Positions 1 through 64,000 of a stretch of DNA of 64,000 nucleotides are shown here, piece by piece. The DNA lies in contig NZ_JAPNLE010000009.1 in assembly GCF_026627925.1 (NCBI RefSeq), positions 496,001 through 560,000 of the forward strand. Reading direction: 5' to 3'. Numbering within the stretch: the first letter of the stretch is position 1; every line of letters starts with the position of its first letter. The notes under the pieces are model-generated. The model was not told the origin of the DNA. It worked only from the letters and a program-made list of their open reading frames with translations, and searched no databases. This DNA comes from Cupriavidus sp. D39. Its GTDB lineage: Bacteria; Pseudomonadota; Gammaproteobacteria; Burkholderiales; Burkholderiaceae. The position numbers and the translations under genes were made by a program.

Positions 1-449
1 AACCCGAGGTAAAGCAGGACGCCTGCGATCCAGAGGCCCGGCATCATCAGGTAGTAGAGAAAATTGTTCCGGTACGTGATGCGGATGCTCATGTATTGCG
101 CGGTATGGTGCGCGCGATGCAAAGGCCACAACAACGGCGAATGCGACACGCGGTGCCACCAGTATTGCGTCATGTCGTCGCAAACCAGCAAGATCGCGGC
201 CATTGCCCACCATGGCAGGTGTGCCCACGCGCCTTGCTGCTCTGGCATCAGCCAGGCGCACAGCTTGCCGGCCCCCAGCAAGGCCAGGGGCTGGGTGATC
301 GCGAGCAAGCTCACGAACATCGCCAGCTCCAGCTTGGTATCGTCGAGGGTAGCGTTGACGCTGTTCTTGTAGCGCCGCGTGACACACTCCATGCAGGCAA
401 AGCCAAGCATGGCGATCACGATCAAGGTGTTCTGAAGGTGCGGACTCAT
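1..449 (-). CDS. Sterol desaturase / fatty acid hydroxylase family protein (C-terminus outside window)
   Basis: Membrane diiron hydroxylase of the fatty acid hydroxylase superfamily, likely oxidising a lipid or sterol-like substrate in the cytoplasmic membrane. The visible 149 residues start with a hydrophobic segment, a second one near residues 45-65, then the histidine boxes WWHRVSH (HxxxH) and LHRAHH (HxxHH) around residues 108-127, which bind the two irons. The last His box and C-terminus lie beyond the window edge. The start ATG at 449 follows a good ribosome site (GGAGACAACCC). It is transcribed divergently from the LysR gene at 573, which suggests that regulator controls it. The substrate cannot be told from sequence. 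Confidence 0.85.
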   Translation of the reverse strand, partial: MSPHLQNTLIVIAMLGFACMECVTRRYKNSVNATLDDTKLELAMFVSLLAITQPLALLGAGKLCAWLMPEQQGAWAHLPWWAMAAILLVCDDMTQYWWHRVSHSPLLWPLHRAHHTAQYMSIRITYRNNFLYYLMMPGLWIAGVLLYLG

Positions 450-518
450 TGGGTTGTCTCCGATCTCGCTTTTTGGCCTGAAAGACCTTAAGTCCGCCTG
501 ACTGTAGGCTTGCCGGGT

Positions 519-557
519 CAATGCGTCCAATGCATACTATGCAATGTTCCAATGCGT
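519..557. promoter_or_regulatory. Putative LysR binding region with CAATGC repeats and a palindrome
   Basis: In the divergent promoter between the hydroxylase and the LysR gene, CAATGC occurs at 519, 528 and 550, with GCAATG at 541. A perfect inverted repeat TGCAT-ACT-ATGCA sits at 531-543. Such clustered dyads are typical of LysR-type autoregulatory sites; assignment to this regulator is inference from position. Confidence 0.5.
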
Positions 558-572
558 ACAGAGCAACGCAGC

Positions 573-1490
573 ATGATGGACCTTCGCCGTCTCAGCCACG
601 TTCTGGCGCTGGCCGATGCCCTGCATTTCGCGCGGGCGGCCGAGCGCGTCCACCTCAGCCAGCCTGCGTTCAGCCGCAGCATCCAGGCTATAGAGGCGGA
701 CCTCGGCATCCGCCTGTTCGACCGTGACGTGGGCGATGTGCGGCCGACTCCGGCCGGCGCGTTCGTGATCGAACGGGCCCGCCGGCTGCTCTTCGATGCG
801 CGCTGCCTGCAGCGCGATGTCGATCTCTTTCGAGACAGCCAACTAGGGGACACCGCTTTCGGCGCCGGGCCATTTCCGGCGGCGACGCTGATGCCGCGAG
901 CGCTGTCCGAACTGCGGAGCCTCTATCCCAAGGTGGCCTTGCGCGTGGAAGAGGGCAACTGGAAGCAGTTGTTGGAGCGCCTGCGCACCGAAGACCTCGA
1001 GTTTTTCGTCGCCGACGTGCGCGACCTGCCGGAAGATCCGGGACTGGAAATCCGTCCATTGGGGACGCAATCCGGTTTTTTCTACGTACGCACCTCGCAC
1101 CCGCTTGCCGGGCGCCGATGCACGGTGGCCGATGCCTGGCAGTACGGCGTCGCGGCGACCAAGCTGCCGAATGTCCTGAAGACCGAACTGGCCAGGGTGC
1201 TCAGCATGCCGGCTGGCGAGCAAGCCGTGCTCGCGCTCGAGTGCGATGACATTGCTATCCTCAGGGCCGTGGCGCTGTCCACCGACACGGTTCTCGCCGC
1301 CACGCATACGTCGGTGCAAGCCGATCTCGATGCCGGCACGCTGCTGCCGCTGCGCATCGAAGGACTGCCTTCGCTGTTCTCCGAGATGGGCGTTGTCAGC
1401 CTGCGCAACCGGACCCCGTCGCCGATGGCGCAAAATGCCATCTCCTGCATCGCGCGGGTCGCCGGCGAGGTGAACGCCTGGCTCGCCTGA
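573..1490 (+). CDS. LysR-type transcriptional regulator
   Basis: About 305 residues, the usual LTTR length. The N-terminal winged HTH is clear (MDLRRLSHVLALADALHFARAAERVHLSQPAFSRSI begins the protein; key residues are A-A-x-x-x-H-x-S-Q-P-x-x-S at about 20-33), followed by a substrate-binding domain in two lobes. Start at the tandem ATGs 573/576 gives the canonical N-terminus; an in-frame ATG at 510 would add a non-homologous leader. It is divergent from the fatty-acid hydroxylase gene, with repeated CAATGC motifs between them, so control of that gene and of itself is likely. The inducer is unknown. Confidence 0.85.
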   Translation: MMDLRRLSHVLALADALHFARAAERVHLSQPAFSRSIQAIEADLGIRLFDRDVGDVRPTPAGAFVIERARRLLFDARCLQRDVDLFRDSQLGDTAFGAGPFPAATLMPRALSELRSLYPKVALRVEEGNWKQLLERLRTEDLEFFVADVRDLPEDPGLEIRPLGTQSGFFYVRTSHPLAGRRCTVADAWQYGVAATKLPNVLKTELARVLSMPAGEQAVLALECDDIAILRAVALSTDTVLAATHTSVQADLDAGTLLPLRIEGLPSLFSEMGVVSLRNRTPSPMAQNAISCIARVAGEVNAWLA

Positions 1491-1838
1491 TCACCGATGG
1501 CGCCACGACTGGAAACCGCTGCGCTAAAAGAAGCCGGATCTTTGAGTTTGCCCGAGCTTCGTGCCTTGTGTGTGGATACCATTCGCGCCAGGTGCTGGCT
1601 GGGAGAAGGTGGAGTAGGCTTCGGCGGGCGGCTTGCGATCGAGACTCCGGCGGCATGGCAACACAAGGGAGAGAGGCGAAGGCCGCATAATGCGGCATTG
1701 CTTGCGCACATCGACCATTGCCACTTCATGCCTGCCAGCCGAAAACCCTCGACGCCAGCCCGCGCGTCCGCTCGCCAGGACGCGCCCGCGCGGCGTGCCA
1801 CAAAGGGACCTGTTGCAACCACCGTCACCTCGCCCGCG
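1491..1838. other. Intergenic stretch with one palindrome
   Basis: No convincing gene is seen between the LysR stop and the TetR start. One perfect inverted repeat, GCCGCAT-A-ATGCGGC, lies at 1682-1696, about 140 bases before the TetR start, and could be an operator or small hairpin. An upstream in-frame extension of the TetR frame (from 1497) exists but has no TetR-like content. Confidence 0.4.
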
Positions 1839-2459
1839 ATGCGGCCCCCACGCCAGCCTCGCAGCGAGCAAAACCTGGGCAACATGATCAAGGCCGGCCG
1901 GGCGCTCGCAGAGCAACGCGGCGACCTGGATGACATTTCCCTGAACGATGTAGTGAAGGCGGCCGAGACGTCGATTGGTGCCTTCTATGCCCGCTTCAAG
2001 GACAAGGAGGCGTTCCTCCAGGTCATGCTTGAGGCCGCGCTGGACGAGGCCGAAGCGCTTACGAAAAAATCGGTCGCCAGGGATCCGGTCTGGCAAGCCG
2101 GCCCGGCTACGGCCATCGTCGAGCGCATCGTGCGCGTCTATGTAGGCCAGTTTCGCCAGAATCGTGGCCTGTTCAAAGGATTCCTGCGGCATTACTCCGC
2201 AACCGGGGGCGGCGACAATCCCATGCGGCTGGCCAACCGCCGCATCCAGGATCTGCTTGTGCCATTGCTGGCCAGGCAGATCGATTCGCCACGCGCAGGC
2301 ACCGCGGACTTCGAGGTGCGCGTGGCCATCCAGTTCCTGGTGGGCACGTTGGCCAATCTATTGCTCAACGATCCGGGCCCGCTGCATCTGGAGCAACGCA
2401 AGCTGGAAACCCACCTGATCCGGATGATGCGCCGCTACCTGTTGCTGCCAGAGGCGTAG
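1839..2459 (+). CDS. TetR/AcrR family transcriptional regulator
   Basis: About 206 residues. The HTH is seen at residues 13-60 (ISLNDVVKAAETSIGAFYARFKDKEAF region; the core SIGAFYARFKDK is the classical TetR recognition helix), followed by an all-helical ligand domain. The start at 1839 was chosen because it aligns with the N-terminus of the paralogous regulator at 2435-3148; no good ribosome site is visible and the start is uncertain. The gene runs tail-to-tail into its paralogue and overlaps it by 25 bases. The nearby oxidoreductase/diiron genes are plausible targets. Confidence 0.8.
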   Translation: MRPPRQPRSEQNLGNMIKAGRALAEQRGDLDDISLNDVVKAAETSIGAFYARFKDKEAFLQVMLEAALDEAEALTKKSVARDPVWQAGPATAIVERIVRVYVGQFRQNRGLFKGFLRHYSATGGGDNPMRLANRRIQDLLVPLLARQIDSPRAGTADFEVRVAIQFLVGTLANLLLNDPGPLHLEQRKLETHLIRMMRRYLLLPEA

Positions 2460-3148
2460 GCAAGACACACGTCCGCCGCTGGCAAGGCAAGGTAGCGGTG
2501 CAGCATCTCGGTGAGCCGTTGCTCCAGCCGTGGATCGTACAGGTCCAGGGCGCTGGGCGTATGCAGCACGATATTGGTCAATGCGCTGATGACAAGCTGG
2601 ACCGCTATGCGGGTCTCGTCATCCGGCCCGCTGAAACGCCCGGCGGCAACGTGGCTGGCCAGGCGCGGCACCATGGCATCCAGGATCTGCCGGTTGGCCT
2701 CGCGAATGGGTTGCCACAAGGGATTCTGCGCGGGGCTATGCCGCATATACGCGGCGAACAGGCCACGGTGCTTGCGGAACAGGCCAATGTAAAAGCCAAC
2801 GATGCGCGCACAGATCGCGTGGGCCGGCCCTGCGTTCCAGGTGGGGTCCGTGGCCAGCGAATAGTCCAGCTCGGCGCGCAGCTCCGCCAGCGTGTCTTCC
2901 AGCACCAGCGCGCAGAACGTCTCCTTGTCCGGAAAGCGCGCATAGAACGCGCCAACCGACGTGGAGGCGGCCCGCACCAGATCGGCGAGCGAGAAGCCGG
3001 TCAGGCTGCCGGCTTCGTTGATCAGCGCCCTCCCGGCTGCGAGCAGAGCCTTCAGCGTGGCTTCGCTTCTTTCCTGGCGGGGCTGTTTCAGCCCCGCGCG
3101 CAGCGTCGGCGCTGCGGCGTCAAAGGGTGCCGTGATTTCGGATGTCAT
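2435..3148 (-). CDS. TetR/AcrR family transcriptional regulator (paralogue)
   Basis: About 237 residues with a TetR HTH (LADLVRAASTSVGAFYARF) at residues 45-70 and a ligand domain clearly related to the neighbour at 1839-2459 throughout, including the C-terminal RYL-LP segment. Its ATG (3146-3148) overlaps the TGA of the upstream reductase gene (ATGA), so the two are translationally coupled and co-transcribed. This makes it the best candidate regulator of the reductase/diiron oxygenase pair. The 3' end overlaps the convergent paralogue by 25 bases. Confidence 0.85.
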   Translation of the reverse strand: MTSEITAPFDAAAPTLRAGLKQPRQERSEATLKALLAAGRALINEAGSLTGFSLADLVRAASTSVGAFYARFPDKETFCALVLEDTLAELRAELDYSLATDPTWNAGPAHAICARIVGFYIGLFRKHRGLFAAYMRHSPAQNPLWQPIREANRQILDAMVPRLASHVAAGRFSGPDDETRIAVQLVISALTNIVLHTPSALDLYDPRLEQRLTEMLHRYLALPAADVCLAYASGSNR

Positions 3149-4164
3149 ACGTCGAAGGTGATGGCGACCGGCCGCTCCTGGCGTGGGCGCGCCTGGCAGG
3201 TCAGGATCCAGCCGGCAGCAAGCTCGTCGGCACTGAAGACATCGTTGCGCGCATGGACGACCGCGCCATCCACGCACTTGGCCGCGCACGAGCCGCAATA
3301 GCCTTCCTCGCAAGCATAGGGCGCATCCACGCCGCAGGCCAGCGCGGCTTGCAGCAGGGACTGGCCGCTGGCAATCCGCACCACATGCAGGGCGCCGCCG
3401 AGGGTTACCGTGGCGTCGCAAGCCTGGGCAGGCAACGGCGCCGCGCTTGCCACATCGGGCTCCTGCGCGGCAGCGTCAAACCGTTCCAGATGCACGCGCC
3501 CCGGCGCCATGCCGGCCACTTCAGCGGCCTCCAGCACGGTCCGCATGAATGGCCCGGGGCCGCACAGATAGAGCTGGCAGTGCGGCACGGCCGAGAGCAG
3601 GGCGGCGATCTTGCCACGCTCGGGAAAACCGTCGGCGTCGTCGTAGTGCAGATGCACGGTCAGCCGTTCGGGGTTGCCGCGCGCCAGCCTGGCGATCTGC
3701 GCCGCGAAGATGGTGCTGTCGCCATCGCGATTGGCGTAGTAAAGCGTCATCGCGCGGCTGGTGGATGCCAGCGCGGAACGGATCATCGACAGTACCGGCG
3801 TAATGCCGCTGCCCGCCGCGCAGAAGAAGAGCGGCGCATCCATGGCCTCGCACACGAACCGGCCAGTCGGCGCGCTCACCTCCAGCTGCGTGCCGGCGCC
3901 GACCTGCGCATGGAACCAGCCCGAAACGCGGCCACCCGGGATGCGCTTGACGGTGACGACCGGAAGGCCGCCGGCCTCGGGCGAACTGGAAAGCGAATAG
4001 CTGCGCAGCAGGATGTTCCCGTCCACGTTTACCCGGAAGGTGAGGTGCTGGCCGGCGCGATAAACAAAGGATTGCTGCAGTGCATCGGGGACCAGGAGCG
4101 CATAGGAACGGGCGTCTTCGGTCTCCCGAGTGATCTGCGCGACAGTCAAATTGTGGAACTGCAT
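3145..4164 (-). CDS. Ferredoxin-NAD(P)H reductase with C-terminal 2Fe-2S domain (PaaE/KshB-like)
   Basis: About 339 residues. An N-terminal FAD-binding domain (RSYSLSSSP FAD motif near residue 60), an NAD domain (GSGITPVLSMIRS near 120, CGPGPFM near 208) and a C-terminal plant-type ferredoxin domain with CEEGYCGSC followed by a distal Cys (LTCQ). This layout is that of oxygenase reductases which pass electrons from NAD(P)H to a diiron or Rieske oxygenase. It is divergent from the diiron protein at 4343 and its stop overlaps the TetR start. The likely partner is therefore the diiron oxygenase next door. Confidence 0.88.
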   Translation of the reverse strand: MQFHNLTVAQITRETEDARSYALLVPDALQQSFVYRAGQHLTFRVNVDGNILLRSYSLSSSPEAGGLPVVTVKRIPGGRVSGWFHAQVGAGTQLEVSAPTGRFVCEAMDAPLFFCAAGSGITPVLSMIRSALASTSRAMTLYYANRDGDSTIFAAQIARLARGNPERLTVHLHYDDADGFPERGKIAALLSAVPHCQLYLCGPGPFMRTVLEAAEVAGMAPGRVHLERFDAAAQEPDVASAAPLPAQACDATVTLGGALHVVRIASGQSLLQAALACGVDAPYACEEGYCGSCAAKCVDGAVVHARNDVFSADELAAGWILTCQARPRQERPVAITFDV

Positions 4165-4219
4165 CAATGTCTCCTGGCTTCTGCGGACCCTGTGCCGGAC
4201 CCTTGAAATAACAAGAAAG

Positions 4220-4292
4220 AGAATTATGATTCTGTTTATAGCCGGAAGCAAAAGCAAATTCAAGACCAATCCCACCACCGGCTAGTGCTAGC
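4220..4292. promoter_or_regulatory. Two palindromes in divergent reductase/oxygenase promoter
   Basis: AGAAT-TATG-ATTCT at 4220-4233 and GCTAG-TG-CTAGC at 4281-4292 are perfect inverted repeats between the divergent genes. They are suitable TetR-type operators. Which of the two TetR proteins binds is not visible. Confidence 0.5.
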
Positions 4293-4342
4293 AAAACAGG
4301 CGTGGAGAACGGTCAAAACCCATGAGCGCCAAAGGAGATTGC

Positions 4343-5428
4343 ATGTCATCCCTTCATCGTTACACGCTGCCGGTGGTCCAGACAGGCTGGTCGATCGGCA
4401 GCCAGGTGTCCACCGAGTTCAACTGGGAGTACGACAACGAGAATTCCAAGCTGCTGCAACTCTACCAGACCAGCAAGAAGCAGCAATGGAACGCCACCGA
4501 CCGGATCGACTGGTCGCAGGAACTCGATCCCGAGAACCCGCAGGAACTCGATGACCGGATGATCCCGATCTACGGCACGCCGCTATGGGAAAAGATGGGC
4601 AAGCACGACCGCATCGACGTGCGCCGCCACCAGCAGGCGCATTCGCTGTCGCAGTTCCTGCATGGCGAGCAGGGCGCGCTGATGGTGTCCGCGCGCATCG
4701 TGCAGATGGTGCCGGAAATGGACGCCAAGTTCTATGCCGCCACGCAGACCATGGACGAAGCACGCCACGTGGAAGCCTATTCGCGCCTGCTGCACGAGAA
4801 GGTCGGGATCATCTATCCGATCACTTCCGGGTTGAAATCGCTGCTTGAAACCATCCTGACCGACTCACGCTGGGACTTCTGCTACCTCGGCATGCAGGTG
4901 CTGGTGGAAGGGCTGGCGCTGGCCGCGTTCCAGCGCATCCGCGACTTCTCCAAGAATCCGCTGGCCGCATCGATCAACGCCTACGTGATGCAGGACGAAG
5001 CGCGCCACGTCGCATTTGGCCGCACAGCGTTGCGCGGCTACTATCCGCAATTGACGGAGGCCGAGCGCAAGGAGCGCGAGGACTTCGTGATCGAAGCCTG
5101 CTACCTGATGCGCGATCGCTTCGACCAGAAGGAAGTATGGAGCCGCCTTGGGCTGCCGGAAGAAGAGTGCGCCAAGGCGGTGCGGGAGTCCGAGACCATG
5201 CGGCAGTTCCGCCAGAGGCTGTTCAGCCGCATCGTGCCGACCGTCAAGGATATCGGGCTGTGGAGCCCGCGCGTGCAGGCCGCGTTTGCCGACATGGGCG
5301 CCATCGAGTTTGCCAATGTCGACGTCGAGGCGCAGTTCGCGCAGGACCAGAAGATTGCGGAGGAGTTCGACGCGCGCCGCGTGGTGATGGAGTCCATCGA
5401 GGCCGCTCAGGCGCAAGCCAGCCACTGA
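4343..5428 (+). CDS. Ferritin-like diiron oxygenase
   Basis: About 361 residues. It carries the carboxylate-bridged diiron pattern E...DEARH...E...DEARH: HGEQGA near residue 107, TMDEARHVEAYS near 140, LVEGLA near 190 and MQDEARHVAFGR near 220, the two ExxH pairs expected for ribonucleotide-reductase-like oxygenases such as AurF-type N-oxygenases. Start 4343 has a strong AGGAG site; an ATG at 4322 lacks one. The divergent reductase gene supplies a plausible electron donor. The substrate is not known, and a desaturase or N-oxygenase role would both fit. Confidence 0.8.
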   Translation: MSSLHRYTLPVVQTGWSIGSQVSTEFNWEYDNENSKLLQLYQTSKKQQWNATDRIDWSQELDPENPQELDDRMIPIYGTPLWEKMGKHDRIDVRRHQQAHSLSQFLHGEQGALMVSARIVQMVPEMDAKFYAATQTMDEARHVEAYSRLLHEKVGIIYPITSGLKSLLETILTDSRWDFCYLGMQVLVEGLALAAFQRIRDFSKNPLAASINAYVMQDEARHVAFGRTALRGYYPQLTEAERKEREDFVIEACYLMRDRFDQKEVWSRLGLPEEECAKAVRESETMRQFRQRLFSRIVPTVKDIGLWSPRVQAAFADMGAIEFANVDVEAQFAQDQKIAEEFDARRVVMESIEAAQAQASH

Positions 5429-5442
5429 AGCGGTTGCCGCTG

Positions 5443-5475
5443 CAGGTCCGGTGTGTCAAGCCGGGCCTGCTTTTT
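5443..5475 (+). terminator. Rho-independent terminator
   Basis: A 9-bp stem CAGGTCCGG / CCGGGCCTG (one G-U pair) with a 9-base loop, followed by CTTTTT. It ends the diiron oxygenase transcript in the convergent gap before hipA. Confidence 0.7.
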
Positions 5476-5542
5476 CGACGCCGGTGCACACCTGCGATAT
5501 CTGGGCAGGCACGCCGGCGATAGGGGCAACGTACTTCAAGGC

Positions 5543-6781
5543 CTACGCTTGGAGGGCCTTTACGCCATTTGCCAGGCGGTCGCGCATTAGTTGCCTCAGT
5601 GCGGGAGACAAGTGGGCATCCACGGCAGGAAACGTGTCGGCAATACGCGCCACCCATTGACTCAAATGCGTGGCGGCTGCGCTCTTGTCATCGAACCCGA
5701 AATGCACCGCATCCGCCAGCACTGCCTCGCGTGTGATATCGAAGCGTCCCTCGGACAGTTGCATGATCAGCGTCCTGGGATGTTCGTCGGGATTGGGAAC
5801 GACATCGAACGCCGGCGAGAGCCGCCAACGGCGATCCGTTGCGTGGAAGATGGCCGCGTGATTGCGTGGATGGTCGTCGTCATTGCCCACCATCGCGTTG
5901 AATACCATGCGGTCGAACAGTTCGATCCGGTCCTCGAGCGGCGCGCCGATCCTTTTCAGTTCTTGTGCCAGGCGCGGATAACTCCATGAAGCCGACAGTC
6001 CGCCTGGATACTCGGCACCCAGCAGGGATGCACCACTGAGCGCCATTGTCCTTTGCTCGCCGCGGCGATCAAAACGGCAAATGCGCACTACGCTCAGTCC
6101 GTCGCCGACCTGATGGTGCACCGAGCGGGCGAAGTTCATGCCCGCGGCTGCACCCCACTGCAGGGTGAAATGCTCCAGGCTGGGAATGTCTGCCGTGTCG
6201 CTGGGCAGGATCGGCTTGACCAGCCAGTAGTCCTCTCCGTCTTGTAGCGTCCCCTTGGGCCGAGCGCCGCCCAGGCTGGGCGTGGCCATGAGCAACTTGC
6301 GCAGCCGCGCATCGACAGGAGGGCGCCTTTCGTACATGGCAAGCAGCTCTTCGGCCAGCCCCTCTAGTTGCGGCAGCTTGGGGCTTGCGATGACATCCAC
6401 GGAAGGCTTGCGTGAGATGCCAACAGCGAGCGCACCCCATCGATCGCCATTCCTGGCCAGTCTCAGGTATGCGCTGTCGTGCGCGTCTTCGGTGAGGTTA
6501 TGTTCGCGCTGCAAAAGCATCCGTCCCCATGAGTCCGGGCAGGCATCACGCAATACATCGTGCAGGCCGCGATATCGATGGGCTAGATGGTCGATGCCGG
6601 CAATGAGTGGCAGGTTGACCGGATCGATGGACCAGGGCAAGGCCGCATCCATGTAGCTCGGGGCATACCGGAACACGCCGGTGCGTCCATCCGCGTGTAG
6701 CGCATAACGACCGACGGTTACCCAAGCGCCGGTGTCCGGGCGTTGCAGGTAGATGAATAGCGGCTTAGAAGTAGTCATCAT
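5543..6781 (-). CDS. hipA: HipA-family serine/threonine kinase toxin
   Basis: About 412 residues. The kinase core shows the glycine-rich loop SLGGARPKG (near residue 165), the lysine strand YWLVKP, the catalytic loop VGNDDDHPRNH (near 315) and the metal-binding AFDVVP (near 340), matching the HipA family. HipA toxins phosphorylate translation factors such as a tRNA synthetase and cause dormancy. It starts inside the end of the hipB-like gene (overlap 14-17 bases), the usual antitoxin-first order. The larger open frame (to 6874) is not needed, since MMTTSKPLFI at 6781 is a good N-terminus. Confidence 0.88.
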   Translation of the reverse strand: MMTTSKPLFIYLQRPDTGAWVTVGRYALHADGRTGVFRYAPSYMDAALPWSIDPVNLPLIAGIDHLAHRYRGLHDVLRDACPDSWGRMLLQREHNLTEDAHDSAYLRLARNGDRWGALAVGISRKPSVDVIASPKLPQLEGLAEELLAMYERRPPVDARLRKLLMATPSLGGARPKGTLQDGEDYWLVKPILPSDTADIPSLEHFTLQWGAAAGMNFARSVHHQVGDGLSVVRICRFDRRGEQRTMALSGASLLGAEYPGGLSASWSYPRLAQELKRIGAPLEDRIELFDRMVFNAMVGNDDDHPRNHAAIFHATDRRWRLSPAFDVVPNPDEHPRTLIMQLSEGRFDITREAVLADAVHFGFDDKSAAATHLSQWVARIADTFPAVDAHLSPALRQLMRDRLANGVKALQA

Positions 6782-7106
6782 CCTTCTCGGATGCGGGCGG
6801 GCGAGCCCTGGCATGCGCGCTCGTAGCCCAATAGCGCGGGTCCAGCGGTGGCGCGGCCGTATCCAGCACACCAAGTATCAGCAGAGCAGTGAGATAGGTC
6901 GCGGCGCCTGCGCCGGGATCGCCTCGTTCAACTCGGCGCAAGGTCGCGTCGGAGATACCCATGCGCGCGCACAGGTCTGCGGCGGGAACGTGTTGTGCGA
7001 CGCGTTGCGTGCGTATGCAGCGGCCCCAGATGCGCAGGCGCTCGGCGACCAGCGATGGCACGGCTTCGGCATGCAACAGCTTCTTCGGCACACAAACTCC
7101 CGTCAT
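6765..7106 (-). CDS. hipB: HipB-like Xre-family antitoxin / repressor
   Basis: 113 residues with an HTH in the centre (residues 45-65, ADLCARMGISDATLRRVERG), the Xre/Cro type used by HipB. It would neutralise HipA and repress the operon. The C-terminal tail is rich in Ala, Pro and Asp, and ends inside the hipA start. Repeats of ATAGATATC lie over and upstream of its start codon and are the likely binding sites. Confidence 0.8.
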   Translation of the reverse strand: MTGVCVPKKLLHAEAVPSLVAERLRIWGRCIRTQRVAQHVPAADLCARMGISDATLRRVERGDPGAGAATYLTALLILGVLDTAAPPLDPRYWATSAHARARPPASEKDDDYF

Positions 7107-7236
7107 AGATATCAGTTTAAATGAACTAAAACGACCTCTATGACGTTATTCTTGCCGAGAAAAGCCAAAATGAATGCCGAGAGAGTGGATGGCTTGACTA
7201 TAGATATCGTTTTATGGAGTGTAACACGATATCTAT
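7105..7236. promoter_or_regulatory. hipBA operator array
   Basis: ATAGATATCG at 7200-7209 and its exact reverse complement CGATATCTAT at 7227-7236 form a spaced inverted repeat. A third ATAGATATC at 7105-7113 overlaps the hipB start. HipB proteins bind spaced dyads, so this is a likely autorepression region. From 7237 to 7443 no gene or clear motif is seen apart from the leader of the next gene. Confidence 0.6.
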
Positions 7237-7443
7237 GATGGATGTATGCAATCGCATATGGATGTGCCGAGCCCGGCGCTGGGTAACCTCATCGGCGCCT
7301 GATCTGAACAATTTCGGCTTGCGATCTGAAAGAACTTCGGTATGCAACCAGTTGCAATGTTTCGGCGTTGCGAAATAGAATGGCCTGACCAGTGATCAGC
7401 AGTTCCACCAATTCCACCAGTTACCGAGCGGAGACAGAAAGGC

Positions 7444-8404
7444 ATGACCATAAACAATCGCGTGACAGCGATGCTTGGCGTCCAGCATCCGATCATCCAG
7501 GCACCAATGGGATGGATCGCCAGGGCGCAGCTTGCTGCCGCGGTCTCGAATGCCGGCGGCATGGGCGTCATCGAGACCTCATCCGGAGAACTGGACGCGA
7601 TTCGCGGTGAAATCCGCAAGATGCGCGAGCTGACCGACAAGCCGTTCGGGGTCAACATCGCCCTGACCTACGTGCGTGACCCAGCCATTGTGCAATTCGT
7701 CGTCGACGAGGGAATCCGGTTCGTGACCACATCCGCCGGCGACCCCACGCGCTATTGCGCCGAACTGAAGGCAGCCGGCCTGACGGTTTTCCATGTGGTG
7801 CCGACGCTGGCCGACGCTGGCCGGCGCACTGAAGGCTGTCGCCGCCGGTGTGGATGGCCTGATCGTGGAGGGCAGCGAGGGCGGCGGCTTCAAGAACCAG
7901 CGCGACGTCGCGTCCATGGTGTTGCTGCCGCTGGTTTGCTCGAAGATCGAAGTCCCGGTCATCGCCGCCGGCGGCTTCTGCGACGGCGCCACCATGGCGG
8001 CGGCGTTCGCCATGGGTGCCGAGGGCATCCAGATGGGCACGCGCATGTTGTCGTCGGTAGAATCGCCCGTGCATGACAACTGGAAGAACGCCATTGTCGA
8101 TGCGCGCGAAACAGATACCGTATTTCTCAATCGCGGCGGCAATGGCCCGGCACTCCGGGCCTTGCGCACGGCACGCACATCCCGGATCGAAGAGCAGGTG
8201 CCTGAAAGCATCAAGAGCGAATTCGCCGGCGTGCAGCAGCTTTACTTCGGCGGCGACATGGAAGCGGCCGTGCCGCTGACCGGGCAGGTTTGCGGGCGCA
8301 TTGATTCGATCATGCCGGTGCGTCAGATCATTGACGAAACGATTCGGGATTTCAGCCGGGCCGTGGATGGGCTGGCGGCACGTTACGGCGCCAAAAAGGC
8401 TTGA
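7444..8404 (+). pseudogene. Nitronate monooxygenase family gene, broken by 10-bp tandem duplication
   Basis: An FMN-dependent TIM-barrel protein of the 2-nitropropane dioxygenase/FabK-like family. The first frame gives residues 1-120 (HPIIQAPMG, NAGGMGVIE) and the other frame gives the rest (EGSEGGG, VPVIAAGGFCDG, GAEGIQMGTR, the FMN phosphate loop). The frame breaks at 7801-7820, where CCGACGCTGG is present twice in tandem; removing one copy restores VVPTLAGALKAV and a 316-residue protein. Nitronate monooxygenases oxidise propionate-3-nitronate; some relatives are enoyl reductases. Start has AGAAAGG upstream. Confidence 0.85.
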
Positions 8405-8474
8405 TGGCTCGTACGCGCGATGCGATGGCCGGCAGGATCGGCTCGTGGGAATCCGCCGTCGCCTTTCCCGGCGC

Positions 8475-9278
8475 TTACTGTGACAGCGCGATCGAGACCG
8501 ATGCCTCGCTCGTCAGCATCAGGAACGCAAGCGTTTCGCGCAGATACAGCCGTACGACCTGATCCGTATGGCTGATATAGCCGATCGACAGATCCTCGCC
8601 AAGGTGCAATGCGTAGTCGCCACCGCGGGTCGACAGCACGCTGCCGCCGCTAATCGCCGGCGCCCAGATGATCTCGCCACTGACGATCTGCTTGATGTGG
8701 TCAACGACCGGATAACCTTGATCGCGCGCCCCAGCGAGCGCGGTGTATGCGTCGGCGCCGAGGAGCACGGAGTAGGGGCCGTCGACGCCCGCGAGCCGCA
8801 ACTCCTCGATCGCACCGCTGATCACGTTCGGATATTCGTTGACGTCGGCTGGCAGCGTGAACTTCGGATTCGACGAGCCTTCGCGGATCCCGACGATGCC
8901 CGCCGCCTGATAGCCGTCGAAGATTGCGCGATCCTCCGCGAACGCGAGCTGCCTCGCCGCTTCCTTTGCTGGCTGCCAGTCGGAGTCGAGCGCGCCGCGC
9001 TCGACGCTGTCGATCGTTTCGCGCTGGAGTTCAAACGGCACGGTCAGCTGAACCAGGGCCTTGACCTCGCGCAACTTCGCGCCGACGCCCTGCAGCGGCG
9101 CCTCGATGTCACGCAGGTGTCCGGTGCCCACGCCGGCCAGTTCCGCGCCTCCGGGGCCGATAAGGTCTATCACGCGCCGTCCAGCCACCGAACGCTTGAA
9201 GGTACGCGCCACTTCCTGTTCAATTTGTGACCATGCGGCACTGGTGATCGGGGCGAGTTCGCGGTGCAGGTTATTCAT
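8475..9278 (-). CDS. Family 1 encapsulin shell protein
   Basis: 267 residues, the usual encapsulin size. MNNLHRELAPITSAAW at the N-terminus and the HK97-fold segments with ATRTFKRSVAGRR-like basic helix, LVQLTVPFEL and GPYSVLLG are typical of linocin/encapsulin proteins. The shell self-assembles into a nanocompartment. Its start overlaps the last eight bases of the DyP peroxidase gene (ATGAATAA). The ribosome site AAAGGAAG lies inside the bases that code for the peroxidase targeting tail. The cargo is the upstream peroxidase. Confidence 0.93.
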   Translation of the reverse strand: MNNLHRELAPITSAAWSQIEQEVARTFKRSVAGRRVIDLIGPGGAELAGVGTGHLRDIEAPLQGVGAKLREVKALVQLTVPFELQRETIDSVERGALDSDWQPAKEAARQLAFAEDRAIFDGYQAAGIVGIREGSSNPKFTLPADVNEYPNVISGAIEELRLAGVDGPYSVLLGADAYTALAGARDQGYPVVDHIKQIVSGEIIWAPAISGGSVLSTRGGDYALHLGEDLSIGYISHTDQVVRLYLRETLAFLMLTSEASVSIALSQ

Positions 9279-10332
9279 ACTGATGGCTTCCTTTGAGCGA
9301 TCCAATATTCAATGAGCCTTGTTGGTGCGACGCGGCCGACGCAGAGGGAGCAGATTGACCAACACTGGCAGCAGGTGCGTCGCGGTCCGCGAGCCCTGCG
9401 AGCAGGTCGGCCGACGGGACGAAGAACAGGCTGCCAGTGACTGCGCTGCTGTAATCGAGCAGCCGGTCGTAATTGCCGGGCGGCCGTCCGACGAACATGT
9501 TCTCCAGCATCTGTTCGATCGGTGCGGGCGAACGGGCGTAGCCGATGAAGTAGGTGCCGAACTCTCCCGCGCCTGGGCGTCCGAACGGCATGTTGTCACG
9601 CAGAATCTTCACTTCTTGTCCATTCTCGACGAGCGTCGTCAGCGAACTGTGCGATGACGAGGGTTTAACCTTTTCGTCCAGTTCGATGTCGGACAGTTTC
9701 TTGCGCCCGATGATGCGTTCCTGCGTTTCGACAGGAAGAGCGTCCCACCCGGCCATGTCGTGCAGATACTTCTGCACGATGACGTAGCTGCCGCCGGCGA
9801 ACTCGGTATCTTCGTCGCCGATCACCGTGAAATCGACCGCCTCGCGTCCGGCCGGATTCTCAGTGCCATCGACAAAGCCGATCATCGCGCGCATGTCGAA
9901 GTTACGAAAGCCGTGCACCTCGTCGACGACCCGGATCGCATCGCCGAGCTTGCCGAGCAGTCGGGTGGCAAGCTCGAAGCAGAGGTCCATCGAATCGGCG
10001 CGGATGTGCAACAGGAGGTCACCCGGGGTCGCGATGGCGACGCGCTTGCCGGTGCCGAACTCCCGAAACGGTTGCAGCGCCGCAGGACGGGGCTCGCCGA
10101 ACAGCCTGTCCCATGCGCCGGAGCCGAAGCCGCAGACACAGGACAGATTGCCGGCCGGCACGCGCTGACCGACCCCGCGCACGACTGCGGCGACGTCGCC
10201 ACACCACGCGCGGACGGTGTCGGCGTGGCCGTCACCCTCGGTGAGCGTCGCAACGATGAATATCGCGCTGCGGGTGACTGTGCTGGAAACGGCTTGCGGT
10301 TCGGGGACAGGTGTAGGCATCGGATTTTGCAT
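9271..10332 (-). CDS. Dye-decolorizing peroxidase (DyP), encapsulin cargo
   Basis: 353 residues. The DyP signature GFVDGTENP (distal Asp) is near residue 150, the haem pocket continues through VHGFRNFD and ILRDNMPFG (distal Arg), and the fold is full length. The C-terminus ends in a disordered linker and the encapsulation peptide GSLNIGSLKGS, which docks the enzyme inside encapsulin shells. It is the first gene of a two-gene operon with the shell gene. Start 10332 (MQNPMPTP) was chosen over 10320; neither has a strong ribosome site. It acts in peroxide or oxidative-stress handling. Confidence 0.93.
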   Translation of the reverse strand: MQNPMPTPVPEPQAVSSTVTRSAIFIVATLTEGDGHADTVRAWCGDVAAVVRGVGQRVPAGNLSCVCGFGSGAWDRLFGEPRPAALQPFREFGTGKRVAIATPGDLLLHIRADSMDLCFELATRLLGKLGDAIRVVDEVHGFRNFDMRAMIGFVDGTENPAGREAVDFTVIGDEDTEFAGGSYVIVQKYLHDMAGWDALPVETQERIIGRKKLSDIELDEKVKPSSSHSSLTTLVENGQEVKILRDNMPFGRPGAGEFGTYFIGYARSPAPIEQMLENMFVGRPPGNYDRLLDYSSAVTGSLFFVPSADLLAGLADRDAPAASVGQSAPSASAASHQQGSLNIGSLKGSHQYE

Positions 10333-10389
10333 GTCGTATAAACCGATACAGTTTGCGGGCAAACGGAAGAGAATTCCACACATAAGAGT

Positions 10390-10402
10390 ACACGAGTCGT
10401 GT
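10390..10402. promoter_or_regulatory. Palindrome upstream of the encapsulin operon
   Basis: ACACGA-G-TCGTGT, a perfect 6-1-6 inverted repeat, lies 58 bases upstream of the DyP start. It could be an operator for a stress regulator. No named consensus is claimed. Confidence 0.4.
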
Positions 10403-10967
10403 GATTCCTCTGATTTTTCATTTCTTCCCGCGCAAGCGGTATCAGTCTCAGTTGGATGCTGTGCTGGCTGAAGGGCAGCGACGCGGGAAGGATTCTGTCC
10501 GATTGGATTGGTTGAGTACCTGCGCGCGAAGGAGCGGGTTGGAGTGCTTCGGCGCAAAAATATGTCAGAAATGAGACCGCGGAAATGGCTGCGGGCGCCA
10601 TCGTCAACGATTCCACATAGGATTGCGATAGTGATTTTTGCCACACTTCTTTGTCTTGTAGCCTTGCCTATGGCGCAAAAGCAATCGATGCCGCGAGAGG
10701 CGTTGGTAAAGGCTTTGCGCTCCGCAGCAGGAAATATGCCCAGGGTTGCCATGAGACGTCCTCGACGTGGCTAACCAGCGAGCATCCGGATAGCGACACC
10801 AATTTGTTGCACCTTCCTAGTAGCGGCATATTCCGCCCAGGGATCAACGTGGCCGGCGGCTTCCACGAACTGCAGGGCTGTCTGGAACGTCCAATGGTCG
10901 CCCACCGACTGAACCTCCAGTTCCTCCGAGGATGCCGGCGTCGTGGGCCTCGTTTCTTCTTGCTTTC
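10403..10967. other. Long intergenic region with an unrecognised coding remnant
   Basis: Between the encapsulin operon and the catabolic block no full gene is supported. On the minus strand, 10771-10985 holds an open frame of about 70 codons ending in TAG that reads like real protein (GDHWTFQTALQFVEAAGHVD and RKVQQIGVAIRMLAG) but has no ATG and is closed upstream by TAA. I do not recognise it; it looks like the 3' end of a lost gene. A poor match to the block's operator, GCAATCGATGCC, is at 10681. Confidence 0.35.
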
Positions 10968-11077
10968 TGCAATCGATTGCATTAGATTAGGAATCGAAAG
11001 CGATAGCCCAGTGCAGACTTCACATGACTGCTTGCCCTCGCTGGAGATCCCATCATCAAAATATGCAATCGATTGTA
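10968..11077. promoter_or_regulatory. Two LacI-type operators before the aldehyde dehydrogenase
   Basis: TGCAATCGATTGCA at 10968-10981 is a perfect 14-bp palindrome; TGCAATCGATTGTA at 11064-11077 matches 13 of 14 and overlaps the region of the ribosome site (AAGGAG). The central CG and spacing resemble operators of the LacI/GalR/PurR family. The same motif recurs through the block to 29042. Confidence 0.8.
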
Positions 11078-11090
11078 AGGAGTGTGCCAC

Positions 11091-12599
11091 ATGGCCGAAG
11101 CTACGCAAGACAGATCGAACCTGAATCGCCCGTACTGGGGAGCCATTCTTGGCGGCAACGTCGTCGAGGCTGGCGGTGACCAGGAGTTCTTCATAGTCGA
11201 GGAAGCAGCGACTGCCAAGCCACTGGGCCGCGTGGTGTCCGCGGACGAAGCGCTCGTAGGTCGCGTGGTGGCGGATTCGCGACAAGCTTACGAAAATGAC
11301 TGGCGCCGGCGTTCGCCGCGCGAGCGCGCGCAGTTGTTGCACCAGGTTGCTTCGAAAATTCGCGAGCACGCTGACGAACTTGCCGAACTCGAGGCACGCG
11401 AAGTCGGCAAGCCAAAGCGCGATGCACTCCGCTTTGATGTCTCTTATTGCCATGCCTGTTTCGACTATTTCGCGGGCCTGGCCGATACGCTCCATGGCGA
11501 AATCCTTGACCAGGGTGCGATTGAAGCGCGCGTACTATTTGAACCGTATGGCGTGGTCGCAGCCATCCTTCCGTTCAATTGGCCACCGATTCACTTTGCG
11601 AAGAAGTCTGCACCGGCACTGGCTGCGGGAAATACCGTCGTCGTGAAGCCGGGTGAACAGGCGCCACTCACCGTGATGCGACTGGTCGAACTGGCCAATC
11701 AAGTGCTGCCCCCAGGCGTGCTAAACGTCGTTCCAGGCATCAAGGCCGGGCCCGCTCTGGCGTCGCATCCCAAGGTGGAGCGCATCAGCTTTACAGGTGC
11801 AACCGCAACGGGCCGCCGCGTTCTGCATAGCGCGGCGGAGAACATCACTTACGCGACCATGGAGCTTGGTGGCAAGAATGCGCTCCTCATTCTGGAGGAT
11901 GCGGACATGGAGGTGGCCCTGAATGTCGCGCTCGAGGGCATGTTCTACAATCAAGGCGAAGCGTGCACGTCGACGGCGCGCATTCTCGTCCATGAATCCC
12001 GATACGCGGAGTTCGAGACCAAGTTTGCTCGGGCCACCGAGAAACTCGTTGTCGGCAACGGACTGGATGCGAGGACGGACATCGGTCCAATGGTCGACGG
12101 CAAGCAGCGCGATCGCGTGATGGGGTATATCGATATTGCCCTGCGCGAAGGCGCACGGCTCGTCACGCAAGGTACGTTGCCGACCGATTCACAGTATGAG
12201 CACGGCTACTGGGTTCCACCCACCGTCCTTGGCGATATCGTGCCGACGATGACGGTCGCCCAGGAAGAGATCTTTGGGCCTGTTGCATGCCTGATGCGCT
12301 TCAAGACCGAGGATGAAGCCATCGACATTGCAAATGGTACGGCCTATGGGCTGACCGCCGCGATTGTTACGACAGACGAGGATCGTGCATGGAAGCTCGC
12401 GCGTCGCCTCGAAGCCGGCATGATCTTCGTTAACAACTACATGCGCAGGGCTTTCCTTGGATCGCCATTCGGCGGCGTGAAAGGAAGCGGGTATGGTCGT
12501 GAAAACGCGACCGAAACGCTAAAGGAGTTTGTACGCTCCAAGAATGTTCGTTTCCCGTCCGGCAAGACGCCGATTCCGACGTGGCCGCCTAAAGACTAA
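11091..12599 (+). CDS. NAD(P)-dependent aldehyde dehydrogenase
   Basis: 502 residues, full length. NAD-binding motif FTGATATGR near residue 228, catalytic Glu in MELGGKNALL near 260, catalytic Cys in NQGEACTST near 294, and the late motif EEIFGPVACL near 395. Related to benzaldehyde/vanillin-type and other aromatic or short-chain ALDHs. It oxidises an aldehyde intermediate to its acid. It is the first gene of a forward group with an amidohydrolase, and two LacI-type operators lie directly upstream. Start MAEATQ at 11091 follows AAGGAG at about 10 bases. Confidence 0.9.
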   Translation: MAEATQDRSNLNRPYWGAILGGNVVEAGGDQEFFIVEEAATAKPLGRVVSADEALVGRVVADSRQAYENDWRRRSPRERAQLLHQVASKIREHADELAELEAREVGKPKRDALRFDVSYCHACFDYFAGLADTLHGEILDQGAIEARVLFEPYGVVAAILPFNWPPIHFAKKSAPALAAGNTVVVKPGEQAPLTVMRLVELANQVLPPGVLNVVPGIKAGPALASHPKVERISFTGATATGRRVLHSAAENITYATMELGGKNALLILEDADMEVALNVALEGMFYNQGEACTSTARILVHESRYAEFETKFARATEKLVVGNGLDARTDIGPMVDGKQRDRVMGYIDIALREGARLVTQGTLPTDSQYEHGYWVPPTVLGDIVPTMTVAQEEIFGPVACLMRFKTEDEAIDIANGTAYGLTAAIVTTDEDRAWKLARRLEAGMIFVNNYMRRAFLGSPFGGVKGSGYGRENATETLKEFVRSKNVRFPSGKTPIPTWPPKD

Positions 12600-12698
12600 G
12601 CCGCCTGCCAGCGGATGACTGATGTATTGAATGCCGGGGTCGCTCCTGGAGACAAACGCGACACCGGTGTCCGGACAAATACACCACGGAACACACCA

Positions 12699-14181
12699 AT
12701 GAAGAAGATTCTCATTCAGAATGGGTACGTCGTAACCGTTAACGGAAGGCGCGAAGTTTTCGAGCGTGGCGCGGTTGCGATCGAAGGCAAGCGAATAGCT
12801 GGCGTCTACGCAAAAGAAAATACGCCGACCGGCGAGTTTGACGAAATCATCGATGCCAGCGGCTGCCTGGTCATTCCTGGCCTTATCAATCTGCATCAGC
12901 ATCCGTGGTATTCGATGTTCAAAGGGATCGCGGACGGACTGCTGCTCGAGGACTGGATCAGCGACCTGGTCTTTCCGCTCGTCCGACATCTGTCAGAAGA
13001 CGCGATGCGGCTCAGTGGCTACCAATGCGCCCTCGAGATGCTCGCCACTGGCACGACGACTTCATTCAACCACTCCGTATCGGTAAGCAACGACGCGATC
13101 GTCAAAGCGAGCGTCGAATCCCAGGCCGAAGTCGGTATCCGTCAATTCTTTGGCAAGGAACTGCGATGCCGTAACAGCCGGTTCCTCGACCATCCGCTTT
13201 CGCTGGATGAGTCGTTGGCTGCTGCTGAAGAAGATATCCGTCGCTGGGATGGCAAGCAGGATGGTTTGATCCGCATGGGCATGGTCATCGAGGCCAATGC
13301 CCATTGGACTTCATCTGGCATGAGCACGGAAGAGCTCATCATTCGGGGCACGGAACTGGCGCGAAAGCTGAACGTTCGCATCAGCAGCCACATTGCGGCA
13401 GGTACGTTCTCCACGGAAAAGGGGTTCCTGAAGCATCTGCGTGAAACCGGCCGTACGGACGTGCGCTACCTCATGCAGCTTGGTGTCCTGGACGAGCAAT
13501 GGATGTTGATTCATGGCATCCACTGCACCGAGCTGGATCTCGAGCACATGGCGCATGTGGGTGCCGGCCTCGTACTACACACCCACCAGCGAAGCAATGC
13601 GCGGTGGCGGCATTGCGCCCGCGGCAAATGCGCTGCGGGCGGGGGTGGCGACGGCTCTTGGCACCGATGGCGCCATGGTCGATTACACGAACGACATGCT
13701 CGAACAGGTTAAGGCATGCGTGCTTTTTCAACACCAGCGTCATCTGGACCCGACACGCATGCCGTTTGAGCGTGCATTGGAAATGGCAACCATCAACGGT
13801 GCACGTGTCCTCGGCGTCGCAGACGAACTGGGTTCGCTCGACGCGGGAAAGGTGGCCGATATCGCGGTCTTCGACATGCGCGGCCCTCACGTCGGATCAC
13901 TTCAACGCCCACTATCCGCATTTCTCGGTGCCGGTAAGGGAACGGATGCAAAGTATGTCGTGGTCAATGGCGATATCGTCTATCGCGAAGGGGAGTTCAC
14001 GAAGTTCAGGGAGCGCAAGGAAGTGCTGCGCAACGTCGAACGGCTCGCGGCGGAGATCATCACGAAGGCCGGGCTTGCATCCAGGCTGAATGTCACCTGG
14101 TTGGAGAAAAGTCCTCCACTTTTTCCCCGCGTACCTCGGCCTAACCGGACACCAGCGATTTCAGCGTCATGGCATACGTGA
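12699..14181 (+). pseudogene. Amidohydrolase of the ATZ/TRZ / cytosine-guanine deaminase type, frameshifted
   Basis: Metal-dependent hydrolase that removes amino or similar groups from N-heterocycles or related compounds. Zinc ligands NLHQHPW (HxH, near residue 67), HGIH region and the later TDGAMVDYTND (catalytic Asp) are present. The frame breaks at 13577-13582: the AC run reads ACACAC, and one more AC restores LHTPTSEAMRGGG and a protein of about 494 residues. No second fault is seen, so it is either a two-base slippage mutation or a sequence error. It follows the ALDH by 99 bases and its end overlaps the DoxX-like gene. Confidence 0.82.
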
Positions 14182-14489
14182 AATTCATTCTCGCCTTCGC
14201 CTTCCTCTCGGCTGCGGTCGTCAACCTGGCAGGTCCAAAGGCCATCCGCGCCGAGTTCGCCAAATGGGGTTACCCGGATTGGTTCAGAGTAGCAATTTCG
14301 GCCGTCGAACTCGGCGGAGTGATTTTGCTTTGCATCACCGGAGCAGAGTGGATAGGGGCATCCATTCTGCTGGTCGTCACGCTGGGAATTTTGATGTCGT
14401 TCACCAGATCGAGAGAATGGATGCGAATGCAGTATCCGTTTGTGTTGTTCCTCCTTCTGGCGGCAGTTCTCCAGCAACCCCACGCTTGA
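14169..14489 (+). CDS. DoxX-like small membrane protein
   Basis: 106 residues with four predicted membrane segments and the DoxX-like pattern (AAVVNLAGPKAIRAEFAKWG near residues 15-35; VELGGVILLC next). Members of this family sit in the cytoplasmic membrane and often accompany oxidoreductase clusters; their biochemical role is poorly defined. It overlaps the end of the amidohydrolase frame by 13 bases, so it is likely co-transcribed with ALDH and amidohydrolase. Confidence 0.75.
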   Translation: MAYVKFILAFAFLSAAVVNLAGPKAIRAEFAKWGYPDWFRVAISAVELGGVILLCITGAEWIGASILLVVTLGILMSFTRSREWMRMQYPFVLFLLLAAVLQQPHA

Positions 14490-14560
14490 TGTCTTCGAGC
14501 GCCAAGGCGACGCCGAACTCGTCATGAAAATATGTCGGCGGTGGTAAACCCTCATCATCT

Positions 14561-14578
14561 TATGCAATCGATTGCATA
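14561..14578. promoter_or_regulatory. LacI-type operator before the MFS transporter
   Basis: TATGCAATCGATTGCATA is a perfect 18-bp palindrome, the best copy of the block's shared operator. It lies 72 bases upstream of the transporter start. Confidence 0.8.
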
Positions 14579-14649
14579 TATGATGACATCATCCGCTCCC
14601 TGATGAAGTTGTTATTGTCAGAAACACCCCGTTGCAACAGGAATTTGCG

Positions 14650-16025
14650 ATGCTCTTCCGACCCATTAACGTCAGAACATTGATCAACGAACGACCGATG
14701 TCGCGGTTCCAGATCCGGACACTGGTCCTGTGTTTTCTCGTCCTGGTGACAGACGGATACGACACGGTCGTTCTCGGATTTATTGGCCCCTCGCTTAAGT
14801 CCCACTTTGGAGCAAGTCCGGCGCAACTCGCCCCCGTGTTTGGCGCCGGCTTCTTTGGTTTGGCGGTGGGGTCATTTCTATTCGGACCTTTGGCCGACCG
14901 CTTCGGAAGAAAGGCGGTGCTGTTGACAACCGTCGTCATGTTCGGGCTTCTGAGCTTGGTATCGGCGTGGGCGCCTTCGCTCGAAATACTGATTGTCCTT
15001 CGGTTCCTCACCGGATTGGGACTCGGCGGTGCGATGCCCAACGCCTACACACTGGCCGTGGAGTACTGCCCCGATCGTTTGCGATCGACGCTCGTGGCGC
15101 CGCTAGGCTGCGGAATCTCGGCGGGTGGGGTGCTGGGTGGCTTGATTGCGCCGCATATGATCAGCGCTTTTGGCTGGCAGTCCATGCTGGTCCTCGGCGG
15201 CGCATTGCCGATGCTCGTCGCCCTCATCCTTTGGGGGGGCTACCCGAATCGGTGCGTTACCTGGTTGCGAAAGGCCGCCAGGACGAGGCTCATGCGATTG
15301 TCAAACACATCGATCCGGCCGTTCCGAGGGAAAGGGCACTCGTTCTTGACGAGGATGCCGCCAAGGGGTTCCCGGTTTCCCAACTGCTGCATCCGAGCCT
15401 TCGGGGCGGAACGCTGCTCCTGTGGGTCACGGCATTCATGGCATTGCTCGTTGTCTACTTTCTGGGCAACTGGTTGACCATGCTCGTTCAGGAGGCCGGT
15501 GTGCCGTTCAGCCAGGCGTCGCGGATGACCGCGCTCTACCTGACCGGCAATGCGCTTGGTGCGGTCCTGCTGGGCTTCCTGATGGACCGGATGAACCCGC
15601 AGTATGTCGTGGCAAGCGCGTTCCTGTGCGCCGCCATTAGTCTTGCTTCGCTCGGCCATCTGGCAGGCGTGCCGGCCATTGCCGTGGTTGCGCTGCTGAT
15701 CACGGGCGTTGGCACCGGCGGCGCCATGACCGGCACGAGTATCCTGTCGGCAGGCTTCTATCCCACCGTTTCGCGCGCCACCGGTGTGGCGTGGACGCTG
15801 GGCATGGGGCGCGTGGGCTCGATTGTGGGTTCGATGGTGGGCGGCGCAATGCTGGCAGCCCACTGGGCGCCAACTCTGATGTTTGTGGTCGTCGCGGTGC
15901 CAATTGCGGTGGCGTCAGTCAGCGTCTATAGCCTGGGGATCTTTCGCCGTCGCCATGCGCAACGGCCATTGCCGCCATCGACGCGAGAAGGCGCTTCAGG
16001 TCATGAGTCGGCATCCGAAGCATGA
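14650..16025 (+). pseudogene. MFS transporter, aromatic acid:H+ symporter (AAHS) type, frameshifted in a G7 run
   Basis: Inner-membrane uptake permease. The first frame gives the N-terminal half with TDGYDTVVLGFIGP (AAHS TM1 signature, DGxD) and GPLADRFGRK (MFS motif A); the second frame gives LPESVRYL and six more membrane segments. The break is at GGGGGGG, 15233-15239: one more G gives a 458-residue protein, the family's normal size. Everything else is intact, so the gene may well be functional and the run under-called. Start 14650 (MLFRPINVRTLI) fits the family N-terminus and has AGGAA upstream. Confidence 0.85.
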
Positions 16026-16034
16026 ATACCTGTT

Positions 16035-16337
16035 TCATCGGAGACGCGACGGGCAGGGGCATCGATGGCCGGAAATCGTCGCTGCCGTCAGCCTACCGCA
16101 GGAAAGTTCGAGCGTTTCGATGTCTCGTACGCCAGTGTAGAGGCCGACCTGATGGTCAACCAGCAGCAGGACGGCGTTGTCGTGGGCCAGGCGGTCATAC
16201 AGGTGGGGCGAGTTCATGGTGAGGGGTTCCTGAGGGGACTGGGACGTGGGTGCTGCCGCGGTAGCGGCGCCACTGGCGCCGATCGCAGTAACAGCGATTG
16301 CGGTGTTGGACTGGTTCAAAAACTGGCGGCGGTTCAT
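16035..16337 (-). pseudogene. N-terminal fragment of an isochorismatase-like cysteine hydrolase
   Basis: Reads MNRRQFLNQSN with a twin-arginine-like leader (RRQFL, then an Ala-rich stretch), then LAHDNAVLLLVDHQVGLYTG, which is the start of the isochorismatase fold with its catalytic Asp (VDHQ). Similarity stops after DIETLEL near 16103; the remaining 23 codons are unrelated, so the rest of the gene has been lost. It is divergent from the LysR gene at 16487, its probable former regulator. Confidence 0.7.
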
Positions 16338-16486
16338 TTTTGGCTCCTGGATCGCGTATCGGGGTGGAACGAAATCTAGTGTTGAGACAAACCGATAGAA
16401 ATCCGGCCAAAGGGAAACAATCGTCCATCAAGTGGGACAATCCGCCGGCGCGTCGCGCCGCTACCATCAAGCACCTGGGTCCAGCG

Positions 16487-17392
16487 ATGCTCGATCTGAA
16501 CGACGTCTACTACTACGCCAAGGTGGTCGAGCACCGCGGTATCACGGCTGCGGCGCTGGCACTCGACAAGCCAAAATCCAGCATCAGCCGGCGCATCCTT
16601 GCGCTGGAGGCGTCGCTGGGCGCGCGCCTGATCCAGCGAACGTCGCGGAAGTTTGTTGTGACCGAAATTGGCGCCGAGTTTCATCGTCACGCCCTTGCCA
16701 TGCTGATTGAGGCCGAGGCGGCGGAAAGCGTCGTGCGGTATCGCATGGCCGAGCCGAGTGGCACCATTCGATTCACTTGTTCGGTCGCCTTCGCCCAGTT
16801 GGCTCTGGCCGAACTTATGCCGCAGTTCATTGCGACCTATCCGCACGTACGCGTTGTGCAGCACGCGACGAATCGCCAGGTAGATCCAGTGCAGGAGAAC
16901 TTCGACATCTGCGTGCGCGCACATGCCGAGCCGCTACCCAGTTCGTCGCTAGTCCAGCGTCACTTGGCTCACATTCCCTGGTATTTGTTCGCAGACCCAG
17001 GATATCTCGCGCGCAAGGGCATGCCCGGTGAGCCAAATGAACTCTGTGGGCATCACGGAGTTGCGCTCGGCGGTGCCCAGGAAAGCCACTCGTGGCGGCT
17101 AAGCCGAGTATGTGATCCCGATACTGTTGCCGTTCCCTTCACGCCGAGCCTTCTGAGCGACGACATGGTGACGCTGAAGGCGGCCGCTTGCGCAGGCCTG
17201 GGTATCGTTGCACTTCCCGGTTATGCAGGGCGCGGCGAGGTCGAGCGGGGGCATCTGGTTCGTGTCTTGCCTCAGTGGACCGCGGGAGTCGCCACATTGA
17301 GCTTGCTGATGCCTTCGCGCCGTGGTCTGCTTCCTTCCGTGCGTGCGTTCAGCGAGTTTCTGTCGGCGTACGTGCCCGCAGCCGTTCAATGA
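16487..17392 (+). CDS. LysR-type transcriptional regulator
   Basis: 301 residues. HTH at residues 15-45 (ITAAALALDKPKSSISRRI), linker, and a LysR substrate domain with FDICVRA, GLGIVALPGY and LVRVLPQW motifs, resembling the DsdC/AphB-like group. The open frame continues upstream to 16298, but MLDLNDVYYYAK is the usual start. Divergent from the truncated cysteine hydrolase. No copy of the block's LacI operator is seen at its promoter. Confidence 0.85.
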   Translation: MLDLNDVYYYAKVVEHRGITAAALALDKPKSSISRRILALEASLGARLIQRTSRKFVVTEIGAEFHRHALAMLIEAEAAESVVRYRMAEPSGTIRFTCSVAFAQLALAELMPQFIATYPHVRVVQHATNRQVDPVQENFDICVRAHAEPLPSSSLVQRHLAHIPWYLFADPGYLARKGMPGEPNELCGHHGVALGGAQESHSWRLSRVCDPDTVAVPFTPSLLSDDMVTLKAAACAGLGIVALPGYAGRGEVERGHLVRVLPQWTAGVATLSLLMPSRRGLLPSVRAFSEFLSAYVPAAVQ

Positions 17393-17477
17393 GTTGTGTC
17401 CAACCGAGGATCCGGCGCAATTGCGCAATGGCGGTCAGCCAGCACCTCCCATCGTGCCGTCCGCCAATGGCTTTCCA

Positions 17478-17735
17478 ATGCTCGACAAGACGAAGTTCGC
17501 CGCATCTTTCGCGGGTGACGTGAAGGCCGACCGGGCTTCCTTCCTCGCGAATGCGCAGGTACCGTGGGGCGTCGACGCTTGGACGGGTGAAATCACATCG
17601 GCAGCGTGGCGGCAGAAGCCGAGCTGGTATCCGGTTGAGAAGGACGACAAGATGATTCCGCCTGACGTGCAGCGCGCGATGTCCAAACGTGCCGGTGCTA
17701 CGGTAGTGGAATCGCAGGGCAGTCATGGCGGCCGT
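17478..17735 (+). pseudogene. C-terminal fragment of an alpha/beta hydrolase
   Basis: About 85 codons matching the end of esterase/chloroperoxidase-like alpha/beta hydrolases: SAAWRQKPSWYPVEKDD, then DKMIPPDVQRAMSKRAGA (the acid residue region) and SQGSH (catalytic His). The nucleophile half is missing and the frame runs into unrelated sequence after GSH. A gene remnant. Confidence 0.65.
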
Positions 17736-17799
17736 GGGCCTTTGCAACCGACCGCACCCTCGCTGGCGCGACTCGAAGGGGAGATCGGTCGGCAACCTC

Positions 17800-18303
17800 G
17801 GGTAACCGAAGGCGGTAGTGCGCTCGATCCGCTGGCATACGAAATCGATGAATGAGCGAACCTTGGGGGATACCGTCCTATGCTGAGGGAACACGGCATG
17901 AATGTCGTGGTTGCCGCGGCTCCACTGCGGTAGCACGTGCACCAGCGCGCCTGATTCGAGATCGGCCCGACAAAGATAGTCGGGAAGGCAACCGATGCCG
18001 GCGCCACTCAGTACTACGGTGCGGACGGTACCAGTATCGTTAGCGGAGAAAAGCATGTCGCCGTGGACAGTCTCCACTTCCGCGCCCTTATGCATGCGCC
18101 ATTCTATTTTGCTCGCGCCGCAGTCCAGTAACTTGTGCCGGGCCAGGTCTGCCGGTATTTCCGGCGTGCCATTGGCCTGGAGATAGGATGGTGCTGCAAC
18201 CAACTTCAAGGCCACGGCTGCCAACCGCCGTGCCGCGAGCCCGCTATCTTTCAACGTGCCTGTACGGATGACGACATCAATGTCTTCGCCCATTGGTTCA
18301 GCG
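17800..18303 (-). pseudogene. C-terminal fragment of a LysR-type regulator
   Basis: The minus frame reads GEDIDVVIRTGTLKDSGLAA, APSYLQANG, GAGIGCLPDYL and LVHVLPQW: the effector domain of a LysR protein. The DNA-binding half is absent; upstream the frame runs into the porin promoter. Together with the neighbours at 16035 and 17478 this marks a zone of gene decay. Confidence 0.7.
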
Positions 18304-18395
18304 TTGTGACTTGTTTTCAACGATGACGCCTTGGCGCCCGCCAGGGCCCGATTGCTCCAACTGTTGCTCCCTGACGATAGGGTAGATCTCGAGTG

Positions 18396-18430
18396 TGCAA
18401 ACGATTGTATAAGCAATGCAATCGTTTGTA
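18396..18430. promoter_or_regulatory. Tandem LacI-type operators before the porin
   Basis: TGCAAACGATTGTA at 18396-18409 and TGCAATCGTTTGTA at 18417-18430, whose starts are 21 bases apart (two helical turns). Both are variants of the block's shared operator. Confidence 0.7.
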
Positions 18431-18501
18431 GAATGAAATCTCCCATGACAAAGAAGGAGAGCCATGCAGGCGATGGAGCGGCATGGCAGAGGAGAAATCA
18501 A

Positions 18502-19590
18502 ATGAAAGCATGCAAGTGGGTAGCCGCCGCGCTGGCGACGGTCCCGGCCGTTGCCGCTGCACAGTCGGTCACGCTGTACGGCCTGATCGACACGGGCGTG
18601 GAGTATGTCAATCATATCGGCGCGGCCGGCAACGGCGTCGCGCGCATGCCGAATCTGACCGGCACCGTACCGTCGCGCTGGGGCCTGCGTGGCACGGAGG
18701 ATCTCGGGGGCGGACTCAAGAGTGTATTCGTGCTCGAATCCGGTTTCGCACCTGACGCGGGTACTTCGGGGCAAGGTGGCCGATTGTTCGGCCGCCAGGC
18801 ATTCGTAGGGCTTAGCGATGAGCGTTGGGGGCAGCTCACCTTCGGGCGGCAATTTACGATGCAGTTCTGGTCGACCCTTGACTCCGATATCCTGACGTCA
18901 AACATCTATGGCGGAAACGCCCTGGATAGCTTTCGCGCCAATCCCCGAGCCGACAACGTTATCGGGTACAAGGGAAAGTTCGGTGGGGTGACGATCGGCA
19001 GCACCTATAGCCTGGGTCGTGACACAGTCAATGCGCCAGCCGGGGCCAATTGCGCCGGCGAGAATCCGGCCGACAAGACCGCGTGCCGCGATTGGTCGGC
19101 GATGCTGGCGTATGACGCGAACACTTGGGGCGTTTCCACGGCATATGAATCGATGCGTGGCGGCGCGGGCGCCACTGGCGGCCTGACCAGCAGCAGCCGG
19201 AAGGACGATCGCTGGATCTTTGGTGGCTATATGGCGCTGTCCAACATGAAGATCGGTGTCGGGGGTACGATTCGCAACAACGAAGGCAGCGCCACGCCGC
19301 ATAGCCAGCTCTACTACGGTGGGGTTTCCTACGACATCACGCCAGCATTCAACCTGGCCGGCGAGGTGTATTTCCTGCGCTTCAACAACAGTCCGAACAA
19401 GGCCTGGCTCGAGGCGATTCGCGGAACCTACTCGTTCTCCAAACGCACCGCGGTGTATCTGACTGCCGGCTTTATCGATAATCGTGGCAATCTCGCGTTG
19501 TCGGTCAGCAGTGGTGATACAAGCAGTGCCGCGCCGAAGCCGGGAGGCAATCAGTTTGGCGCAATGATGGGCGTAAAACACACATTCTGA
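18502..19590 (+). CDS. Outer-membrane general porin (beta-proteobacterial type)
   Basis: 362 residues. Signal peptide MKACKWVAAALATVPAVAAA, then QSVTLYGLIDTGVEYV, the standard start of Burkholderiales porins; RWGLRGTEDLGGGLK and FGRQAFVGLSD are conserved loops/strands, and the C-terminus ends in Phe (GVKHTF) as outer-membrane assembly requires. A trimeric channel that would admit the block's substrate. The open frame runs upstream but 18502 has AGAGGAG upstream. Two LacI-type operators precede it, so it belongs to the inducible set. Confidence 0.9.
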   Translation: MKACKWVAAALATVPAVAAAQSVTLYGLIDTGVEYVNHIGAAGNGVARMPNLTGTVPSRWGLRGTEDLGGGLKSVFVLESGFAPDAGTSGQGGRLFGRQAFVGLSDERWGQLTFGRQFTMQFWSTLDSDILTSNIYGGNALDSFRANPRADNVIGYKGKFGGVTIGSTYSLGRDTVNAPAGANCAGENPADKTACRDWSAMLAYDANTWGVSTAYESMRGGAGATGGLTSSSRKDDRWIFGGYMALSNMKIGVGGTIRNNEGSATPHSQLYYGGVSYDITPAFNLAGEVYFLRFNNSPNKAWLEAIRGTYSFSKRTAVYLTAGFIDNRGNLALSVSSGDTSSAAPKPGGNQFGAMMGVKHTF

Positions 19591-19594
19591 CGGG

Positions 19595-19638
19595 CAGGTT
19601 TCCCCGCTTCCATGGCGTTGCCAGAGCGGGGAAACCTG
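19595..19638 (+). terminator. Hairpin after the porin
   Basis: A perfect 14-bp stem, CAGGTTTCCCCGCT / AGCGGGGAAACCTG, five bases after the porin stop, with a 16-base loop. There is no U-tract, so it may act as an RNA stabiliser or imperfect terminator. Confidence 0.6.
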
Positions 19639-19689
19639 GATGCAACGAGGATTGGCCGTGTTCGCGTCAATCAGCTTGCTTGTGCGTCG

Positions 19690-20139
19690 TTAGAACGTCA
19701 TGACGGCAAACTGATTATTCAAGTAACGCTGGGCGAGTTCGACGTAGCGTACGGCGGTCGCATTCAGGCCCTCCCGTTCCCCGTCTGTAAGCGATCGAAG
19801 GAGACGAGCAGGATTTCCCGCCCATAATTCTCCAGAACCGACCACCTTGCGCGGAGACAGTACCGCGCCCGCAGCTAGCATGCCTCCTGACTGGACGATG
19901 GCGCCATCCAGGACGCGCGCGCCGAAGCCGACGAAGGCGTTGTCTTCGAGCGTGCAAGCATGCAGGATTGCCCCGTGGCCGACGGTGACGTCATCGCCAA
20001 CAATGCATGGCAGTCCGTTGGTGGTGCCGTGGATAATCGTGCCATCCTGAATATTGGTCCGATGGCCGATGGAGATCTGCTGCACGTCCCCGCGCAGGAC
20101 GCAGTTGAACCAGATGGACGACTGAGTCCCGATGGTCAC
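19690..20139 (-). CDS. Gamma-carbonic-anhydrase-like hexapeptide-repeat protein (PaaY/CaiE-like), 5' end unclear
   Basis: Left-handed beta-helix protein with hexapeptide repeats (IGHRTNIQDGTIIHG, VGDDVTVGHGAILH, VGFGARVLDGAIV, LWAGNPARLLR) and the His metal ligands. PaaY-type members are thioesterases or carbonic-anhydrase-like. The listed start is GTG (MTIGTQSS); homology continues upstream in frame (PVIDRSAFVAQGTQIIGDV) to about 20237, but no ATG is present before an in-frame TGA. The true start is a rare codon or the 5' end is damaged. Confidence 0.7.
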   Translation of the reverse strand: MTIGTQSSIWFNCVLRGDVQQISIGHRTNIQDGTIIHGTTNGLPCIVGDDVTVGHGAILHACTLEDNAFVGFGARVLDGAIVQSGGMLAAGAVLSPRKVVGSGELWAGNPARLLRSLTDGEREGLNATAVRYVELAQRYLNNQFAVMTF

Positions 20140-20305
20140 GTCCCCGATGATTTGCGTTCCCTGGGCAACAAAGGCGCTTCGATCGATGACAGGCAGGAGA
20201 GGCGAGGGGGGTGTAGGGTATTCAACTTGTCAGCTCTGAGCGTTGGCGCGCTTGCGCGCAGTTGCCCGCAGCGAAAGAGCGGGCGTTGAAAAGTCTGCTT
20301 ATGAG

Positions 20306-20322
20306 CGGGGCATCATGCCCCG
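20306..20322 (-). terminator. Hairpin after the dioxygenase gene
   Basis: CGGGGCAT-C-ATGCCCCG, a perfect 8-bp stem between the dioxygenase stop and the hexapeptide gene. Without a clear U-tract; a weak terminator or processing site. Confidence 0.4.
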
Positions 20323-20353
20323 ATTGAGTCTGTGCCCCGCCGCGTGCGGTTGC

Positions 20354-21268
20354 CTATTTGATCGGCGGCACCGGGCGTGTCGGAGTGCCTTCCGCTAGCA
20401 CGAATTCGCAATGCAGGGTGTAGTACGGCGCCTGCTGCCCGGAACGAGGGCCGGATCTTGCCTCATGCCGCTCGAACTTGCCGATCAGATCTGGCGTGAC
20501 ACCGAACGTGACATCCGAGTCCAGGTACTCGGCATCATCGGCAAAGATCTGCGAGATCAGCGTGTCGTGACCTTCCGCGAAAACGACGAAATGCAGGTGT
20601 GCCGGGCGGTATGGGTGGCGATGCTGGATACGGAGCAGGTCTCCGACGGGGCCGTGCGTGGGTACCGGGTAACCGGCTGGCCTCAGGCTTCGGAAGTGGA
20701 AGTCGCCGTTCGCATCCGTAAAGAAATGGCCTCTCAGGTTCATCTCCGGTTGGCCCGGATCCTGATTCTCATAGAGGCCGACAGGCGAGGCCTGCCACAC
20801 GTCCACCCTCGCACTCTGGATCGGTTCTCGGCGTGTATTGAGAACTCGCCCACTGACAAAGATCGGTGTTGCCGTCGTATCGTCCTGGACGATCGATGCG
20901 CCGAGTTCATAGTGCGGTGAGCCCTCACGAAAGAAGGGCCCAAGCAACGCTCCGCCAGTACGATCTTCATGCATGGAGTTGTTCAGCACCTTGACCACTG
21001 TGGAGTAGCCAAGTACATCCGCCAGGAGCACAACTTCGTTGTGGGAGTCGGTGCAAGTCAGACCAACCTTTCGCAGGAAATCCAGCCCCTGTTCATACTC
21101 ATCATCGCTCAGCTTTACCTGATTCAGGAATGCATGGCCGTGCTCGACCAGTGCATTCAGGATCTCCTTGAGACGCGGGTTTTCGGTCCGGCTCATTGCG
21201 GCAAGCACGACGTCCGTTACCGACGCGGCATCACTGACAATGCTGCCTTGCTGCACAGATTTCGTCAT
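20354..21268 (-). CDS. Intradiol ring-cleavage dioxygenase (catechol / hydroxyquinol 1,2-dioxygenase family)
   Basis: 304 residues. An N-terminal dimerisation domain and a catalytic domain with the four Fe(III) ligands: Tyr in VGLYENQD (near residue 165), Tyr in RPAGYPVP (near 200), and the two His of RPAHLHF (near 225). It opens an ortho-dihydroxylated aromatic ring between the hydroxyls. Sequence is closest in feel to hydroxyquinol dioxygenases but the substrate is not fixed by what is visible. Start 21268 follows AAGGAG, and a LacI-type operator overlaps that leader. Divergent from the binding-protein gene at 21475. Confidence 0.9.
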   Translation of the reverse strand: MTKSVQQGSIVSDAASVTDVVLAAMSRTENPRLKEILNALVEHGHAFLNQVKLSDDEYEQGLDFLRKVGLTCTDSHNEVVLLADVLGYSTVVKVLNNSMHEDRTGGALLGPFFREGSPHYELGASIVQDDTTATPIFVSGRVLNTRREPIQSARVDVWQASPVGLYENQDPGQPEMNLRGHFFTDANGDFHFRSLRPAGYPVPTHGPVGDLLRIQHRHPYRPAHLHFVVFAEGHDTLISQIFADDAEYLDSDVTFGVTPDLIGKFERHEARSGPRSGQQAPYYTLHCEFVLAEGTPTRPVPPIK

Positions 21269-21280
21269 TACATTTCTCCT

Positions 21281-21294
21281 TGCAATCGTTTGCA
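21281..21294. promoter_or_regulatory. LacI-type operator at the dioxygenase leader
   Basis: TGCAATCGTTTGCA, 13 of 14 to the block consensus, directly beside the dioxygenase ribosome site on the minus strand. Binding here would block transcription or initiation. Confidence 0.75.
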
Positions 21295-21440
21295 TGCTAG
21301 CTCCTAAAAGCGCAGTTGTCAAAGTCAATGTTGAAGGCTGGGATACGTGTGTTTCGAATGCAGCGTCGCCCGTAACCCTCATGCGCACAACAGGTAATCC
21401 GCAGCCGCACCTTGACGCCAACGGCGCCGCGGAACTACTA

Positions 21441-21454
21441 TGCAATCGATTGCT
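21441..21454. promoter_or_regulatory. LacI-type operator before the NMT1-like gene
   Basis: TGCAATCGATTGCT, 13 of 14 to the consensus, 21 bases before the start codon at 21475. With the site at 21281 it flanks the divergent promoter region at a distance of 160 bases, which would allow looping. Confidence 0.75.
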
Positions 21455-21474
21455 TTAAACTTGGAGGAGATTAC

Positions 21475-22410
21475 ATGAACAGGATAACCGTCCTCGGCTT
21501 CGAAGGCGCCTTCAACCTTCCGATCTGGGTAGGGCATCGGCAACGGCACTTCGAAAAGCACGGGCTGGAAGTCAGCCTGGAGTACGTCAAGGGATCGGTC
21601 GAGATGGTCAACCGCCTGACTTCGGGCACGGCACAAGTCGCCTTGACGAGCGTGGACAACGTCCTGGCGTATCGGAGCGGGCATGGCGAAACGGCAAACG
21701 GCAGCGCGCCTGACCTGGTGGCATTCATGGGAGGCGATCATGGATTTCTGTCGTTGATGTCGCAGCCAGAGATCACTGCTGTTTCGCAACTGCGAGGCAA
21801 AACGCTTTCGGTGGACGCGCTGACCACCGGCTTTGCGTTCCTGCTGCGGGAAATCCTTGTCGCGAACGGCATCGCGTCGACCGATGTGGCATTTGATGCA
21901 GCGGGCGGCACGGGCAACCGGTATCGTGCGCTGGTCGCCGGCAAGCACGACGGGACATTGGTGCGCACCCCTTTCGAGCGCCTGGCGGAACGCCAGGGAT
22001 GCAATGTCCTGGTGAGCGGCAACTCGCTATTCGCGGACTACCTGGGAACGGTGGGTGCGGTCCTGCAGTCTTGGGCATCCCGAAACCGGGAGCAACTTGT
22101 CGGATTCTTACTGGCGTATCGGGAGGCGTTGAACTGGATCTTCGACGCGAGTAACGCCAATGCGATCGTCGAAATCCTGCGGACAGAGTTTGCCCAGCTC
22201 ACGCGCGACGACGCGCGCGCCGTGCTCGATGACCTGGTGGACCCGGCACACGGACTCATCCGAGATATGGAAATTCCGGACGCGGGACTCGCTCTTGTCT
22301 CGCGTATTCGAGACAGCCATGCATTGGTGCCGACGACTCGGCCATTTGTGGATTGCGTGGACCGGCAATACCTTCGACTGGCACAGGAAGCAACCGGCTG
22401 GTCGCGCTAG
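21475..22410 (+). CDS. NMT1/THI5-like substrate-binding protein without signal peptide
   Basis: 311 residues with the periplasmic-binding-protein type II pattern of NMT1/SsuA proteins: NLPIWVGHRQRHFEKHGLEV near residue 15, GSVEMVNRLTSGTAQVALT near 45, LRGKTLSVDALTTGFAFLLR near 120. There is no signal peptide or lipobox, and no ABC permease or ATPase gene nearby, so it is probably cytoplasmic: an enzyme (as THI5 and related decarboxylases are) or a sensor. Start 21475 has GGAGGAG. An operator lies 21 bases upstream. Confidence 0.75.
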   Translation: MNRITVLGFEGAFNLPIWVGHRQRHFEKHGLEVSLEYVKGSVEMVNRLTSGTAQVALTSVDNVLAYRSGHGETANGSAPDLVAFMGGDHGFLSLMSQPEITAVSQLRGKTLSVDALTTGFAFLLREILVANGIASTDVAFDAAGGTGNRYRALVAGKHDGTLVRTPFERLAERQGCNVLVSGNSLFADYLGTVGAVLQSWASRNREQLVGFLLAYREALNWIFDASNANAIVEILRTEFAQLTRDDARAVLDDLVDPAHGLIRDMEIPDAGLALVSRIRDSHALVPTTRPFVDCVDRQYLRLAQEATGWSR

Positions 22411-22436
22411 CCGACGGGGTACCGCCAAAGCAATAC

Positions 22437-22464
22437 GGGCGAGGATGCATTGGCATCCTCGCCC
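22437..22464 (+). terminator. Strong hairpin after the NMT1-like gene
   Basis: GGGCGAGGATGC-ATTG-GCATCCTCGCCC, a perfect 12-bp stem with a four-base loop between convergent genes. No U-tract. Confidence 0.6.
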
Positions 22465-22506
22465 GGTGACGTGGCAACCGCGCTATGCGCGGATTTGCTC
22501 AGTCGC

Positions 22507-22916
22507 TCAGTCGACGACTGCAATGGCCTGCACTTCAACCAGCATCTCCGGCTTTGCCAGGCCAGTGACGGTGATCAGCGCACTCGCAGGAAAGTTGTCG
22601 CCGAACACTTCTTTGCGGATCTTGGTGAACTGATCGCCATAACGCCCGTCGGTGATCGATACCGTCATCGTGACAATGTCCGCGAGCGTTCCCCCGCCTC
22701 TTCGAGGGTTTCGGAAATCCGACGAAATACCTCACGCGCTTGTCCGTCGAAGTTTCCGGCGAGGGATTTACCCTGTCCGTCCTCGACCACGGTTTGGCCT
22801 GCCAGCCAGACGATCGTGCCGCCTTGCGTGATGACTGCGGGGGAGTACGCCCGCTGTTGCGTGGCATCGCGCTTGATATAGCGGCGGACTTGCTTGTGTT
22901 GCTGCTCATTTGCCAT
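22507..22916 (-). pseudogene. RidA / YjgF-family deaminase, frameshifted in a C5 run
   Basis: 136 residues if repaired. IVWLAGQTVV near residue 38, GQAREVFRRISETLEEAG, then in the second frame DIVTMTVSITD, FPASALITVTGLAKPEMLVE with the conserved R/E-type active-site end. RidA proteins hydrolyse reactive enamines/imines and family members act in aminoaromatic catabolism. The break is at 22691-22695 (CCCCC); one extra base restores the whole protein, so a base-calling error is quite possible. A perfect LacI-type operator lies 55 bases upstream. Confidence 0.82.
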
Positions 22917-22970
22917 GTGAAACCTCGCTTTCGCTGAGTGGGTGAAAATTGAAGGTTGGTAAGTGTCTTG

Positions 22971-22984
22971 TGCAATCGATTGCA
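22971..22984. promoter_or_regulatory. LacI-type operator before ridA
   Basis: TGCAATCGATTGCA, perfect copy of the block's palindrome, 55 bases upstream of the RidA start on the minus strand and between it and the end of the LacI gene. Confidence 0.8.
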
Positions 22985-23030
22985 GATTAGTGTAAGAGGA
23001 CCAAGTTGTCAAAGCTCACGTTCGGACTGA

Positions 23031-24089
23031 CTAAACGATTTTGCCGTGTCGGGGAGGGGCGATGCAGGTCGGTGGTGCCGTCGAGCCACGAACGATCAAC
23101 TTCGGCATCAGTTTTACCGTCACCGCTTTGCTACGTGGCGATTCGATCTGGCGAAGCAGTAGGGCTGACGCCTGTTCGCCCATGTCATGCACGGCCATTC
23201 GGATCGTGGTCAGCGGCGGGACGAGTGCGTCGACGAAAGGCATGTCATTGTGGCCGACCAGCGAGACATCTTCCGGACAGCGTATATCGGTGGCACGCAA
23301 GTAGTCATAGCAGCCCATCGCAACCAGATCGTTGCTGGCCGCGATGGCGGTCAGCCCTGGGAGGGCTCCGAACAACCGGGCACAGGCTTCTTGGCCGGCC
23401 TGACGGGAGTAGCTGGTCGCCTCGACGACGCACCATGCGTCTCGCCGCAGCCGATGGCGCCGCACAGCGTGCTCGAAGCCCTCGCGCCGCAAATGCCCGG
23501 TGGACAAGACTTCTGGGCCGGCGATATGGCCAATACGCCGATGGCCGAGCGCTACCAGGTGGTCCACTGTCATGCGCATGGCGAGCTGGTTGTCGTTGAC
23601 CACGCAGGATGCACAGCCGGTGTCCTGCCCCCGGTTGACCAGGACCACCGGGACATGCCGGGCGAGGCAGTAATCGAGCAGCGGGTCGTCTCGCTCGGCA
23701 GTCGCCAGGATCAAACCTTCCACCTGGCGCGCAACAATCTGGTCTATCACGAAGCGCCGGCGGCTCTTGTCCGAACCTGCATTGATGACGATCGGGACAT
23801 AGCCGTGGAGGGCCAGCATCGCCTCGATTCCAGCCAGGATGGGCGGAAACACTGGATTTGCGAGGTCGGGCAGTACAACGCCGACCAGGCCAGAGCGCTG
23901 CGTACGCAAGCCCGCGGCAATGCGGTTGGGGCGGAAACCCCATGCGTGGGCCACCTCCAGGACGCGTGCCACGACGTCCTGCGCCACAAGGTGCCGCGTG
24001 GCCGGATTCATCACGCGGGAAACGGTGGAGTAGTGGACCTCGATCTCGGCCGCGAGGTCTTTAAGCGTGACACGCTTGCGCTCGGACAT
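23031..24089 (-). CDS. LacI-family transcriptional regulator (intact)
   Basis: 352 residues. N-terminal HTH VTLKDLAAEIEVHYSTVSRV with hinge helix (GLRTQRSGLVGVVLP), then a ribose-binding-protein-like sensor domain (GHRRIGHIAGP, AIAASNDLVAMG, PPLTTIRM). It is the last gene of the minus-strand group SDR-BKACE-oxidoreductase-cupin and is the best candidate to bind the TGCAATCGATTGCA operators, since LacI proteins read palindromes with central CG. It is paralogous to the regulator at 27756-28805. Confidence 0.9.
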   Translation of the reverse strand: MSERKRVTLKDLAAEIEVHYSTVSRVMNPATRHLVAQDVVARVLEVAHAWGFRPNRIAAGLRTQRSGLVGVVLPDLANPVFPPILAGIEAMLALHGYVPIVINAGSDKSRRRFVIDQIVARQVEGLILATAERDDPLLDYCLARHVPVVLVNRGQDTGCASCVVNDNQLAMRMTVDHLVALGHRRIGHIAGPEVLSTGHLRREGFEHAVRRHRLRRDAWCVVEATSYSRQAGQEACARLFGALPGLTAIAASNDLVAMGCYDYLRATDIRCPEDVSLVGHNDMPFVDALVPPLTTIRMAVHDMGEQASALLLRQIESPRSKAVTVKLMPKLIVRGSTAPPTCIAPPRHGKIV

Positions 24090-24120
24090 GGAGAAGGCTT
24101 GTCGTGGCGTGGTGTTTTGC

Positions 24121-24290
24121 CTACTGCCCGCTTGTCGCGCCAGACTGCCGCACCACAGGCGCCAGCTTGCTGATTTGCGCCTGGATATAGGTGCGGAATT
24201 CCTGAGGGTAGAGGGCTTTGGTTCGGCGCCTTCCGTTGCCAGACGCTCGCGCACATCGGGAGCCGACAACGCTCGGGTGATTTGAATCAT
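24121..24290 (-). pseudogene. C-terminal remnant of a Bug/TctC tricarboxylate-type receptor
   Basis: RALSAPDVRERLATEGAEP then, after a one-base frame change, KALYPQEFRTYIQAQISKLA to a TAG stop. This is the C-terminal end of the Bug receptor family, which is hugely expanded in Burkholderiales. Only about 56 codons remain, so it is a relic of a binding protein once present between the cupin and the LacI gene. Confidence 0.65.
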
Positions 24291-24411
24291 TGGTGTCCTC
24301 CTCACTTCGGATACTTCAAAAGTCAATTTGCGAATCAGCCTGCGGGTCTCTGCCCGCGATTTCAGTGGCATACCGGGGCCACGCAGGATGTTGCACGGCC
24401 CGGCTCGACGC

Positions 24412-24753
24412 TCAAGGTTTCTGGTATGGCATAGCCAGTAGCAGCAGGGCCGGTCTATTGTGCGGATTCGACACTTGGCGCGCCTCGTTGGGTGCCAGCC
24501 GCACGGAGTCGAACTGGTCAAGCTGCACGGATTCTTCCGGTGTGTGGATGCAGACCCGGCCTTCGAGCACCACGTAGTGTTTTTCCACCGGCGAGGCATC
24601 CATGGAAGTCTGTCCGCCTGGCAGCAGGACGGAAACGCCCAGCCACAGTGCTTCGGACGGCCCCGCCTCGTGCCCCTGCAGACGCAGGCAATGCATGCCA
24701 TGATGATTAGGCGGAAAGTAAACCGGCGCTTCGTCAAAACGTGTGGTGTTCAT
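24412..24753 (-). CDS. Small cupin-domain protein
   Basis: 113 residues, single cupin fold: LLPGGQTSMDASPVEKHYVVLEG is the first cupin motif (metal ligands in SPVEKHYVVLEG), and RQVSNPHNRPALLLLA the second. The function could be an isomerase, dioxygenase or sensor; none is visible. Its ATG overlaps the stop of the upstream oxidoreductase (ATGA), so it is translated as part of that operon. Confidence 0.8.
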   Translation of the reverse strand: MNTTRFDEAPVYFPPNHHGMHCLRLQGHEAGPSEALWLGVSVLLPGGQTSMDASPVEKHYVVLEGRVCIHTPEESVQLDQFDSVRLAPNEARQVSNPHNRPALLLLAMPYQKP

Positions 24754-25739
24754 GGCTTTAGCACCACGCGCTCGGTTGCGCCCTGCAGCACCGCCCGATA
24801 GGCCTGGTCGGCCCGCTCGAGGCCGTAGGTGTAGGTCGGCAGTACGGGGAAGGGCTGAAGCTTTCCCTGAGCGAACATCGGGGCCAATTCATCGAGAATG
24901 CGCGCACAGGCGGCACTGTCAAGCGCCAGTGTATCGACGCCGACGTAAGTGTGCTGACCACGGTAGAACGCAAAAATGTCGAAGGGCACCGCCTTCTCGA
25001 TGGTCGAGATGAAGATTTGCTTGGCACCAATGGCCATGGCCTGATTGGCCTGCTCGAAATACGGGCTACCTACGGTGTTGTAGACGATGTCGGCACCGTG
25101 GCCATCCGTTTCGCCGCGCACCACCGCGGCAATGGCTTCGCTGCTGGCATCAATCATGCGCACGGGGCCATTGGCGTGGCCTCGGTACGCCTCGGCCGTG
25201 CGCTCAATGGCGAAAACGCGGGCGCCTAGGGCGGTGGCAATCTGAATCGTGGCCTGGCCGACTTTGCCGTTGCCACCGCAGACCAGCACGACGTCGCCGG
25301 CCGAAGGCATTCCAGCGCGACGCAGACCCTCATAAGCGGTGATGAAGGGTACGCCCACGGCGCCTGCTTCCAGCAGCGACAGGGCTGCGGGCTTGGCCCG
25401 CACTGATTGCGCATCGATGGTTAGATATCGGCCGTGAGTGCCGTCGCGGCGAATGCCTAGTTCGCCGCCGCTACCCCAGACCTCCAGGCCGACCATGTCG
25501 CTCGGGCCGTCCACGACGACGCCGGCATAGTCACGGCCCGGTGTGCGCGGCCACACCGCATGCGGCATCAGACCTAGGGTTGCCTTGACGTCGCTCGGAT
25601 TCACGCCGGCGCTCACCACTTCAATCACGCACTGGCCGATGCCGGCTGTGGGGCGGGCCACGCCTGCCAGTTGGAGGCTAAGGGAGTCGATGTCCGAGGC
25701 TTTCTCGGTGATACGGATAGCGTTCACGTTATCTCTCAT
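24750..25739 (-). CDS. Zinc-free MDR / quinone-oxidoreductase-like dehydrogenase
   Basis: 329 residues of the medium-chain dehydrogenase family. GROES-like domain (GVNPSDVK, TPGRDYAGVV) and Rossmann domain (VVLVCGGNGKVGQATIQIA near residue 150). No structural-zinc Cys cluster, so an NADPH-dependent reductase of enones or similar is likely. Lies between cupin (overlap) and BKACE (36-base gap) in the minus-strand operon; reduction of a ring-cleavage product is conceivable but not shown. Confidence 0.8.
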   Translation of the reverse strand: MRDNVNAIRITEKASDIDSLSLQLAGVARPTAGIGQCVIEVVSAGVNPSDVKATLGLMPHAVWPRTPGRDYAGVVVDGPSDMVGLEVWGSGGELGIRRDGTHGRYLTIDAQSVRAKPAALSLLEAGAVGVPFITAYEGLRRAGMPSAGDVVLVCGGNGKVGQATIQIATALGARVFAIERTAEAYRGHANGPVRMIDASSEAIAAVVRGETDGHGADIVYNTVGSPYFEQANQAMAIGAKQIFISTIEKAVPFDIFAFYRGQHTYVGVDTLALDSAACARILDELAPMFAQGKLQPFPVLPTYTYGLERADQAYRAVLQGATERVVLKP

Positions 25740-25775
25740 TGTCTGTTTGGGTTGCGATGAGTTGGGTGGATCGTT

Positions 25776-26660
25776 TCAGGCTTCGCGCAGGCCGAGGGCG
25801 CGTCGCGCCTCGGCGGCCGAGGCGATGTCTGCGCCAAGCGAGCGCACGATATTGGCCGCTTTGGTGACCAGCGCTGCGTTGTTCGGCGCAAGCACGCCTT
25901 TGTCGAGATAGATATTGTCTTCAAGTCCAACCCGGACATGACCGCCGGCCAGCCATGCTTGAGCCACGACGGGAAACTCCGTGCGGCCGATGCCGAAGGC
26001 CGACCAGTGCGCGCCAGCAGGCAGCATATTGCGCGCGTAGAAGATGGTTTCCGGCGTGGGCGCGAAGCCGTACTTGACGCCGAGGACGAAGGTCCAAAGA
26101 CCGGGGCCGTCCAGCACGCCTTCGCGCATGAAGTCGAGTGCCATGTTGAGGTCTCCGGAATCGAAGATCTCAAGCTCGGGCATGACGCCGGCAGCACGAA
26201 TCGCAGCGGCCATCTTGCGAACGTTGGCCGGCGTATTCATCACCACGTCGGCACCCGAGTTCATGGTGTTCAGGTCGAGGGAACACACGTCCGGACGTAG
26301 TGCCGTGATGTGTTCGACGCGCTTCAGCGGATGCAGCAAGGTCGTTCCCGCTGCCGCTACACGGGGATCATCCTCGCTCGGCACGAAGCGGCCGCCCGGG
26401 CCTGTCGTCAGGTTAATGATGAGCGTGCGGTTGCGCTGGCGGATGCGGTCGATGACGTCAGCGTAGTAGTCAAGCGACATCGAGGGGCAACCGGTCTCGG
26501 GGTCGCGTACGTGGATATGCGCGGCAGCAGCACCGGCTTCGGCCGCTTCCAGTGCCGCGTCGGCGATTTGCTCCGGGGTAACAGGCAGCCCGGGATGCTG
26601 CTCGGGGGTGACGATATTGCCGGTGACGGCGCAGGTAATGATGGTCTTGCGTGCGTGCAT
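25776..26660 (-). CDS. BKACE family beta-keto acid cleavage enzyme (DUF849)
   Basis: 294 residues. The zinc motif AAHIHVRDPETG near residue 48, INLTTGPGGRF near 82 and GLEDNIYL near 250 are signatures of 3-keto-5-aminohexanoate cleavage-type enzymes. These condense a beta-keto acid with acetyl-CoA to give acetoacetate and a new acyl-CoA. Its placement in an operon with an intradiol dioxygenase regulon suggests it may process a beta-keto acid formed after ring cleavage. Substrate specificity cannot be read from the sequence alone. Confidence 0.88.
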   Translation of the reverse strand: MHARKTIITCAVTGNIVTPEQHPGLPVTPEQIADAALEAAEAGAAAAHIHVRDPETGCPSMSLDYYADVIDRIRQRNRTLIINLTTGPGGRFVPSEDDPRVAAAGTTLLHPLKRVEHITALRPDVCSLDLNTMNSGADVVMNTPANVRKMAAAIRAAGVMPELEIFDSGDLNMALDFMREGVLDGPGLWTFVLGVKYGFAPTPETIFYARNMLPAGAHWSAFGIGRTEFPVVAQAWLAGGHVRVGLEDNIYLDKGVLAPNNAALVTKAANIVRSLGADIASAAEARRALGLREA

Positions 26661-26685
26661 GGTCGGTCAGGGGAAGTATTACGAT

Positions 26686-27435
26686 TCAGCCGAGCTGACG
26701 GCCGCCATCGACAACGATGGTGGTACCTGTGGCGAAACACAGTGAAGTTGCGCAGGCAACAATGGCGTCGGCCACGTCCTGTACCTGCCCAATACGCTTC
26801 AGTGGCGTGGAGTTCGCGGCGCGCTCATTGAAGTCGCTGCTGCGCCCGGGGACGAAGGCGGTATCCACGACGCCCGGGGAGACGTTGAGGACACGGATCT
26901 GGGGCGCCAGCGCCCGCCCGAGCGAGACCGCCATGACATCCAGCCCGGCCTTGGCCGCGCAGTACGCCACGTTGCTGCCCTGGCCAGTGCGGCCGGCAAT
27001 GGAGCCGACGTTCACCACGAGCCCGTCGCCGTGTGCGCGCAGATATGGCGCGAAGGCGCGGATGGCGGCAAACTGGCCGCGCCAGTTGACGGCGAACAAG
27101 TCGTCAATCAACTCGTCGCTTAGCGCGTCGAGGTCCGCGTGCGGGATGGAACGCGTAAAGCCGGCCGCGTTCACAAGGATGTCCACGCGACCGTAGTGGT
27201 GTTGGACGTCATCAGCAAGCGCGCGCAGCGACGCACTGTCGCCGATCTCGGCAACCGCCGCGAGATGATTGCCGGCCGGCAGTGCCGCGGCCGAATGCGA
27301 TGCAGTGTCGGCATTGCGGCCAGTCAGCACCACGCTCGCACCATTGATGGCAAGTGCATTGCCGGCGGCAAGGCCAATCCCGCCTGTGCCGCCAAGGATG
27401 ACGGCAACCCTGCCAGATAAGGAGTTCATTGTCAT
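26686..27435 (-). CDS. Short-chain dehydrogenase/reductase
   Basis: 249 residues. Cofactor motif GGTGGIGLAAG near residue 15, NAAG near 88, catalytic Ser in NVGSIAG near 140 and YCAAK near 155, C-terminal FATGTTIVVDGGRQLG. A classical SDR that oxidises or reduces a hydroxyl/ketone. First gene of the minus-strand operon, directly behind two overlapping LacI-type operators. Start 27435 (MTMNSLSGR) was chosen over the longer frame because it fits the family. Confidence 0.88.
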   Translation of the reverse strand: MTMNSLSGRVAVILGGTGGIGLAAGNALAINGASVVLTGRNADTASHSAAALPAGNHLAAVAEIGDSASLRALADDVQHHYGRVDILVNAAGFTRSIPHADLDALSDELIDDLFAVNWRGQFAAIRAFAPYLRAHGDGLVVNVGSIAGRTGQGSNVAYCAAKAGLDVMAVSLGRALAPQIRVLNVSPGVVDTAFVPGRSSDFNERAANSTPLKRIGQVQDVADAIVACATSLCFATGTTIVVDGGRQLG

Positions 27436-27469
27436 ATACGGTGGATGTAAGGTTAGCTTCTCAATCTCG

Positions 27470-27496
27470 TGCAATCGTTTGCAGCAATCGATTGCA
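27470..27496. promoter_or_regulatory. Double LacI-type operator before the SDR operon
   Basis: TGCAATCGTTTGCA at 27470-27483 and AGCAATCGATTGCA at 27483-27496, back to back on the minus-strand operon promoter. Each matches the consensus at 13 of 14. Confidence 0.8.
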
Positions 27497-27755
27497 TTAT
27501 GGACGGTGCGGTGAGACAGTCAAGAGATTTTTGACTTCAGGGCACTTCCAGATTGATTGGCTTCGGCGAAATGCAGGAGCGACGCCCAGCGAGCGAGCGC
27601 GTTTCCCGGCGCGGGGAGCGATACGCGCTTATTTCAGTTGGACTTTGGGGGGGCGTTGAATCGGGCTAGCGGCAGCGTTTTGCCGCGATTCGCCCGACCA
27701 GTTGGATTCCGGGATGGCGCCTGGTCAGCCTTGCTGGGGAAGGGGCAATCGCAGG

Positions 27756-28805
27756 TCAGCGCTTGCGAGGAGATGCGGTCGAGCCTCTGACGATGAGTTT
27801 CGGGGGCAGCACCACGTTACGTACCGGTTGGTCCCGAACGTCAATGGCCTGCTGAAGAAGATCAGCCACCTGGCGCCCCATTTCCTGATGGCTGATACGA
27901 ATGGTCGTTAGAGGGGGCGACCATGTCGACCAGCGGCATATCGTTGTGCCCAACCACCGACAAGTCACGCGGACATTGCAACCCGCGTTCGCGCAATGCG
28001 TCGTATACGCCGAGCGCAATCAAGTCGTTGGCAGCGACGATCGCCGACACTTCCGTGTTCTGACTCAACAACCGGCTCGCTGCTTCCCTTCCATGTTCCC
28101 GTGTATAGGCCGCGGCCACCTCGCAAGGAGCTCCCTTGCTATCCAGACCATGTGATGCGAGTGCCTGCAAGAAGCCTTTGCGTCTGAGGAAACCGGTTGA
28201 ATGATCGGGGGGCCGCCTATATGGCCGATCTTCACATGCCCCAGCTCAATGAGATGGTCAACGGCCAACTGGGCGCCGAGCATCTCGTCCGAAACGACAG
28301 CCGACAATCTTGCATCGTCTTCCGTTCGGTTTACCAGCACCGTGGGCACGCCTTTTTCGATACAAAACGATACCAGCGGATCGTGACGCGTCACTGTGGC
28401 GAGTATGAGCCCGTCAACGCGCCGCGCGATGAGGCCATGTACAAATTCAAGTTGGGCTTCGCACTCCGTCCCTATGTAAGCGACGATCGCGGAGTAGCCA
28501 TGCGCGGCAAGACGTTCGGTTGCGCCGGCAAGGATTGGAGTGAACACGCTCGTCGCGATCTGGGGAATCAGAATGCCGATCAGTTTCGAACGTCCGGTTC
28601 GCAAACTTGCTGCTACGGGATCCAGTCGGTATCCGAGCTTGCTGGCGGCTTTCATGACTCTTGTTACGGCTTCGGGCAAGACGACCGAACGTGTTGCAGG
28701 ATTCAGAGCGCGCGAAACCGTTGACACATGGACGCCGGCAAGTTCGGCGACTTGTTTCATGGTAACTGGCCGCTGACTGCCAGATTGAGGTGTTTTTCCC
28801 TTCAT
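27756..28805 (-). pseudogene. Second LacI-family regulator, two frame breaks in G runs
   Basis: If repaired, about 350 residues: HTH VTMKQVAELAGVHVSTVSRA, LVRTGRSKLIGILIP-like hinge, sensor domain, and PLTTIRISHQEMG near the end, clearly paralogous to the LacI protein at 23031. Frame breaks fall at G6 28207-28212 (one base short) and G5 27913-27917 (two short or one long). Both are in homopolymers, so the gene may be intact in the organism. It may share or compete for the same operators. Confidence 0.8.
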
Positions 28806-29028
28806 GACAGGTCTGCCCCGGTTCAGTATGGATGGTGGAGGGACTATCCGTTGCGCGGACAAACGACCGAAACGGACTTGGATTGTGGCAACGGTCGTCG
28901 TACACGGGCCCGGGAAGTCCCACGACGTCTGACAACCGATTGTATCAAGCCCATCCAAAAACGCAATCAGGCGAGGTTACAGAGCTGGCAACCCTCATCG
29001 CAGCTAGCAACCAACGCCAGTTGCGAAA

Positions 29029-29042
29029 TACAATCGATTGCA
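29029..29042. promoter_or_regulatory. LacI-type operator before the chemoreceptor remnant
   Basis: TACAATCGATTGCA, 13 of 14 to the consensus, 83 bases before the chemoreceptor start and 224 bases upstream of the second LacI start. A poorer copy, ACAACCGATTGTA, is at 28932-28944. Confidence 0.65.
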
Positions 29043-29124
29043 GTACATTGCGAAACATTGCTGGTAGCAACGGGTGTGCAGCCGGATTGTGGTCTCCCTG
29101 CAAATAAGACGATCAGAAGAGAAG

Positions 29125-29602
29125 ATGAACATGAATCACCTGAAGGTATCGACCCGATTGACGATGCTGGTTGGTGTGCTTTCAGGGTTCCTTGTTGTCA
29201 TCGGCTTCCTTGGTCTGCGTTTCGTCACACTGCTGCAGGTGTTCATCGCCTGCATCAGTCCAGGCGTGGGCGTTGCCATGCTGTTCGGCCACCGGCCGGT
29301 GCGTTCCATCAGTTGGGAACTTGGCGCACAGGGTAATCAAGATCGGAGCCAGCGCACCGAAGAGCACGCCAGTGCGCTCGAACAGACCTCGGCTTCAATG
29401 GAGCAACTTGGCACGACCGTCAAACAGAATGCGGACAAGGCCGGGCTGGCCAATCAACTTGCGCTTGGCGCCTCGACGGTTGCCCTGGAAGGGGGCGGGT
29501 GGTGGGGCAGGTCGTGGAAACGATGACGGGCATCAACGACAGTTCCAACGAGATTGCCGACATCATCGGCGTCATCGACAGCATCGCGCTCCAGACCAAT
29601 GC
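29125..29602 (+). pseudogene. Methyl-accepting chemotaxis protein, internally deleted remnant
   Basis: [19 protein letters not shown] is an intact N-terminal membrane segment, followed at once by a second membrane segment ([18 protein letters not shown]) and the signalling region [17 protein letters not shown]. The periplasmic ligand domain is gone. After a frame change in a G run (about 29498), [20 protein letters not shown] and IDSIALQTN continue the signalling domain, then homology stops. An inducible chemoreceptor for the block's substrate is a fair guess for its ancestor. Confidence 0.75.
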
Positions 29603-29866
29603 AAATCGCAAAGCCGAATGCGTTAGGAAAATCGCTATCTACGCATTTTCAACGACCACATTGATGGCAATTGCCGGTGGCAGTGCAATCGCCGTGGAAT
29701 GGAGCGATACGTCCTGTGAGGGTTGGCACGAGAACGGAAGCCGCAGCGGGCAGTAGACACTCGAGCCGCCCAATGTGGAAGATCATCCTGCCGGGCCTTG
29801 TTTTGGCGCTATTCCAAGCCGCTATCATTTAACATAACGATAATTATGCGTTTTTTAGGGTGTAAA
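29603..29866. other. Unassigned sequence between chemoreceptor remnant and insertion element
   Basis: No gene is supported. It contains a low-GC stretch with ATAATTATGCG just before the insertion element, which fits a target region for insertion. Short open frames here show no recognisable domain. Confidence 0.4.
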
Positions 29867-31487
29867 GGCCAAATCAGAATGTCCGCTTCCAGCCACATCA
29901 GAATGTCCTCTAGATAGACCTATACTGGTAGCGCCGGGGTTGGACGGGAGCGCGCCATGAAGGATCGAGGGTTGATCACCATGAGTCTGCGCGAAGTTGA
30001 CCGCTTCAAGGTCATTCAGGCAACGGCCGAGGGCCTCCTGGCGCAATGGCGCGCCGCAGAGCGCCTGGATTTGACGGCGCGGCAAGTCCGGCGGCTGGTC
30101 CAGCGCTGGCGAGCCGATGGCCCTATGGGCTTGCTGTCGCGCCAGCGTGGGCAGCCAGGCCATCGCCAACTGCCACGGATGCTCGAAGCGCAGGCACGCG
30201 CGCTAATCCAGCAGCATTACGCCGATTACGGCCCCACGCTCGCCTGCGAGAAGCTGCGCGAGCGCCATGGCATCGCGCTGGCCAAGGAGACGGTGCGCCG
30301 GATCATGATTGACGCCGGCTTCTGGGTCCCCAGGAAGCTGCGCCCGCCCAAGATGCACCAGCCGCGCAAGCGCCGCGCCTGCCTGGGTGAACTGGTGCAG
30401 ATCGATGGTAGCGAGCACGCGTGGTTCGAGGAGCGGGCGCCCATGTGCACGCTGCTGGTCTATGTCGACGATGCCACCAGCCGCCTGATGCAGTTGCTGT
30501 TCGTGCCGACCGAATCGACTTTCGCCTATTTTGCCGCGACGCGGGCCTATATTGAGCGCCATGGCAAGCCGGTGGCGTTCTACAGCGACAAGGCCAGTAT
30601 CTTTCGGGTCAATGCCAAAGGTGTCACGACTGGGCGGGACTATACGCAGTTCGGGCGCGTGCTGTACGAGCTGAACATCGAGAGCCTGTGCGCCAACAGC
30701 AGTCAGGCCAAGGGCCGTGTGGAGCGAATGAATGGCACGCTGCAGGACCGGCTGGTCAAGGAGCTGCGCCAGCGCGGCATCTCGACGCTGGCCGAGGCCA
30801 ATGCCTTTGCCCCGGTCTTCCTGGCGGACTTCAATGTGCGGTTCGCCAAGATGCCAAGAAGCGACTTCAACGCGCACCGTCCCGTGCGGCCCGACGAGGA
30901 CCTCGAGCGCATCTATACCTGGCGTGAATGGCGCAAAGTCTCCAACCGACTGACGCTGCAATACGACCGCAAGCTGTACCTCATCACGGACCAACCCGAG
31001 CAGCGCTCCTTGATTCATCGCTACATCGAAGTGGCCGAGTATCCGGACGGCCGCATCGAGTTGTGGGCCGACGGGACTTCCCTGCCCTACGTCCTCTATG
31101 ACCGGCTGTCCGAGATCAATCAGGGTGCGGTGGTGGAAAACAAGCGGCTGGGACATGTGCTGGAGATCGCCCAGCGCGTGCAGGCCCAGCGCGACAATCG
31201 TCGCATCCTAGCGACACCATCGCGCACGCTGACCGGTCTAAAACCGCGGCAACGGCCCGAACAGGCGACCCCGGGCACGAAACCACAACGGCAGCTGAAT
31301 GCGGAAGACTTGCGTCGCGCCATCGATGAACTGGCGCAACCGCCCCACCCTGTAGATACCTTACCGCCTCAGGCCAGCTCGACTGCCTTACGGAAACAGC
31401 CAAGAAAAAGACGCAAAAGAACCAAAACCATCCTGCATTAAACCGGACATTCTGATCTAGCCACTGGGCGGACATTTGAATTTAGCC
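29867..31487 (+). mobile_element. Insertion element A (DDE transposase, ISNCY/IS481-like)
   Basis: Bounded on the left by GGCCAAATCAGAATGTCC (29867-29884) and on the right by its near inverse GGACATTCTGATCTAGCC (31445-31462; 16 of 18). Each end has a second copy of the AATGTCC-type motif inside or outside: ATCAGAATGTCC at 29897-29908 and GGACATTTGAATTTAGCC at 31470-31487. Repeated end motifs are probably transposase-binding sites. Exact outer boundaries are uncertain by some 10-25 bases. Confidence 0.7.
29957..31441 (+). CDS. Transposase of insertion element A
   Basis: 494 residues. N-terminal HTH (LREVDRFKVIQATAEG, RLDLTARQVRRLVQRW), a second helix-rich segment (KLRERHGIALAKETVRRIMI), then the DDE core: QIDGSEHAWFE (first Asp, near residue 153), YSDKASIFRVN (second Asp near 215), GRVERMNGTLQ (Glu near 258). 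A basic C-terminal tail follows. Full length and apparently intact. Confidence 0.9.
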   Translation: MKDRGLITMSLREVDRFKVIQATAEGLLAQWRAAERLDLTARQVRRLVQRWRADGPMGLLSRQRGQPGHRQLPRMLEAQARALIQQHYADYGPTLACEKLRERHGIALAKETVRRIMIDAGFWVPRKLRPPKMHQPRKRRACLGELVQIDGSEHAWFEERAPMCTLLVYVDDATSRLMQLLFVPTESTFAYFAATRAYIERHGKPVAFYSDKASIFRVNAKGVTTGRDYTQFGRVLYELNIESLCANSSQAKGRVERMNGTLQDRLVKELRQRGISTLAEANAFAPVFLADFNVRFAKMPRSDFNAHRPVRPDEDLERIYTWREWRKVSNRLTLQYDRKLYLITDQPEQRSLIHRYIEVAEYPDGRIELWADGTSLPYVLYDRLSEINQGAVVENKRLGHVLEIAQRVQAQRDNRRILATPSRTLTGLKPRQRPEQATPGTKPQRQLNAEDLRRAIDELAQPPHPVDTLPPQASSTALRKQPRKRRKRTKTILH

Positions 31488-31530
31488 TGGACAAAACACT
31501 TGTAGCGGCTAAGCGGTAATGTCTGCTTTT

Positions 31531-33056
31531 GGCTAAGCTCAAATGTCCGAGTTTGGCCAGCGTAAGCTTGACGGCTTCCAGCGCCACGGAGCCCGTCATG
31601 CCAGCAGGAGCCATTACCATGACGATGCGGCAGATTGACCGGCTCAAGGTCATCCAGGCGCTGGCCGACGCCTATCTCAAGACCGGGATTGCGGCATCCA
31701 GACTCGGACTGACCCCTCGCCAGACCTTGCGCCTGCTGCGGCGGTACCAACAGGACGGCGCCGCCGGCTTGCTCAATCGCCACCAGGGTCAACTGGCGAA
31801 CAACCGGACACCGCCGGGCCTTGCGGCGCGCGCGCTCGGCCTGATCCGCGACAACTATGCCGACTTCGGTCCAACCCTGGCCTGCGAGAAGCTGCGTGAA
31901 CGCCATGGCATCGCGCTGGCCAAGGAGACCGTGCGGCGCCTCATGATTGACGCGGGTTTTTGGGTGCCGCGCCGGCTGCGCCCGCCCAAGGTCCACCAGT
32001 CAAGGAATCGGCGCGCCTGTTTGGGCGAACTGATCCAGATCGATGGCAGCGACCACGCCTGGTTCGAGGATCGCTCGTCGCCTCGCACGTTGCTGGTCTA
32101 CGTCGACGACGCCACCAGCCAACTGATGGCGTTGCGCTTCGTGCCAACCGAATCGGCCTTTGCATATTTCGAGGCGACACGGGCTTACCTTGAGTGCCAC
32201 GGCAAGCCGGTCGCGTTCTACAGCGACAAGGCCGGCATCTTCCGGGTCAATCAGCCGAATGCCACCGGGGGTGACGGCTACACGCAGTTTGGGCGCGCGC
32301 TGATCGAGCTGAACATCGACATCCTTTGCGCCAACAGCAGTCAGGCCAAGGGCCGCGTGGAACGGATGAATAGCACCCTGCAGGACCGGCTGGTCAAGGA
32401 ACTGCGGCTGCGTGGTATCTCGTCTCAGGCGGACGCCAACGCCTTCGTACCAGCCTTCGTGGTCGACTTCAATGGGCGCTTTGCCAAGCCGCCCAGAAGC
32501 GACTTTGATGCGCATCGCGCAGTGCGAGCCGATGAGGACCTGGAGCGAATCTTTACCTGGCGCAAGTGGCGCAAGGTGTCACAGAGCCTGACGCTGCAGT
32601 ACGATAAGACGCTATATTTGCTGGCAGACCAGCCCGACCATCGCCGCCTGATTCATCGCTATATCGAAGTGGCAGAGTACCCGGATGGGCGCATCGAGAT
32701 CTGGGCCGATGGCGCTACCCGGCCCTACACCACCTATGACCGTCTGTCAGAGATTGTCCAAGGCGCGATCGTCGAGAACAAGCGTCTCGGTCACGAACTG
32801 CGCGTGGCGCAGGAGATGCAGGCCAAGCGGGATAGCCGGCGCAGCGCCGGCGCCCCCCCAGAACCAATGCAGGCACACCACCGCGGCCTCACAAGGCAGG
32901 CCCGGGCAAGAAGCCTCAGCGACAGCTCAGCGCCACCGACTTGCATGCTGTGCTCGGAACAGCCTTCAAAGCCGGATGGACGCGGGTGCAAAATCGGTTT
33001 ATCGCTCGATCCCCCCGTGATCACCTTGGAGGGCTGCGTTGATCCCTGCTTTTGGC
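31531..33056 (+). mobile_element. Insertion element B, related to element A
   Basis: Left end carries GGCTAAGCTCAAATGTCC (31531-31548), inverse to the right outer motif of element A. No matching inverted copy is seen at the right end, so the right boundary is a guess at the end of coding sequence. The 11-bp sequence CTGCTTTTGGC occurs at 31523-31533 and again at 33046-33056 in direct orientation and may mark a duplicated target or chance similarity. Confidence 0.5.
31619..33042 (+). pseudogene. Transposase of insertion element B, frameshifted near the 3' end
   Basis: Close relative of the element A transposase with the same HTH and DDE residues (QIDGSDHAWFE, YSDKAGIFRVN, GRVERMNSTLQ). After residue about 411 the frame breaks in C7 at 32853-32859; one more C restores KKPQRQLSATDLHAVL and a stop at 33042 (about 474 residues), matching the tail of element A. 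The catalytic core is intact, so the protein could still work. Start 31619 follows AGGAG; 31598 is an alternative. Confidence 0.82.
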
Positions 33057-33388
33057 CACTCCCGCCGGCCCGGGACGCCGACGACGATTTGTGCTGCGCT
33101 GCGCTCTGTAGTCTTTGCCCTTCAACACGATCACGACGAGGTGTGGCGTCGGGCCGATCACTTGGCTTCTGCCGGACACACGTATAACGTCTGGAAGGAC
33201 AACCGTTCGCTTCCATGCCGCGCCAAACTAGGTCTACCGCGCAGCGGCAAGCCCTATAATGAAAACCCTGCCACTCCGCGGCCGGCTCCATAACGCCGAT
33301 GCGGCGCTATACCAACTAGCTCAAGCGCACGGGGCTGCCACCGCGCGCGTGGCTCGTTTTAGACACACGTTCACACAGGAGTGTCATC
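33043..33388. other. Gap between insertion element B and the small protein
   Basis: No gene recognised. The final part carries the leader of the next gene (ACACAGGAGTGTCATC). Short open frames have no domain I can name. Confidence 0.4.
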
Positions 33389-33715
33389 ATGCTTCAATCC
33401 AGCGAAATCCAGAAGCGTTTCACTCATCTAGAGCAAACCATCGACAGCGCTTCGAAGGCCTGTCACGCCGACGCCACCCTCCCCACGGACCTCATAGAGT
33501 GTGTTGATCGACTTGATAAACAGTCGGCGTCGGCAAAAACAGTGATGGCGTCGAACGATCAGGATCGCATGCGCCAATTTGTAGACGATCTGGAGCAACT
33601 CGGCGATCGTGCAGAAAAAGCATGTGAACGCGCCGGGAATGTCGATGCCAAGGTCAAGAGCGCAGTAAGTTCGGTTCACACTGAACTGAGCGATCTAAAG
33701 AAACAGATGCATTAA
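33389..33715 (+). CDS. Small helical protein of unknown function
   Basis: 108 residues, not recognised. Entirely polar and helix-rich, with heptad-like spacing (IQKRFTHLEQTIDSASKA; LEQLGDRAEKACERAG), suggesting a coiled coil; no signal peptide or membrane segment; two Cys only in the helices. A clean AGGAG ribosome site supports translation. It stands alone between an insertion element and the oxidase operon (convergent). AT-richer codon use than its neighbours in places. Confidence 0.6.
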   Translation: MLQSSEIQKRFTHLEQTIDSASKACHADATLPTDLIECVDRLDKQSASAKTVMASNDQDRMRQFVDDLEQLGDRAEKACERAGNVDAKVKSAVSSVHTELSDLKKQMH

Positions 33716-33734
33716 TTTTTTCGCTTGATGTTAT

Positions 33735-33792
33735 TGGTCGCCGTTCGCGTGAGCGACCTCCGGCGGGGACGTCACTGGTGACCTGCCCCGCC
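33735..33792. terminator. Two hairpins in the convergent gap
   Basis: GGTCGC / GCGACC at 33735-33757, and CGGCGGGG / CCCCGCCG at 33760-33792 with an inner GTCAC-TG-GTGAC stem. They lie between the forward small gene (followed at once by TTTTTT) and the reverse cytochrome gene and could end both transcripts. Confidence 0.55.
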
Positions 33793-33906
33793 GTGCTTGA
33801 TGATCGATAATCTATGCAGTTTGCCATCGCCAGAAACACGGGCTGCCGATGGCGTTTGGGTTGCGCGAGCATGAGCGCTTCCATCAAGCCAGGTTCTCCC
33901 GCGGCT

Positions 33907-34719
33907 CTATCTGCCTTCCGCCGGACTGGCTTTGCGGGCGTAAAAGGCCGATACCTCTTCCATTTCCTGCGTGGTCATCCCACGCACCATGTTGCGCATC
34001 TGCGCTTCTGGATCGTTGTGGCGATTGCCTTGCGCGAAGGCCTTGAGTTGTCCTACCAGGTACTCCTTTGGCATGCCTTCCAGCCAGGGGGCGCCCAGTT
34101 TCTGGTCAACGCCGCCGTGGCAGGAAATGCACGGGGCGATATTGCGCATCGGGTCGCCCACGCGCACCAACGGCGGGAGCGACTCGTCGTAGGTGGTCGG
34201 GGCGGTTCTTGCCTTGGGCAGGGACGCAAAGTAAGCCGCGAGGTCTTCGATATCCTTGTCGGGCAGACGCGTTGCCAGAGCCTCCATGATCGAACTTGCG
34301 CGCTTGCCGCTCTTGTAGTCATGCAATTGCTTGATGACCACCTCGGGATATTGCCCGGCAAGATTGGGCGCGTTCGAGATACTTATGCCTTGCGCGCCAT
34401 GGCACATGGTGCAGTTAAGCGCGAGCGTTGCGCCCCGGCCAATCGAGTCGCTGGCGCCAGCCCGCGCCATGTCTCGCTCGAGTACGACATTGGATGAGCC
34501 GGGCCCGGCCTTCACGGCTGCCCCGCTGCTCCAGGAGGCGGGTACGCCCGCCGCGCGGCAAATGCTGGCCCAGATTCCCTGGGCGGTGAAATCGCCATGG
34601 ACGGACGGCAGCCATACGAACCCTACGAGTATCGACAGTACGGTAAAGATTGAAAGGGACAACAGGCTCCAACGGAACCACGGGTTGCGCCATGCATACA
34701 TGCCGCCTTCGTGCATCAT
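33907..34719 (-). CDS. Membrane-anchored dihaem cytochrome c
   Basis: 270 residues. N-terminal membrane anchor (WSLLSLSIFTVLSILVGFVW), then two haem c sites, CTMCH near residue 118 and CISCH near 207, each in a c4-like domain with a distal Met segment. Periplasmic electron carrier. Its ATG overlaps the stop of the oxidase subunit I gene (ATGA), so it is the last gene of the oxidase operon and a likely electron donor to it. Confidence 0.87.
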   Translation of the reverse strand: MMHEGGMYAWRNPWFRWSLLSLSIFTVLSILVGFVWLPSVHGDFTAQGIWASICRAAGVPASWSSGAAVKAGPGSSNVVLERDMARAGASDSIGRGATLALNCTMCHGAQGISISNAPNLAGQYPEVVIKQLHDYKSGKRASSIMEALATRLPDKDIEDLAAYFASLPKARTAPTTYDESLPPLVRVGDPMRNIAPCISCHGGVDQKLGAPWLEGMPKEYLVGQLKAFAQGNRHNDPEAQMRNMVRGMTTQEMEEVSAFYARKASPAEGR

Positions 34720-36335
34720 CGGCTCCCGATTGGTACGACCGGCACGGATGCTTCCTTCAAGGACGCCAACTGCACGATGGGGTATCCATAGTTGACGACG
34801 GTTAGACCAATCATCATTGCGACCCAAAGGCCAAGTCCATTCAAAGCCACCGGTGCCGGAGCACCTGCATGGACAGGCTCGCTGAAGGTATATGGCGCGG
34901 GAACTGCCGCGCCCTTGCGCGCTCGCGCCAGAACGAAGACAAAGAGAAATGCGGAAATGACAAGCAGCAGGCCGCCCGCTGCCGATGCTGTCACTGTCCA
35001 CGCCTGCGGGTGGATAGCCGGATGCGTGTAGTCGTAGTAAGCCATGCGCCGCGGCATGCCAAGCAGCCCCACCAGGTGCCACGGCAGCGATAAAACCAGC
35101 ATGCCAACGAACCATAGCCACAGTTGCAGCTTCATAATTCCTTTTGACAGCGGCTTGCATTGCATCAGTTGTGGCCATAGGTCGTACGCGACCACCATGT
35201 ACATGATGACGATGGCCCCGGCAAAGATGAGGTGAAAGTGGCCGGTGACCCACTGCGTGTTGTGGATGGTCTCGTTGAGCTGGTAGCTCATGTTGATGAG
35301 TCCCCCTGCACCGCCGAAGCCCAGCATAATGAAGGAAAAGGTCACCGCCAGCATCACGGGGTTGTCCCAAGGCAGCGCCTTGACCCAACCGAACAACCCT
35401 TTGCCACCACGCAGCCGACCGGCAATCTCGACCGACGCGACGATGGTGAACACAGTCAGCAGCGTCGGCACGGACACCATGGCGGTCATCGCCGCGTGCA
35501 CAAACTTGAACCCGGCACCCACCTGCGGGTCGGCGAACAGATGGTGGATGCCGATGGGCATCGAGAACACCAGGAAGAGGACGAATGCGACGCGCCCCAT
35601 CGTATCGCTATACAGGCGTCCTCCAATCGCGCGCGGCACGATCGTATAGAACGCGATATACGCCGGCATCAGCCAGAAGTAGACGATGGCATGCAGCGTC
35701 CACGAAAAGAAGACTCGTGCCAGGCCCGCATTGATGGTGTCGGTCAGGCCCAGCGATGCGGGAAGGATAAGCACAAGCACTTCAATGGCGGCGCCCAGCG
35801 AAGTCCAGGCCCAAAGGTAGGCACCCGCAACGTTACCAAACATCGCCAGCGGAACGGTTGCGCCGGGATTGTCGTCTTTCCAAGACCTCAGGTTGATGGC
35901 CATCAGCGCCACCCAGATCCAGGAGCCCACGACCACCAGCACGACGCCAAGGTAGTAGAACGGGCTTCCGATCATGGGCGGGTAGAACGTGTACAGGATC
36001 GACGCCTTGCCAATTGCCATGGTGACGGCTGCCATGGCGGTGCCGCCCACCACCAGCCAAAAGCCGCCCCAGGCCCATCGCACGCCGATCAACGGCCTTT
36101 TCAGCGCAAGTTCCGTGATGGCGTAGCCGAAGCCCATGGCTACCAGCGTGGGCAGCACGTAAGCCATCACGGTGCCGTGTGCCGTCACCGATCGATAGTA
36201 GTGCTCCGGGTTGTTGACCCACGCATGCAGCGGACTGCGAATGTACATCTGCCATTCGCCAAGCAGGATCGCGCCGAGGAAGGCGACGAAGGCGACCCAG
36301 AAATGGGCCAGCACGAGTCTTCTAGCGAGGAACAC
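34716..36335 (-). CDS. Haem-copper oxidase subunit I (B-family / ba3-like)
   Basis: 539 residues with about 12-14 membrane helices. Active-site residues: HGTVMAY (low-spin haem His), HAIVYFWLMPAY (CuB His cross-linked to Tyr four residues on), HHLFADP (two CuB His), TGHFHLIFAG (haem ligands). The HxxxY pattern and short proton path place it with the ba3/B-type enzymes. Reduces oxygen to water and contributes to proton motive force. Overlaps subunit II by 14 bases and the following cytochrome by 4. Confidence 0.9.
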   Translation of the reverse strand: MFLARRLVLAHFWVAFVAFLGAILLGEWQMYIRSPLHAWVNNPEHYYRSVTAHGTVMAYVLPTLVAMGFGYAITELALKRPLIGVRWAWGGFWLVVGGTAMAAVTMAIGKASILYTFYPPMIGSPFYYLGVVLVVVGSWIWVALMAINLRSWKDDNPGATVPLAMFGNVAGAYLWAWTSLGAAIEVLVLILPASLGLTDTINAGLARVFFSWTLHAIVYFWLMPAYIAFYTIVPRAIGGRLYSDTMGRVAFVLFLVFSMPIGIHHLFADPQVGAGFKFVHAAMTAMVSVPTLLTVFTIVASVEIAGRLRGGKGLFGWVKALPWDNPVMLAVTFSFIMLGFGGAGGLINMSYQLNETIHNTQWVTGHFHLIFAGAIVIMYMVVAYDLWPQLMQCKPLSKGIMKLQLWLWFVGMLVLSLPWHLVGLLGMPRRMAYYDYTHPAIHPQAWTVTASAAGGLLLVISAFLFVFVLARARKGAAVPAPYTFSEPVHAGAPAPVALNGLGLWVAMMIGLTVVNYGYPIVQLASLKEASVPVVPIGSR

Positions 36336-36906
36336 AGGTCAGCCTTTCTTCTGTACGCGTCTTGGCGAGAAACTCGTCGCGCGGTAGCACTTGCACGCGA
36401 CCCCACATGGCTTCATGTCCGGTGCCGCAGTATTCATGGCACGGCATCAATTGCTCGCCCGTAGTGCGAAACCTGGTGGTGAACGTCGACACGAAACCCG
36501 GGATCAGCATTGTGTTGGCATTGGTTGTTCCGACGATAAAACCGTGTACGACGTCGGTGCTGGTGGCGCGGAAGGTAATGGGCAGGTCCGCGGGTACGAC
36601 GATGCATTGCGGCACGAAGGAGTACTGCTGGGCTACGACGCGGACAATCACCTTGCCGTCATTGTCCATCGCGGTGCCTAAGTTGCTTTCAACGAATTCG
36701 CCACGGATGTGCAAGGTTTTCACGTCGATGGTCTCTACCCTGGACGGCGGCATGGCCGCCCAGTGAAGGCTGGTGATGATCATCATCGCCACCAGGGAAG
36801 CGATGATGATCCCAACGATGATGGCCCAGCGGCGTTCTGCCGCGACGGCGACAAATTCCGCGTGGTGGCTGCCATCGGGCGCCGGGGAGTTGGTATCGGC
36901 TCTCAC
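36322..36906 (-). CDS. Haem-copper oxidase subunit II with CuA
   Basis: 194 residues. One N-terminal membrane helix (WAIIVGIIIASLVAMMIITS) and a periplasmic cupredoxin domain with the CuA ligands: VHGF and the CHEYCGTGHEAMWG cluster near the C-terminus. Accepts electrons from cytochrome c and passes them to subunit I. Overlaps both neighbours by a few bases. Confidence 0.9.
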   Translation of the reverse strand: MRADTNSPAPDGSHHAEFVAVAAERRWAIIVGIIIASLVAMMIITSLHWAAMPPSRVETIDVKTLHIRGEFVESNLGTAMDNDGKVIVRVVAQQYSFVPQCIVVPADLPITFRATSTDVVHGFIVGTTNANTMLIPGFVSTFTTRFRTTGEQLMPCHEYCGTGHEAMWGRVQVLPRDEFLAKTRTEERLTCVPR

Positions 36907-37079
36907 TGAACCGCGCCTCGTGGCAGATAGACAAACAGATAGAAGCCGAAATAGATGGCAATCACGATGGCGGTCGCGACGCCGGCTATCGCAAACGTTC
37001 CCGATGGGCCGCGGCTGACGATCCGGGCGACCTCCTCGTCCAGTCGTCTTGCTTCCTCACTCTCAATGGGATCGGCCAT
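36903..37079 (-). CDS. Small single-helix oxidase-associated protein
   Basis: 58 residues: a polar N-terminus (MADPIESEEARRLDEEVARI) and one membrane helix (FAIAGVATAIVIAIYFGFYL). The good GAGGAAAG site sets the start at 37079. Its position directly before subunit II suggests an accessory subunit of this oxidase; no named family. Confidence 0.7.
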   Translation of the reverse strand: MADPIESEEARRLDEEVARIVSRGPSGTFAIAGVATAIVIAIYFGFYLFVYLPRGAVQ

Positions 37080-37087
37080 CTCTTTCC

Positions 37088-38382
37088 TCACTCAGGAAGC
37101 AGCGTACGAAGATCGTTGGCTTGGGCCGGTGTCACGGGCGTACCGCTATTGCCCCATGCAACACGGATATACGTGACTACGGCAGACACCTCTTGATCGT
37201 TCAGGATATGCGAGAAGGGGGCATGCCATGAGGCCGCGGGTTCTTCGCGGTACCGGGCGCATAGCCGCCGTTGAGCACCATGCGAATGGAATTGACGGGC
37301 GACAACATGGTGAGGGACTGATTGGCCGCCAGTGGAGGAAATGCCGGCGGCTGCCCTTTGCCTTCCGCGCCGTGGCAGACAGCGCATTGCAGTGCGTACA
37401 CCTTGCGGCCCAGTTCCATCACAGCCGGATCGACCAGGCGCGCCTGGCTGGTGGGAGGCGTTTCGGCATCCCTTTGCGGCAGTGCCTTGAGATAGACTGC
37501 CGTCGCCTCGACGTCGGCATCGCTAAGATACTGAAGGCTGTTGTAGACCACCTCGGCCATCGGGCCGTACACCGTCGCCCGGTGCGAAACGCCTATTTGC
37601 AGGAGATCCGAGATGTCCTTGATGGCCCAGTTTCCTAGCCCGGCCTCCTGGTTGGAGGTGAGTGAAGGCGCATACCAGTTCTGGTTGGGGATCATGCCGC
37701 CTTCGAACGCCTTCGACTCGCTCGAACCGCCCAACATATTGATGGCCGTATGGCACATCGCGCAATGCCCCAGGCCCTGTACTAGGTACGCGCCGCGGTT
37801 CCATTGCGTGGATTGCTTGGGATCGGCGACGTACTCGCCCTCCTTGAAGTACAGCGTTCTCCAGCCGATCAACAGTTCGCGCTTGTTGAAGGGGAAACGC
37901 AGCTCGTGCGCGCGATTGGCCTGCTTTACCGGCGCAACGGACATGAGATAGGCAAAGATCGCATCCGAGTCGGCCCGCGTCACTTTGGTATAGGAAGCGA
38001 ACGGCATGGCGGGATACAACAGCGCCCCGTCACGCGAGACGCCGGTGTGCATCATTCGGTAGAAGTCGTCGGCGGTCCATTGGCCAATGCCGGTTTCGTC
38101 GTCTGGCGTGATGTTAGGGACGAAGAGGCTGCCAAACGGCGTGGCCATCGCCCGGCCTCCCGCGAAGGGCTTGCCGTTCGGCGCCGTATGGCAGGCCACG
38201 CAGTCGCCGGCGCGGGCGAGATACTCTCCGCTGTCGATGATCCGTGTGGTCGCATTGACTGGCCGGACGTCCATTTTTTCAGGAAGCTTGCCGGGACGGA
38301 ACCAGTACACGGCGACCACCGCGACCACGGCTGCGGCCAGCAGGACGGCGATTCCGATCCCAATACGCGCGCTCGTTCGCAT
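37088..38382 (-). pseudogene. Trihaem membrane cytochrome c (AdhB-like), frameshifted in a G5 run near the 3' end
   Basis: 431 residues if repaired. Membrane anchor, then haem sites CVACH (near residue 56), CAMCH (near 205) and CAVCH (near 335), the arrangement of alcohol/gluconate dehydrogenase cytochrome subunits. The break is at 37218-37222; one more base gives FSHILNDQEVSAVVTYIR to a stop at 37088. Only the last 40 residues are affected. It probably feeds periplasmic electrons to the oxidase below. Start 38382 lies five bases after the previous stop; 38406 is an alternative. Confidence 0.82.
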
Positions 38383-38387
38383 ACGGC

Positions 38388-39107
38388 TTATCGCTGGCTG
38401 CCGCATGCCAGAGGCATGCGCACAAGGTTGGACGACTCGGGCGACAGGTCCTTCGGCGCGGGCTGCAGCGACAACCAAGCCGCTACCGCCGTGACGTCGC
38501 TATCGGAAAGCCGCGTAGCGATGCGCTTCATGCAATCGGGCTCGGCGGCATGGCGGTCGCCGACCCGCCAGCGCGTCAGCTGGGCCACGATATAGGTCGG
38601 ACGCAGCCCGATCAAACCTGGAATGCCCGGCTCCATGCCGGTCAGCCCGGCCCCATGGCATGTCGCGCACGCGGGGACATTCTTGCTGGCATCGCCGGCG
38701 CGTACCAGGGCCTGGCCTCGTGCCACCGTGGCGGGATCCGTGGTTCCGGCCTCCTGGGCCGCGAACGGCGGCCTTTGTTTGGCGAAGTGGTCGGCGATTT
38801 CCCGCAGGTAGGCGTCGGGCAAGTAGGCGACCAGGTAGTTCATGGGCGGGTACTTGCGCGTGCCGTCCCGGAAGGCCACCAGTTGATTGTAGAGATAGCC
38901 CGCGGGCTTTCCGGCGATGCGTGGGTAGTAGCCGTTGCTCGTGCCTTGTCCGCTCTGGCCGTGACAGGTCACGCATCCCTGCACCCTGGCCTCCAGCGAG
39001 TCGACCTGCTTGAACGCGGGGACAGCCTCGGCCGTAGCCTGTGCCAGCGCCCATCCGGGAGCGCCAAGCAGGCATGCGAGGAAAGCCGCCATTCTTGGTC
39101 TTCGCAT
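38388..39107 (-). CDS. Periplasmic dihaem cytochrome c (c4-like)
   Basis: 239 residues. Signal peptide (AAFLACLLGAPGWALA), haem sites CVTCH near residue 46 and CATCH near 148, each followed by a Met-containing helix. First gene of the oxidase operon, with a compact promoter region (39114-39178) just upstream. It would carry electrons in the periplasm for the ba3-like oxidase. Confidence 0.87.
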   Translation of the reverse strand: MRRPRMAAFLACLLGAPGWALAQATAEAVPAFKQVDSLEARVQGCVTCHGQSGQGTSNGYYPRIAGKPAGYLYNQLVAFRDGTRKYPPMNYLVAYLPDAYLREIADHFAKQRPPFAAQEAGTTDPATVARGQALVRAGDASKNVPACATCHGAGLTGMEPGIPGLIGLRPTYIVAQLTRWRVGDRHAAEPDCMKRIATRLSDSDVTAVAAWLSLQPAPKDLSPESSNLVRMPLACGSQR

Positions 39108-39113
39108 TGGATT

Positions 39114-39178
39114 GTGACGTCGTCACCCTTTGGCGAAACCTCTGCCGCTGGCAGAGGCGGACGCCGGACGCCGGACGC
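39114..39178. promoter_or_regulatory. Dense repeat region in front of the oxidase operon
   Basis: GTGACG-T-CGTCAC (39114-39126, perfect), then CCTCTGCC-GCT-GGCAGAGG (39139-39157, perfect 8-bp stem), then three tandem copies of CGGACGC (39158-39178). All lie within 75 bases of the first start codon on the minus strand. An operator plus leader hairpin is likely. Confidence 0.5.
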
Positions 39179-39365
39179 CGCCAATATGCCGCCTGAGAGT
39201 TGCGCTGCGTTGTGTTTGCTGCGCTATCAGCGTAGGCGGTCACGACGGTTAAAGTCAATGTACGCTTGGCGGCCCATCGCGTGGAGCGCAGGATCGCTGG
39301 CGTACGTCGTCCTGGAACCGGGAGGCCTTATGGACCTCCTTTGCCCCGGGAGATCCACTCGTCAC

Positions 39366-41084
39366 TCATTCAGCCCGCACCTTGACGTAGCGGCCGGGCG
39401 CCGCCTCGATCACGGCGTACTTCTTGCTTCCGAGCTGACTGCGCGCGTCGACGGGCTTGCCTGCCTTGGGCGCGAGCCACTTGATCCAGTGGGGCCACCA
39501 GCTACCCGGCGTCGCTTCGGCACTGGCAAGCCATTGATCGGCATCGTCGCCCAGCGTACCGCCGGTCCAGTAGCGGCGCTTGTTCTTGGACGCCGGATTG
39601 ATAACGCCCGCGATGTGGCCGCTCGCGCCAAGCACAAACTGCGTCTTGCCCCCGACCAGTTGCGTCGTTCGGTAGGCGGACTTCCAGGGCACGATGTGGT
39701 CGTCCTGCGTCGCCAGCACATAGCTGGGCAGATCGATACGGCCCAGGTCCACGGGCGTGCCGCACATTGTCAGCCGGTCCGCCACGCACAGGTTGTTCTC
39801 GAGGTACATATTCCGCAGGTACCAGGCGTACATCGGCCCCGGCAGGTTGGTGCTGTCGGCGTTCCAGTAAAGCAGGTCGAATGCCTCGGGCGACTTGCCC
39901 TTCAGGTAGTGGTTGATGACGTTCGGCCAGATCAGGTCATTGGCGCGCAGCGTCTGGAACACGAAGCCGAGTTCGGCGCCGGGGTAGATGCCACCCTGCC
40001 CGATCGCCTGCTCGCGCGATGCCACGCCTTGCTCGTCGATGAATACGCCGAGGTCGCCGGGGTCCTGGAAGTCGAGCATGGTGGTCAGCAGGGTCAGGCT
40101 GGCCACGGAGGTGTCTGCGCGCGCACGCAGCACCGCGAGCGCGCAGGAGAGGATCGTGCCACCCACGCACCAGCCGAGCGCGTTGAGTTTGTCGGCGCCG
40201 CTGATGGCCAGCGCCACCTCGATCGCTTTCATGACGCCCTGGCTCAGGTAATCATCCCAGGTAATGTGGCCACAAGTGGCGTCGGGGTTGCGCCACGAGA
40301 CCAGAAAGAGAGTGTGGCCTTGTTCGACGGCGAACCGCACAAACGAGTTCTCTGGCTGCAAGTCCAGGATGTAGAACTTGTTGATGGACGGCGGCACGAT
40401 CAGCAGCGGGCGCGTTGCCACCCGTTCGGTCAGCGGCGCGTACTGGATCAGTTGAAAAAGCGCGTTCTCGAACACGACCGAGCCTTCGGACACTGCCACG
40501 TTCTTGCCGATCTCGAACGCAGTCTCGTCGGTGATCGACAGCCCGCCTTTGCGCATGTCCGCCAGCAGGTTCTTGAGGCCGGCCTGCAGGCTCTCGCCAC
40601 GCGTCTCGAACGCGAGTTGCATCACCTCCGGATTGGTCGCGGCGAAGTTGGCCGGGCTCATCGAGTCGATGAACTGGCGCGTGTAGAAGCGCAGCCGTTG
40701 CTTGGTGGGCTCGTCAAGCGCCGCGGCCTCGACCATGTCGCCGGCTAGTCTGGCGTTGAGCAGGTAACTTTGCTTGAGCAGGCTGTAGGCGGGATTGTCG
40801 CGCCATTCGACGGCGCTGAAGCGGCGGTCGCCCCGCTCGGGCGCGACCACCGCGTCGGGCAGTTGACCGGCCAGGTTGGCTATCATCCGCGTCCATAGCG
40901 CGAACTGCTGCTGGAAATAGTTCAATTGCAGATCCGCGAACGGTCCGGCGCCGGACTGCGCAGATGGAGCGCCGGAGCCGGGGACCTGTGCGGCTGGGTT
41001 AAGCATCATGGCCTGCCACAGGCTCTGTCCCGACTTGATGAAACCCTGAATATATTCGTCAGGAACCTTGTGGGGCGATGCCAT
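39366..41084 (-). CDS. phaC: Class I polyhydroxyalkanoate synthase
   Basis: 572 residues. PhaC N-terminal domain and alpha/beta catalytic domain with the lipase-like box GWCVGGT (catalytic Cys near residue 319), Asp in DDHIVPW (near 480) and His in ASGHIAGVINP (near 508). Polymerises 3-hydroxyacyl-CoA into PHA granules. Start 41084 follows GGAGAAAACA; an ATG at 41096 is less likely. It is the last gene of an operon with phasin, acetate transporter and acyl-CoA enzymes, a setting for turning fatty or acetate carbon into storage polymer. Confidence 0.93.
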   Translation of the reverse strand: MASPHKVPDEYIQGFIKSGQSLWQAMMLNPAAQVPGSGAPSAQSGAGPFADLQLNYFQQQFALWTRMIANLAGQLPDAVVAPERGDRRFSAVEWRDNPAYSLLKQSYLLNARLAGDMVEAAALDEPTKQRLRFYTRQFIDSMSPANFAATNPEVMQLAFETRGESLQAGLKNLLADMRKGGLSITDETAFEIGKNVAVSEGSVVFENALFQLIQYAPLTERVATRPLLIVPPSINKFYILDLQPENSFVRFAVEQGHTLFLVSWRNPDATCGHITWDDYLSQGVMKAIEVALAISGADKLNALGWCVGGTILSCALAVLRARADTSVASLTLLTTMLDFQDPGDLGVFIDEQGVASREQAIGQGGIYPGAELGFVFQTLRANDLIWPNVINHYLKGKSPEAFDLLYWNADSTNLPGPMYAWYLRNMYLENNLCVADRLTMCGTPVDLGRIDLPSYVLATQDDHIVPWKSAYRTTQLVGGKTQFVLGASGHIAGVINPASKNKRRYWTGGTLGDDADQWLASAEATPGSWWPHWIKWLAPKAGKPVDARSQLGSKKYAVIEAAPGRYVKVRAE

Positions 41085-41143
41085 TGTTTTCTCCATGGTG
41101 TCGGGTGCCGTGGCGGCCCTCGGCCGGCGCGTCCATGCCTGGC

Positions 41144-41560
41144 CTACTTGGGCTGCATCAACTTCTTCATCTCCTCCATATGCTGCGTGGCCCGCTGCGT
41201 GATGGTAGCCAGCGCATCGACCTGCGACCTGCGTGCCATCTCCGCGAGATCCTTCATATCGGTCAGCGCCGTCTGGTAAGCCACGCCAATCATCTCCGCC
41301 TGCTTGGCAGGGTCGATCGAGCCAGCGCCGCCGGCCTGGGCCTTGGCAAAGTCCTGAATTCCCTGCATGGTCCGGGTCAGGATCTCGGTTTGCTTCTGTG
41401 CCATTGCCTGCATCGCCTCATAGGCGACCTTGTTGCTCTCGGCTAGCGCTTCCATGTCCTTGCGCCGCGACTCGATGATCGGCGACATGTCAAGCCCGGG
41501 GATCTTGAATTGCTGAATCATCTTGGTCACGTCGGCGAAGGGGTTGGTTTCGGTAGTCAT
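41144..41560 (-). CDS. Phasin family protein
   Basis: 138 residues, soluble and helical (ESRRKDMEALAESNKVAYEA and YQTALTDMKDLAEMARRSQ), the phasin pattern. Phasins coat PHA granules. Start 41560 has CGGGAG upstream. The frame continues upstream without a stop into a hydratase remnant, but the phasin has its own start site. It lies 60 bases before phaC. Confidence 0.85.
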   Translation of the reverse strand: MTTETNPFADVTKMIQQFKIPGLDMSPIIESRRKDMEALAESNKVAYEAMQAMAQKQTEILTRTMQGIQDFAKAQAGGAGSIDPAKQAEMIGVAYQTALTDMKDLAEMARRSQVDALATITQRATQHMEEMKKLMQPK

Positions 41561-41831
41561 GTTTGTCTCCCGTTGAATGGGATCGTTGCGGGTTCGCAGG
41601 CTGGCAGCGGCGATGATCGCCGCCGAGATCACGCTGGCGGTCAGCATGCCATGGGCAATCCGCCCCTTGAACTGGGTGGTCCGGGCGAATTCCTCGTTGA
41701 TGTGCACCGCGTTGTTGTCGCCCGAGACGGCGGCGAACAGGACGATGTCCGCCTCCGTGATCGTCCTGGGGAAGGTGGCGGTCATGCCCGGTTCCAAAAT
41801 CCTCATAGTCGTAGCCGTCGAGTACGTTCAT
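41561..41831 (-). pseudogene. MaoC-like (R)-enoyl-CoA hydratase remnant
   Basis: MNVLDGYDYEDF, then after one surplus base GMTATFPRTITEADIVLFA, DNNAVHINEEFARTTQFKGR and HGML, the hydratase active site (Asp-His) of PhaJ-type enzymes. It ends abruptly at ASVISAAI and passes in frame into the phasin leader. The second half of the hot-dog fold is missing. Such hydratases supply hydroxyacyl-CoA to PhaC, so this operon may have lost that step. Confidence 0.8.
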
Positions 41832-41841
41832 GACTCCTGCG

Positions 41842-42525
41842 TTACGCGGCCTTGGGCAGGACGGGGATATCCGCCGCTTGCAACGCGCCCTTGCGTTGTC
41901 CCCCCGCGCCCTTCTCGATAAAGCCGAAAGGCTTCCCTAGCGGCAGGAGCACCCGGCCAAAGTAGGTGTTTAGGAACACGGCGCCGGCGCAGTACAAGCC
42001 CAGGAACGAAATGAGCAGTTCGGAATAGGCGGCAAGCTGGGAGAACAAGCCTCGGTGGATGTCCAGTATCGACAGCCCCAGCGAGGGCAGCAGAATATTG
42101 ATCAGCACCAGGATGGCCGCGAACACCTTGTTCGCCTCGAACGCGGCGACCATGATAAACAGCGAGAAGATCGTATAGCCGAAGCAGGCGAAGGCAAGCT
42201 GCCTGGGATCCGCCTTGTCGCCGACAGCGCCGAACCAACCTAGGCTGATCGCCCAGTGCATTGCGACTGCAATCCAGAACAAACCGTACGCGCCCAGCAC
42301 AATCGCGCCGAAATAGTTGTTCTTCTTGAAATCAACGAACGATGCCCAGATCTGCGCGACGGATCCCAGGAACAATGCCCAAGGGATGAGATAGGTGACG
42401 CCGGTAGTCCATCCCATCTTCTGGGACGCCGCCACGAAGGTCACCATGGCCAATCCGAAGACACCCAGCGCGGTGGGGTCGGACATCAGAATTTTCGTCT
42501 CTGTGACGTTTGGCGAGGCATGCAT
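41842..42525 (-). CDS. GPR1/FUN34/YaaH (SatP) family acetate/succinate transporter
   Basis: 227 residues with six predicted membrane helices and the family N-terminal motif (DPTALGVFGLAMVTFV, replacing the NPAPLGL box). Moves acetate or other small acids across the inner membrane. Start 42525 follows GGGGAG. Placement in the acyl-CoA/PHA operon suits uptake of acetate as PHA or energy precursor. Confidence 0.85.
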   Translation of the reverse strand: MHASPNVTETKILMSDPTALGVFGLAMVTFVAASQKMGWTTGVTYLIPWALFLGSVAQIWASFVDFKKNNYFGAIVLGAYGLFWIAVAMHWAISLGWFGAVGDKADPRQLAFACFGYTIFSLFIMVAAFEANKVFAAILVLINILLPSLGLSILDIHRGLFSQLAAYSELLISFLGLYCAGAVFLNTYFGRVLLPLGKPFGFIEKGAGGQRKGALQAADIPVLPKAA

Positions 42526-42642
42526 TTCAGATACTCCCCAGACACTTCTGCGGTCAGCGCGACCGGCCATCGATTGAGAGGTCTTCGGTGTCATAGCCGT
42601 TGACCTCGTTCCTTCCTTCTGCCTCCCGTGAACAGGTCGAGG

Positions 42643-44430
42643 TCAGAACAGCGTTTCGTCCAGCGCGAGTACCGAACTGGCACCGTTGACAATCGCCTCG
42701 CGGTAAGCCTGTGCCAGCGGCAATACGTGCTCCGCATAGAAATGTGCCGTGACCATCTTGGCCCGGTAGGATCCTGCGTCGGGCTCCGCCAGCTTCGCCT
42801 TGGCGATCAATGCGGCGCGGGCCATCAGCCAGCCTCCCACGACCGTGCCGAATAGCATCAGGTAAGGCACCGCGCCGGCTGCCGCACGGGCGGGCTCGCG
42901 ATCGTAGGTCGCGAGCAGCCAGTCGGTTGCCTTCTCCAGCGCTACCGTGCCGCGCTGCAAGGATGCCGCGATGCCATGGAGTTCCTTGCCGCCCGCAGCT
43001 TCGAGCGCAGCCAAGGTCTCGTTCATCTCGCCGAGCAGGACGTTCAGCGTGGCACCCCGCTCGCGCGCCACCTTGCGCCCGATCAGGTCGTTGGCCTGGA
43101 TGCCAGTCGTACCCTCGTAGATGGTAGTGATGCGCGCATCGCGCATATGCTGGCAGGCGCCGGTCTCTTCGATGAATCCGACCCCGCCGTGCACTTGAAT
43201 GCCGAGCGACGTGATGTCGAGCGCGTTTTCCGTGCACCAGCCTTTGACCACGGGTGTCAGGAGATCCGTCAGCGCCTGGCACTTCTGGCGTTCGGTCGCA
43301 TCCGGATGGGAATGCGCCTTATCCATCTGGGCGGCGGTGAAATAGGCCAGTGCCCGCATCGCCTCGATGCGGGCTTTCATGCTCATCAGCATGCGGCGCA
43401 CATCGGGATGCCGGATGATGGGTACGGGCGGGCCGGATGTCGCCCCGATGGGGCGGCTTTGCACGCGTTCCCGTGCGTAGCCCAACGCCTGCTGGTAGGC
43501 ACGCTCAGAAATGGCCACGCCTTCCAGGCCGACGTTGAGGCGGGCGTGGTTCATCATCGTGAACATGTATCCAATGCCGCGGTTCGCCTCTCCCACAAGG
43601 TAACCGATGGCGCCCTCGTTCTCCCCAAAAACCATGACCGCGGTGGGACTGGCGTGGATGCCCATCTTGTGCTCGATGGACGCGCACGTCAGGTCGTTGC
43701 GCTGGCCCAGGCTGCCATCCGGTTTCACCAGGAACTTGGGGACGACAAACAGCGAAATCCCCTTCGTGCCCTCGGGCGCGTCGGGCAGGCGTGCAAGCAC
43801 CATGTGGATGATGTTCTCCGCCATGTCATGCTCGCCCCAGGTGATGAAGATCTTCGTGCCGGTGATGCGGTAGTGGTCACCCTCGGGTTCGGCCTTGGTG
43901 CGGATCGCGGAGAGGTCCGAGCCAGCCTGCGGCTCGGTGAGATTCATGGTGCCGGTCCATTCGCCCGAGACCATCTTCGGCAGGTAGCGTTGCTGGTCCC
44001 GCGCAGAGCCATGATGCGCGATCGCCGCCACGGCGCCCAGCGTCAGCATCTGGCACAAAGAGAAGGCCATGTTGGAAGCCTTCCACATCTCAAGCACCGG
44101 GGTGGACACCAGCGAAGGAAGGCCCATGCCACCGAAGTCGGGACTCGCGGGCATGGCGTTCCAGCCGTTCTCGATGAACTGGCCGTAGGCCGCCTTGAAT
44201 CCGTCCGCTGTCGTTACCACTCCATCCGTGCACGCACTGCCCTGGCGACCGCCCTGGGCGTTTATGGGCGCGAGCACCTCCGTCGCAAATTTCGCCGCCT
44301 CGAGGAGGATCGATTCCACAACCTCGGGTGTGGCTTCCTCGTTGCCCGGCAGCGCGGTGATCTCGGCCAGACCCGCCAATTCGTTCATCGCGAAAAGCAT
44401 GTCGCGTATGGGTGCCACGTACGTGGTCAT
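42643..44430 (-). CDS. Acyl-CoA dehydrogenase (large, FadE5-like)
   Basis: 595 residues. ACAD middle domain (NLTEPQAGSDLSAIR near 160), FAD motifs, catalytic-Glu region GACQHMRDARITTIYEGTTG, and the long C-terminal extension seen in FadE5-type dehydrogenases. Oxidises acyl-CoA to trans-2-enoyl-CoA with FAD. Start 44430 has AAGGA upstream. It is followed by SatP and preceded by the acyl-CoA synthetase. Confidence 0.9.
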   Translation of the reverse strand: MTTYVAPIRDMLFAMNELAGLAEITALPGNEEATPEVVESILLEAAKFATEVLAPINAQGGRQGSACTDGVVTTADGFKAAYGQFIENGWNAMPASPDFGGMGLPSLVSTPVLEMWKASNMAFSLCQMLTLGAVAAIAHHGSARDQQRYLPKMVSGEWTGTMNLTEPQAGSDLSAIRTKAEPEGDHYRITGTKIFITWGEHDMAENIIHMVLARLPDAPEGTKGISLFVVPKFLVKPDGSLGQRNDLTCASIEHKMGIHASPTAVMVFGENEGAIGYLVGEANRGIGYMFTMMNHARLNVGLEGVAISERAYQQALGYARERVQSRPIGATSGPPVPIIRHPDVRRMLMSMKARIEAMRALAYFTAAQMDKAHSHPDATERQKCQALTDLLTPVVKGWCTENALDITSLGIQVHGGVGFIEETGACQHMRDARITTIYEGTTGIQANDLIGRKVARERGATLNVLLGEMNETLAALEAAGGKELHGIAASLQRGTVALEKATDWLLATYDREPARAAAGAVPYLMLFGTVVGGWLMARAALIAKAKLAEPDAGSYRAKMVTAHFYAEHVLPLAQAYREAIVNGASSVLALDETLF

Positions 44431-44454
44431 CTTGGTGTCCTTCATATGCCAGGT

Positions 44455-46191
44455 TCAACGCTCGAGTGCCTTTACCTGTTCGCGCAAAATGAACTTCTGA
44501 ATCTTGCCGGTCGCGCTCTTTGCCAATGGGCCGAAGATAACCGTCTTCGGTACTTTGAAACGCGCCATCCGTTCGCGGCAGAAGTCGATGATCTCGCGCT
44601 CCGTGGCCTGTCCGCCCTCCTTGAGTTCGATAAAGGCGCATGCAACCTCTCCCCATTTCTCGTCGGGGCGCGCCACCACCGCAGCGCCTATCACGGCGGC
44701 ATGGCGGTAGAGGACATCCTCCACTTCGAGCGAGGAAATGTTTTCACCGCCCGAAATGATCACATCCTTCGAGCGGTCCTTGATCTTGACGTAGCCATCG
44801 GCGTGGACCACCGCCAGATCGCCGCTATGGAACCAGCCGCCGGCAAACTCCTTCTCCGTCGCATGGGGGTTCTTGAGATAGCCCTTCATGGTCAAGTTGC
44901 CGCGGAACATGATCTCGCCCATGGTCTCGCCATCCCATGGTACGGGCTTCATGCTTGTCGGATCCATGACCGTCATGCCTTCCTGCATCGGCGCCCGCAC
45001 GCCCTGGCGGCCATTGAGCTCGGCACGCTGCTCCAGAGGCAGTGCGCTCCAGCTTTCTTGCTTGGCACATACCGAGGCGGGGCCGTAGGTCTCGGTCAAC
45101 CCGTAGACGTGCGTAATGTCGAAGCCGATCCGCTCCATGCCCTCGATGACCGAGGCCGGTGGCGCGGCGCCGGCGATAAAGGCGTAAACCTTTTGCTCGA
45201 TGCCGCTGCGCATCTCTTCCGGCGCATTGATCAGCATGCTGTGCACGATGGGCGCGGCACAGAAGTGCGTGACCTTGTGACGCTTGATCGCATCGAATAT
45301 CGCCTTTGTATCCACCCGCCGCAGGCACACATTGACGCCGGCGTTGGCCGCCATGGTCCAGGGAAAGCACCAGCCATTGCAGTGAAACATGGGAAGCGTT
45401 CACAGATACACCGCATGGTGCGGCATGCCCCAGGACAGGATGTTCGATATCGCGTTGAGATAGGCGCCGCGATGGTGGTAGACCACACCTTTCGGGTTGC
45501 CGGTGGTGCCGGATGTGTAGTTCAGCGCTATGGCATCCCATTCATCCGCGGGGAGCGACCACGCGAAGTCCGCGTCCCCTTCGAGGAGGAACGCTTCATA
45601 ATCCATTTCGCCGAGTAGCTTCCCACCTTGATATTCAGGGTCATCGATGTCGATGACCAGCGGCCGCTCCTCGAGCATTGGAAGCACGTGCTCGATGGTT
45701 GCCGAGTACTCGCGGTCGGTGATCAGGACCTTCGCCTCGCCATGCTGCAGCATAAACCCAATGGCTTCCGCGTCGAGGCGAAGATTCAGGGTATTCAATA
45801 CAGCACCGATCATCGGTACCGCGAAGTGCGCTTCGTACATGGCCGGCACGTTGGGTGCCATCAGCGCCACCGTATCGCCAACTCCGACACCGCGCTTGTT
45901 GAGCGCGGAGGCCAGGCGCCGGCAGCGGCGGTAGCATTCTTTCCACGTGATGCGCCATTCCCCGTGAATCATGGCGATGCGGTCCGGGTAAACGAAGGCA
46001 GCCCGTTCCAGGAAGCTAAGGGGGGACAGCGGAACATAGTTCGCGCTGTCCTTCTCGAGTCCGAAGTTGAAAGGGTCGATGTGCGTCACAACGGTCTCCA
46101 TTCGATTTCCGGCTGAGTCACCGTCCTGTACTTCTGCAAGTACATCCGAAATGATCAACCCTCGCTTCTGCAATTGGTCTGATTGATCCAT
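44455..46191 (-). pseudogene. Fatty-acyl-CoA synthetase, interrupted by a TGA codon
   Basis: AMP-forming ligase: NYTSGTTGNPKGVVY (P-loop, near residue 230), YGLTETYGP (A5) and HSGDLAVVHADGYVKIKDRS (A7-A8), GKIQKF (A10 Lys). The frame has a stop at 45400-45402, where YLxTLPMFHCNGW expects Trp: TGG to TGA is a single change. Everything else is intact over 578 residues. Either a nonsense mutation or a base error. It would make acyl-CoA for the dehydrogenase below. Start is 46191 or, better, METVVTHIDPFN at 46101. Confidence 0.87.
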
Positions 46192-46523
46192 CTCTATTTC
46201 CGGCTTGACGACTCTCTTGAATCACCTTAATCCATTTTCATCAAGGCGATTTCGCACGCCAGGACACAGAAACATCTTGCGTGAAACAGCCATGGAAATC
46301 GGTACGGTCGCGTACCCCGACCTAGAAGATCGCTGTGCCTGCCGTACCGGTTCTCATGAAAACCGGTACGGCAGCGTACCGACTTCCATCTCCGTTGCAG
46401 GCAAGTTGCAGGCACCGTGTCGGCTGTGCCCGAACCGTCGGTTCGCTGGTGCTCGCAAAGGTCGCGCGCGGAACCATCCCCGTCGGCCGTCCGCGCCAGG
46501 ACCAACATGATCAGGATCGAAGA
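46192..46523. promoter_or_regulatory. Divergent promoter with GGTACG palindromes
   Basis: Between the acyl-CoA/PHA operon and the alcohol dehydrogenase. GGTACG-GTCG-CGTACC at 46301-46316 and GGTACG-GCAG-CGTACC at 46365-46380 are perfect dyads with a four-base spacer; GCCGTACCGGTT / AACCGGTACGGC (46341-46352, 46361-46372) forms a larger inverted repeat between them. The same dyad recurs at 56905-56920 before acs. Probable operators of one regulator, not encoded in the window as far as seen. Confidence 0.65.
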
Positions 46524-47570
46524 ATGAAAGCACTTGTCTATCTCGGCCCGGCGAAGAAAGCGCTGGAGGATCGGCCGAAGCCCACCATCATGGCGCCCAC
46601 CGACGCGGTGGTCCGGATCAGCAAGACGACAATCTGCGGCACGGACTTGCACATTCTCAAGGGCGACGTTCCAAGCTGTCTGCCGGGCCGCGTCCTGGGT
46701 CATGAGGGCGTGGGCGTGGTCGAGGAGGCCGGCCCGGCCGTCGAAGCATTCAAGGTCGGAGACCGGGTCTTGATCTCCTGCATCAGCGCCTGCGGCAAGT
46801 GCACCTATTGCCGCAAGCTCATGTACTCGCATTGCACCAGCGGCGGCTGGATCCTCGGAAATACCATCGACGGCACGCAGGCTGAATTCGTCCGCATCCC
46901 CTATGCGGATACGAGCCTATATCGCATCCCGGACAACGCGGACGAAGAGGCCCTCGTAATGCTGAGCGACATCCTGCCCACTGGCTTCGAGTGCGGCGTT
47001 CTCAATGGGAAGGTCCAGCCCGGAAGTACCGTGGCCATCATTGGTGCCGGGCCAATCGGGTTGGCCGCCCTGCTCACCGCCCAGTTCTACTCGCCGGCCG
47101 AGATCATCATGATCGATCTCGACGAACACCGCCTGGAGGTGGCGAAGCGCTTCGGCGCGTCAGCCGTGGTCAACGGCACCGGCGGCAAGGCCAGGGAAAT
47201 GGTGAGGAAGCTAACGGGCGAGCGTGGCGTGGACACCGCTATCGAGGCTGTCGGCATTCCAGCGACCTTCGAACTGTGCGAAGACATAATCGCGCCGGGT
47301 GGCACCATCGCCAATATCGGCGTGCACGGGAAGAAGGTGGATCTCCATCTGGAACACTTGTGGGATCGCAACATCACCATCACTACGCGGCTTGTCGACA
47401 CCATCAGCACGCCAATGCTGCTAAGCACCGTGCGGTCCCACAAGATTGACCCGAAGCTCCTGATCACGCATCGCTTCAAGCTCGATCAAATCTTGGATGC
47501 CTACGAGACTTTCGGAAACGCCGCGGACACACGAGCGCTCAAGGTAATCATCGAGGCCTGGCGGCCGTGA
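46524..47570 (+). CDS. Zinc-dependent alcohol dehydrogenase
   Basis: 348 residues. Catalytic zinc region CGTDLHILKGD (near residue 37) and GHEGVGVVEEAG, structural zinc cluster CISACGKCTYCRKLMYSHC (near 92), NAD motif IIGAGPIGLAA (near 176). Oxidises an alcohol or reduces an aldehyde. It is transcribed alone and convergent with the N-ATPase gamma gene, whose 3' end overlaps it by 70 bases. Regulated, by position, through the GGTACG dyads. Confidence 0.9.
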   Translation: MKALVYLGPAKKALEDRPKPTIMAPTDAVVRISKTTICGTDLHILKGDVPSCLPGRVLGHEGVGVVEEAGPAVEAFKVGDRVLISCISACGKCTYCRKLMYSHCTSGGWILGNTIDGTQAEFVRIPYADTSLYRIPDNADEEALVMLSDILPTGFECGVLNGKVQPGSTVAIIGAGPIGLAALLTAQFYSPAEIIMIDLDEHRLEVAKRFGASAVVNGTGGKAREMVRKLTGERGVDTAIEAVGIPATFELCEDIIAPGGTIANIGVHGKKVDLHLEHLWDRNITITTRLVDTISTPMLLSTVRSHKIDPKLLITHRFKLDQILDAYETFGNAADTRALKVIIEAWRP

Positions 47571-48463
47571 ACGGGCTCTCCATTCGACAATGCTTCGTAC
47601 CCGGCCGTCACATCGAACAGTTCCTCGTCGATCGAACCTTGACGCTGGCGTTGAAACCTGCCGCGAAGGCTGGCGAGCAGCTCGTCGATGTTCTTGTCGG
47701 CACGTTCCATCGCCGCCAGGCGGCTGGCGTTCTCGCTCGCCAGCGATTCGGCGCAAGCACGGAACAGGGAGATGAAGAGGTGCTCGCGGATCAGTGCGCG
47801 CAGCGCCGTGGTGCCGCGGCCCATCACTTCGGGCGGGTTCGGCGTTGGCCAGCGCGGCGCCACCAGGTCCGCTTCCCATTGCGCGTCAAGCGGCAGCAGG
47901 CGCTGGTCCCCCGGCTGGTAGAGGCCTCCTGGCTTCGGCCGGTTATAGAAGACGTGGATACGTGGTTGCGACCCCTGGCTTCGGTGCGTTTCCGTATCGA
48001 CCTGGAGCCGGTCGACGAGCGGGGCGATGGCCTCGATCGAATTCGGTACCGCATAGGTGCCCGTCACGGCGACGCCCGCCTCCACCAGACGTGCACGAAC
48101 CCGCTCGCCGACAGCCCAGACCGCTCGCTTGCCAGGCAGTGGCAGCAGCGTCTTGAGCACGTGATCGACGATCACCTCGTTGAACTGACCCACCAGACCC
48201 TGGTCGGAGCCGAACACGATGGCACCGACGGCTCCCGTGGCTGCGGGCCGGCCGTCCAGCCGTGTCGATGTGGTGGATTCAACCAGCCGAAGGCATGCAC
48301 CCAGGCCCAGGTTCACCGCAAGGCGGTAATCGGCCAGCGCCAGCACGGACCGCTCGTACTGGCTGATGCTGGAAGCCGCCAGCGCGCGCATGGTCCGCAC
48401 GACGGATTGCAGGTCCGAGGCGCTGCCGATCTGATGCTGCAGCATGGCCGTCGATTCACTCAT
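47501..48463 (-). CDS. atpG: N-ATPase gamma subunit
   Basis: 320 residues, rotor shaft of the N-type F1 part. N-terminal helix ([20 protein letters not shown]), Rossmann-like middle ([15 protein letters not shown]) and C-terminal helix ([21 protein letters not shown]). N-ATPase gamma subunits are more divergent than housekeeping ones. The last 23 residues overlap the convergent alcohol dehydrogenase and may not be conserved. ATGA overlap with atpA. Confidence 0.88.
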
Positions 48464-50079
48464 GTCTGAGCCCCCGATGCGGCGGGATTCGCAGCGTTCA
48501 CCGCTGCGATGCGTTGAGCTGGTGGCTCGATTGCAATGTCAGCCTGCGCGCCGGCCTGTAACTGCGCGAGGGCGGCGCGCGCAAGCGCGATGACCGCCTG
48601 CCCGTCCTCCTCGCTCGGCTTGCCCGCGTCCTCGAAGCGGGCAGCTACCGCGAGTAGGATGCTGCCCGCCGCTGCTCGAACGGCACGCTCGGCCTCCGGC
48701 ATCCGCTCCAGCGGCACGGTATCGAAGAGGCCCGCCGTCAATGCCCGCAGGATGGCAATTTGCGCGGGCACCGGGACCGGATCCGATTGCGGCTGCTGAA
48801 GGCAGGCACGGATGCGCTGTCCGTGCGCAATGGATTGGCGGCTGTCGTCATCGAGCCGGGCACCGAACCTGGAGAACGTCTCGAGTTCCTCGAATTGCGC
48901 GTAGGCAAGCTTGAGGTCTGCCGCCACGGCACGAAAGCTGCCGCGCTGCGCCTTGCCGCCGACGCGTGACACGGACTTGCCGACGTCCACGGCGGGCAGC
49001 ACACCCAGTTCGAACAGCGTGGGCGACAGATAGACCTGCCCGTCGGTGATGGAAATCAGGTTGGTCGGGATATAGGCCGACATATCCTGCGCCTCGGTCT
49101 CGATGATCGGCAGCGCGGTCAGCGATCCGCCTCCACGCTCGGCGCTCAGATGCGTGGCCCGCTCCAGCAGGCGCGAATGGATGTAGAAGATGTCGCCCGG
49201 AAAGGCTTCGCGGCCCGGCGGCCGACGCAGCAGCAGCGAAAGCTCCCGGTAAGCGCGGGCGTGCTGGGTGAGATCGTCGTAGACGATCAGCACGTCCCGT
49301 CCGCCTTCCATGAAGTACTCCGCGATGCTGGTGGCCGCATACGGCGCGATGTAGGCCAGCCCGGGCGGTTGATTGCCTTCGGTAACGACCACGATAGTGT
49401 ACGCCATCGCGCCCTGGGCGCGCAGGGTCGCCACGGCCTTCGCGACAGCGGAGGCACGTTGGCCGATTGCGCAATACACGCATACGACGCCCTGGCCACG
49501 CTGGTTCAGGATGGTGTCGATGGCGATGGCGGTCTTGCCGGTCTGGCGATCGCCGAGGATCAGTTCACGCTGGCCGCGCCCGATCGGGAGCAGCGCGTCG
49601 ATGACCTTCACGCCGGTTTGCAGCGGCACCCTGACGGCAGCGCGCTCCATGATGGCCGCGGCCGGCCGCTCGATCGGCAGCCGCGCGCTGGACGCCGGTG
49701 GCCCCAGGCCATCGAGCGGGCGGCCAAGCGGGTCGACCACGCGCCCCAGGAGACCCTCTCCAACGGCCACATCCATGACACGGCCAGTGCGCCGAACCTG
49801 ATCGCCCGCGCTCAGCCGCCAATAGTCATCAAGCAGCACGACACCGACCTGGTCCTGGTCGACGTTGAACGCGATGCCGAACACGTCTCCCGGGAAGCGC
49901 ACCAGTTCGTCAAAGCCGACACCTGGAATGCCCGAGACCTGGGCGACACCGGTCGCCACGCTGATGATCGTGCCCACTTCCTCCGGTAGCAGTGCCGGCG
50001 CGAACTTGCACCGCGCCTCGCGCATCGCGGCAAACGCGCGCTCGATAGCGGCTTGAGAGGGCGTGGGAGCAGCGCTCAT
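48460..50079 (-). CDS. atpA: N-ATPase alpha subunit
   Basis: 539 residues. Nucleotide-binding motif GDRQTGKTA near residue 170, [16 protein letters not shown] region, [12 protein letters not shown], and a long C-terminus rich in Ala. Catalytic-stator alpha subunit of the second ATPase. Overlaps atpG and atpF by four bases each, so tightly coupled. Confidence 0.92.
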
Positions 50080-50894
50080 GGTTCGGTCGCCGTGCGCTTC
50101 GGCCCGGCCTCGGCGTGCTCTGCTTGCAAAACCGCGTCCTCCGGGTTCAGCAACTCGCTCACGGCGTGCTCCAGCGAGCTGAGATAGTGATCGATGCTCC
50201 AGGCGACCTTCTGGCCGCCCGCGACGAGTTCGATTCCGCCCACGAGTTCGGAGGCGGTGTCGAACCGCACCGGGAGGCTGGCCCCCAGGATTTCGTCTAG
50301 CGCCGACTGGATGGCCGCGCGCTGTGCGTCCGGTAACGCGAACGCGCTGCGCACCACGGCGTGCGCAGCCGGCATCCTGATTACGGCGGCTAGGCTGGCT
50401 TTCACCGGCGCATCGAGCGCGTGCAAGCGCCGTACGAAGACGTCTGCCATGCGCTCCTCAAGGCTCCCTGAGGCGAGATCCGCGAGCGCCCGGCGCGCGA
50501 TGGCAAACACCTCGCGCCGGGCCTGGTCGCCGAGAGCCCGGTCCAGTCGCACAGCCTCGCTGCGCAGCGCATCCCGCCGCTTCGCGCTGAGGTCGTCCGC
50601 CGCCTTGCGCGCGGCATCGAGCAGGCGCTGCCGTTCGGCCTCGGCATCGCTGGTGGCTTGCTCCATCAGTGCGGCGCGCTCGCGGTCGAACGCTTCGCTG
50701 CGCTGCTGGAACGCATCGCGCTGCGCTTGCGCGCCGGCCTCTTTCGCATTGGCGTCGGCGATCTGCCTGGCGATCCGGCCCTCCCGTGCGTCGATGGCAT
50801 CGAGCACCGGCTGGTAGAGAAACCGCTTCAGCAGCCAGACCAGGATGACGAAGTTAAGCGCCTGCGCGCCAACGGTGAACCAGTCGATCAGCAT
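50076..50894 (-). CDS. atpF: N-ATPase b subunit with delta-like C-terminus
   Basis: 272 residues: N-terminal membrane helix ([16 protein letters not shown]), long charged coiled coil, and a C-terminal region ([24 protein letters not shown]) resembling delta. N-ATPase operons lack a separate delta gene, and this fusion fits. It joins the F1 head to the membrane stator. Confidence 0.87.
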
Positions 50895-50897
50895 GAT

Positions 50898-51179
50898 TCA
50901 CCTGGCCGCGGCGCGGGCGATGGCGGCGTTCCAGAACGGATTGGCGAAGATCACGATCATCGAGACGACGAAGCAGTAGATCGCAGTCGACTCGATCATC
51001 GCCAGGCCGACAAAGAGCGTGCGCGTAATCGTGGCGGACGCATCTGGCTGCTGCGCCAGCGCCGTCAACGCGGTCGCAACCGCACGGCCTTCCGCCAGCG
51101 CCGGCCCCATGCAACCGAAGCCGGTGGTGAGACCGGCGATGGCAATCGATGCCACCGCGATGATTGTCAGGCTGTCCAT
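50898..51179 (-). CDS. atpE: N-ATPase c subunit
   Basis: 93 residues, helical hairpin. Helix 1 has GPALAEGRA with an extra carboxylate, helix 2 has AMIESTAIY with the ion-binding Glu. N-type c subunits carry two carboxyl residues; the Burkholderia pseudomallei relative forms a 17-subunit, proton-specific ring. Ion choice here is not proven by sequence. Confidence 0.9.
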   Translation of the reverse strand: MDSLTIIAVASIAIAGLTTGFGCMGPALAEGRAVATALTALAQQPDASATITRTLFVGLAMIESTAIYCFVVSMIVIFANPFWNAAIARAAAR

Positions 51180-51198
51180 GGCTGCGTCCTTGGTGGGT

Positions 51199-51900
51199 TC
51201 AGGTTGCTGTTTCCGATGGTGGGCCTGGCTGCGTCTCGATGGTATGCGTCGCCGCCGCCAGATAGACCGCGGCCAGGATGCTGAAGATGTAGGCCTGCAC
51301 CATGCCGGTGAGCAGGCCGAGCGCGGTCATCACGATGGGGAAGAGGAACGGCGTGATGGTCAGCAGGATGGCCAGGATCATCGCCCCGCTCATCATGTTG
51401 CCGAACAGCCGCACGGCAAGGGCCAGCGTGCGCGAGAGCTCGCTGATAATGTTGAACGGCAGCATCATCACGGTCGGCTCCAGATAGGACTTCAGGTAGC
51501 CGCGCAGCCCCTGGTCACGGATGCCGTATAGCGGCACCGCCACGAACACGCACAGCGCGAGCGCCAGCGTCGTGGACAGCGAGCCAGTCGGCGGTTCAAA
51601 GCCGGGGACGATGGTGAACAAGCTTGCCGCGGCGACGAACAGGAACAGCGTGCCCAGGAAAACAAGGTACCTGCGGGGTTGGCGCAGGCCGACCTGCGCG
51701 ATCTGCTGCTCGATGCCGGTCACGACGATCTCGAGCAGGTTCTGCCAGCGCGAACGAACGTGGCCCGACGAGAGGTGGCGCGTGATCAGCCACGCGCCGA
51801 GCGACAGCACGACCATCAGCACCCAAGTGAACAAAATGGTGCCGTTGAGCTTGACGAAGCCATGCTGCCAGAGGATCCACTCGTCAGGGCTGAGGCGCAT
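51199..51900 (-). CDS. atpB: N-ATPase a subunit
   Basis: 233 residues, about five to six membrane helices. Essential Arg lies in LSRTLALAVRLFGNMM (near 163). Forms the ion path beside the c ring. Start 51900 overlaps the end of atpR by 17 bases. Confidence 0.9.
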   Translation of the reverse strand: MRLSPDEWILWQHGFVKLNGTILFTWVLMVVLSLGAWLITRHLSSGHVRSRWQNLLEIVVTGIEQQIAQVGLRQPRRYLVFLGTLFLFVAAASLFTIVPGFEPPTGSLSTTLALALCVFVAVPLYGIRDQGLRGYLKSYLEPTVMMLPFNIISELSRTLALAVRLFGNMMSGAMILAILLTITPFLFPIVMTALGLLTGMVQAYIFSILAAVYLAAATHTIETQPGPPSETAT

Positions 51901-52222
51901 GGCCGGCCTCCTTGACCGTTGGCGCACGGCGATCCGCCCACTCGCGTGCCATCCACATCACGACCATGCGTGCCATGACGAAGCCAGCCAGGCATGCGGC
52001 CAGACGCTCCCATCGCCCCGCGCCGATGGCATAAAAGCCGATCAGCGCGACGCCCATGCGCAGCAGCAGGCTGCCCAGGTGCCACAGCGCCGAGCGCCCG
52101 GACGATAGGGTCAGGGTCTGCCGCACCGTCCACCACAGGCTGCCGAAGAAAAAGCCGCCGAGCGCACAGCCCGCCAGTCCTGCAAGCAGCAACGCCGCCG
52201 CGTCATTCATCTGCATGTTCAT
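51884..52222 (-). CDS. atpR: N-ATPase AtpR accessory membrane protein
   Basis: 112 residues with three membrane helices (LLLAGLAGCALGGFFFGSLW, LGSLLLRMGVALIGFYAIG, ACLAGFVMARMVVMW) and an Arg in each of the last two. AtpR is found only in N-ATPase operons and is thought to help c-ring assembly or ion selectivity. Overlaps both neighbours. Confidence 0.85.
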   Translation of the reverse strand: MNMQMNDAAALLLAGLAGCALGGFFFGSLWWTVRQTLTLSSGRSALWHLGSLLLRMGVALIGFYAIGAGRWERLAACLAGFVMARMVVMWMAREWADRRAPTVKEAGHAPQP

Positions 52223-52542
52223 GTTCCTCCGCGTCCCGATGCATGGCCCGATCCTCCTTGGCGACCCAGTGCCATGCGTTGAAGCAGCCGATCACAAGGC
52301 CGGCCACCAATAGAGCCAGCGTCCACGAATGCCCGCCCGGATGGTGCTTGTCCAGCCAGATCCCCAACGCCGCGCCGAGCAGCGTCGGCACCACCACCGA
52401 CCAGCCGACCAGCCCCATCATGCCCAGCCCGAACCATACGCCCGGCGTACCCTGGCGCCGGGCCCTGAGCTTGCGCCGCGCCTTGGCCTCCACCTCACTG
52501 GCGAGCGTGGCCGCAGGCTTTGGAGGCGGGACGCGGGGTGGC

Positions 52543-52550
<8 letters not shown>
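52203..52550 (-). CDS. atpQ: N-ATPase AtpQ / AtpI-like protein
   Basis: 115 residues: a basic N-terminus (KARRKLRARRQG), two membrane helices (GLVGWSVVVPTLLGAALGIW, WTLALLVAGLVIGCFNAWHW) and an acidic tail. Corresponds to AtpQ, an AtpI-like protein of N-ATPase operons. Overlaps atpC and atpR. Confidence 0.85.
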
Positions 52551-54559
<2,009 letters not shown>

Positions 54560-54600
54560 TTATCTGAGCGACGCACCAGTTGTCCAGTCGAAGGCACCAA

Positions 54601-54786
54601 TCAAGCCAGGTTCGCGCGCCGCAGTCTCGCCCGGAGCGAATCGATCTCGTCCAGCAGATCGAGTACCAGGGCAACGCCAACGGCGCCCAGTTCCAGGTCG
54701 CGTGTCAGCCGCTGTGCTCGGCGCAGGACCGATACGAGCGGGAGACGCGGCTCCAAGTCCGCGAGTCCCGTCGTCAGGCGTCGCAT
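54601..54786 (-). pseudogene. CbpM-like chaperone modulator C-terminal fragment
   Basis: 61 residues: VLRRAQRLTRDLELGAVGVA and LVLDLLDEIDSLRARLRR match the C-terminal helices of CbpM/MerR-like chaperone modulators, which inhibit CbpA co-chaperones. The N-terminal HTH is missing and no cbpA gene is near. Either a fragment or a distinct small protein. Confidence 0.5.
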
Positions 54787-54812
54787 GACACGGCATGCGG
54801 CTCCGCTTCGGC

Positions 54813-56786
54813 TCAGCGGAGCTGCTCGAGAATCGCTGGATTCTCAAGCGTCGACACATCTTGCGTGATCTCCTCGCCCTTCGCTAGCGAGCGCAGCGGC
54901 CGGCGCATGATCTTGCCCGAACGCGTCTTCGGCAAGTTGTCACCAAATCGAATGTCCTTCGGTTTCGCAATCGGTCCGATCTCCTTGCTCACCCACGCCC
55001 GCAACTCGTTTGCGATCTTCTCCGCTCCTTCGCCCTCGGGGCGCGGCCCCTTCAGCACCACGAACGCGATAACGGTTTCGCCGGTGACCTCGTCCGGCCG
55101 ACCGACCACGGCAGCCTCGGCCACAAGCACATTCGCAGCCAGCGCCGACTCGATCTCCATGGTGCCGAGCCGGTGGCCAGACACATTGAGCACATCGTCG
55201 ATGCGCCCCATGATCGTGAAATAGCCCGTCTCAGGGTCACAGACGGCGCCATCGCCGGCAAGGTACAGCTTGCCGCCAAGCTCATCCGGGAAGTAGCTCG
55301 ACTTATAGCGCTCGGGGTCGCCCCAGATGGTGCGCAGCATCGCGGGCCACGGGCGCTTGATCACCAGGATCCCGCCCTGGCCGGCAGGCACGTCCTGCCC
55401 GGTTTCATCGACGACCGCCGCCATGATGCCCGGCAGCGGCAGCGTGCACGAGCCCGGCACAAGCGGCGTCGCGCCGGGCAGCGGCGAGATCATGTGCCCG
55501 CCCGTCTCGGTCTGCCACCAGGTATCGAGAATCGGGCAGCGCGCGCCGCCGATGTTCGTGTAGTACCACATCCACCCTTCCGGATTGATCGGCTCGCCGA
55601 CGGTGCCAAGGATGCGCAGCGACGACAGGTCATAGTTCGACGGATGCACATTTTTGTCGACAGCCGCTGCCTTGATGAGCGAACGGATGGCGGTTGGCGC
55701 GGTATAGAAGACCGTGACCTTGTGCTTCGCGATCATGTCCCAGAAGCGGCCCGCGTTCGGGTAAGTCGGCACGCCCTCGAACATCACCTGGGTGCCCCCG
55801 ACCGCGAGCGGGCCATAGGCGATATAGCTGTGGCCGGTGATCCAACCGATGTCGGCGGTACACCAGAACACATCCGCCGGCTTCCAGTCGAAGGTCCATT
55901 TCATGGTCTGCGCGGCCCACAGCAAAAAGCCGCCGGTGCTGTGCTGGACCCCTTTCGGCCTGCCGGTCGAACCGGAGGTGTACAGGATAAAGAGCGGATG
56001 CTCGGCGCCAACCCATTCCGGTTCACAGGTGCCGGCCTCGGCTTGCGCCAGTTCATGCATCCACAGGTCGCGATCCGCGTTCCACTGTATCTTGCCGCCC
56101 GTGCGCTGGTACACGATCACGCTCTTCACGGCTTCGCAGCCGCCCAGCGCGAGGGCCTCGTCCGCGATGTTCTTCAGCGGCAGGGCCTTCCCGCCGCGCA
56201 TCTGTTCATCCGCGGTGACAAGCGCAACGGCACCCACATCCACAAGCCGTTCGTGCAGCGATTTCGCCGAGAAGCCGCCGAACACAATCGAATGCGTCGC
56301 GCCGATTCGCGCGCACGCCTGCATGGCGACCACGCCCTCCACCGACATCGGCAGGTAGATCACGACGCGGTCGCCCTTCTTCACGCCACGCTTCCTGAGC
56401 GCGTTCGCGAAGCGGCACACGCGTTGCAGGAGATCCTGGTAGGTGACGGTGGCCACGGTGCCATCGTCGGCTTCGAAGACGATGGCAACGCGCTTGCCGT
56501 TGCCGGCCTCGACATGGCGATCGAGACAGTTGTATGAGGCGTTCAGCTCGCCATCCTCGAACCACGTGTAGAAGGGCGCGTTCGACTCGTCCAGGACTTT
56601 GGAGAAAGGCGCCTTCCATGTCAGCGTCTCGCGCGCGAGACGCCCCCAGAAGCCGTTGTAGTCGCCTTCAGCTTCGGCGACGAGCGTCTTGTACGCATCC
56701 ATGCCGGAGATAGACGCATGTGCCGCAAGATCTGCGGGCGGCGGGAACAGGCGGTGTTCGTGGAGAACCGATTCAATGGATTGCAT
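54813..56786 (-). CDS. acs: Acetyl-CoA synthetase (AMP-forming)
   Basis: 657 residues. [12 protein letters not shown] (P-loop, near 270), [10 protein letters not shown] (near 420), [13 protein letters not shown] (near 537) and the acetylation-lysine site [10 protein letters not shown] (near 615). Turns acetate, ATP and CoA into acetyl-CoA. Start 56786 has AGGAG. It follows the DUF294-sensor genes on the same strand and carries a GGTACG dyad 119 bases upstream. This gene and the permease at the right edge make an acetate scavenging module. Confidence 0.93.
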
Positions 56787-56904
56787 ATCATACTCCTGCG
56801 TGCATATTGCGCATGGGGCCACGCCGCGCCATCCGCTGCCTCACTCATTGAGACAAGAGGCTCAAGGCATTCACCAAACGGTGCACGCAATCGCCTTTGA
56901 AGTC

Positions 56905-56920
56905 GGTACGCTGCCGTACC
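56905..56920. promoter_or_regulatory. GGTACG dyad upstream of acs
   Basis: GGTACG-CTGC-CGTACC, a perfect dyad with a four-base spacer and the same TCGGTACG flank as the two at 46301 and 46365. Likely the same regulator. Confidence 0.65.
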
Positions 56921-56940
56921 CGGTGCCGGCACCGGCGGGA

Positions 56941-58059
56941 TCAGATGCCCTGGCGGGAGTCCAGGTAATCCAGTGCCAGGTGCTTTTGCAATGCACGGGC
57001 CTGGCGCAAGGCGTCGAGCAATGCGCGCCGCTCGCCCGCCTCCAGTTCGTTCGGGGCCACATGATTGTGCATGGCCATGCCGCGCTCGAAGCAGCGCTGC
57101 TGTGTCTTCAGGCGCAACATCTGGATGCAATCGAAAGCGAGGATCCACGCTTGCACATCCTGCGGCTCCAGGCGTCCCGCCTCGCCGGCCCGCCTGAGGC
57201 GATCGGCCGTATTGCTGGCGCGGGCGCCGCAAGCCAGACCGTAGATGCGGGCCGCATCGATGAACAGCGTGGCGGCGTCCAGCTTCAAATCGATCGTTCC
57301 GGCGAACTCGCCGCTCTTCGGCACCACGAAGTCGCGCAGCAAGCCAAGCGGTACTTTGCGCCGCAGTGCATTCGTGGTCATCTGGAACAGGAAGCGCGGG
57401 TTGTCCGGCGCCATCTGCGCGAGCCAACCCGTCAACGCCTGTGCCAGATCGTCGGCGCCGTAAAGCGGCCGCAAGTCGAAGAAGATAGTGGCGTTAAGCA
57501 ACGCCAGCGGATCACCTTCGATGATCCAGCTCGCGAAGCGCTCCCGCCATTCATGAAGGTCGAGGCACCACTGCGGATTGCTCGCCATGATCTGGCCGGT
57601 GCACAGCGGGAACCCGCAAGCATCGAGCGCTTCGTTAATGCGCAGCGCCAGCGGCAGCATCCGGTCGCGCATTGCCTCTGCCCCGCCGCTGCCCGCCAGG
57701 ATCATCCCGTTGTCCTGGTCGCTCGACAGCGTCTGTTCCTGACGGCCTTCGCTGCCGAGGGCGATCCAGCACCAGCGCATACTCTCCATATCCTCCCCGG
57801 CACAAGCGAGATCGATCACGCGCCGCGTCAACGCATCGTTGAGCGTCGAGATGAACCGGGTGAGCGGCTCGGCTGCCGCCTGGCCCGCCATGCGATGCCA
57901 TAGCGATCGAATCTCCGCGGCTGCCCGCTGCAGGCCACCCTCGTCCTGCGCGCCGGCGATGCGGAGCCTGGCCCCCTCGATGTCGCGCGTGAACGCGCCG
58001 GCCTCGACGCCGGTCGGGTCGAATGCGGCGTCGGGATGGATCGTGGGCGGATCACTCAT
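56941..58059 (-). CDS. DUF294-type nucleotidyltransferase-like protein
   Basis: 372 residues. ALGSEGRQEQTLSSDQDNG (near residue 100) is the GS-x10-DxD active site of DUF294/GlnD-like nucleotidyltransferases, followed by a helical C-terminal DUF294 domain. Lacks CBS or cyclic-nucleotide domains often fused to it. Suggests nucleotidylylation of a protein or small molecule under control of the nearby sensors. Start 58059 has GAGGAAT. 10 bases after the sensor-exonuclease gene. Confidence 0.85.
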   Translation of the reverse strand: MSDPPTIHPDAAFDPTGVEAGAFTRDIEGARLRIAGAQDEGGLQRAAAEIRSLWHRMAGQAAAEPLTRFISTLNDALTRRVIDLACAGEDMESMRWCWIALGSEGRQEQTLSSDQDNGMILAGSGGAEAMRDRMLPLALRINEALDACGFPLCTGQIMASNPQWCLDLHEWRERFASWIIEGDPLALLNATIFFDLRPLYGADDLAQALTGWLAQMAPDNPRFLFQMTTNALRRKVPLGLLRDFVVPKSGEFAGTIDLKLDAATLFIDAARIYGLACGARASNTADRLRRAGEAGRLEPQDVQAWILAFDCIQMLRLKTQQRCFERGMAMHNHVAPNELEAGERRALLDALRQARALQKHLALDYLDSRQGI

Positions 58060-58069
58060 GGACGATTCC

Positions 58070-60231
58070 TCAGTACCGGATCCGCGCATAGTGGGTCTGT
58101 TGCGCGGCATCGCGTGCCTCCTTCAGGGTGCAGATGCCTATTTCCGCGAGCAAGGGGGTCATCTTGAGAAAGACCTCGCCGGTGACGATCGCGTCGCCCA
58201 GCGCGGTATGGCGGCCGATAATCGCCACGCCGAGACGGCCGGCGATCGCCTCCAGCGTGTGCTCAGCCTGATGGGGGTGGATCACTTGCGATAGCAGCAG
58301 CGTATCGAGGACCGGCTGCGTGAAGGCCGTGCCGGTTCTTGCCTCCAGCATTTGCAGGAACTTCATGTCGAACGCGGCGTTATGCGCGACAAGCACGGTG
58401 TCAGCGGCGAAACGGTGGAACTGCGGCAGCACGGTTTCGATCGGTGGCTGGCCATTGAGCATGGCGTGCGTGATGCCGTGAATCGCAATCGACCCGGCGC
58501 TCAATGCGCCACGCGGCTGGATCAGCTGGTCGAAGCTCTCCCGCTGCAGCAGACGGCCATTGACGATGCGCAAGGCGCCGATGGAGATGATCTCATCGCC
58601 GGCGGCAGGATCCAGCCCTGTGGTCTCGGTATCGAACACCGTGTAGTTGAGTTTCGAGAGCTGGCATTGGTCGATCTCGGCGCTCTGTCCCGGCCGGTGG
58701 AACAAGTCGAAATCGTAGAATTCCGGGCGGCCTTCCTGTGCCGGCGGGATGTCCAGCGCCGACCCGGGCTCGGAGACCGGCAGCATCAGACGGTAGCGAG
58801 CAACATCAGGCGACTCCCCGGCGGAACACACTGCCTCGCCGCCTTGGCGCGCGATAAGGGCGCTCAGCGAAAGCGCTGCGCCGGCCGCGTTGATCGGCAA
58901 CGGCGCGTTCTCCCACACCCGCAGCGTGTCGGCGGTCAGCGGCGTGCCGCGCCAAGTGAGATCGAGATAGGCCAGCCGGCCGGCACGATATAGCCCGAAG
59001 TGCAACTCGGTGACGCTGGCTTCGGTGGCGAGCCGCTGCGCAAGATAGGCCAGCGCCTGGGTCAATGCGTAGCTGTCCACCTTGAGCCACAACGTGGCGT
59101 CGACCGTATCGCTGGTGGCGACGCTGAGCGAGGGGCTGCCGATTCGTCGCAGCAGCAGCGCGAGCAGATCGGCGCCGCGCATCTCTTCGAGTTCCTGATG
59201 GCTGTCCATCCCGGCGCCGCGCTGATCCACGGCACGGCCGATCTGGTGCACCAGGCGCTGCGATTCGTCGTCGATGATGCCGGTGAGCTGGGTTCGCTTC
59301 GCAGCGCTCATTTCCGGGTACGCCTGGATGGCTTCCACCGCCGTACGGATATTCGCCAGCGTGGCGCGCGCATCTTGCGTGAGCGACTGCAGCAACGCGT
59401 CGCGGCGGCTGTCGGCCTCAACGTTGCGGGTGATGTCTTCCAACGTGAGCACGAAGCCATTGAGGGCGTGCGCGCTGTCGAACACGGGCGCCATGTGCGC
59501 GCGCACGATCTGGCCCTGCGCGAGCGTGGCGACAAATCCGGATACGGGTCTCGCCGCGCCGTCCCCGCTGTCCCGGAGTTGTTGCTGGATCTGCTCCAGC
59601 GCATGCAGGATGAGCCCACGCTCGATCGCGCCGAACACAGAACGGCCCAGCCCGATTGCCGCCATGCCAGCCGCAGGCGCGCCGCCCCGGCCGGTTTCGA
59701 GCAACTGCCTGGCGCTGTCGTTGTAGAGCAGTATTCGCCCTTCGATATTGCAGACCAGCACGCTCAAGGCAAGCTCCGCCATGAGCGCGGCGAGGCGGTT
59801 CTTTTCTTCGGCCAGCGCGCGGTTCGCCAGCTCGATTTTCTGCTGCACGCCGTCGTGCAGCGTCTGATGGGAAGCTGCCAGCAGGTTGAGCTTCTTGACG
59901 AGGATGCGCACGCCGCGCGCGCCTGTGGCGCGATGCGATGGCCAGGGTTGGCCGCAAGCAGCGCGGCGTCTTCGGCCAGGCGCGCGACCGGCGTCAGGTA
60001 AGCGTCGAACAACACTTTCAGGCCAAAGCCCAACGCTAGCAGCAGCAGCGCCGCGAGCACAATCCATAGCGCACCGCGCTGCAACACCAGCGCGCTCAAC
60101 CACGCGCGCTGCGCCTCCGGCAGATCGATTGCAAGCGGTAAGAGAATCGCGCCGACGACAAGTAGCTGCAGCAGGAAGAGCAGCGCCAATGTCACGCCAA
60201 AGCGGTATCGCGCGATCCACTTTTGAATCAT
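58070..60231 (-). pseudogene. Membrane PAS/pseudokinase protein with DEDDh exonuclease domain, frameshifted near its start
   Basis: 720 residues if repaired. Two N-terminal membrane helices (TLALLFLLQLLVVGAILLPL; IVLAALLLLALGFG), a HAMP-like linker, a PAS domain (VCNIEGRILLYNDSARQLL), a kinase-like helical region TQDARATLANIR where the phospho-His is lacking, a degenerate ATPase-like segment, and a C-terminal DnaQ-type exonuclease: FDTETTGLDP, AHNAAFDMKFL, HTALGDA. The frame breaks at 59922-59923 (GG needs GGG). Start 60231 overlaps the response regulator stop. Confidence 0.8.
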
Positions 60232-60610
60232 TCGAGGTCTCTCTGACAGCTCGCGAGCAATGCGCTCACCTGCTCGACCAGCGCCCTGGTGGAAAACGGC
60301 TTGGTGATATACGCATCGGCGCCCAGCGCGAGGCCCTTGGTCACCTCCAGGTCTCGTCCCTTCGCCGACAGCATGATCACCTTGACCCGATCCCACGCTT
60401 TGTTCTCCCGGATCTTCTGGCAGACCTCGAAGCCGCTACGCAGCGGGAGCATGATGTCGAGCAGGACAAGATCGGGCTGGAACGCGGTCATCTGCGCCAA
60501 GGCTGCCTCCCCATCGCGTGCGATGCCTACTTCATAGCCGCTTTGCTGCATCAGGAATTCCAAGGAGATGACGATGTTCGGTTCGTCGTCGACGATGAGG
60601 ACTTTGTGGG

Positions 60611-60614
<4 letters not shown>
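60228..60614 (-). CDS. Single-domain response regulator
   Basis: 128 residues, receiver domain only. VLIVDDEPN (acidic pocket), [13 protein letters not shown] (phospho-Asp near 53), IMLSAKG and YITKPFS (Lys). No DNA-binding domain, so it must act by protein contact, for example on the membrane exonuclease protein downstream. ATGA overlap with both neighbours. Confidence 0.93.
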
Positions 60615-63363
<2,749 letters not shown>

Positions 63364-63612
63364 TTCAGTCCTCCGGCACGGGTGCCGAGGGTCAGGCTGC
63401 GAGCGTCCTCTCCGCGGCGCTTTCTGTTCTGCCGTGAACGCCAGCAGGCCGATGAGCAACGTCCATGCGGCAAACAGGTAGCAGTACAACCGCGGGATGC
63501 CGAACCAGGTGAGCGTGTCGTTGAAGAGCGCCAGCAATGGGTAGTTGAACATCAGCCAGCCCAGGGCAAACAGCGCGATCAGACGGTGCCCGAGAAGGGA
63601 ACGGCGCAACAT
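63364..63612 (-). CDS. Small two-helix membrane protein in frame with the symporter-kinase
   Basis: About 83 residues before the kinase start: MLRRSLLGHRLIALFALGWL and YLFAAWTLLIGLLAFTAEQ are two membrane helices. Its own GAGGAACG site at 63612 supports translation. No stop separates it from the symporter-kinase frame, although that protein has its own strong start. In relatives this is a separate small protein, so a stop may be missing through a one-base change, or the two may be fused. Confidence 0.6.
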
Positions 63613-63649
63613 GAAACGTTCCTCAGTGACTTCAATGGCTTCAGTGGCT

Positions 63650-64000
63650 TCAGTGGCCGGAAGCACCCGATGCGCCGATGCCGGTTTCAGAGCGGACCTT
63701 CTGCGCCGGGTACCCTTCCCGGTCGATGCGGGCACGATCGCTGTGGTCCAGTATCGAGAACAGCCAGATGCCGACAAAACCCACGGTCATGGAAAACAGG
63801 GCGGGCGATGTGTAGGGAAAGATGGCATCCCTGTAGCCGAACACATCGACCCAGACCGACTTGGAGACAATGGTCAGGCCGACCGCGGTAATCAGGCCGA
63901 GAAAGCCGCCGATGGTCGCGCCGCGCGTCGTGCAGTCTTTCCACAGCACAGCCATGAACAACACGGGGAAGGTCGCCGATGCCGCCACCGCGAAGGCCAG
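63650..64000 (-). CDS. Cation/acetate symporter (ActP-like), C-terminal part only
   Basis: Enters from the right edge. LAFAVAASATFPVLFMAVLW, ATIGGFLGLITAVGLTIVS and SMTVGFVGIWLFSILD are the last membrane helices of the SSS acetate permease family. Ends 38 bases before the small membrane protein, same strand. It would bring acetate in for Acs. Confidence 0.8.
   Translation of the reverse strand: MAFAVAASATFPVLFMAVLWKDCTTRGATIGGFLGLITAVGLTIVSKSVWVDVFGYRDAIFPYTSPALFSMTVGFVGIWLFSILDHSDRARIDREGYPAQKVRSETGIGASGASGH

Follow-up and report, generated by a model that had tools for sequence, protein, structure and literature searches.

One operator sequence at about eight promoters: a probable local LacI-type regulon in a Cupriavidus catabolic block with two LacI paralogues

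The stretch of DNA analyzed here (the window; 64,000 nucleotides of Cupriavidus sp. D39) contains an 18-kb catabolic block, the genes and candidate operators of which are compiled in Table 1. In a comparison with solved structures, the intradiol dioxygenase scored 208 bits against PnpC and 196 bits against the hydroxyquinol 1,2-dioxygenase 1tmx, above the catechol enzymes, a ranking that denotes sequence kinship only. The amidohydrolase and the beta-keto acid cleavage enzyme (BKACE) each resemble several enzyme activities, and no solved relative of the NMT1-like protein was found at a threshold of 0.001. We take the small membrane protein to be DoxX-like. No match to Rfam and no tRNA was found in the window. 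LacI regulators are known mainly from sugar use; none of the families found in the block names a sugar enzyme.

Two regulators, LacI1 and LacI2, are encoded in the block. Both combine a LacI helix-turn-helix domain (PF00356) with a periplasmic-binding-protein-like effector domain, the architecture of the LacI family. The genome contains four LacI helix-turn-helix domains above the Pfam cut-off, and the two located outside the block have different recognition helices (VSPITVSRVVN and VSKATVSRYLN). The reading frame of LacI1 is open in the window. LacI2 is frameshifted in this assembly, with the breaks in G runs, and its gene is intact in C. basilensis OR16 (genome G047) and in genome G002; homology to the OR16 protein continues somewhat below position 27862.

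Table 1 Candidate operators and genes of the catabolic block (positions in the window; mismatches relative to TGCAATCGATTGCA)
Feature	Position	Strand	Mismatches	Remarks
ALDH operator 1, TGCAATCGATTGCA	10968..10981		0	In −35/−10 spacer; identical in 5/5 aligned genomes
ALDH operator 2, TGCAATCGATTGTA	11064..11077		1	Just 5' of AGGAG and ATG 11091; 96 bp from operator 1
MFS operator, TGCAATCGATTGCA	14563..14576		0	Upstream of MFS transporter; no sigma-70-like pair found at site
Porin operator 1, TGCAAACGATTGTA	18396..18409		2	Hybrid
Porin operator 2, TGCAATCGTTTGTA	18417..18430		2	Hybrid; 21 bp from operator 1
Dioxygenase operator, TGCAATCGTTTGCA	21281..21294		1	Hybrid; overlaps end of −10 hexamer
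NMT1 operator, TGCAATCGATTGCT	21441..21454		1	Overlaps end of −10 hexamer
RidA operator, TGCAATCGATTGCA	22971..22984		0	
SDR operator 2, TGCAATCGTTTGCA	27470..27483		1	Hybrid
SDR operator 1, AGCAATCGATTGCA	27483..27496		1	Shares one base with operator 2 and one with end of −10 hexamer
Candidate autoregulatory operator of LacI2, TACAATCGGTTGTC on LacI2 strand	28931..28944			Degenerate
Chemoreceptor-remnant operator, TACAATCGATTGCA	29029..29042		1	In −35/−10 spacer
Aldehyde dehydrogenase (ALDH)	11091..12599	+		Pfam Aldedh
Amidohydrolase (deaminase/TRZ-ATZ type)	12615..14181	+		Frame broken near 13574
Small membrane protein	14169..14489	+		ORF; orthologues in relatives
MFS transporter, aromatic acid/H+ symport type	14650..16025	+		Frame broken near 15235
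Porin	18502..19590	+		Pfam Porin_4
Gamma-carbonic-anhydrase-like hexapeptide protein	19690..20139	-		
Intradiol dioxygenase	20354..21268	-		Nearest solved relatives PnpC, hydroxyquinol 1,2-dioxygenase
NMT1-like substrate-binding protein	21475..22410	+		
RidA-family protein	22535..22916	-		Frame broken near 22691
LacI1 regulator	23031..24089	-		Recognition helix VHYSTVSRVMN
Cupin	24412..24753	-		27.1 bits, just under cut-off 27.2
MDR-type (zinc-ADH-like) oxidoreductase	24750..25739	-		
BKACE	25776..26660	-		
Short-chain dehydrogenase (SDR)	26686..27435	-		Start 27435 or 27429
LacI2 regulator	27862..28805	-		Recognition helix VHVSTVSRALN; frame broken near 28207 and 27913
Chemoreceptor remnant (name from the initial annotation)	29125..29526	+		ORF; no Pfam family found

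All 11 palindromes listed by the initial annotation are present in the window: three match TGCAATCGATTGCA exactly, six with one mismatch and two with two mismatches. The sites are even palindromes with a central CG in 11 of 11 cases, as expected of a LacI-family operator, and by visual inspection only the 14-mer, and not its flanks, is common to the different sites. At up to three mismatches, the window contained 18 matches versus a mean of 4.2 in 100 shuffled windows (highest 9). A symmetrised matrix scored all 11 sites at ≥23.7 bits and the next match in the window at 15.2 bits, a gap that is partly built in because the matrix was derived from the same 11 sites. Across the whole genome (7,740,597 bases), all nine places with at most one mismatch fall in the block, close to the regulator genes as in a local regulon. 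This confinement rules out that such sites are as frequent elsewhere in the genome, an outcome that the initial annotation had named as speaking against its reading. Exactly two mismatches were found at 28 further places, two of them in the block (18396 and 18417), and the reversed pattern occurred at six places with up to two mismatches. It is highly probable that the 18-kb block constitutes a local LacI-type regulon with one operator sequence at about eight promoters, and this much of the earlier proposal stands.

The candidate operators are located at promoters, upstream of the start codons, and the eight promoters named earlier (ALDH, MFS transporter, porin, dioxygenase, NMT1-like protein, RidA, SDR and chemoreceptor remnant) were identified correctly; no −35/−10 pair was detected for the MFS transporter. 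Paired sites are separated by 96 bp at ALDH, 21 bp at the porin, 160 bp in the dioxygenase/NMT1 divergon and 13 bp at the SDR. Four of the eight promoters share one register, in which the −10 hexamer begins at −5 from the operator and its end overlaps the operator; in two others the operator fills the −35/−10 spacer. A generic promoter scan over the block showed no excess (5 pairs versus 5.8 expected).

Orthologous promoters that have otherwise diverged retain the operator sites in as many as four other Cupriavidus genomes. Two of the eight promoters are not generally targeted: in OR16 the RidA site deviates at three positions and genome G039 has no such site, and the chemoreceptor-remnant site was seen in the window only. 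A search of 60 genomes of the genus, including that of the window, with OR16 LacI2 retrieved close relatives in G039, G055 and G002 (88–91% identical) and the broken LacI2 of the window (96% over residues 2–190), while all remaining matches listed were 48–51% identical. Among 300 genomes of the order, with up to seven candidates scored per genome, a match at 1e-60 was found in the window's own genome only. Of the 35 sites that carry no more than one mismatch in the five LacI2 genomes, 34 are located in the LacI2 block (9/9, 9/9, 6/7, 5/5 and 5/5; counted per block by eye). The window and OR16 have both regulators within one block. G002, G039 and G055 retain the sites in LacI2 blocks without LacI1, which is encoded elsewhere in each of them, so that a LacI1 is present in every LacI2 genome of the five. 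In G055 the two site types occur on one contig, TGCAAACGTTTGCA-type sites in a LacI1 module and TGCAATCGATTGCA-type sites in the LacI2 block approximately 5 kb away. Near-exact sites, up to seven, also occur in genomes without a LacI2 orthologue. Upstream of LacI2, TGCAATCGGTTGCA is present in OR16 and G055, as autoregulation of LacI2 would want; the window has the degenerate site at 28931, and none was listed in G002 and G039.

The LacI1 modules of other Cupriavidus (L049, L062, L131, L133 and L134, the latter being the same place as L053) resemble the block in that a dioxygenase, SDR, BKACE, ADH and cupin are encoded beside a LacI1 relative. Unlike the block, they carry TGCAAACGTTTGCA-type sites, two on average, and the ALDH-amidohydrolase-MFS-NMT1 part is absent from the compared stretches. 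The LacI1-type site is similar to the core of the E. coli PurR operator, GCAAACGTTTGC; the regulator class and the targets of PurR differ from those of LacI1 and LacI2. The two site types differ at half-site base 6, and the two regulators differ at position 17 of the DNA-binding domain (Y17 in LacI1, V17 in LacI2). Among the 92 half-sites of Y17-only, LacI1-type loci (46 sites, 23 loci), 87 have A and five have T at base 6; the 42 half-sites of V17-only LacI2 blocks (21 sites, 3 genomes) have T in 31, A in 10 and C in one case. These counts omit L046 (both regulators), L083, L084 and L086 (LacI helix not found or partial), and, with no sites at the cut-off, the Massilia/Pseudoduganella loci and the Polaromonas, Comamonas and actinomycete relatives L077–L082; of the latter, L077, L078, L079, L081 and L082 contain GGCAATCGATTGCC and L080 one near variant. 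The specificities of LacI1 and LacI2 overlap, as shown by the 10 half-sites with A in the V17-only blocks and by one complete TGCAAACGTTTGCA there (G002, locus L090, position 15242). Six columns of the DNA-binding domain, position 17 among them, separate the Y17 and V17 groups, and the Y17 proteins probably form one clade; the base-6 code hence rests on few events.

Taking these data together, we consider it probable that a local LacI regulon for an intradiol-cleavage catabolic pathway uses the palindromes as its operators, with LacI2 as the main owner. LacI2 is the likelier owner because the palindrome accompanies LacI2 blocks that lack LacI1 and because LacI1 relatives accompany TGCAAACGTTTGCA. 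The gene at 23031–24089, which the initial annotation implied as the regulator, encodes LacI1, and this assignment was not borne out. A LacI2 dimer would bind TGCAATCGATTGCA with one half-site per monomer. By occupying the −35/−10 spacer or overlapping the −10 hexamer at its end, it would make the promoter unusable by RNA polymerase, until an inducer, presumably a compound of the pathway, binds LacI2 and causes its release from the operator. LacI1, with its apparent preference for TGCAAACGTTTGCA, would belong to the SDR-BKACE-ADH-cupin module, and it is possible that it acts as a second input through the hybrid half-sites.

A tentative extension, compatible with LacI2 as owner, is that both repressors share the block: LacI2 would read the TT sites and both would read the AT hybrids, so that the porin, dioxygenase and SDR answer two signals. 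In the five genomes, 14 of 19 sites at these three promoters contain an A versus 1 of 19 at ALDH, MFS and NMT1 (Fisher p = 3e-5; scored by eye), although this promoter grouping was chosen after seeing the data and the related genomes are not independent. A dioxygenase, an SDR and a porin-like gene also occur in LacI1 modules elsewhere. However, all five hybrid sites of the LacI1-only loci are found at one position, at approximately 7.7 kb, with a porin-like match adjoining in L049, and the hybrids may therefore simply be weaker operators. With the same degree of doubt, the block might be a snapshot of two regulons merging: two paralogous LacI repressors, distinguished in their operator preference by a single base pair in each half-site (A for Y17, T for V17), would have met here, and hybrid sites would let both read promoters of shared function.

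If the LacI2 frameshift is real, LacI2 could not act in this strain, and a regulon derepressed through loss of its former owner is conceivable but rather unlikely. Two frame-breaking indels in LacI2 and one each in the amidohydrolase, MFS and RidA genes would fit such decay; against it, four of these five breaks fall within runs of C or G, the pattern expected from sequencing error, and the operators are intact. It is less likely still that LacI1 is the main regulator, its specificity having shifted to TGCAATCGATTGCA in the lineage of the window and OR16. The open LacI1 frame inside the block next to a broken LacI2, the presence of a LacI1 in all five LacI2 genomes, and TT-type sites at the SDR promoter of the window and OR16, where the SDR module accompanies LacI1 elsewhere, are consistent with this scenario. 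However, LacI1 has the same helix, VHYSTVSRVMN, as its TGCAAACGTTTGCA-associated relatives, and in three genomes the sites stay in LacI1-free blocks and the LacI1 modules carry the other site type, so that LacI1 as sole owner is not the preferred reading. For a chance or mobile repeat no supporting point was found, and this origin is virtually excluded by the shuffled-window counts, the confinement of the sites to the block, their conservation in diverged promoters and the restriction of the shared sequence to the 14-mer.

The regulon appears ordinary in kind, and unusual in its size and its paired LacI paralogues. In the available text of a survey of LacI regulons (Ravcheev et al. 2014, PMC4052901), 31% of the regulators control one operon and 38% two, and more than three-fourths of the local regulators are autoregulated. 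Like the local regulons described there, the block has even palindromes centred on CG, tandem sites spaced by 13 and ~21–22 bp and targets close to the gene of the regulator; autoregulation may be a further similarity. It differs in having eight promoters with probably ~13–15 genes, versus the one or two operons of 69% of regulators, in the lack of a detected sugar-enzyme family and in two LacI paralogues per block; the earlier remark that its size is unusual for a local LacI regulator was thus justified. In the open-licence literature, no description of such a regulon was found among the matches listed for LacI regulators and aromatic or hydroxyquinol degradation or for paralogous LacI repressors, nor was the LacI family found together with hydroxyquinol in Cupriavidus, the term LacI in work on intradiol dioxygenases, or hydroxyquinol in work on BKACE; literal searches for the 14-mers gave unrelated matches only. 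Here, one LacI regulator seems to control, through eight promoters, a pathway that includes an intradiol dioxygenase. Within the genus, LacI1 and LacI2 modules occur separately, side by side and merged, so that insulation versus operator sharing of paralogous repressors is directly testable.

Both regulators belong to the TVSR group of the recognition code of Camas et al. (2010, PMC2978694), and the base at which their sites differ (half-site base 6, NT-2) is, in the available text of that study, tied by covariation to AA-15, AA-5 and AA-55. AA-15 is position 17 here, and we took AA-55 to be the residue that follows the hinge leucine; this residue is R in every row of the Y17 and V17 groups, and both groups have K at AA-5. 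The published code, as far as that text covers it, links NT-5 and NT-4 to AA-15 and AA-16, whereas here NT-5 and NT-4 stay C and A and NT-2 differs along with AA-15. A rule by which position 17 alone sets base 6 is not upheld: six columns differ between the groups, and a Massilia relative with P17 (VHPSTVGRVMD, L087) accompanies TGCGAACGTTCGCA, with base A. The Cupriavidus P17 loci L092–L096 were retrieved via the site itself and are not independent of it.

All 11 of the 14-bp palindromes reported in the initial annotation were found at their positions in the window, three of them exact, six with one mismatch and two with two mismatches. At up to three mismatches the window contained 18 matches, compared with a mean of 4.2 and a maximum of 9 in 100 shuffles. 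Across the whole genome (7,740,597 bases, 11 contigs) the sites were not equally frequent outside the 18-kb catabolic block, as nine of nine places with at most one mismatch were located within it. Places with exactly two mismatches numbered 28 further genome-wide, two of them in the block, and the reversed pattern occurred at six places genome-wide at up to two mismatches. By eye, the likeness between sites was limited to the 14-mer, and the flanks were not common to them. In aligned orthologous promoters of related Cupriavidus genomes the operators were retained while their flanks had diverged. This applied to the aldehyde dehydrogenase (ALDH), MFS transporter and porin promoters in five genomes, to the dioxygenase and NMT1 promoters in four and to the SDR promoter in three. 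Exceptions were the RidA site (three mismatches in C. basilensis OR16, missing from G039), the second porin site, which is degenerate in G055, and the second ALDH site of G039 with two mismatches. Judged from these sequence comparisons, the block is very probably a real, conserved local LacI regulon. The proposal of such a regulon, larger than usual, thus stands, but its implied owner LacI1 gives way to LacI2, which is likelier by site location.

The genome encodes four LacI helix-turn-helix domains. Two belong to block genes (LacI1 and LacI2), and the other two have unlike recognition helices. Using the OR16 LacI2 as query against 60 genomes of the genus, close relatives besides OR16 itself were found in G039, G055 and G002 (88–91%), and the broken copy in the window was 96% identical over residues 2–190; the remaining matches listed reached 48–51%. 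In the five genomes with LacI2, its block holds 34 of the 35 places within one mismatch (block counts by eye), and genomes without a LacI2 orthologue have up to seven such places, some adjoining LacI genes with proline at position 17 (P17). LacI1 is located outside the block in G002 and G039 (on another contig) and in G055 (~5 kb off), and these LacI1 modules carry TGCAAACGTTTGCA-type sites. As the LacI2 blocks keep the palindrome, the latter tracks the location of LacI2. The G002 block lacks RidA and the SDR part, that of G055 additionally the dioxygenase, and that of G039 contains RidA, ADH, BKACE and SDR without LacI1 or the cupin. No genome with LacI2 but without any LacI1 was found among the 60.

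The two site types differ at base 6 of the half-site. From 42 loci of LacI1 relatives retrieved by protein, the A group was compiled from the 21 with the helix VHYSTVSRVMN in a stretch without LacI2 and from the LacI1 modules found in G055, G002 and G039. The count took in sites that fit the form TGCAANCGNTTGCA with no more than one mismatch elsewhere. After one locus (L134, the same place as L053) had been dropped, 23 loci with 46 sites remained, in which base 6 was A in 87 half-sites and T in five. In contrast, the LacI2 blocks without LacI1 (21 sites in G002, G039 and G055) had T in 31, A in 10 and C in one, the window T in 18 and A in four, and the OR16 block T in 17, A in two and C in one. 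Base 6 was also T in 12 of 12 half-sites at six Bradyrhizobium P17 loci, retrieved by protein, and in 20 of 20 at five Cupriavidus P17 loci, which were retrieved through the site and hence are not independent. We rely on this qualitative contrast and not on the p value (Fisher’s test on half-sites, p = 2e-29, duplicate locus and P17 loci included) because related genomes are not independent. Taken together, LacI2, rather than LacI1, likely owns the palindrome.

Hybrid, A-containing operators were examined in the five LacI2 genomes, which together have 42 sites (11 in the window, 10 in OR16, 21 in the others). Of these, 38 fall into six promoter classes, and the other four are the window RidA and chemoreceptor sites and the sites upstream of LacI2 in OR16 and G055. 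Hybrids made up 14 of 19 sites at porin, dioxygenase and SDR versus one of 19 at ALDH, MFS and NMT1 (Fisher’s test, p = 3e-5); the counts were taken by eye and the grouping was post hoc. The reading that hybrids are weaker operators is favoured by five hybrid sites at loci with LacI1 alone, which share a single position and in one of these stretches (L049) adjoin a porin-like match. Alternatively, hybrids may be read by both repressors.

The differing base is the one that Camas et al. 2010 (PMC2978694) call NT-2, for which they report covariation with AA-55, AA-15 and AA-5. In the A group AA-15 (position 17 here) is Y; in the T group it is V or P. The groups agree at AA-5 (K) and at the residue following the hinge leucine, taken as AA-55, which is R in every row of both. 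Because six columns set the groups apart and a Massilia LacI (L087) violates the simple rule, position 17 may be regarded as a good suspect for the determinant of base 6 and no more.

Promoters were located on the gene strand with a simple −35/−10 score (maximum 12). At dioxygenase, NMT1, RidA and SDR, pairs scoring 9 or 10 were found, and the −10 hexamer starts five bases ahead of the operator, so that the two overlap by one base; of 479 stretches of the window’s + strand taken as controls, 3 scored 9 or more. At ALDH and the chemoreceptor the pairs are weaker, scoring 7 and 8, and the operator sits in the spacer between the two hexamers, in a common register (−35 at −8, −10 at +15). At porin (score 8) the operators cover the −35 and the spacer, and at MFS no pair was found with the simple score. 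A stricter general scan of the block yielded five promoter-like pairs versus 5.8 expected, and therefore no overall excess, with three of the five ending at operators, namely those of dioxygenase, NMT1 and SDR. The predicted geometry is that of steric repression.

Five indels relative to OR16 break reading frames in the window, in a tally that leaves out single-base differences close to gene ends (e.g., at 14123). Four of them, all except the one in the amidohydrolase gene, fall within runs of C or G, which points to indel errors in the assembly. In OR16 and G002 the reading frames of LacI2, amidohydrolase and MFS are uninterrupted. The breaks in the window, including those in LacI2, are more likely due to sequencing error than to real gene loss.

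Coordinates of features in the window
Feature	Position	Remark
LacI1	23031–24089	
LacI2	27862–28805	
LacI2 frame breaks	28207, 27913	
RidA frame break	22691	
MFS frame break	15235	
Amidohydrolase frame break	13574	
End of OR16 similarity	28773	Close to LacI2 start
LysR substrate-binding-domain fragment	17349–18446	Inside block; no match in OR16 stretches
Short fragment	16035–16337	Inside block; taken to be isochorismatase-like
Split gene	7444–8404	Presumably nitronate-monooxygenase-like; two frames, apparent 10-base tandem duplication near 7803–7822
Two transposase-like ORFs	29957–33187	Directly right of block; presumably IS481-like

According to Pfam and NCBIfam, the block encodes an aldehyde dehydrogenase, an amidohydrolase, an aromatic-acid-type MFS transporter, a porin, a gamma-carbonic-anhydrase-like protein, an intradiol dioxygenase, an NMT1-like binding protein, RidA, LacI1, a cupin, an MDR oxidoreductase, BKACE, an SDR and LacI2. 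For 10 block sequences, amidohydrolase and MFS entered as first pieces only, no curated NCBIfam cut-off was reached among the matches listed (at most 25 matches per protein). The nearest solved relatives of the dioxygenase are PnpC and hydroxyquinol 1,2-dioxygenase. We infer a pathway in which cleavage of a hydroxyquinol-like ring and a reduction would give a beta-keto acid, which BKACE would then cut.

Ravcheev et al. 2014 (PMC4052901) report that LacI regulons with ≤20 genes make up 93% of the total, three-fourths of these having 2–7 genes; that the targets amount to one operon for 31% of regulators and to two operons for 38%; and that, among orthologous groups to which a pathway was assigned, 96% serve carbohydrate metabolism. 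Compared with these regulons, the block is unusual in size and apparent pathway. Its 13-bp and 21-bp site pairs agree with the intersite distance peaks reported there (13, 22 and 32 bp), and the mechanism of the regulon is ordinary. What deserves interest is that pairs of paralogous LacI regulons occur both side by side and merged.

Further LacI relatives were observed elsewhere. A third LacI (helix VHPSTVSRVLN or IHPSTVSRVLN) occurs in five other Cupriavidus genomes (L092–L096) with a TGCAATCGATTGCA-type site on either side, ~1.2 kb apart; a porin at 64–66% is present in three of these five stretches and a dioxygenase at 43–44% in two. Relatives with a TVGR helix in Pseudoduganella and Massilia (L066, L067, L085, L087) have two TGCGAACGTTCGCA sites upstream, 57–68 bp apart. 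Pairs of TGCAATCGATTACA spaced 13,112–13,113 bases in four genomes (G014, G023, G038 and G045) are probably conserved coding sequence.
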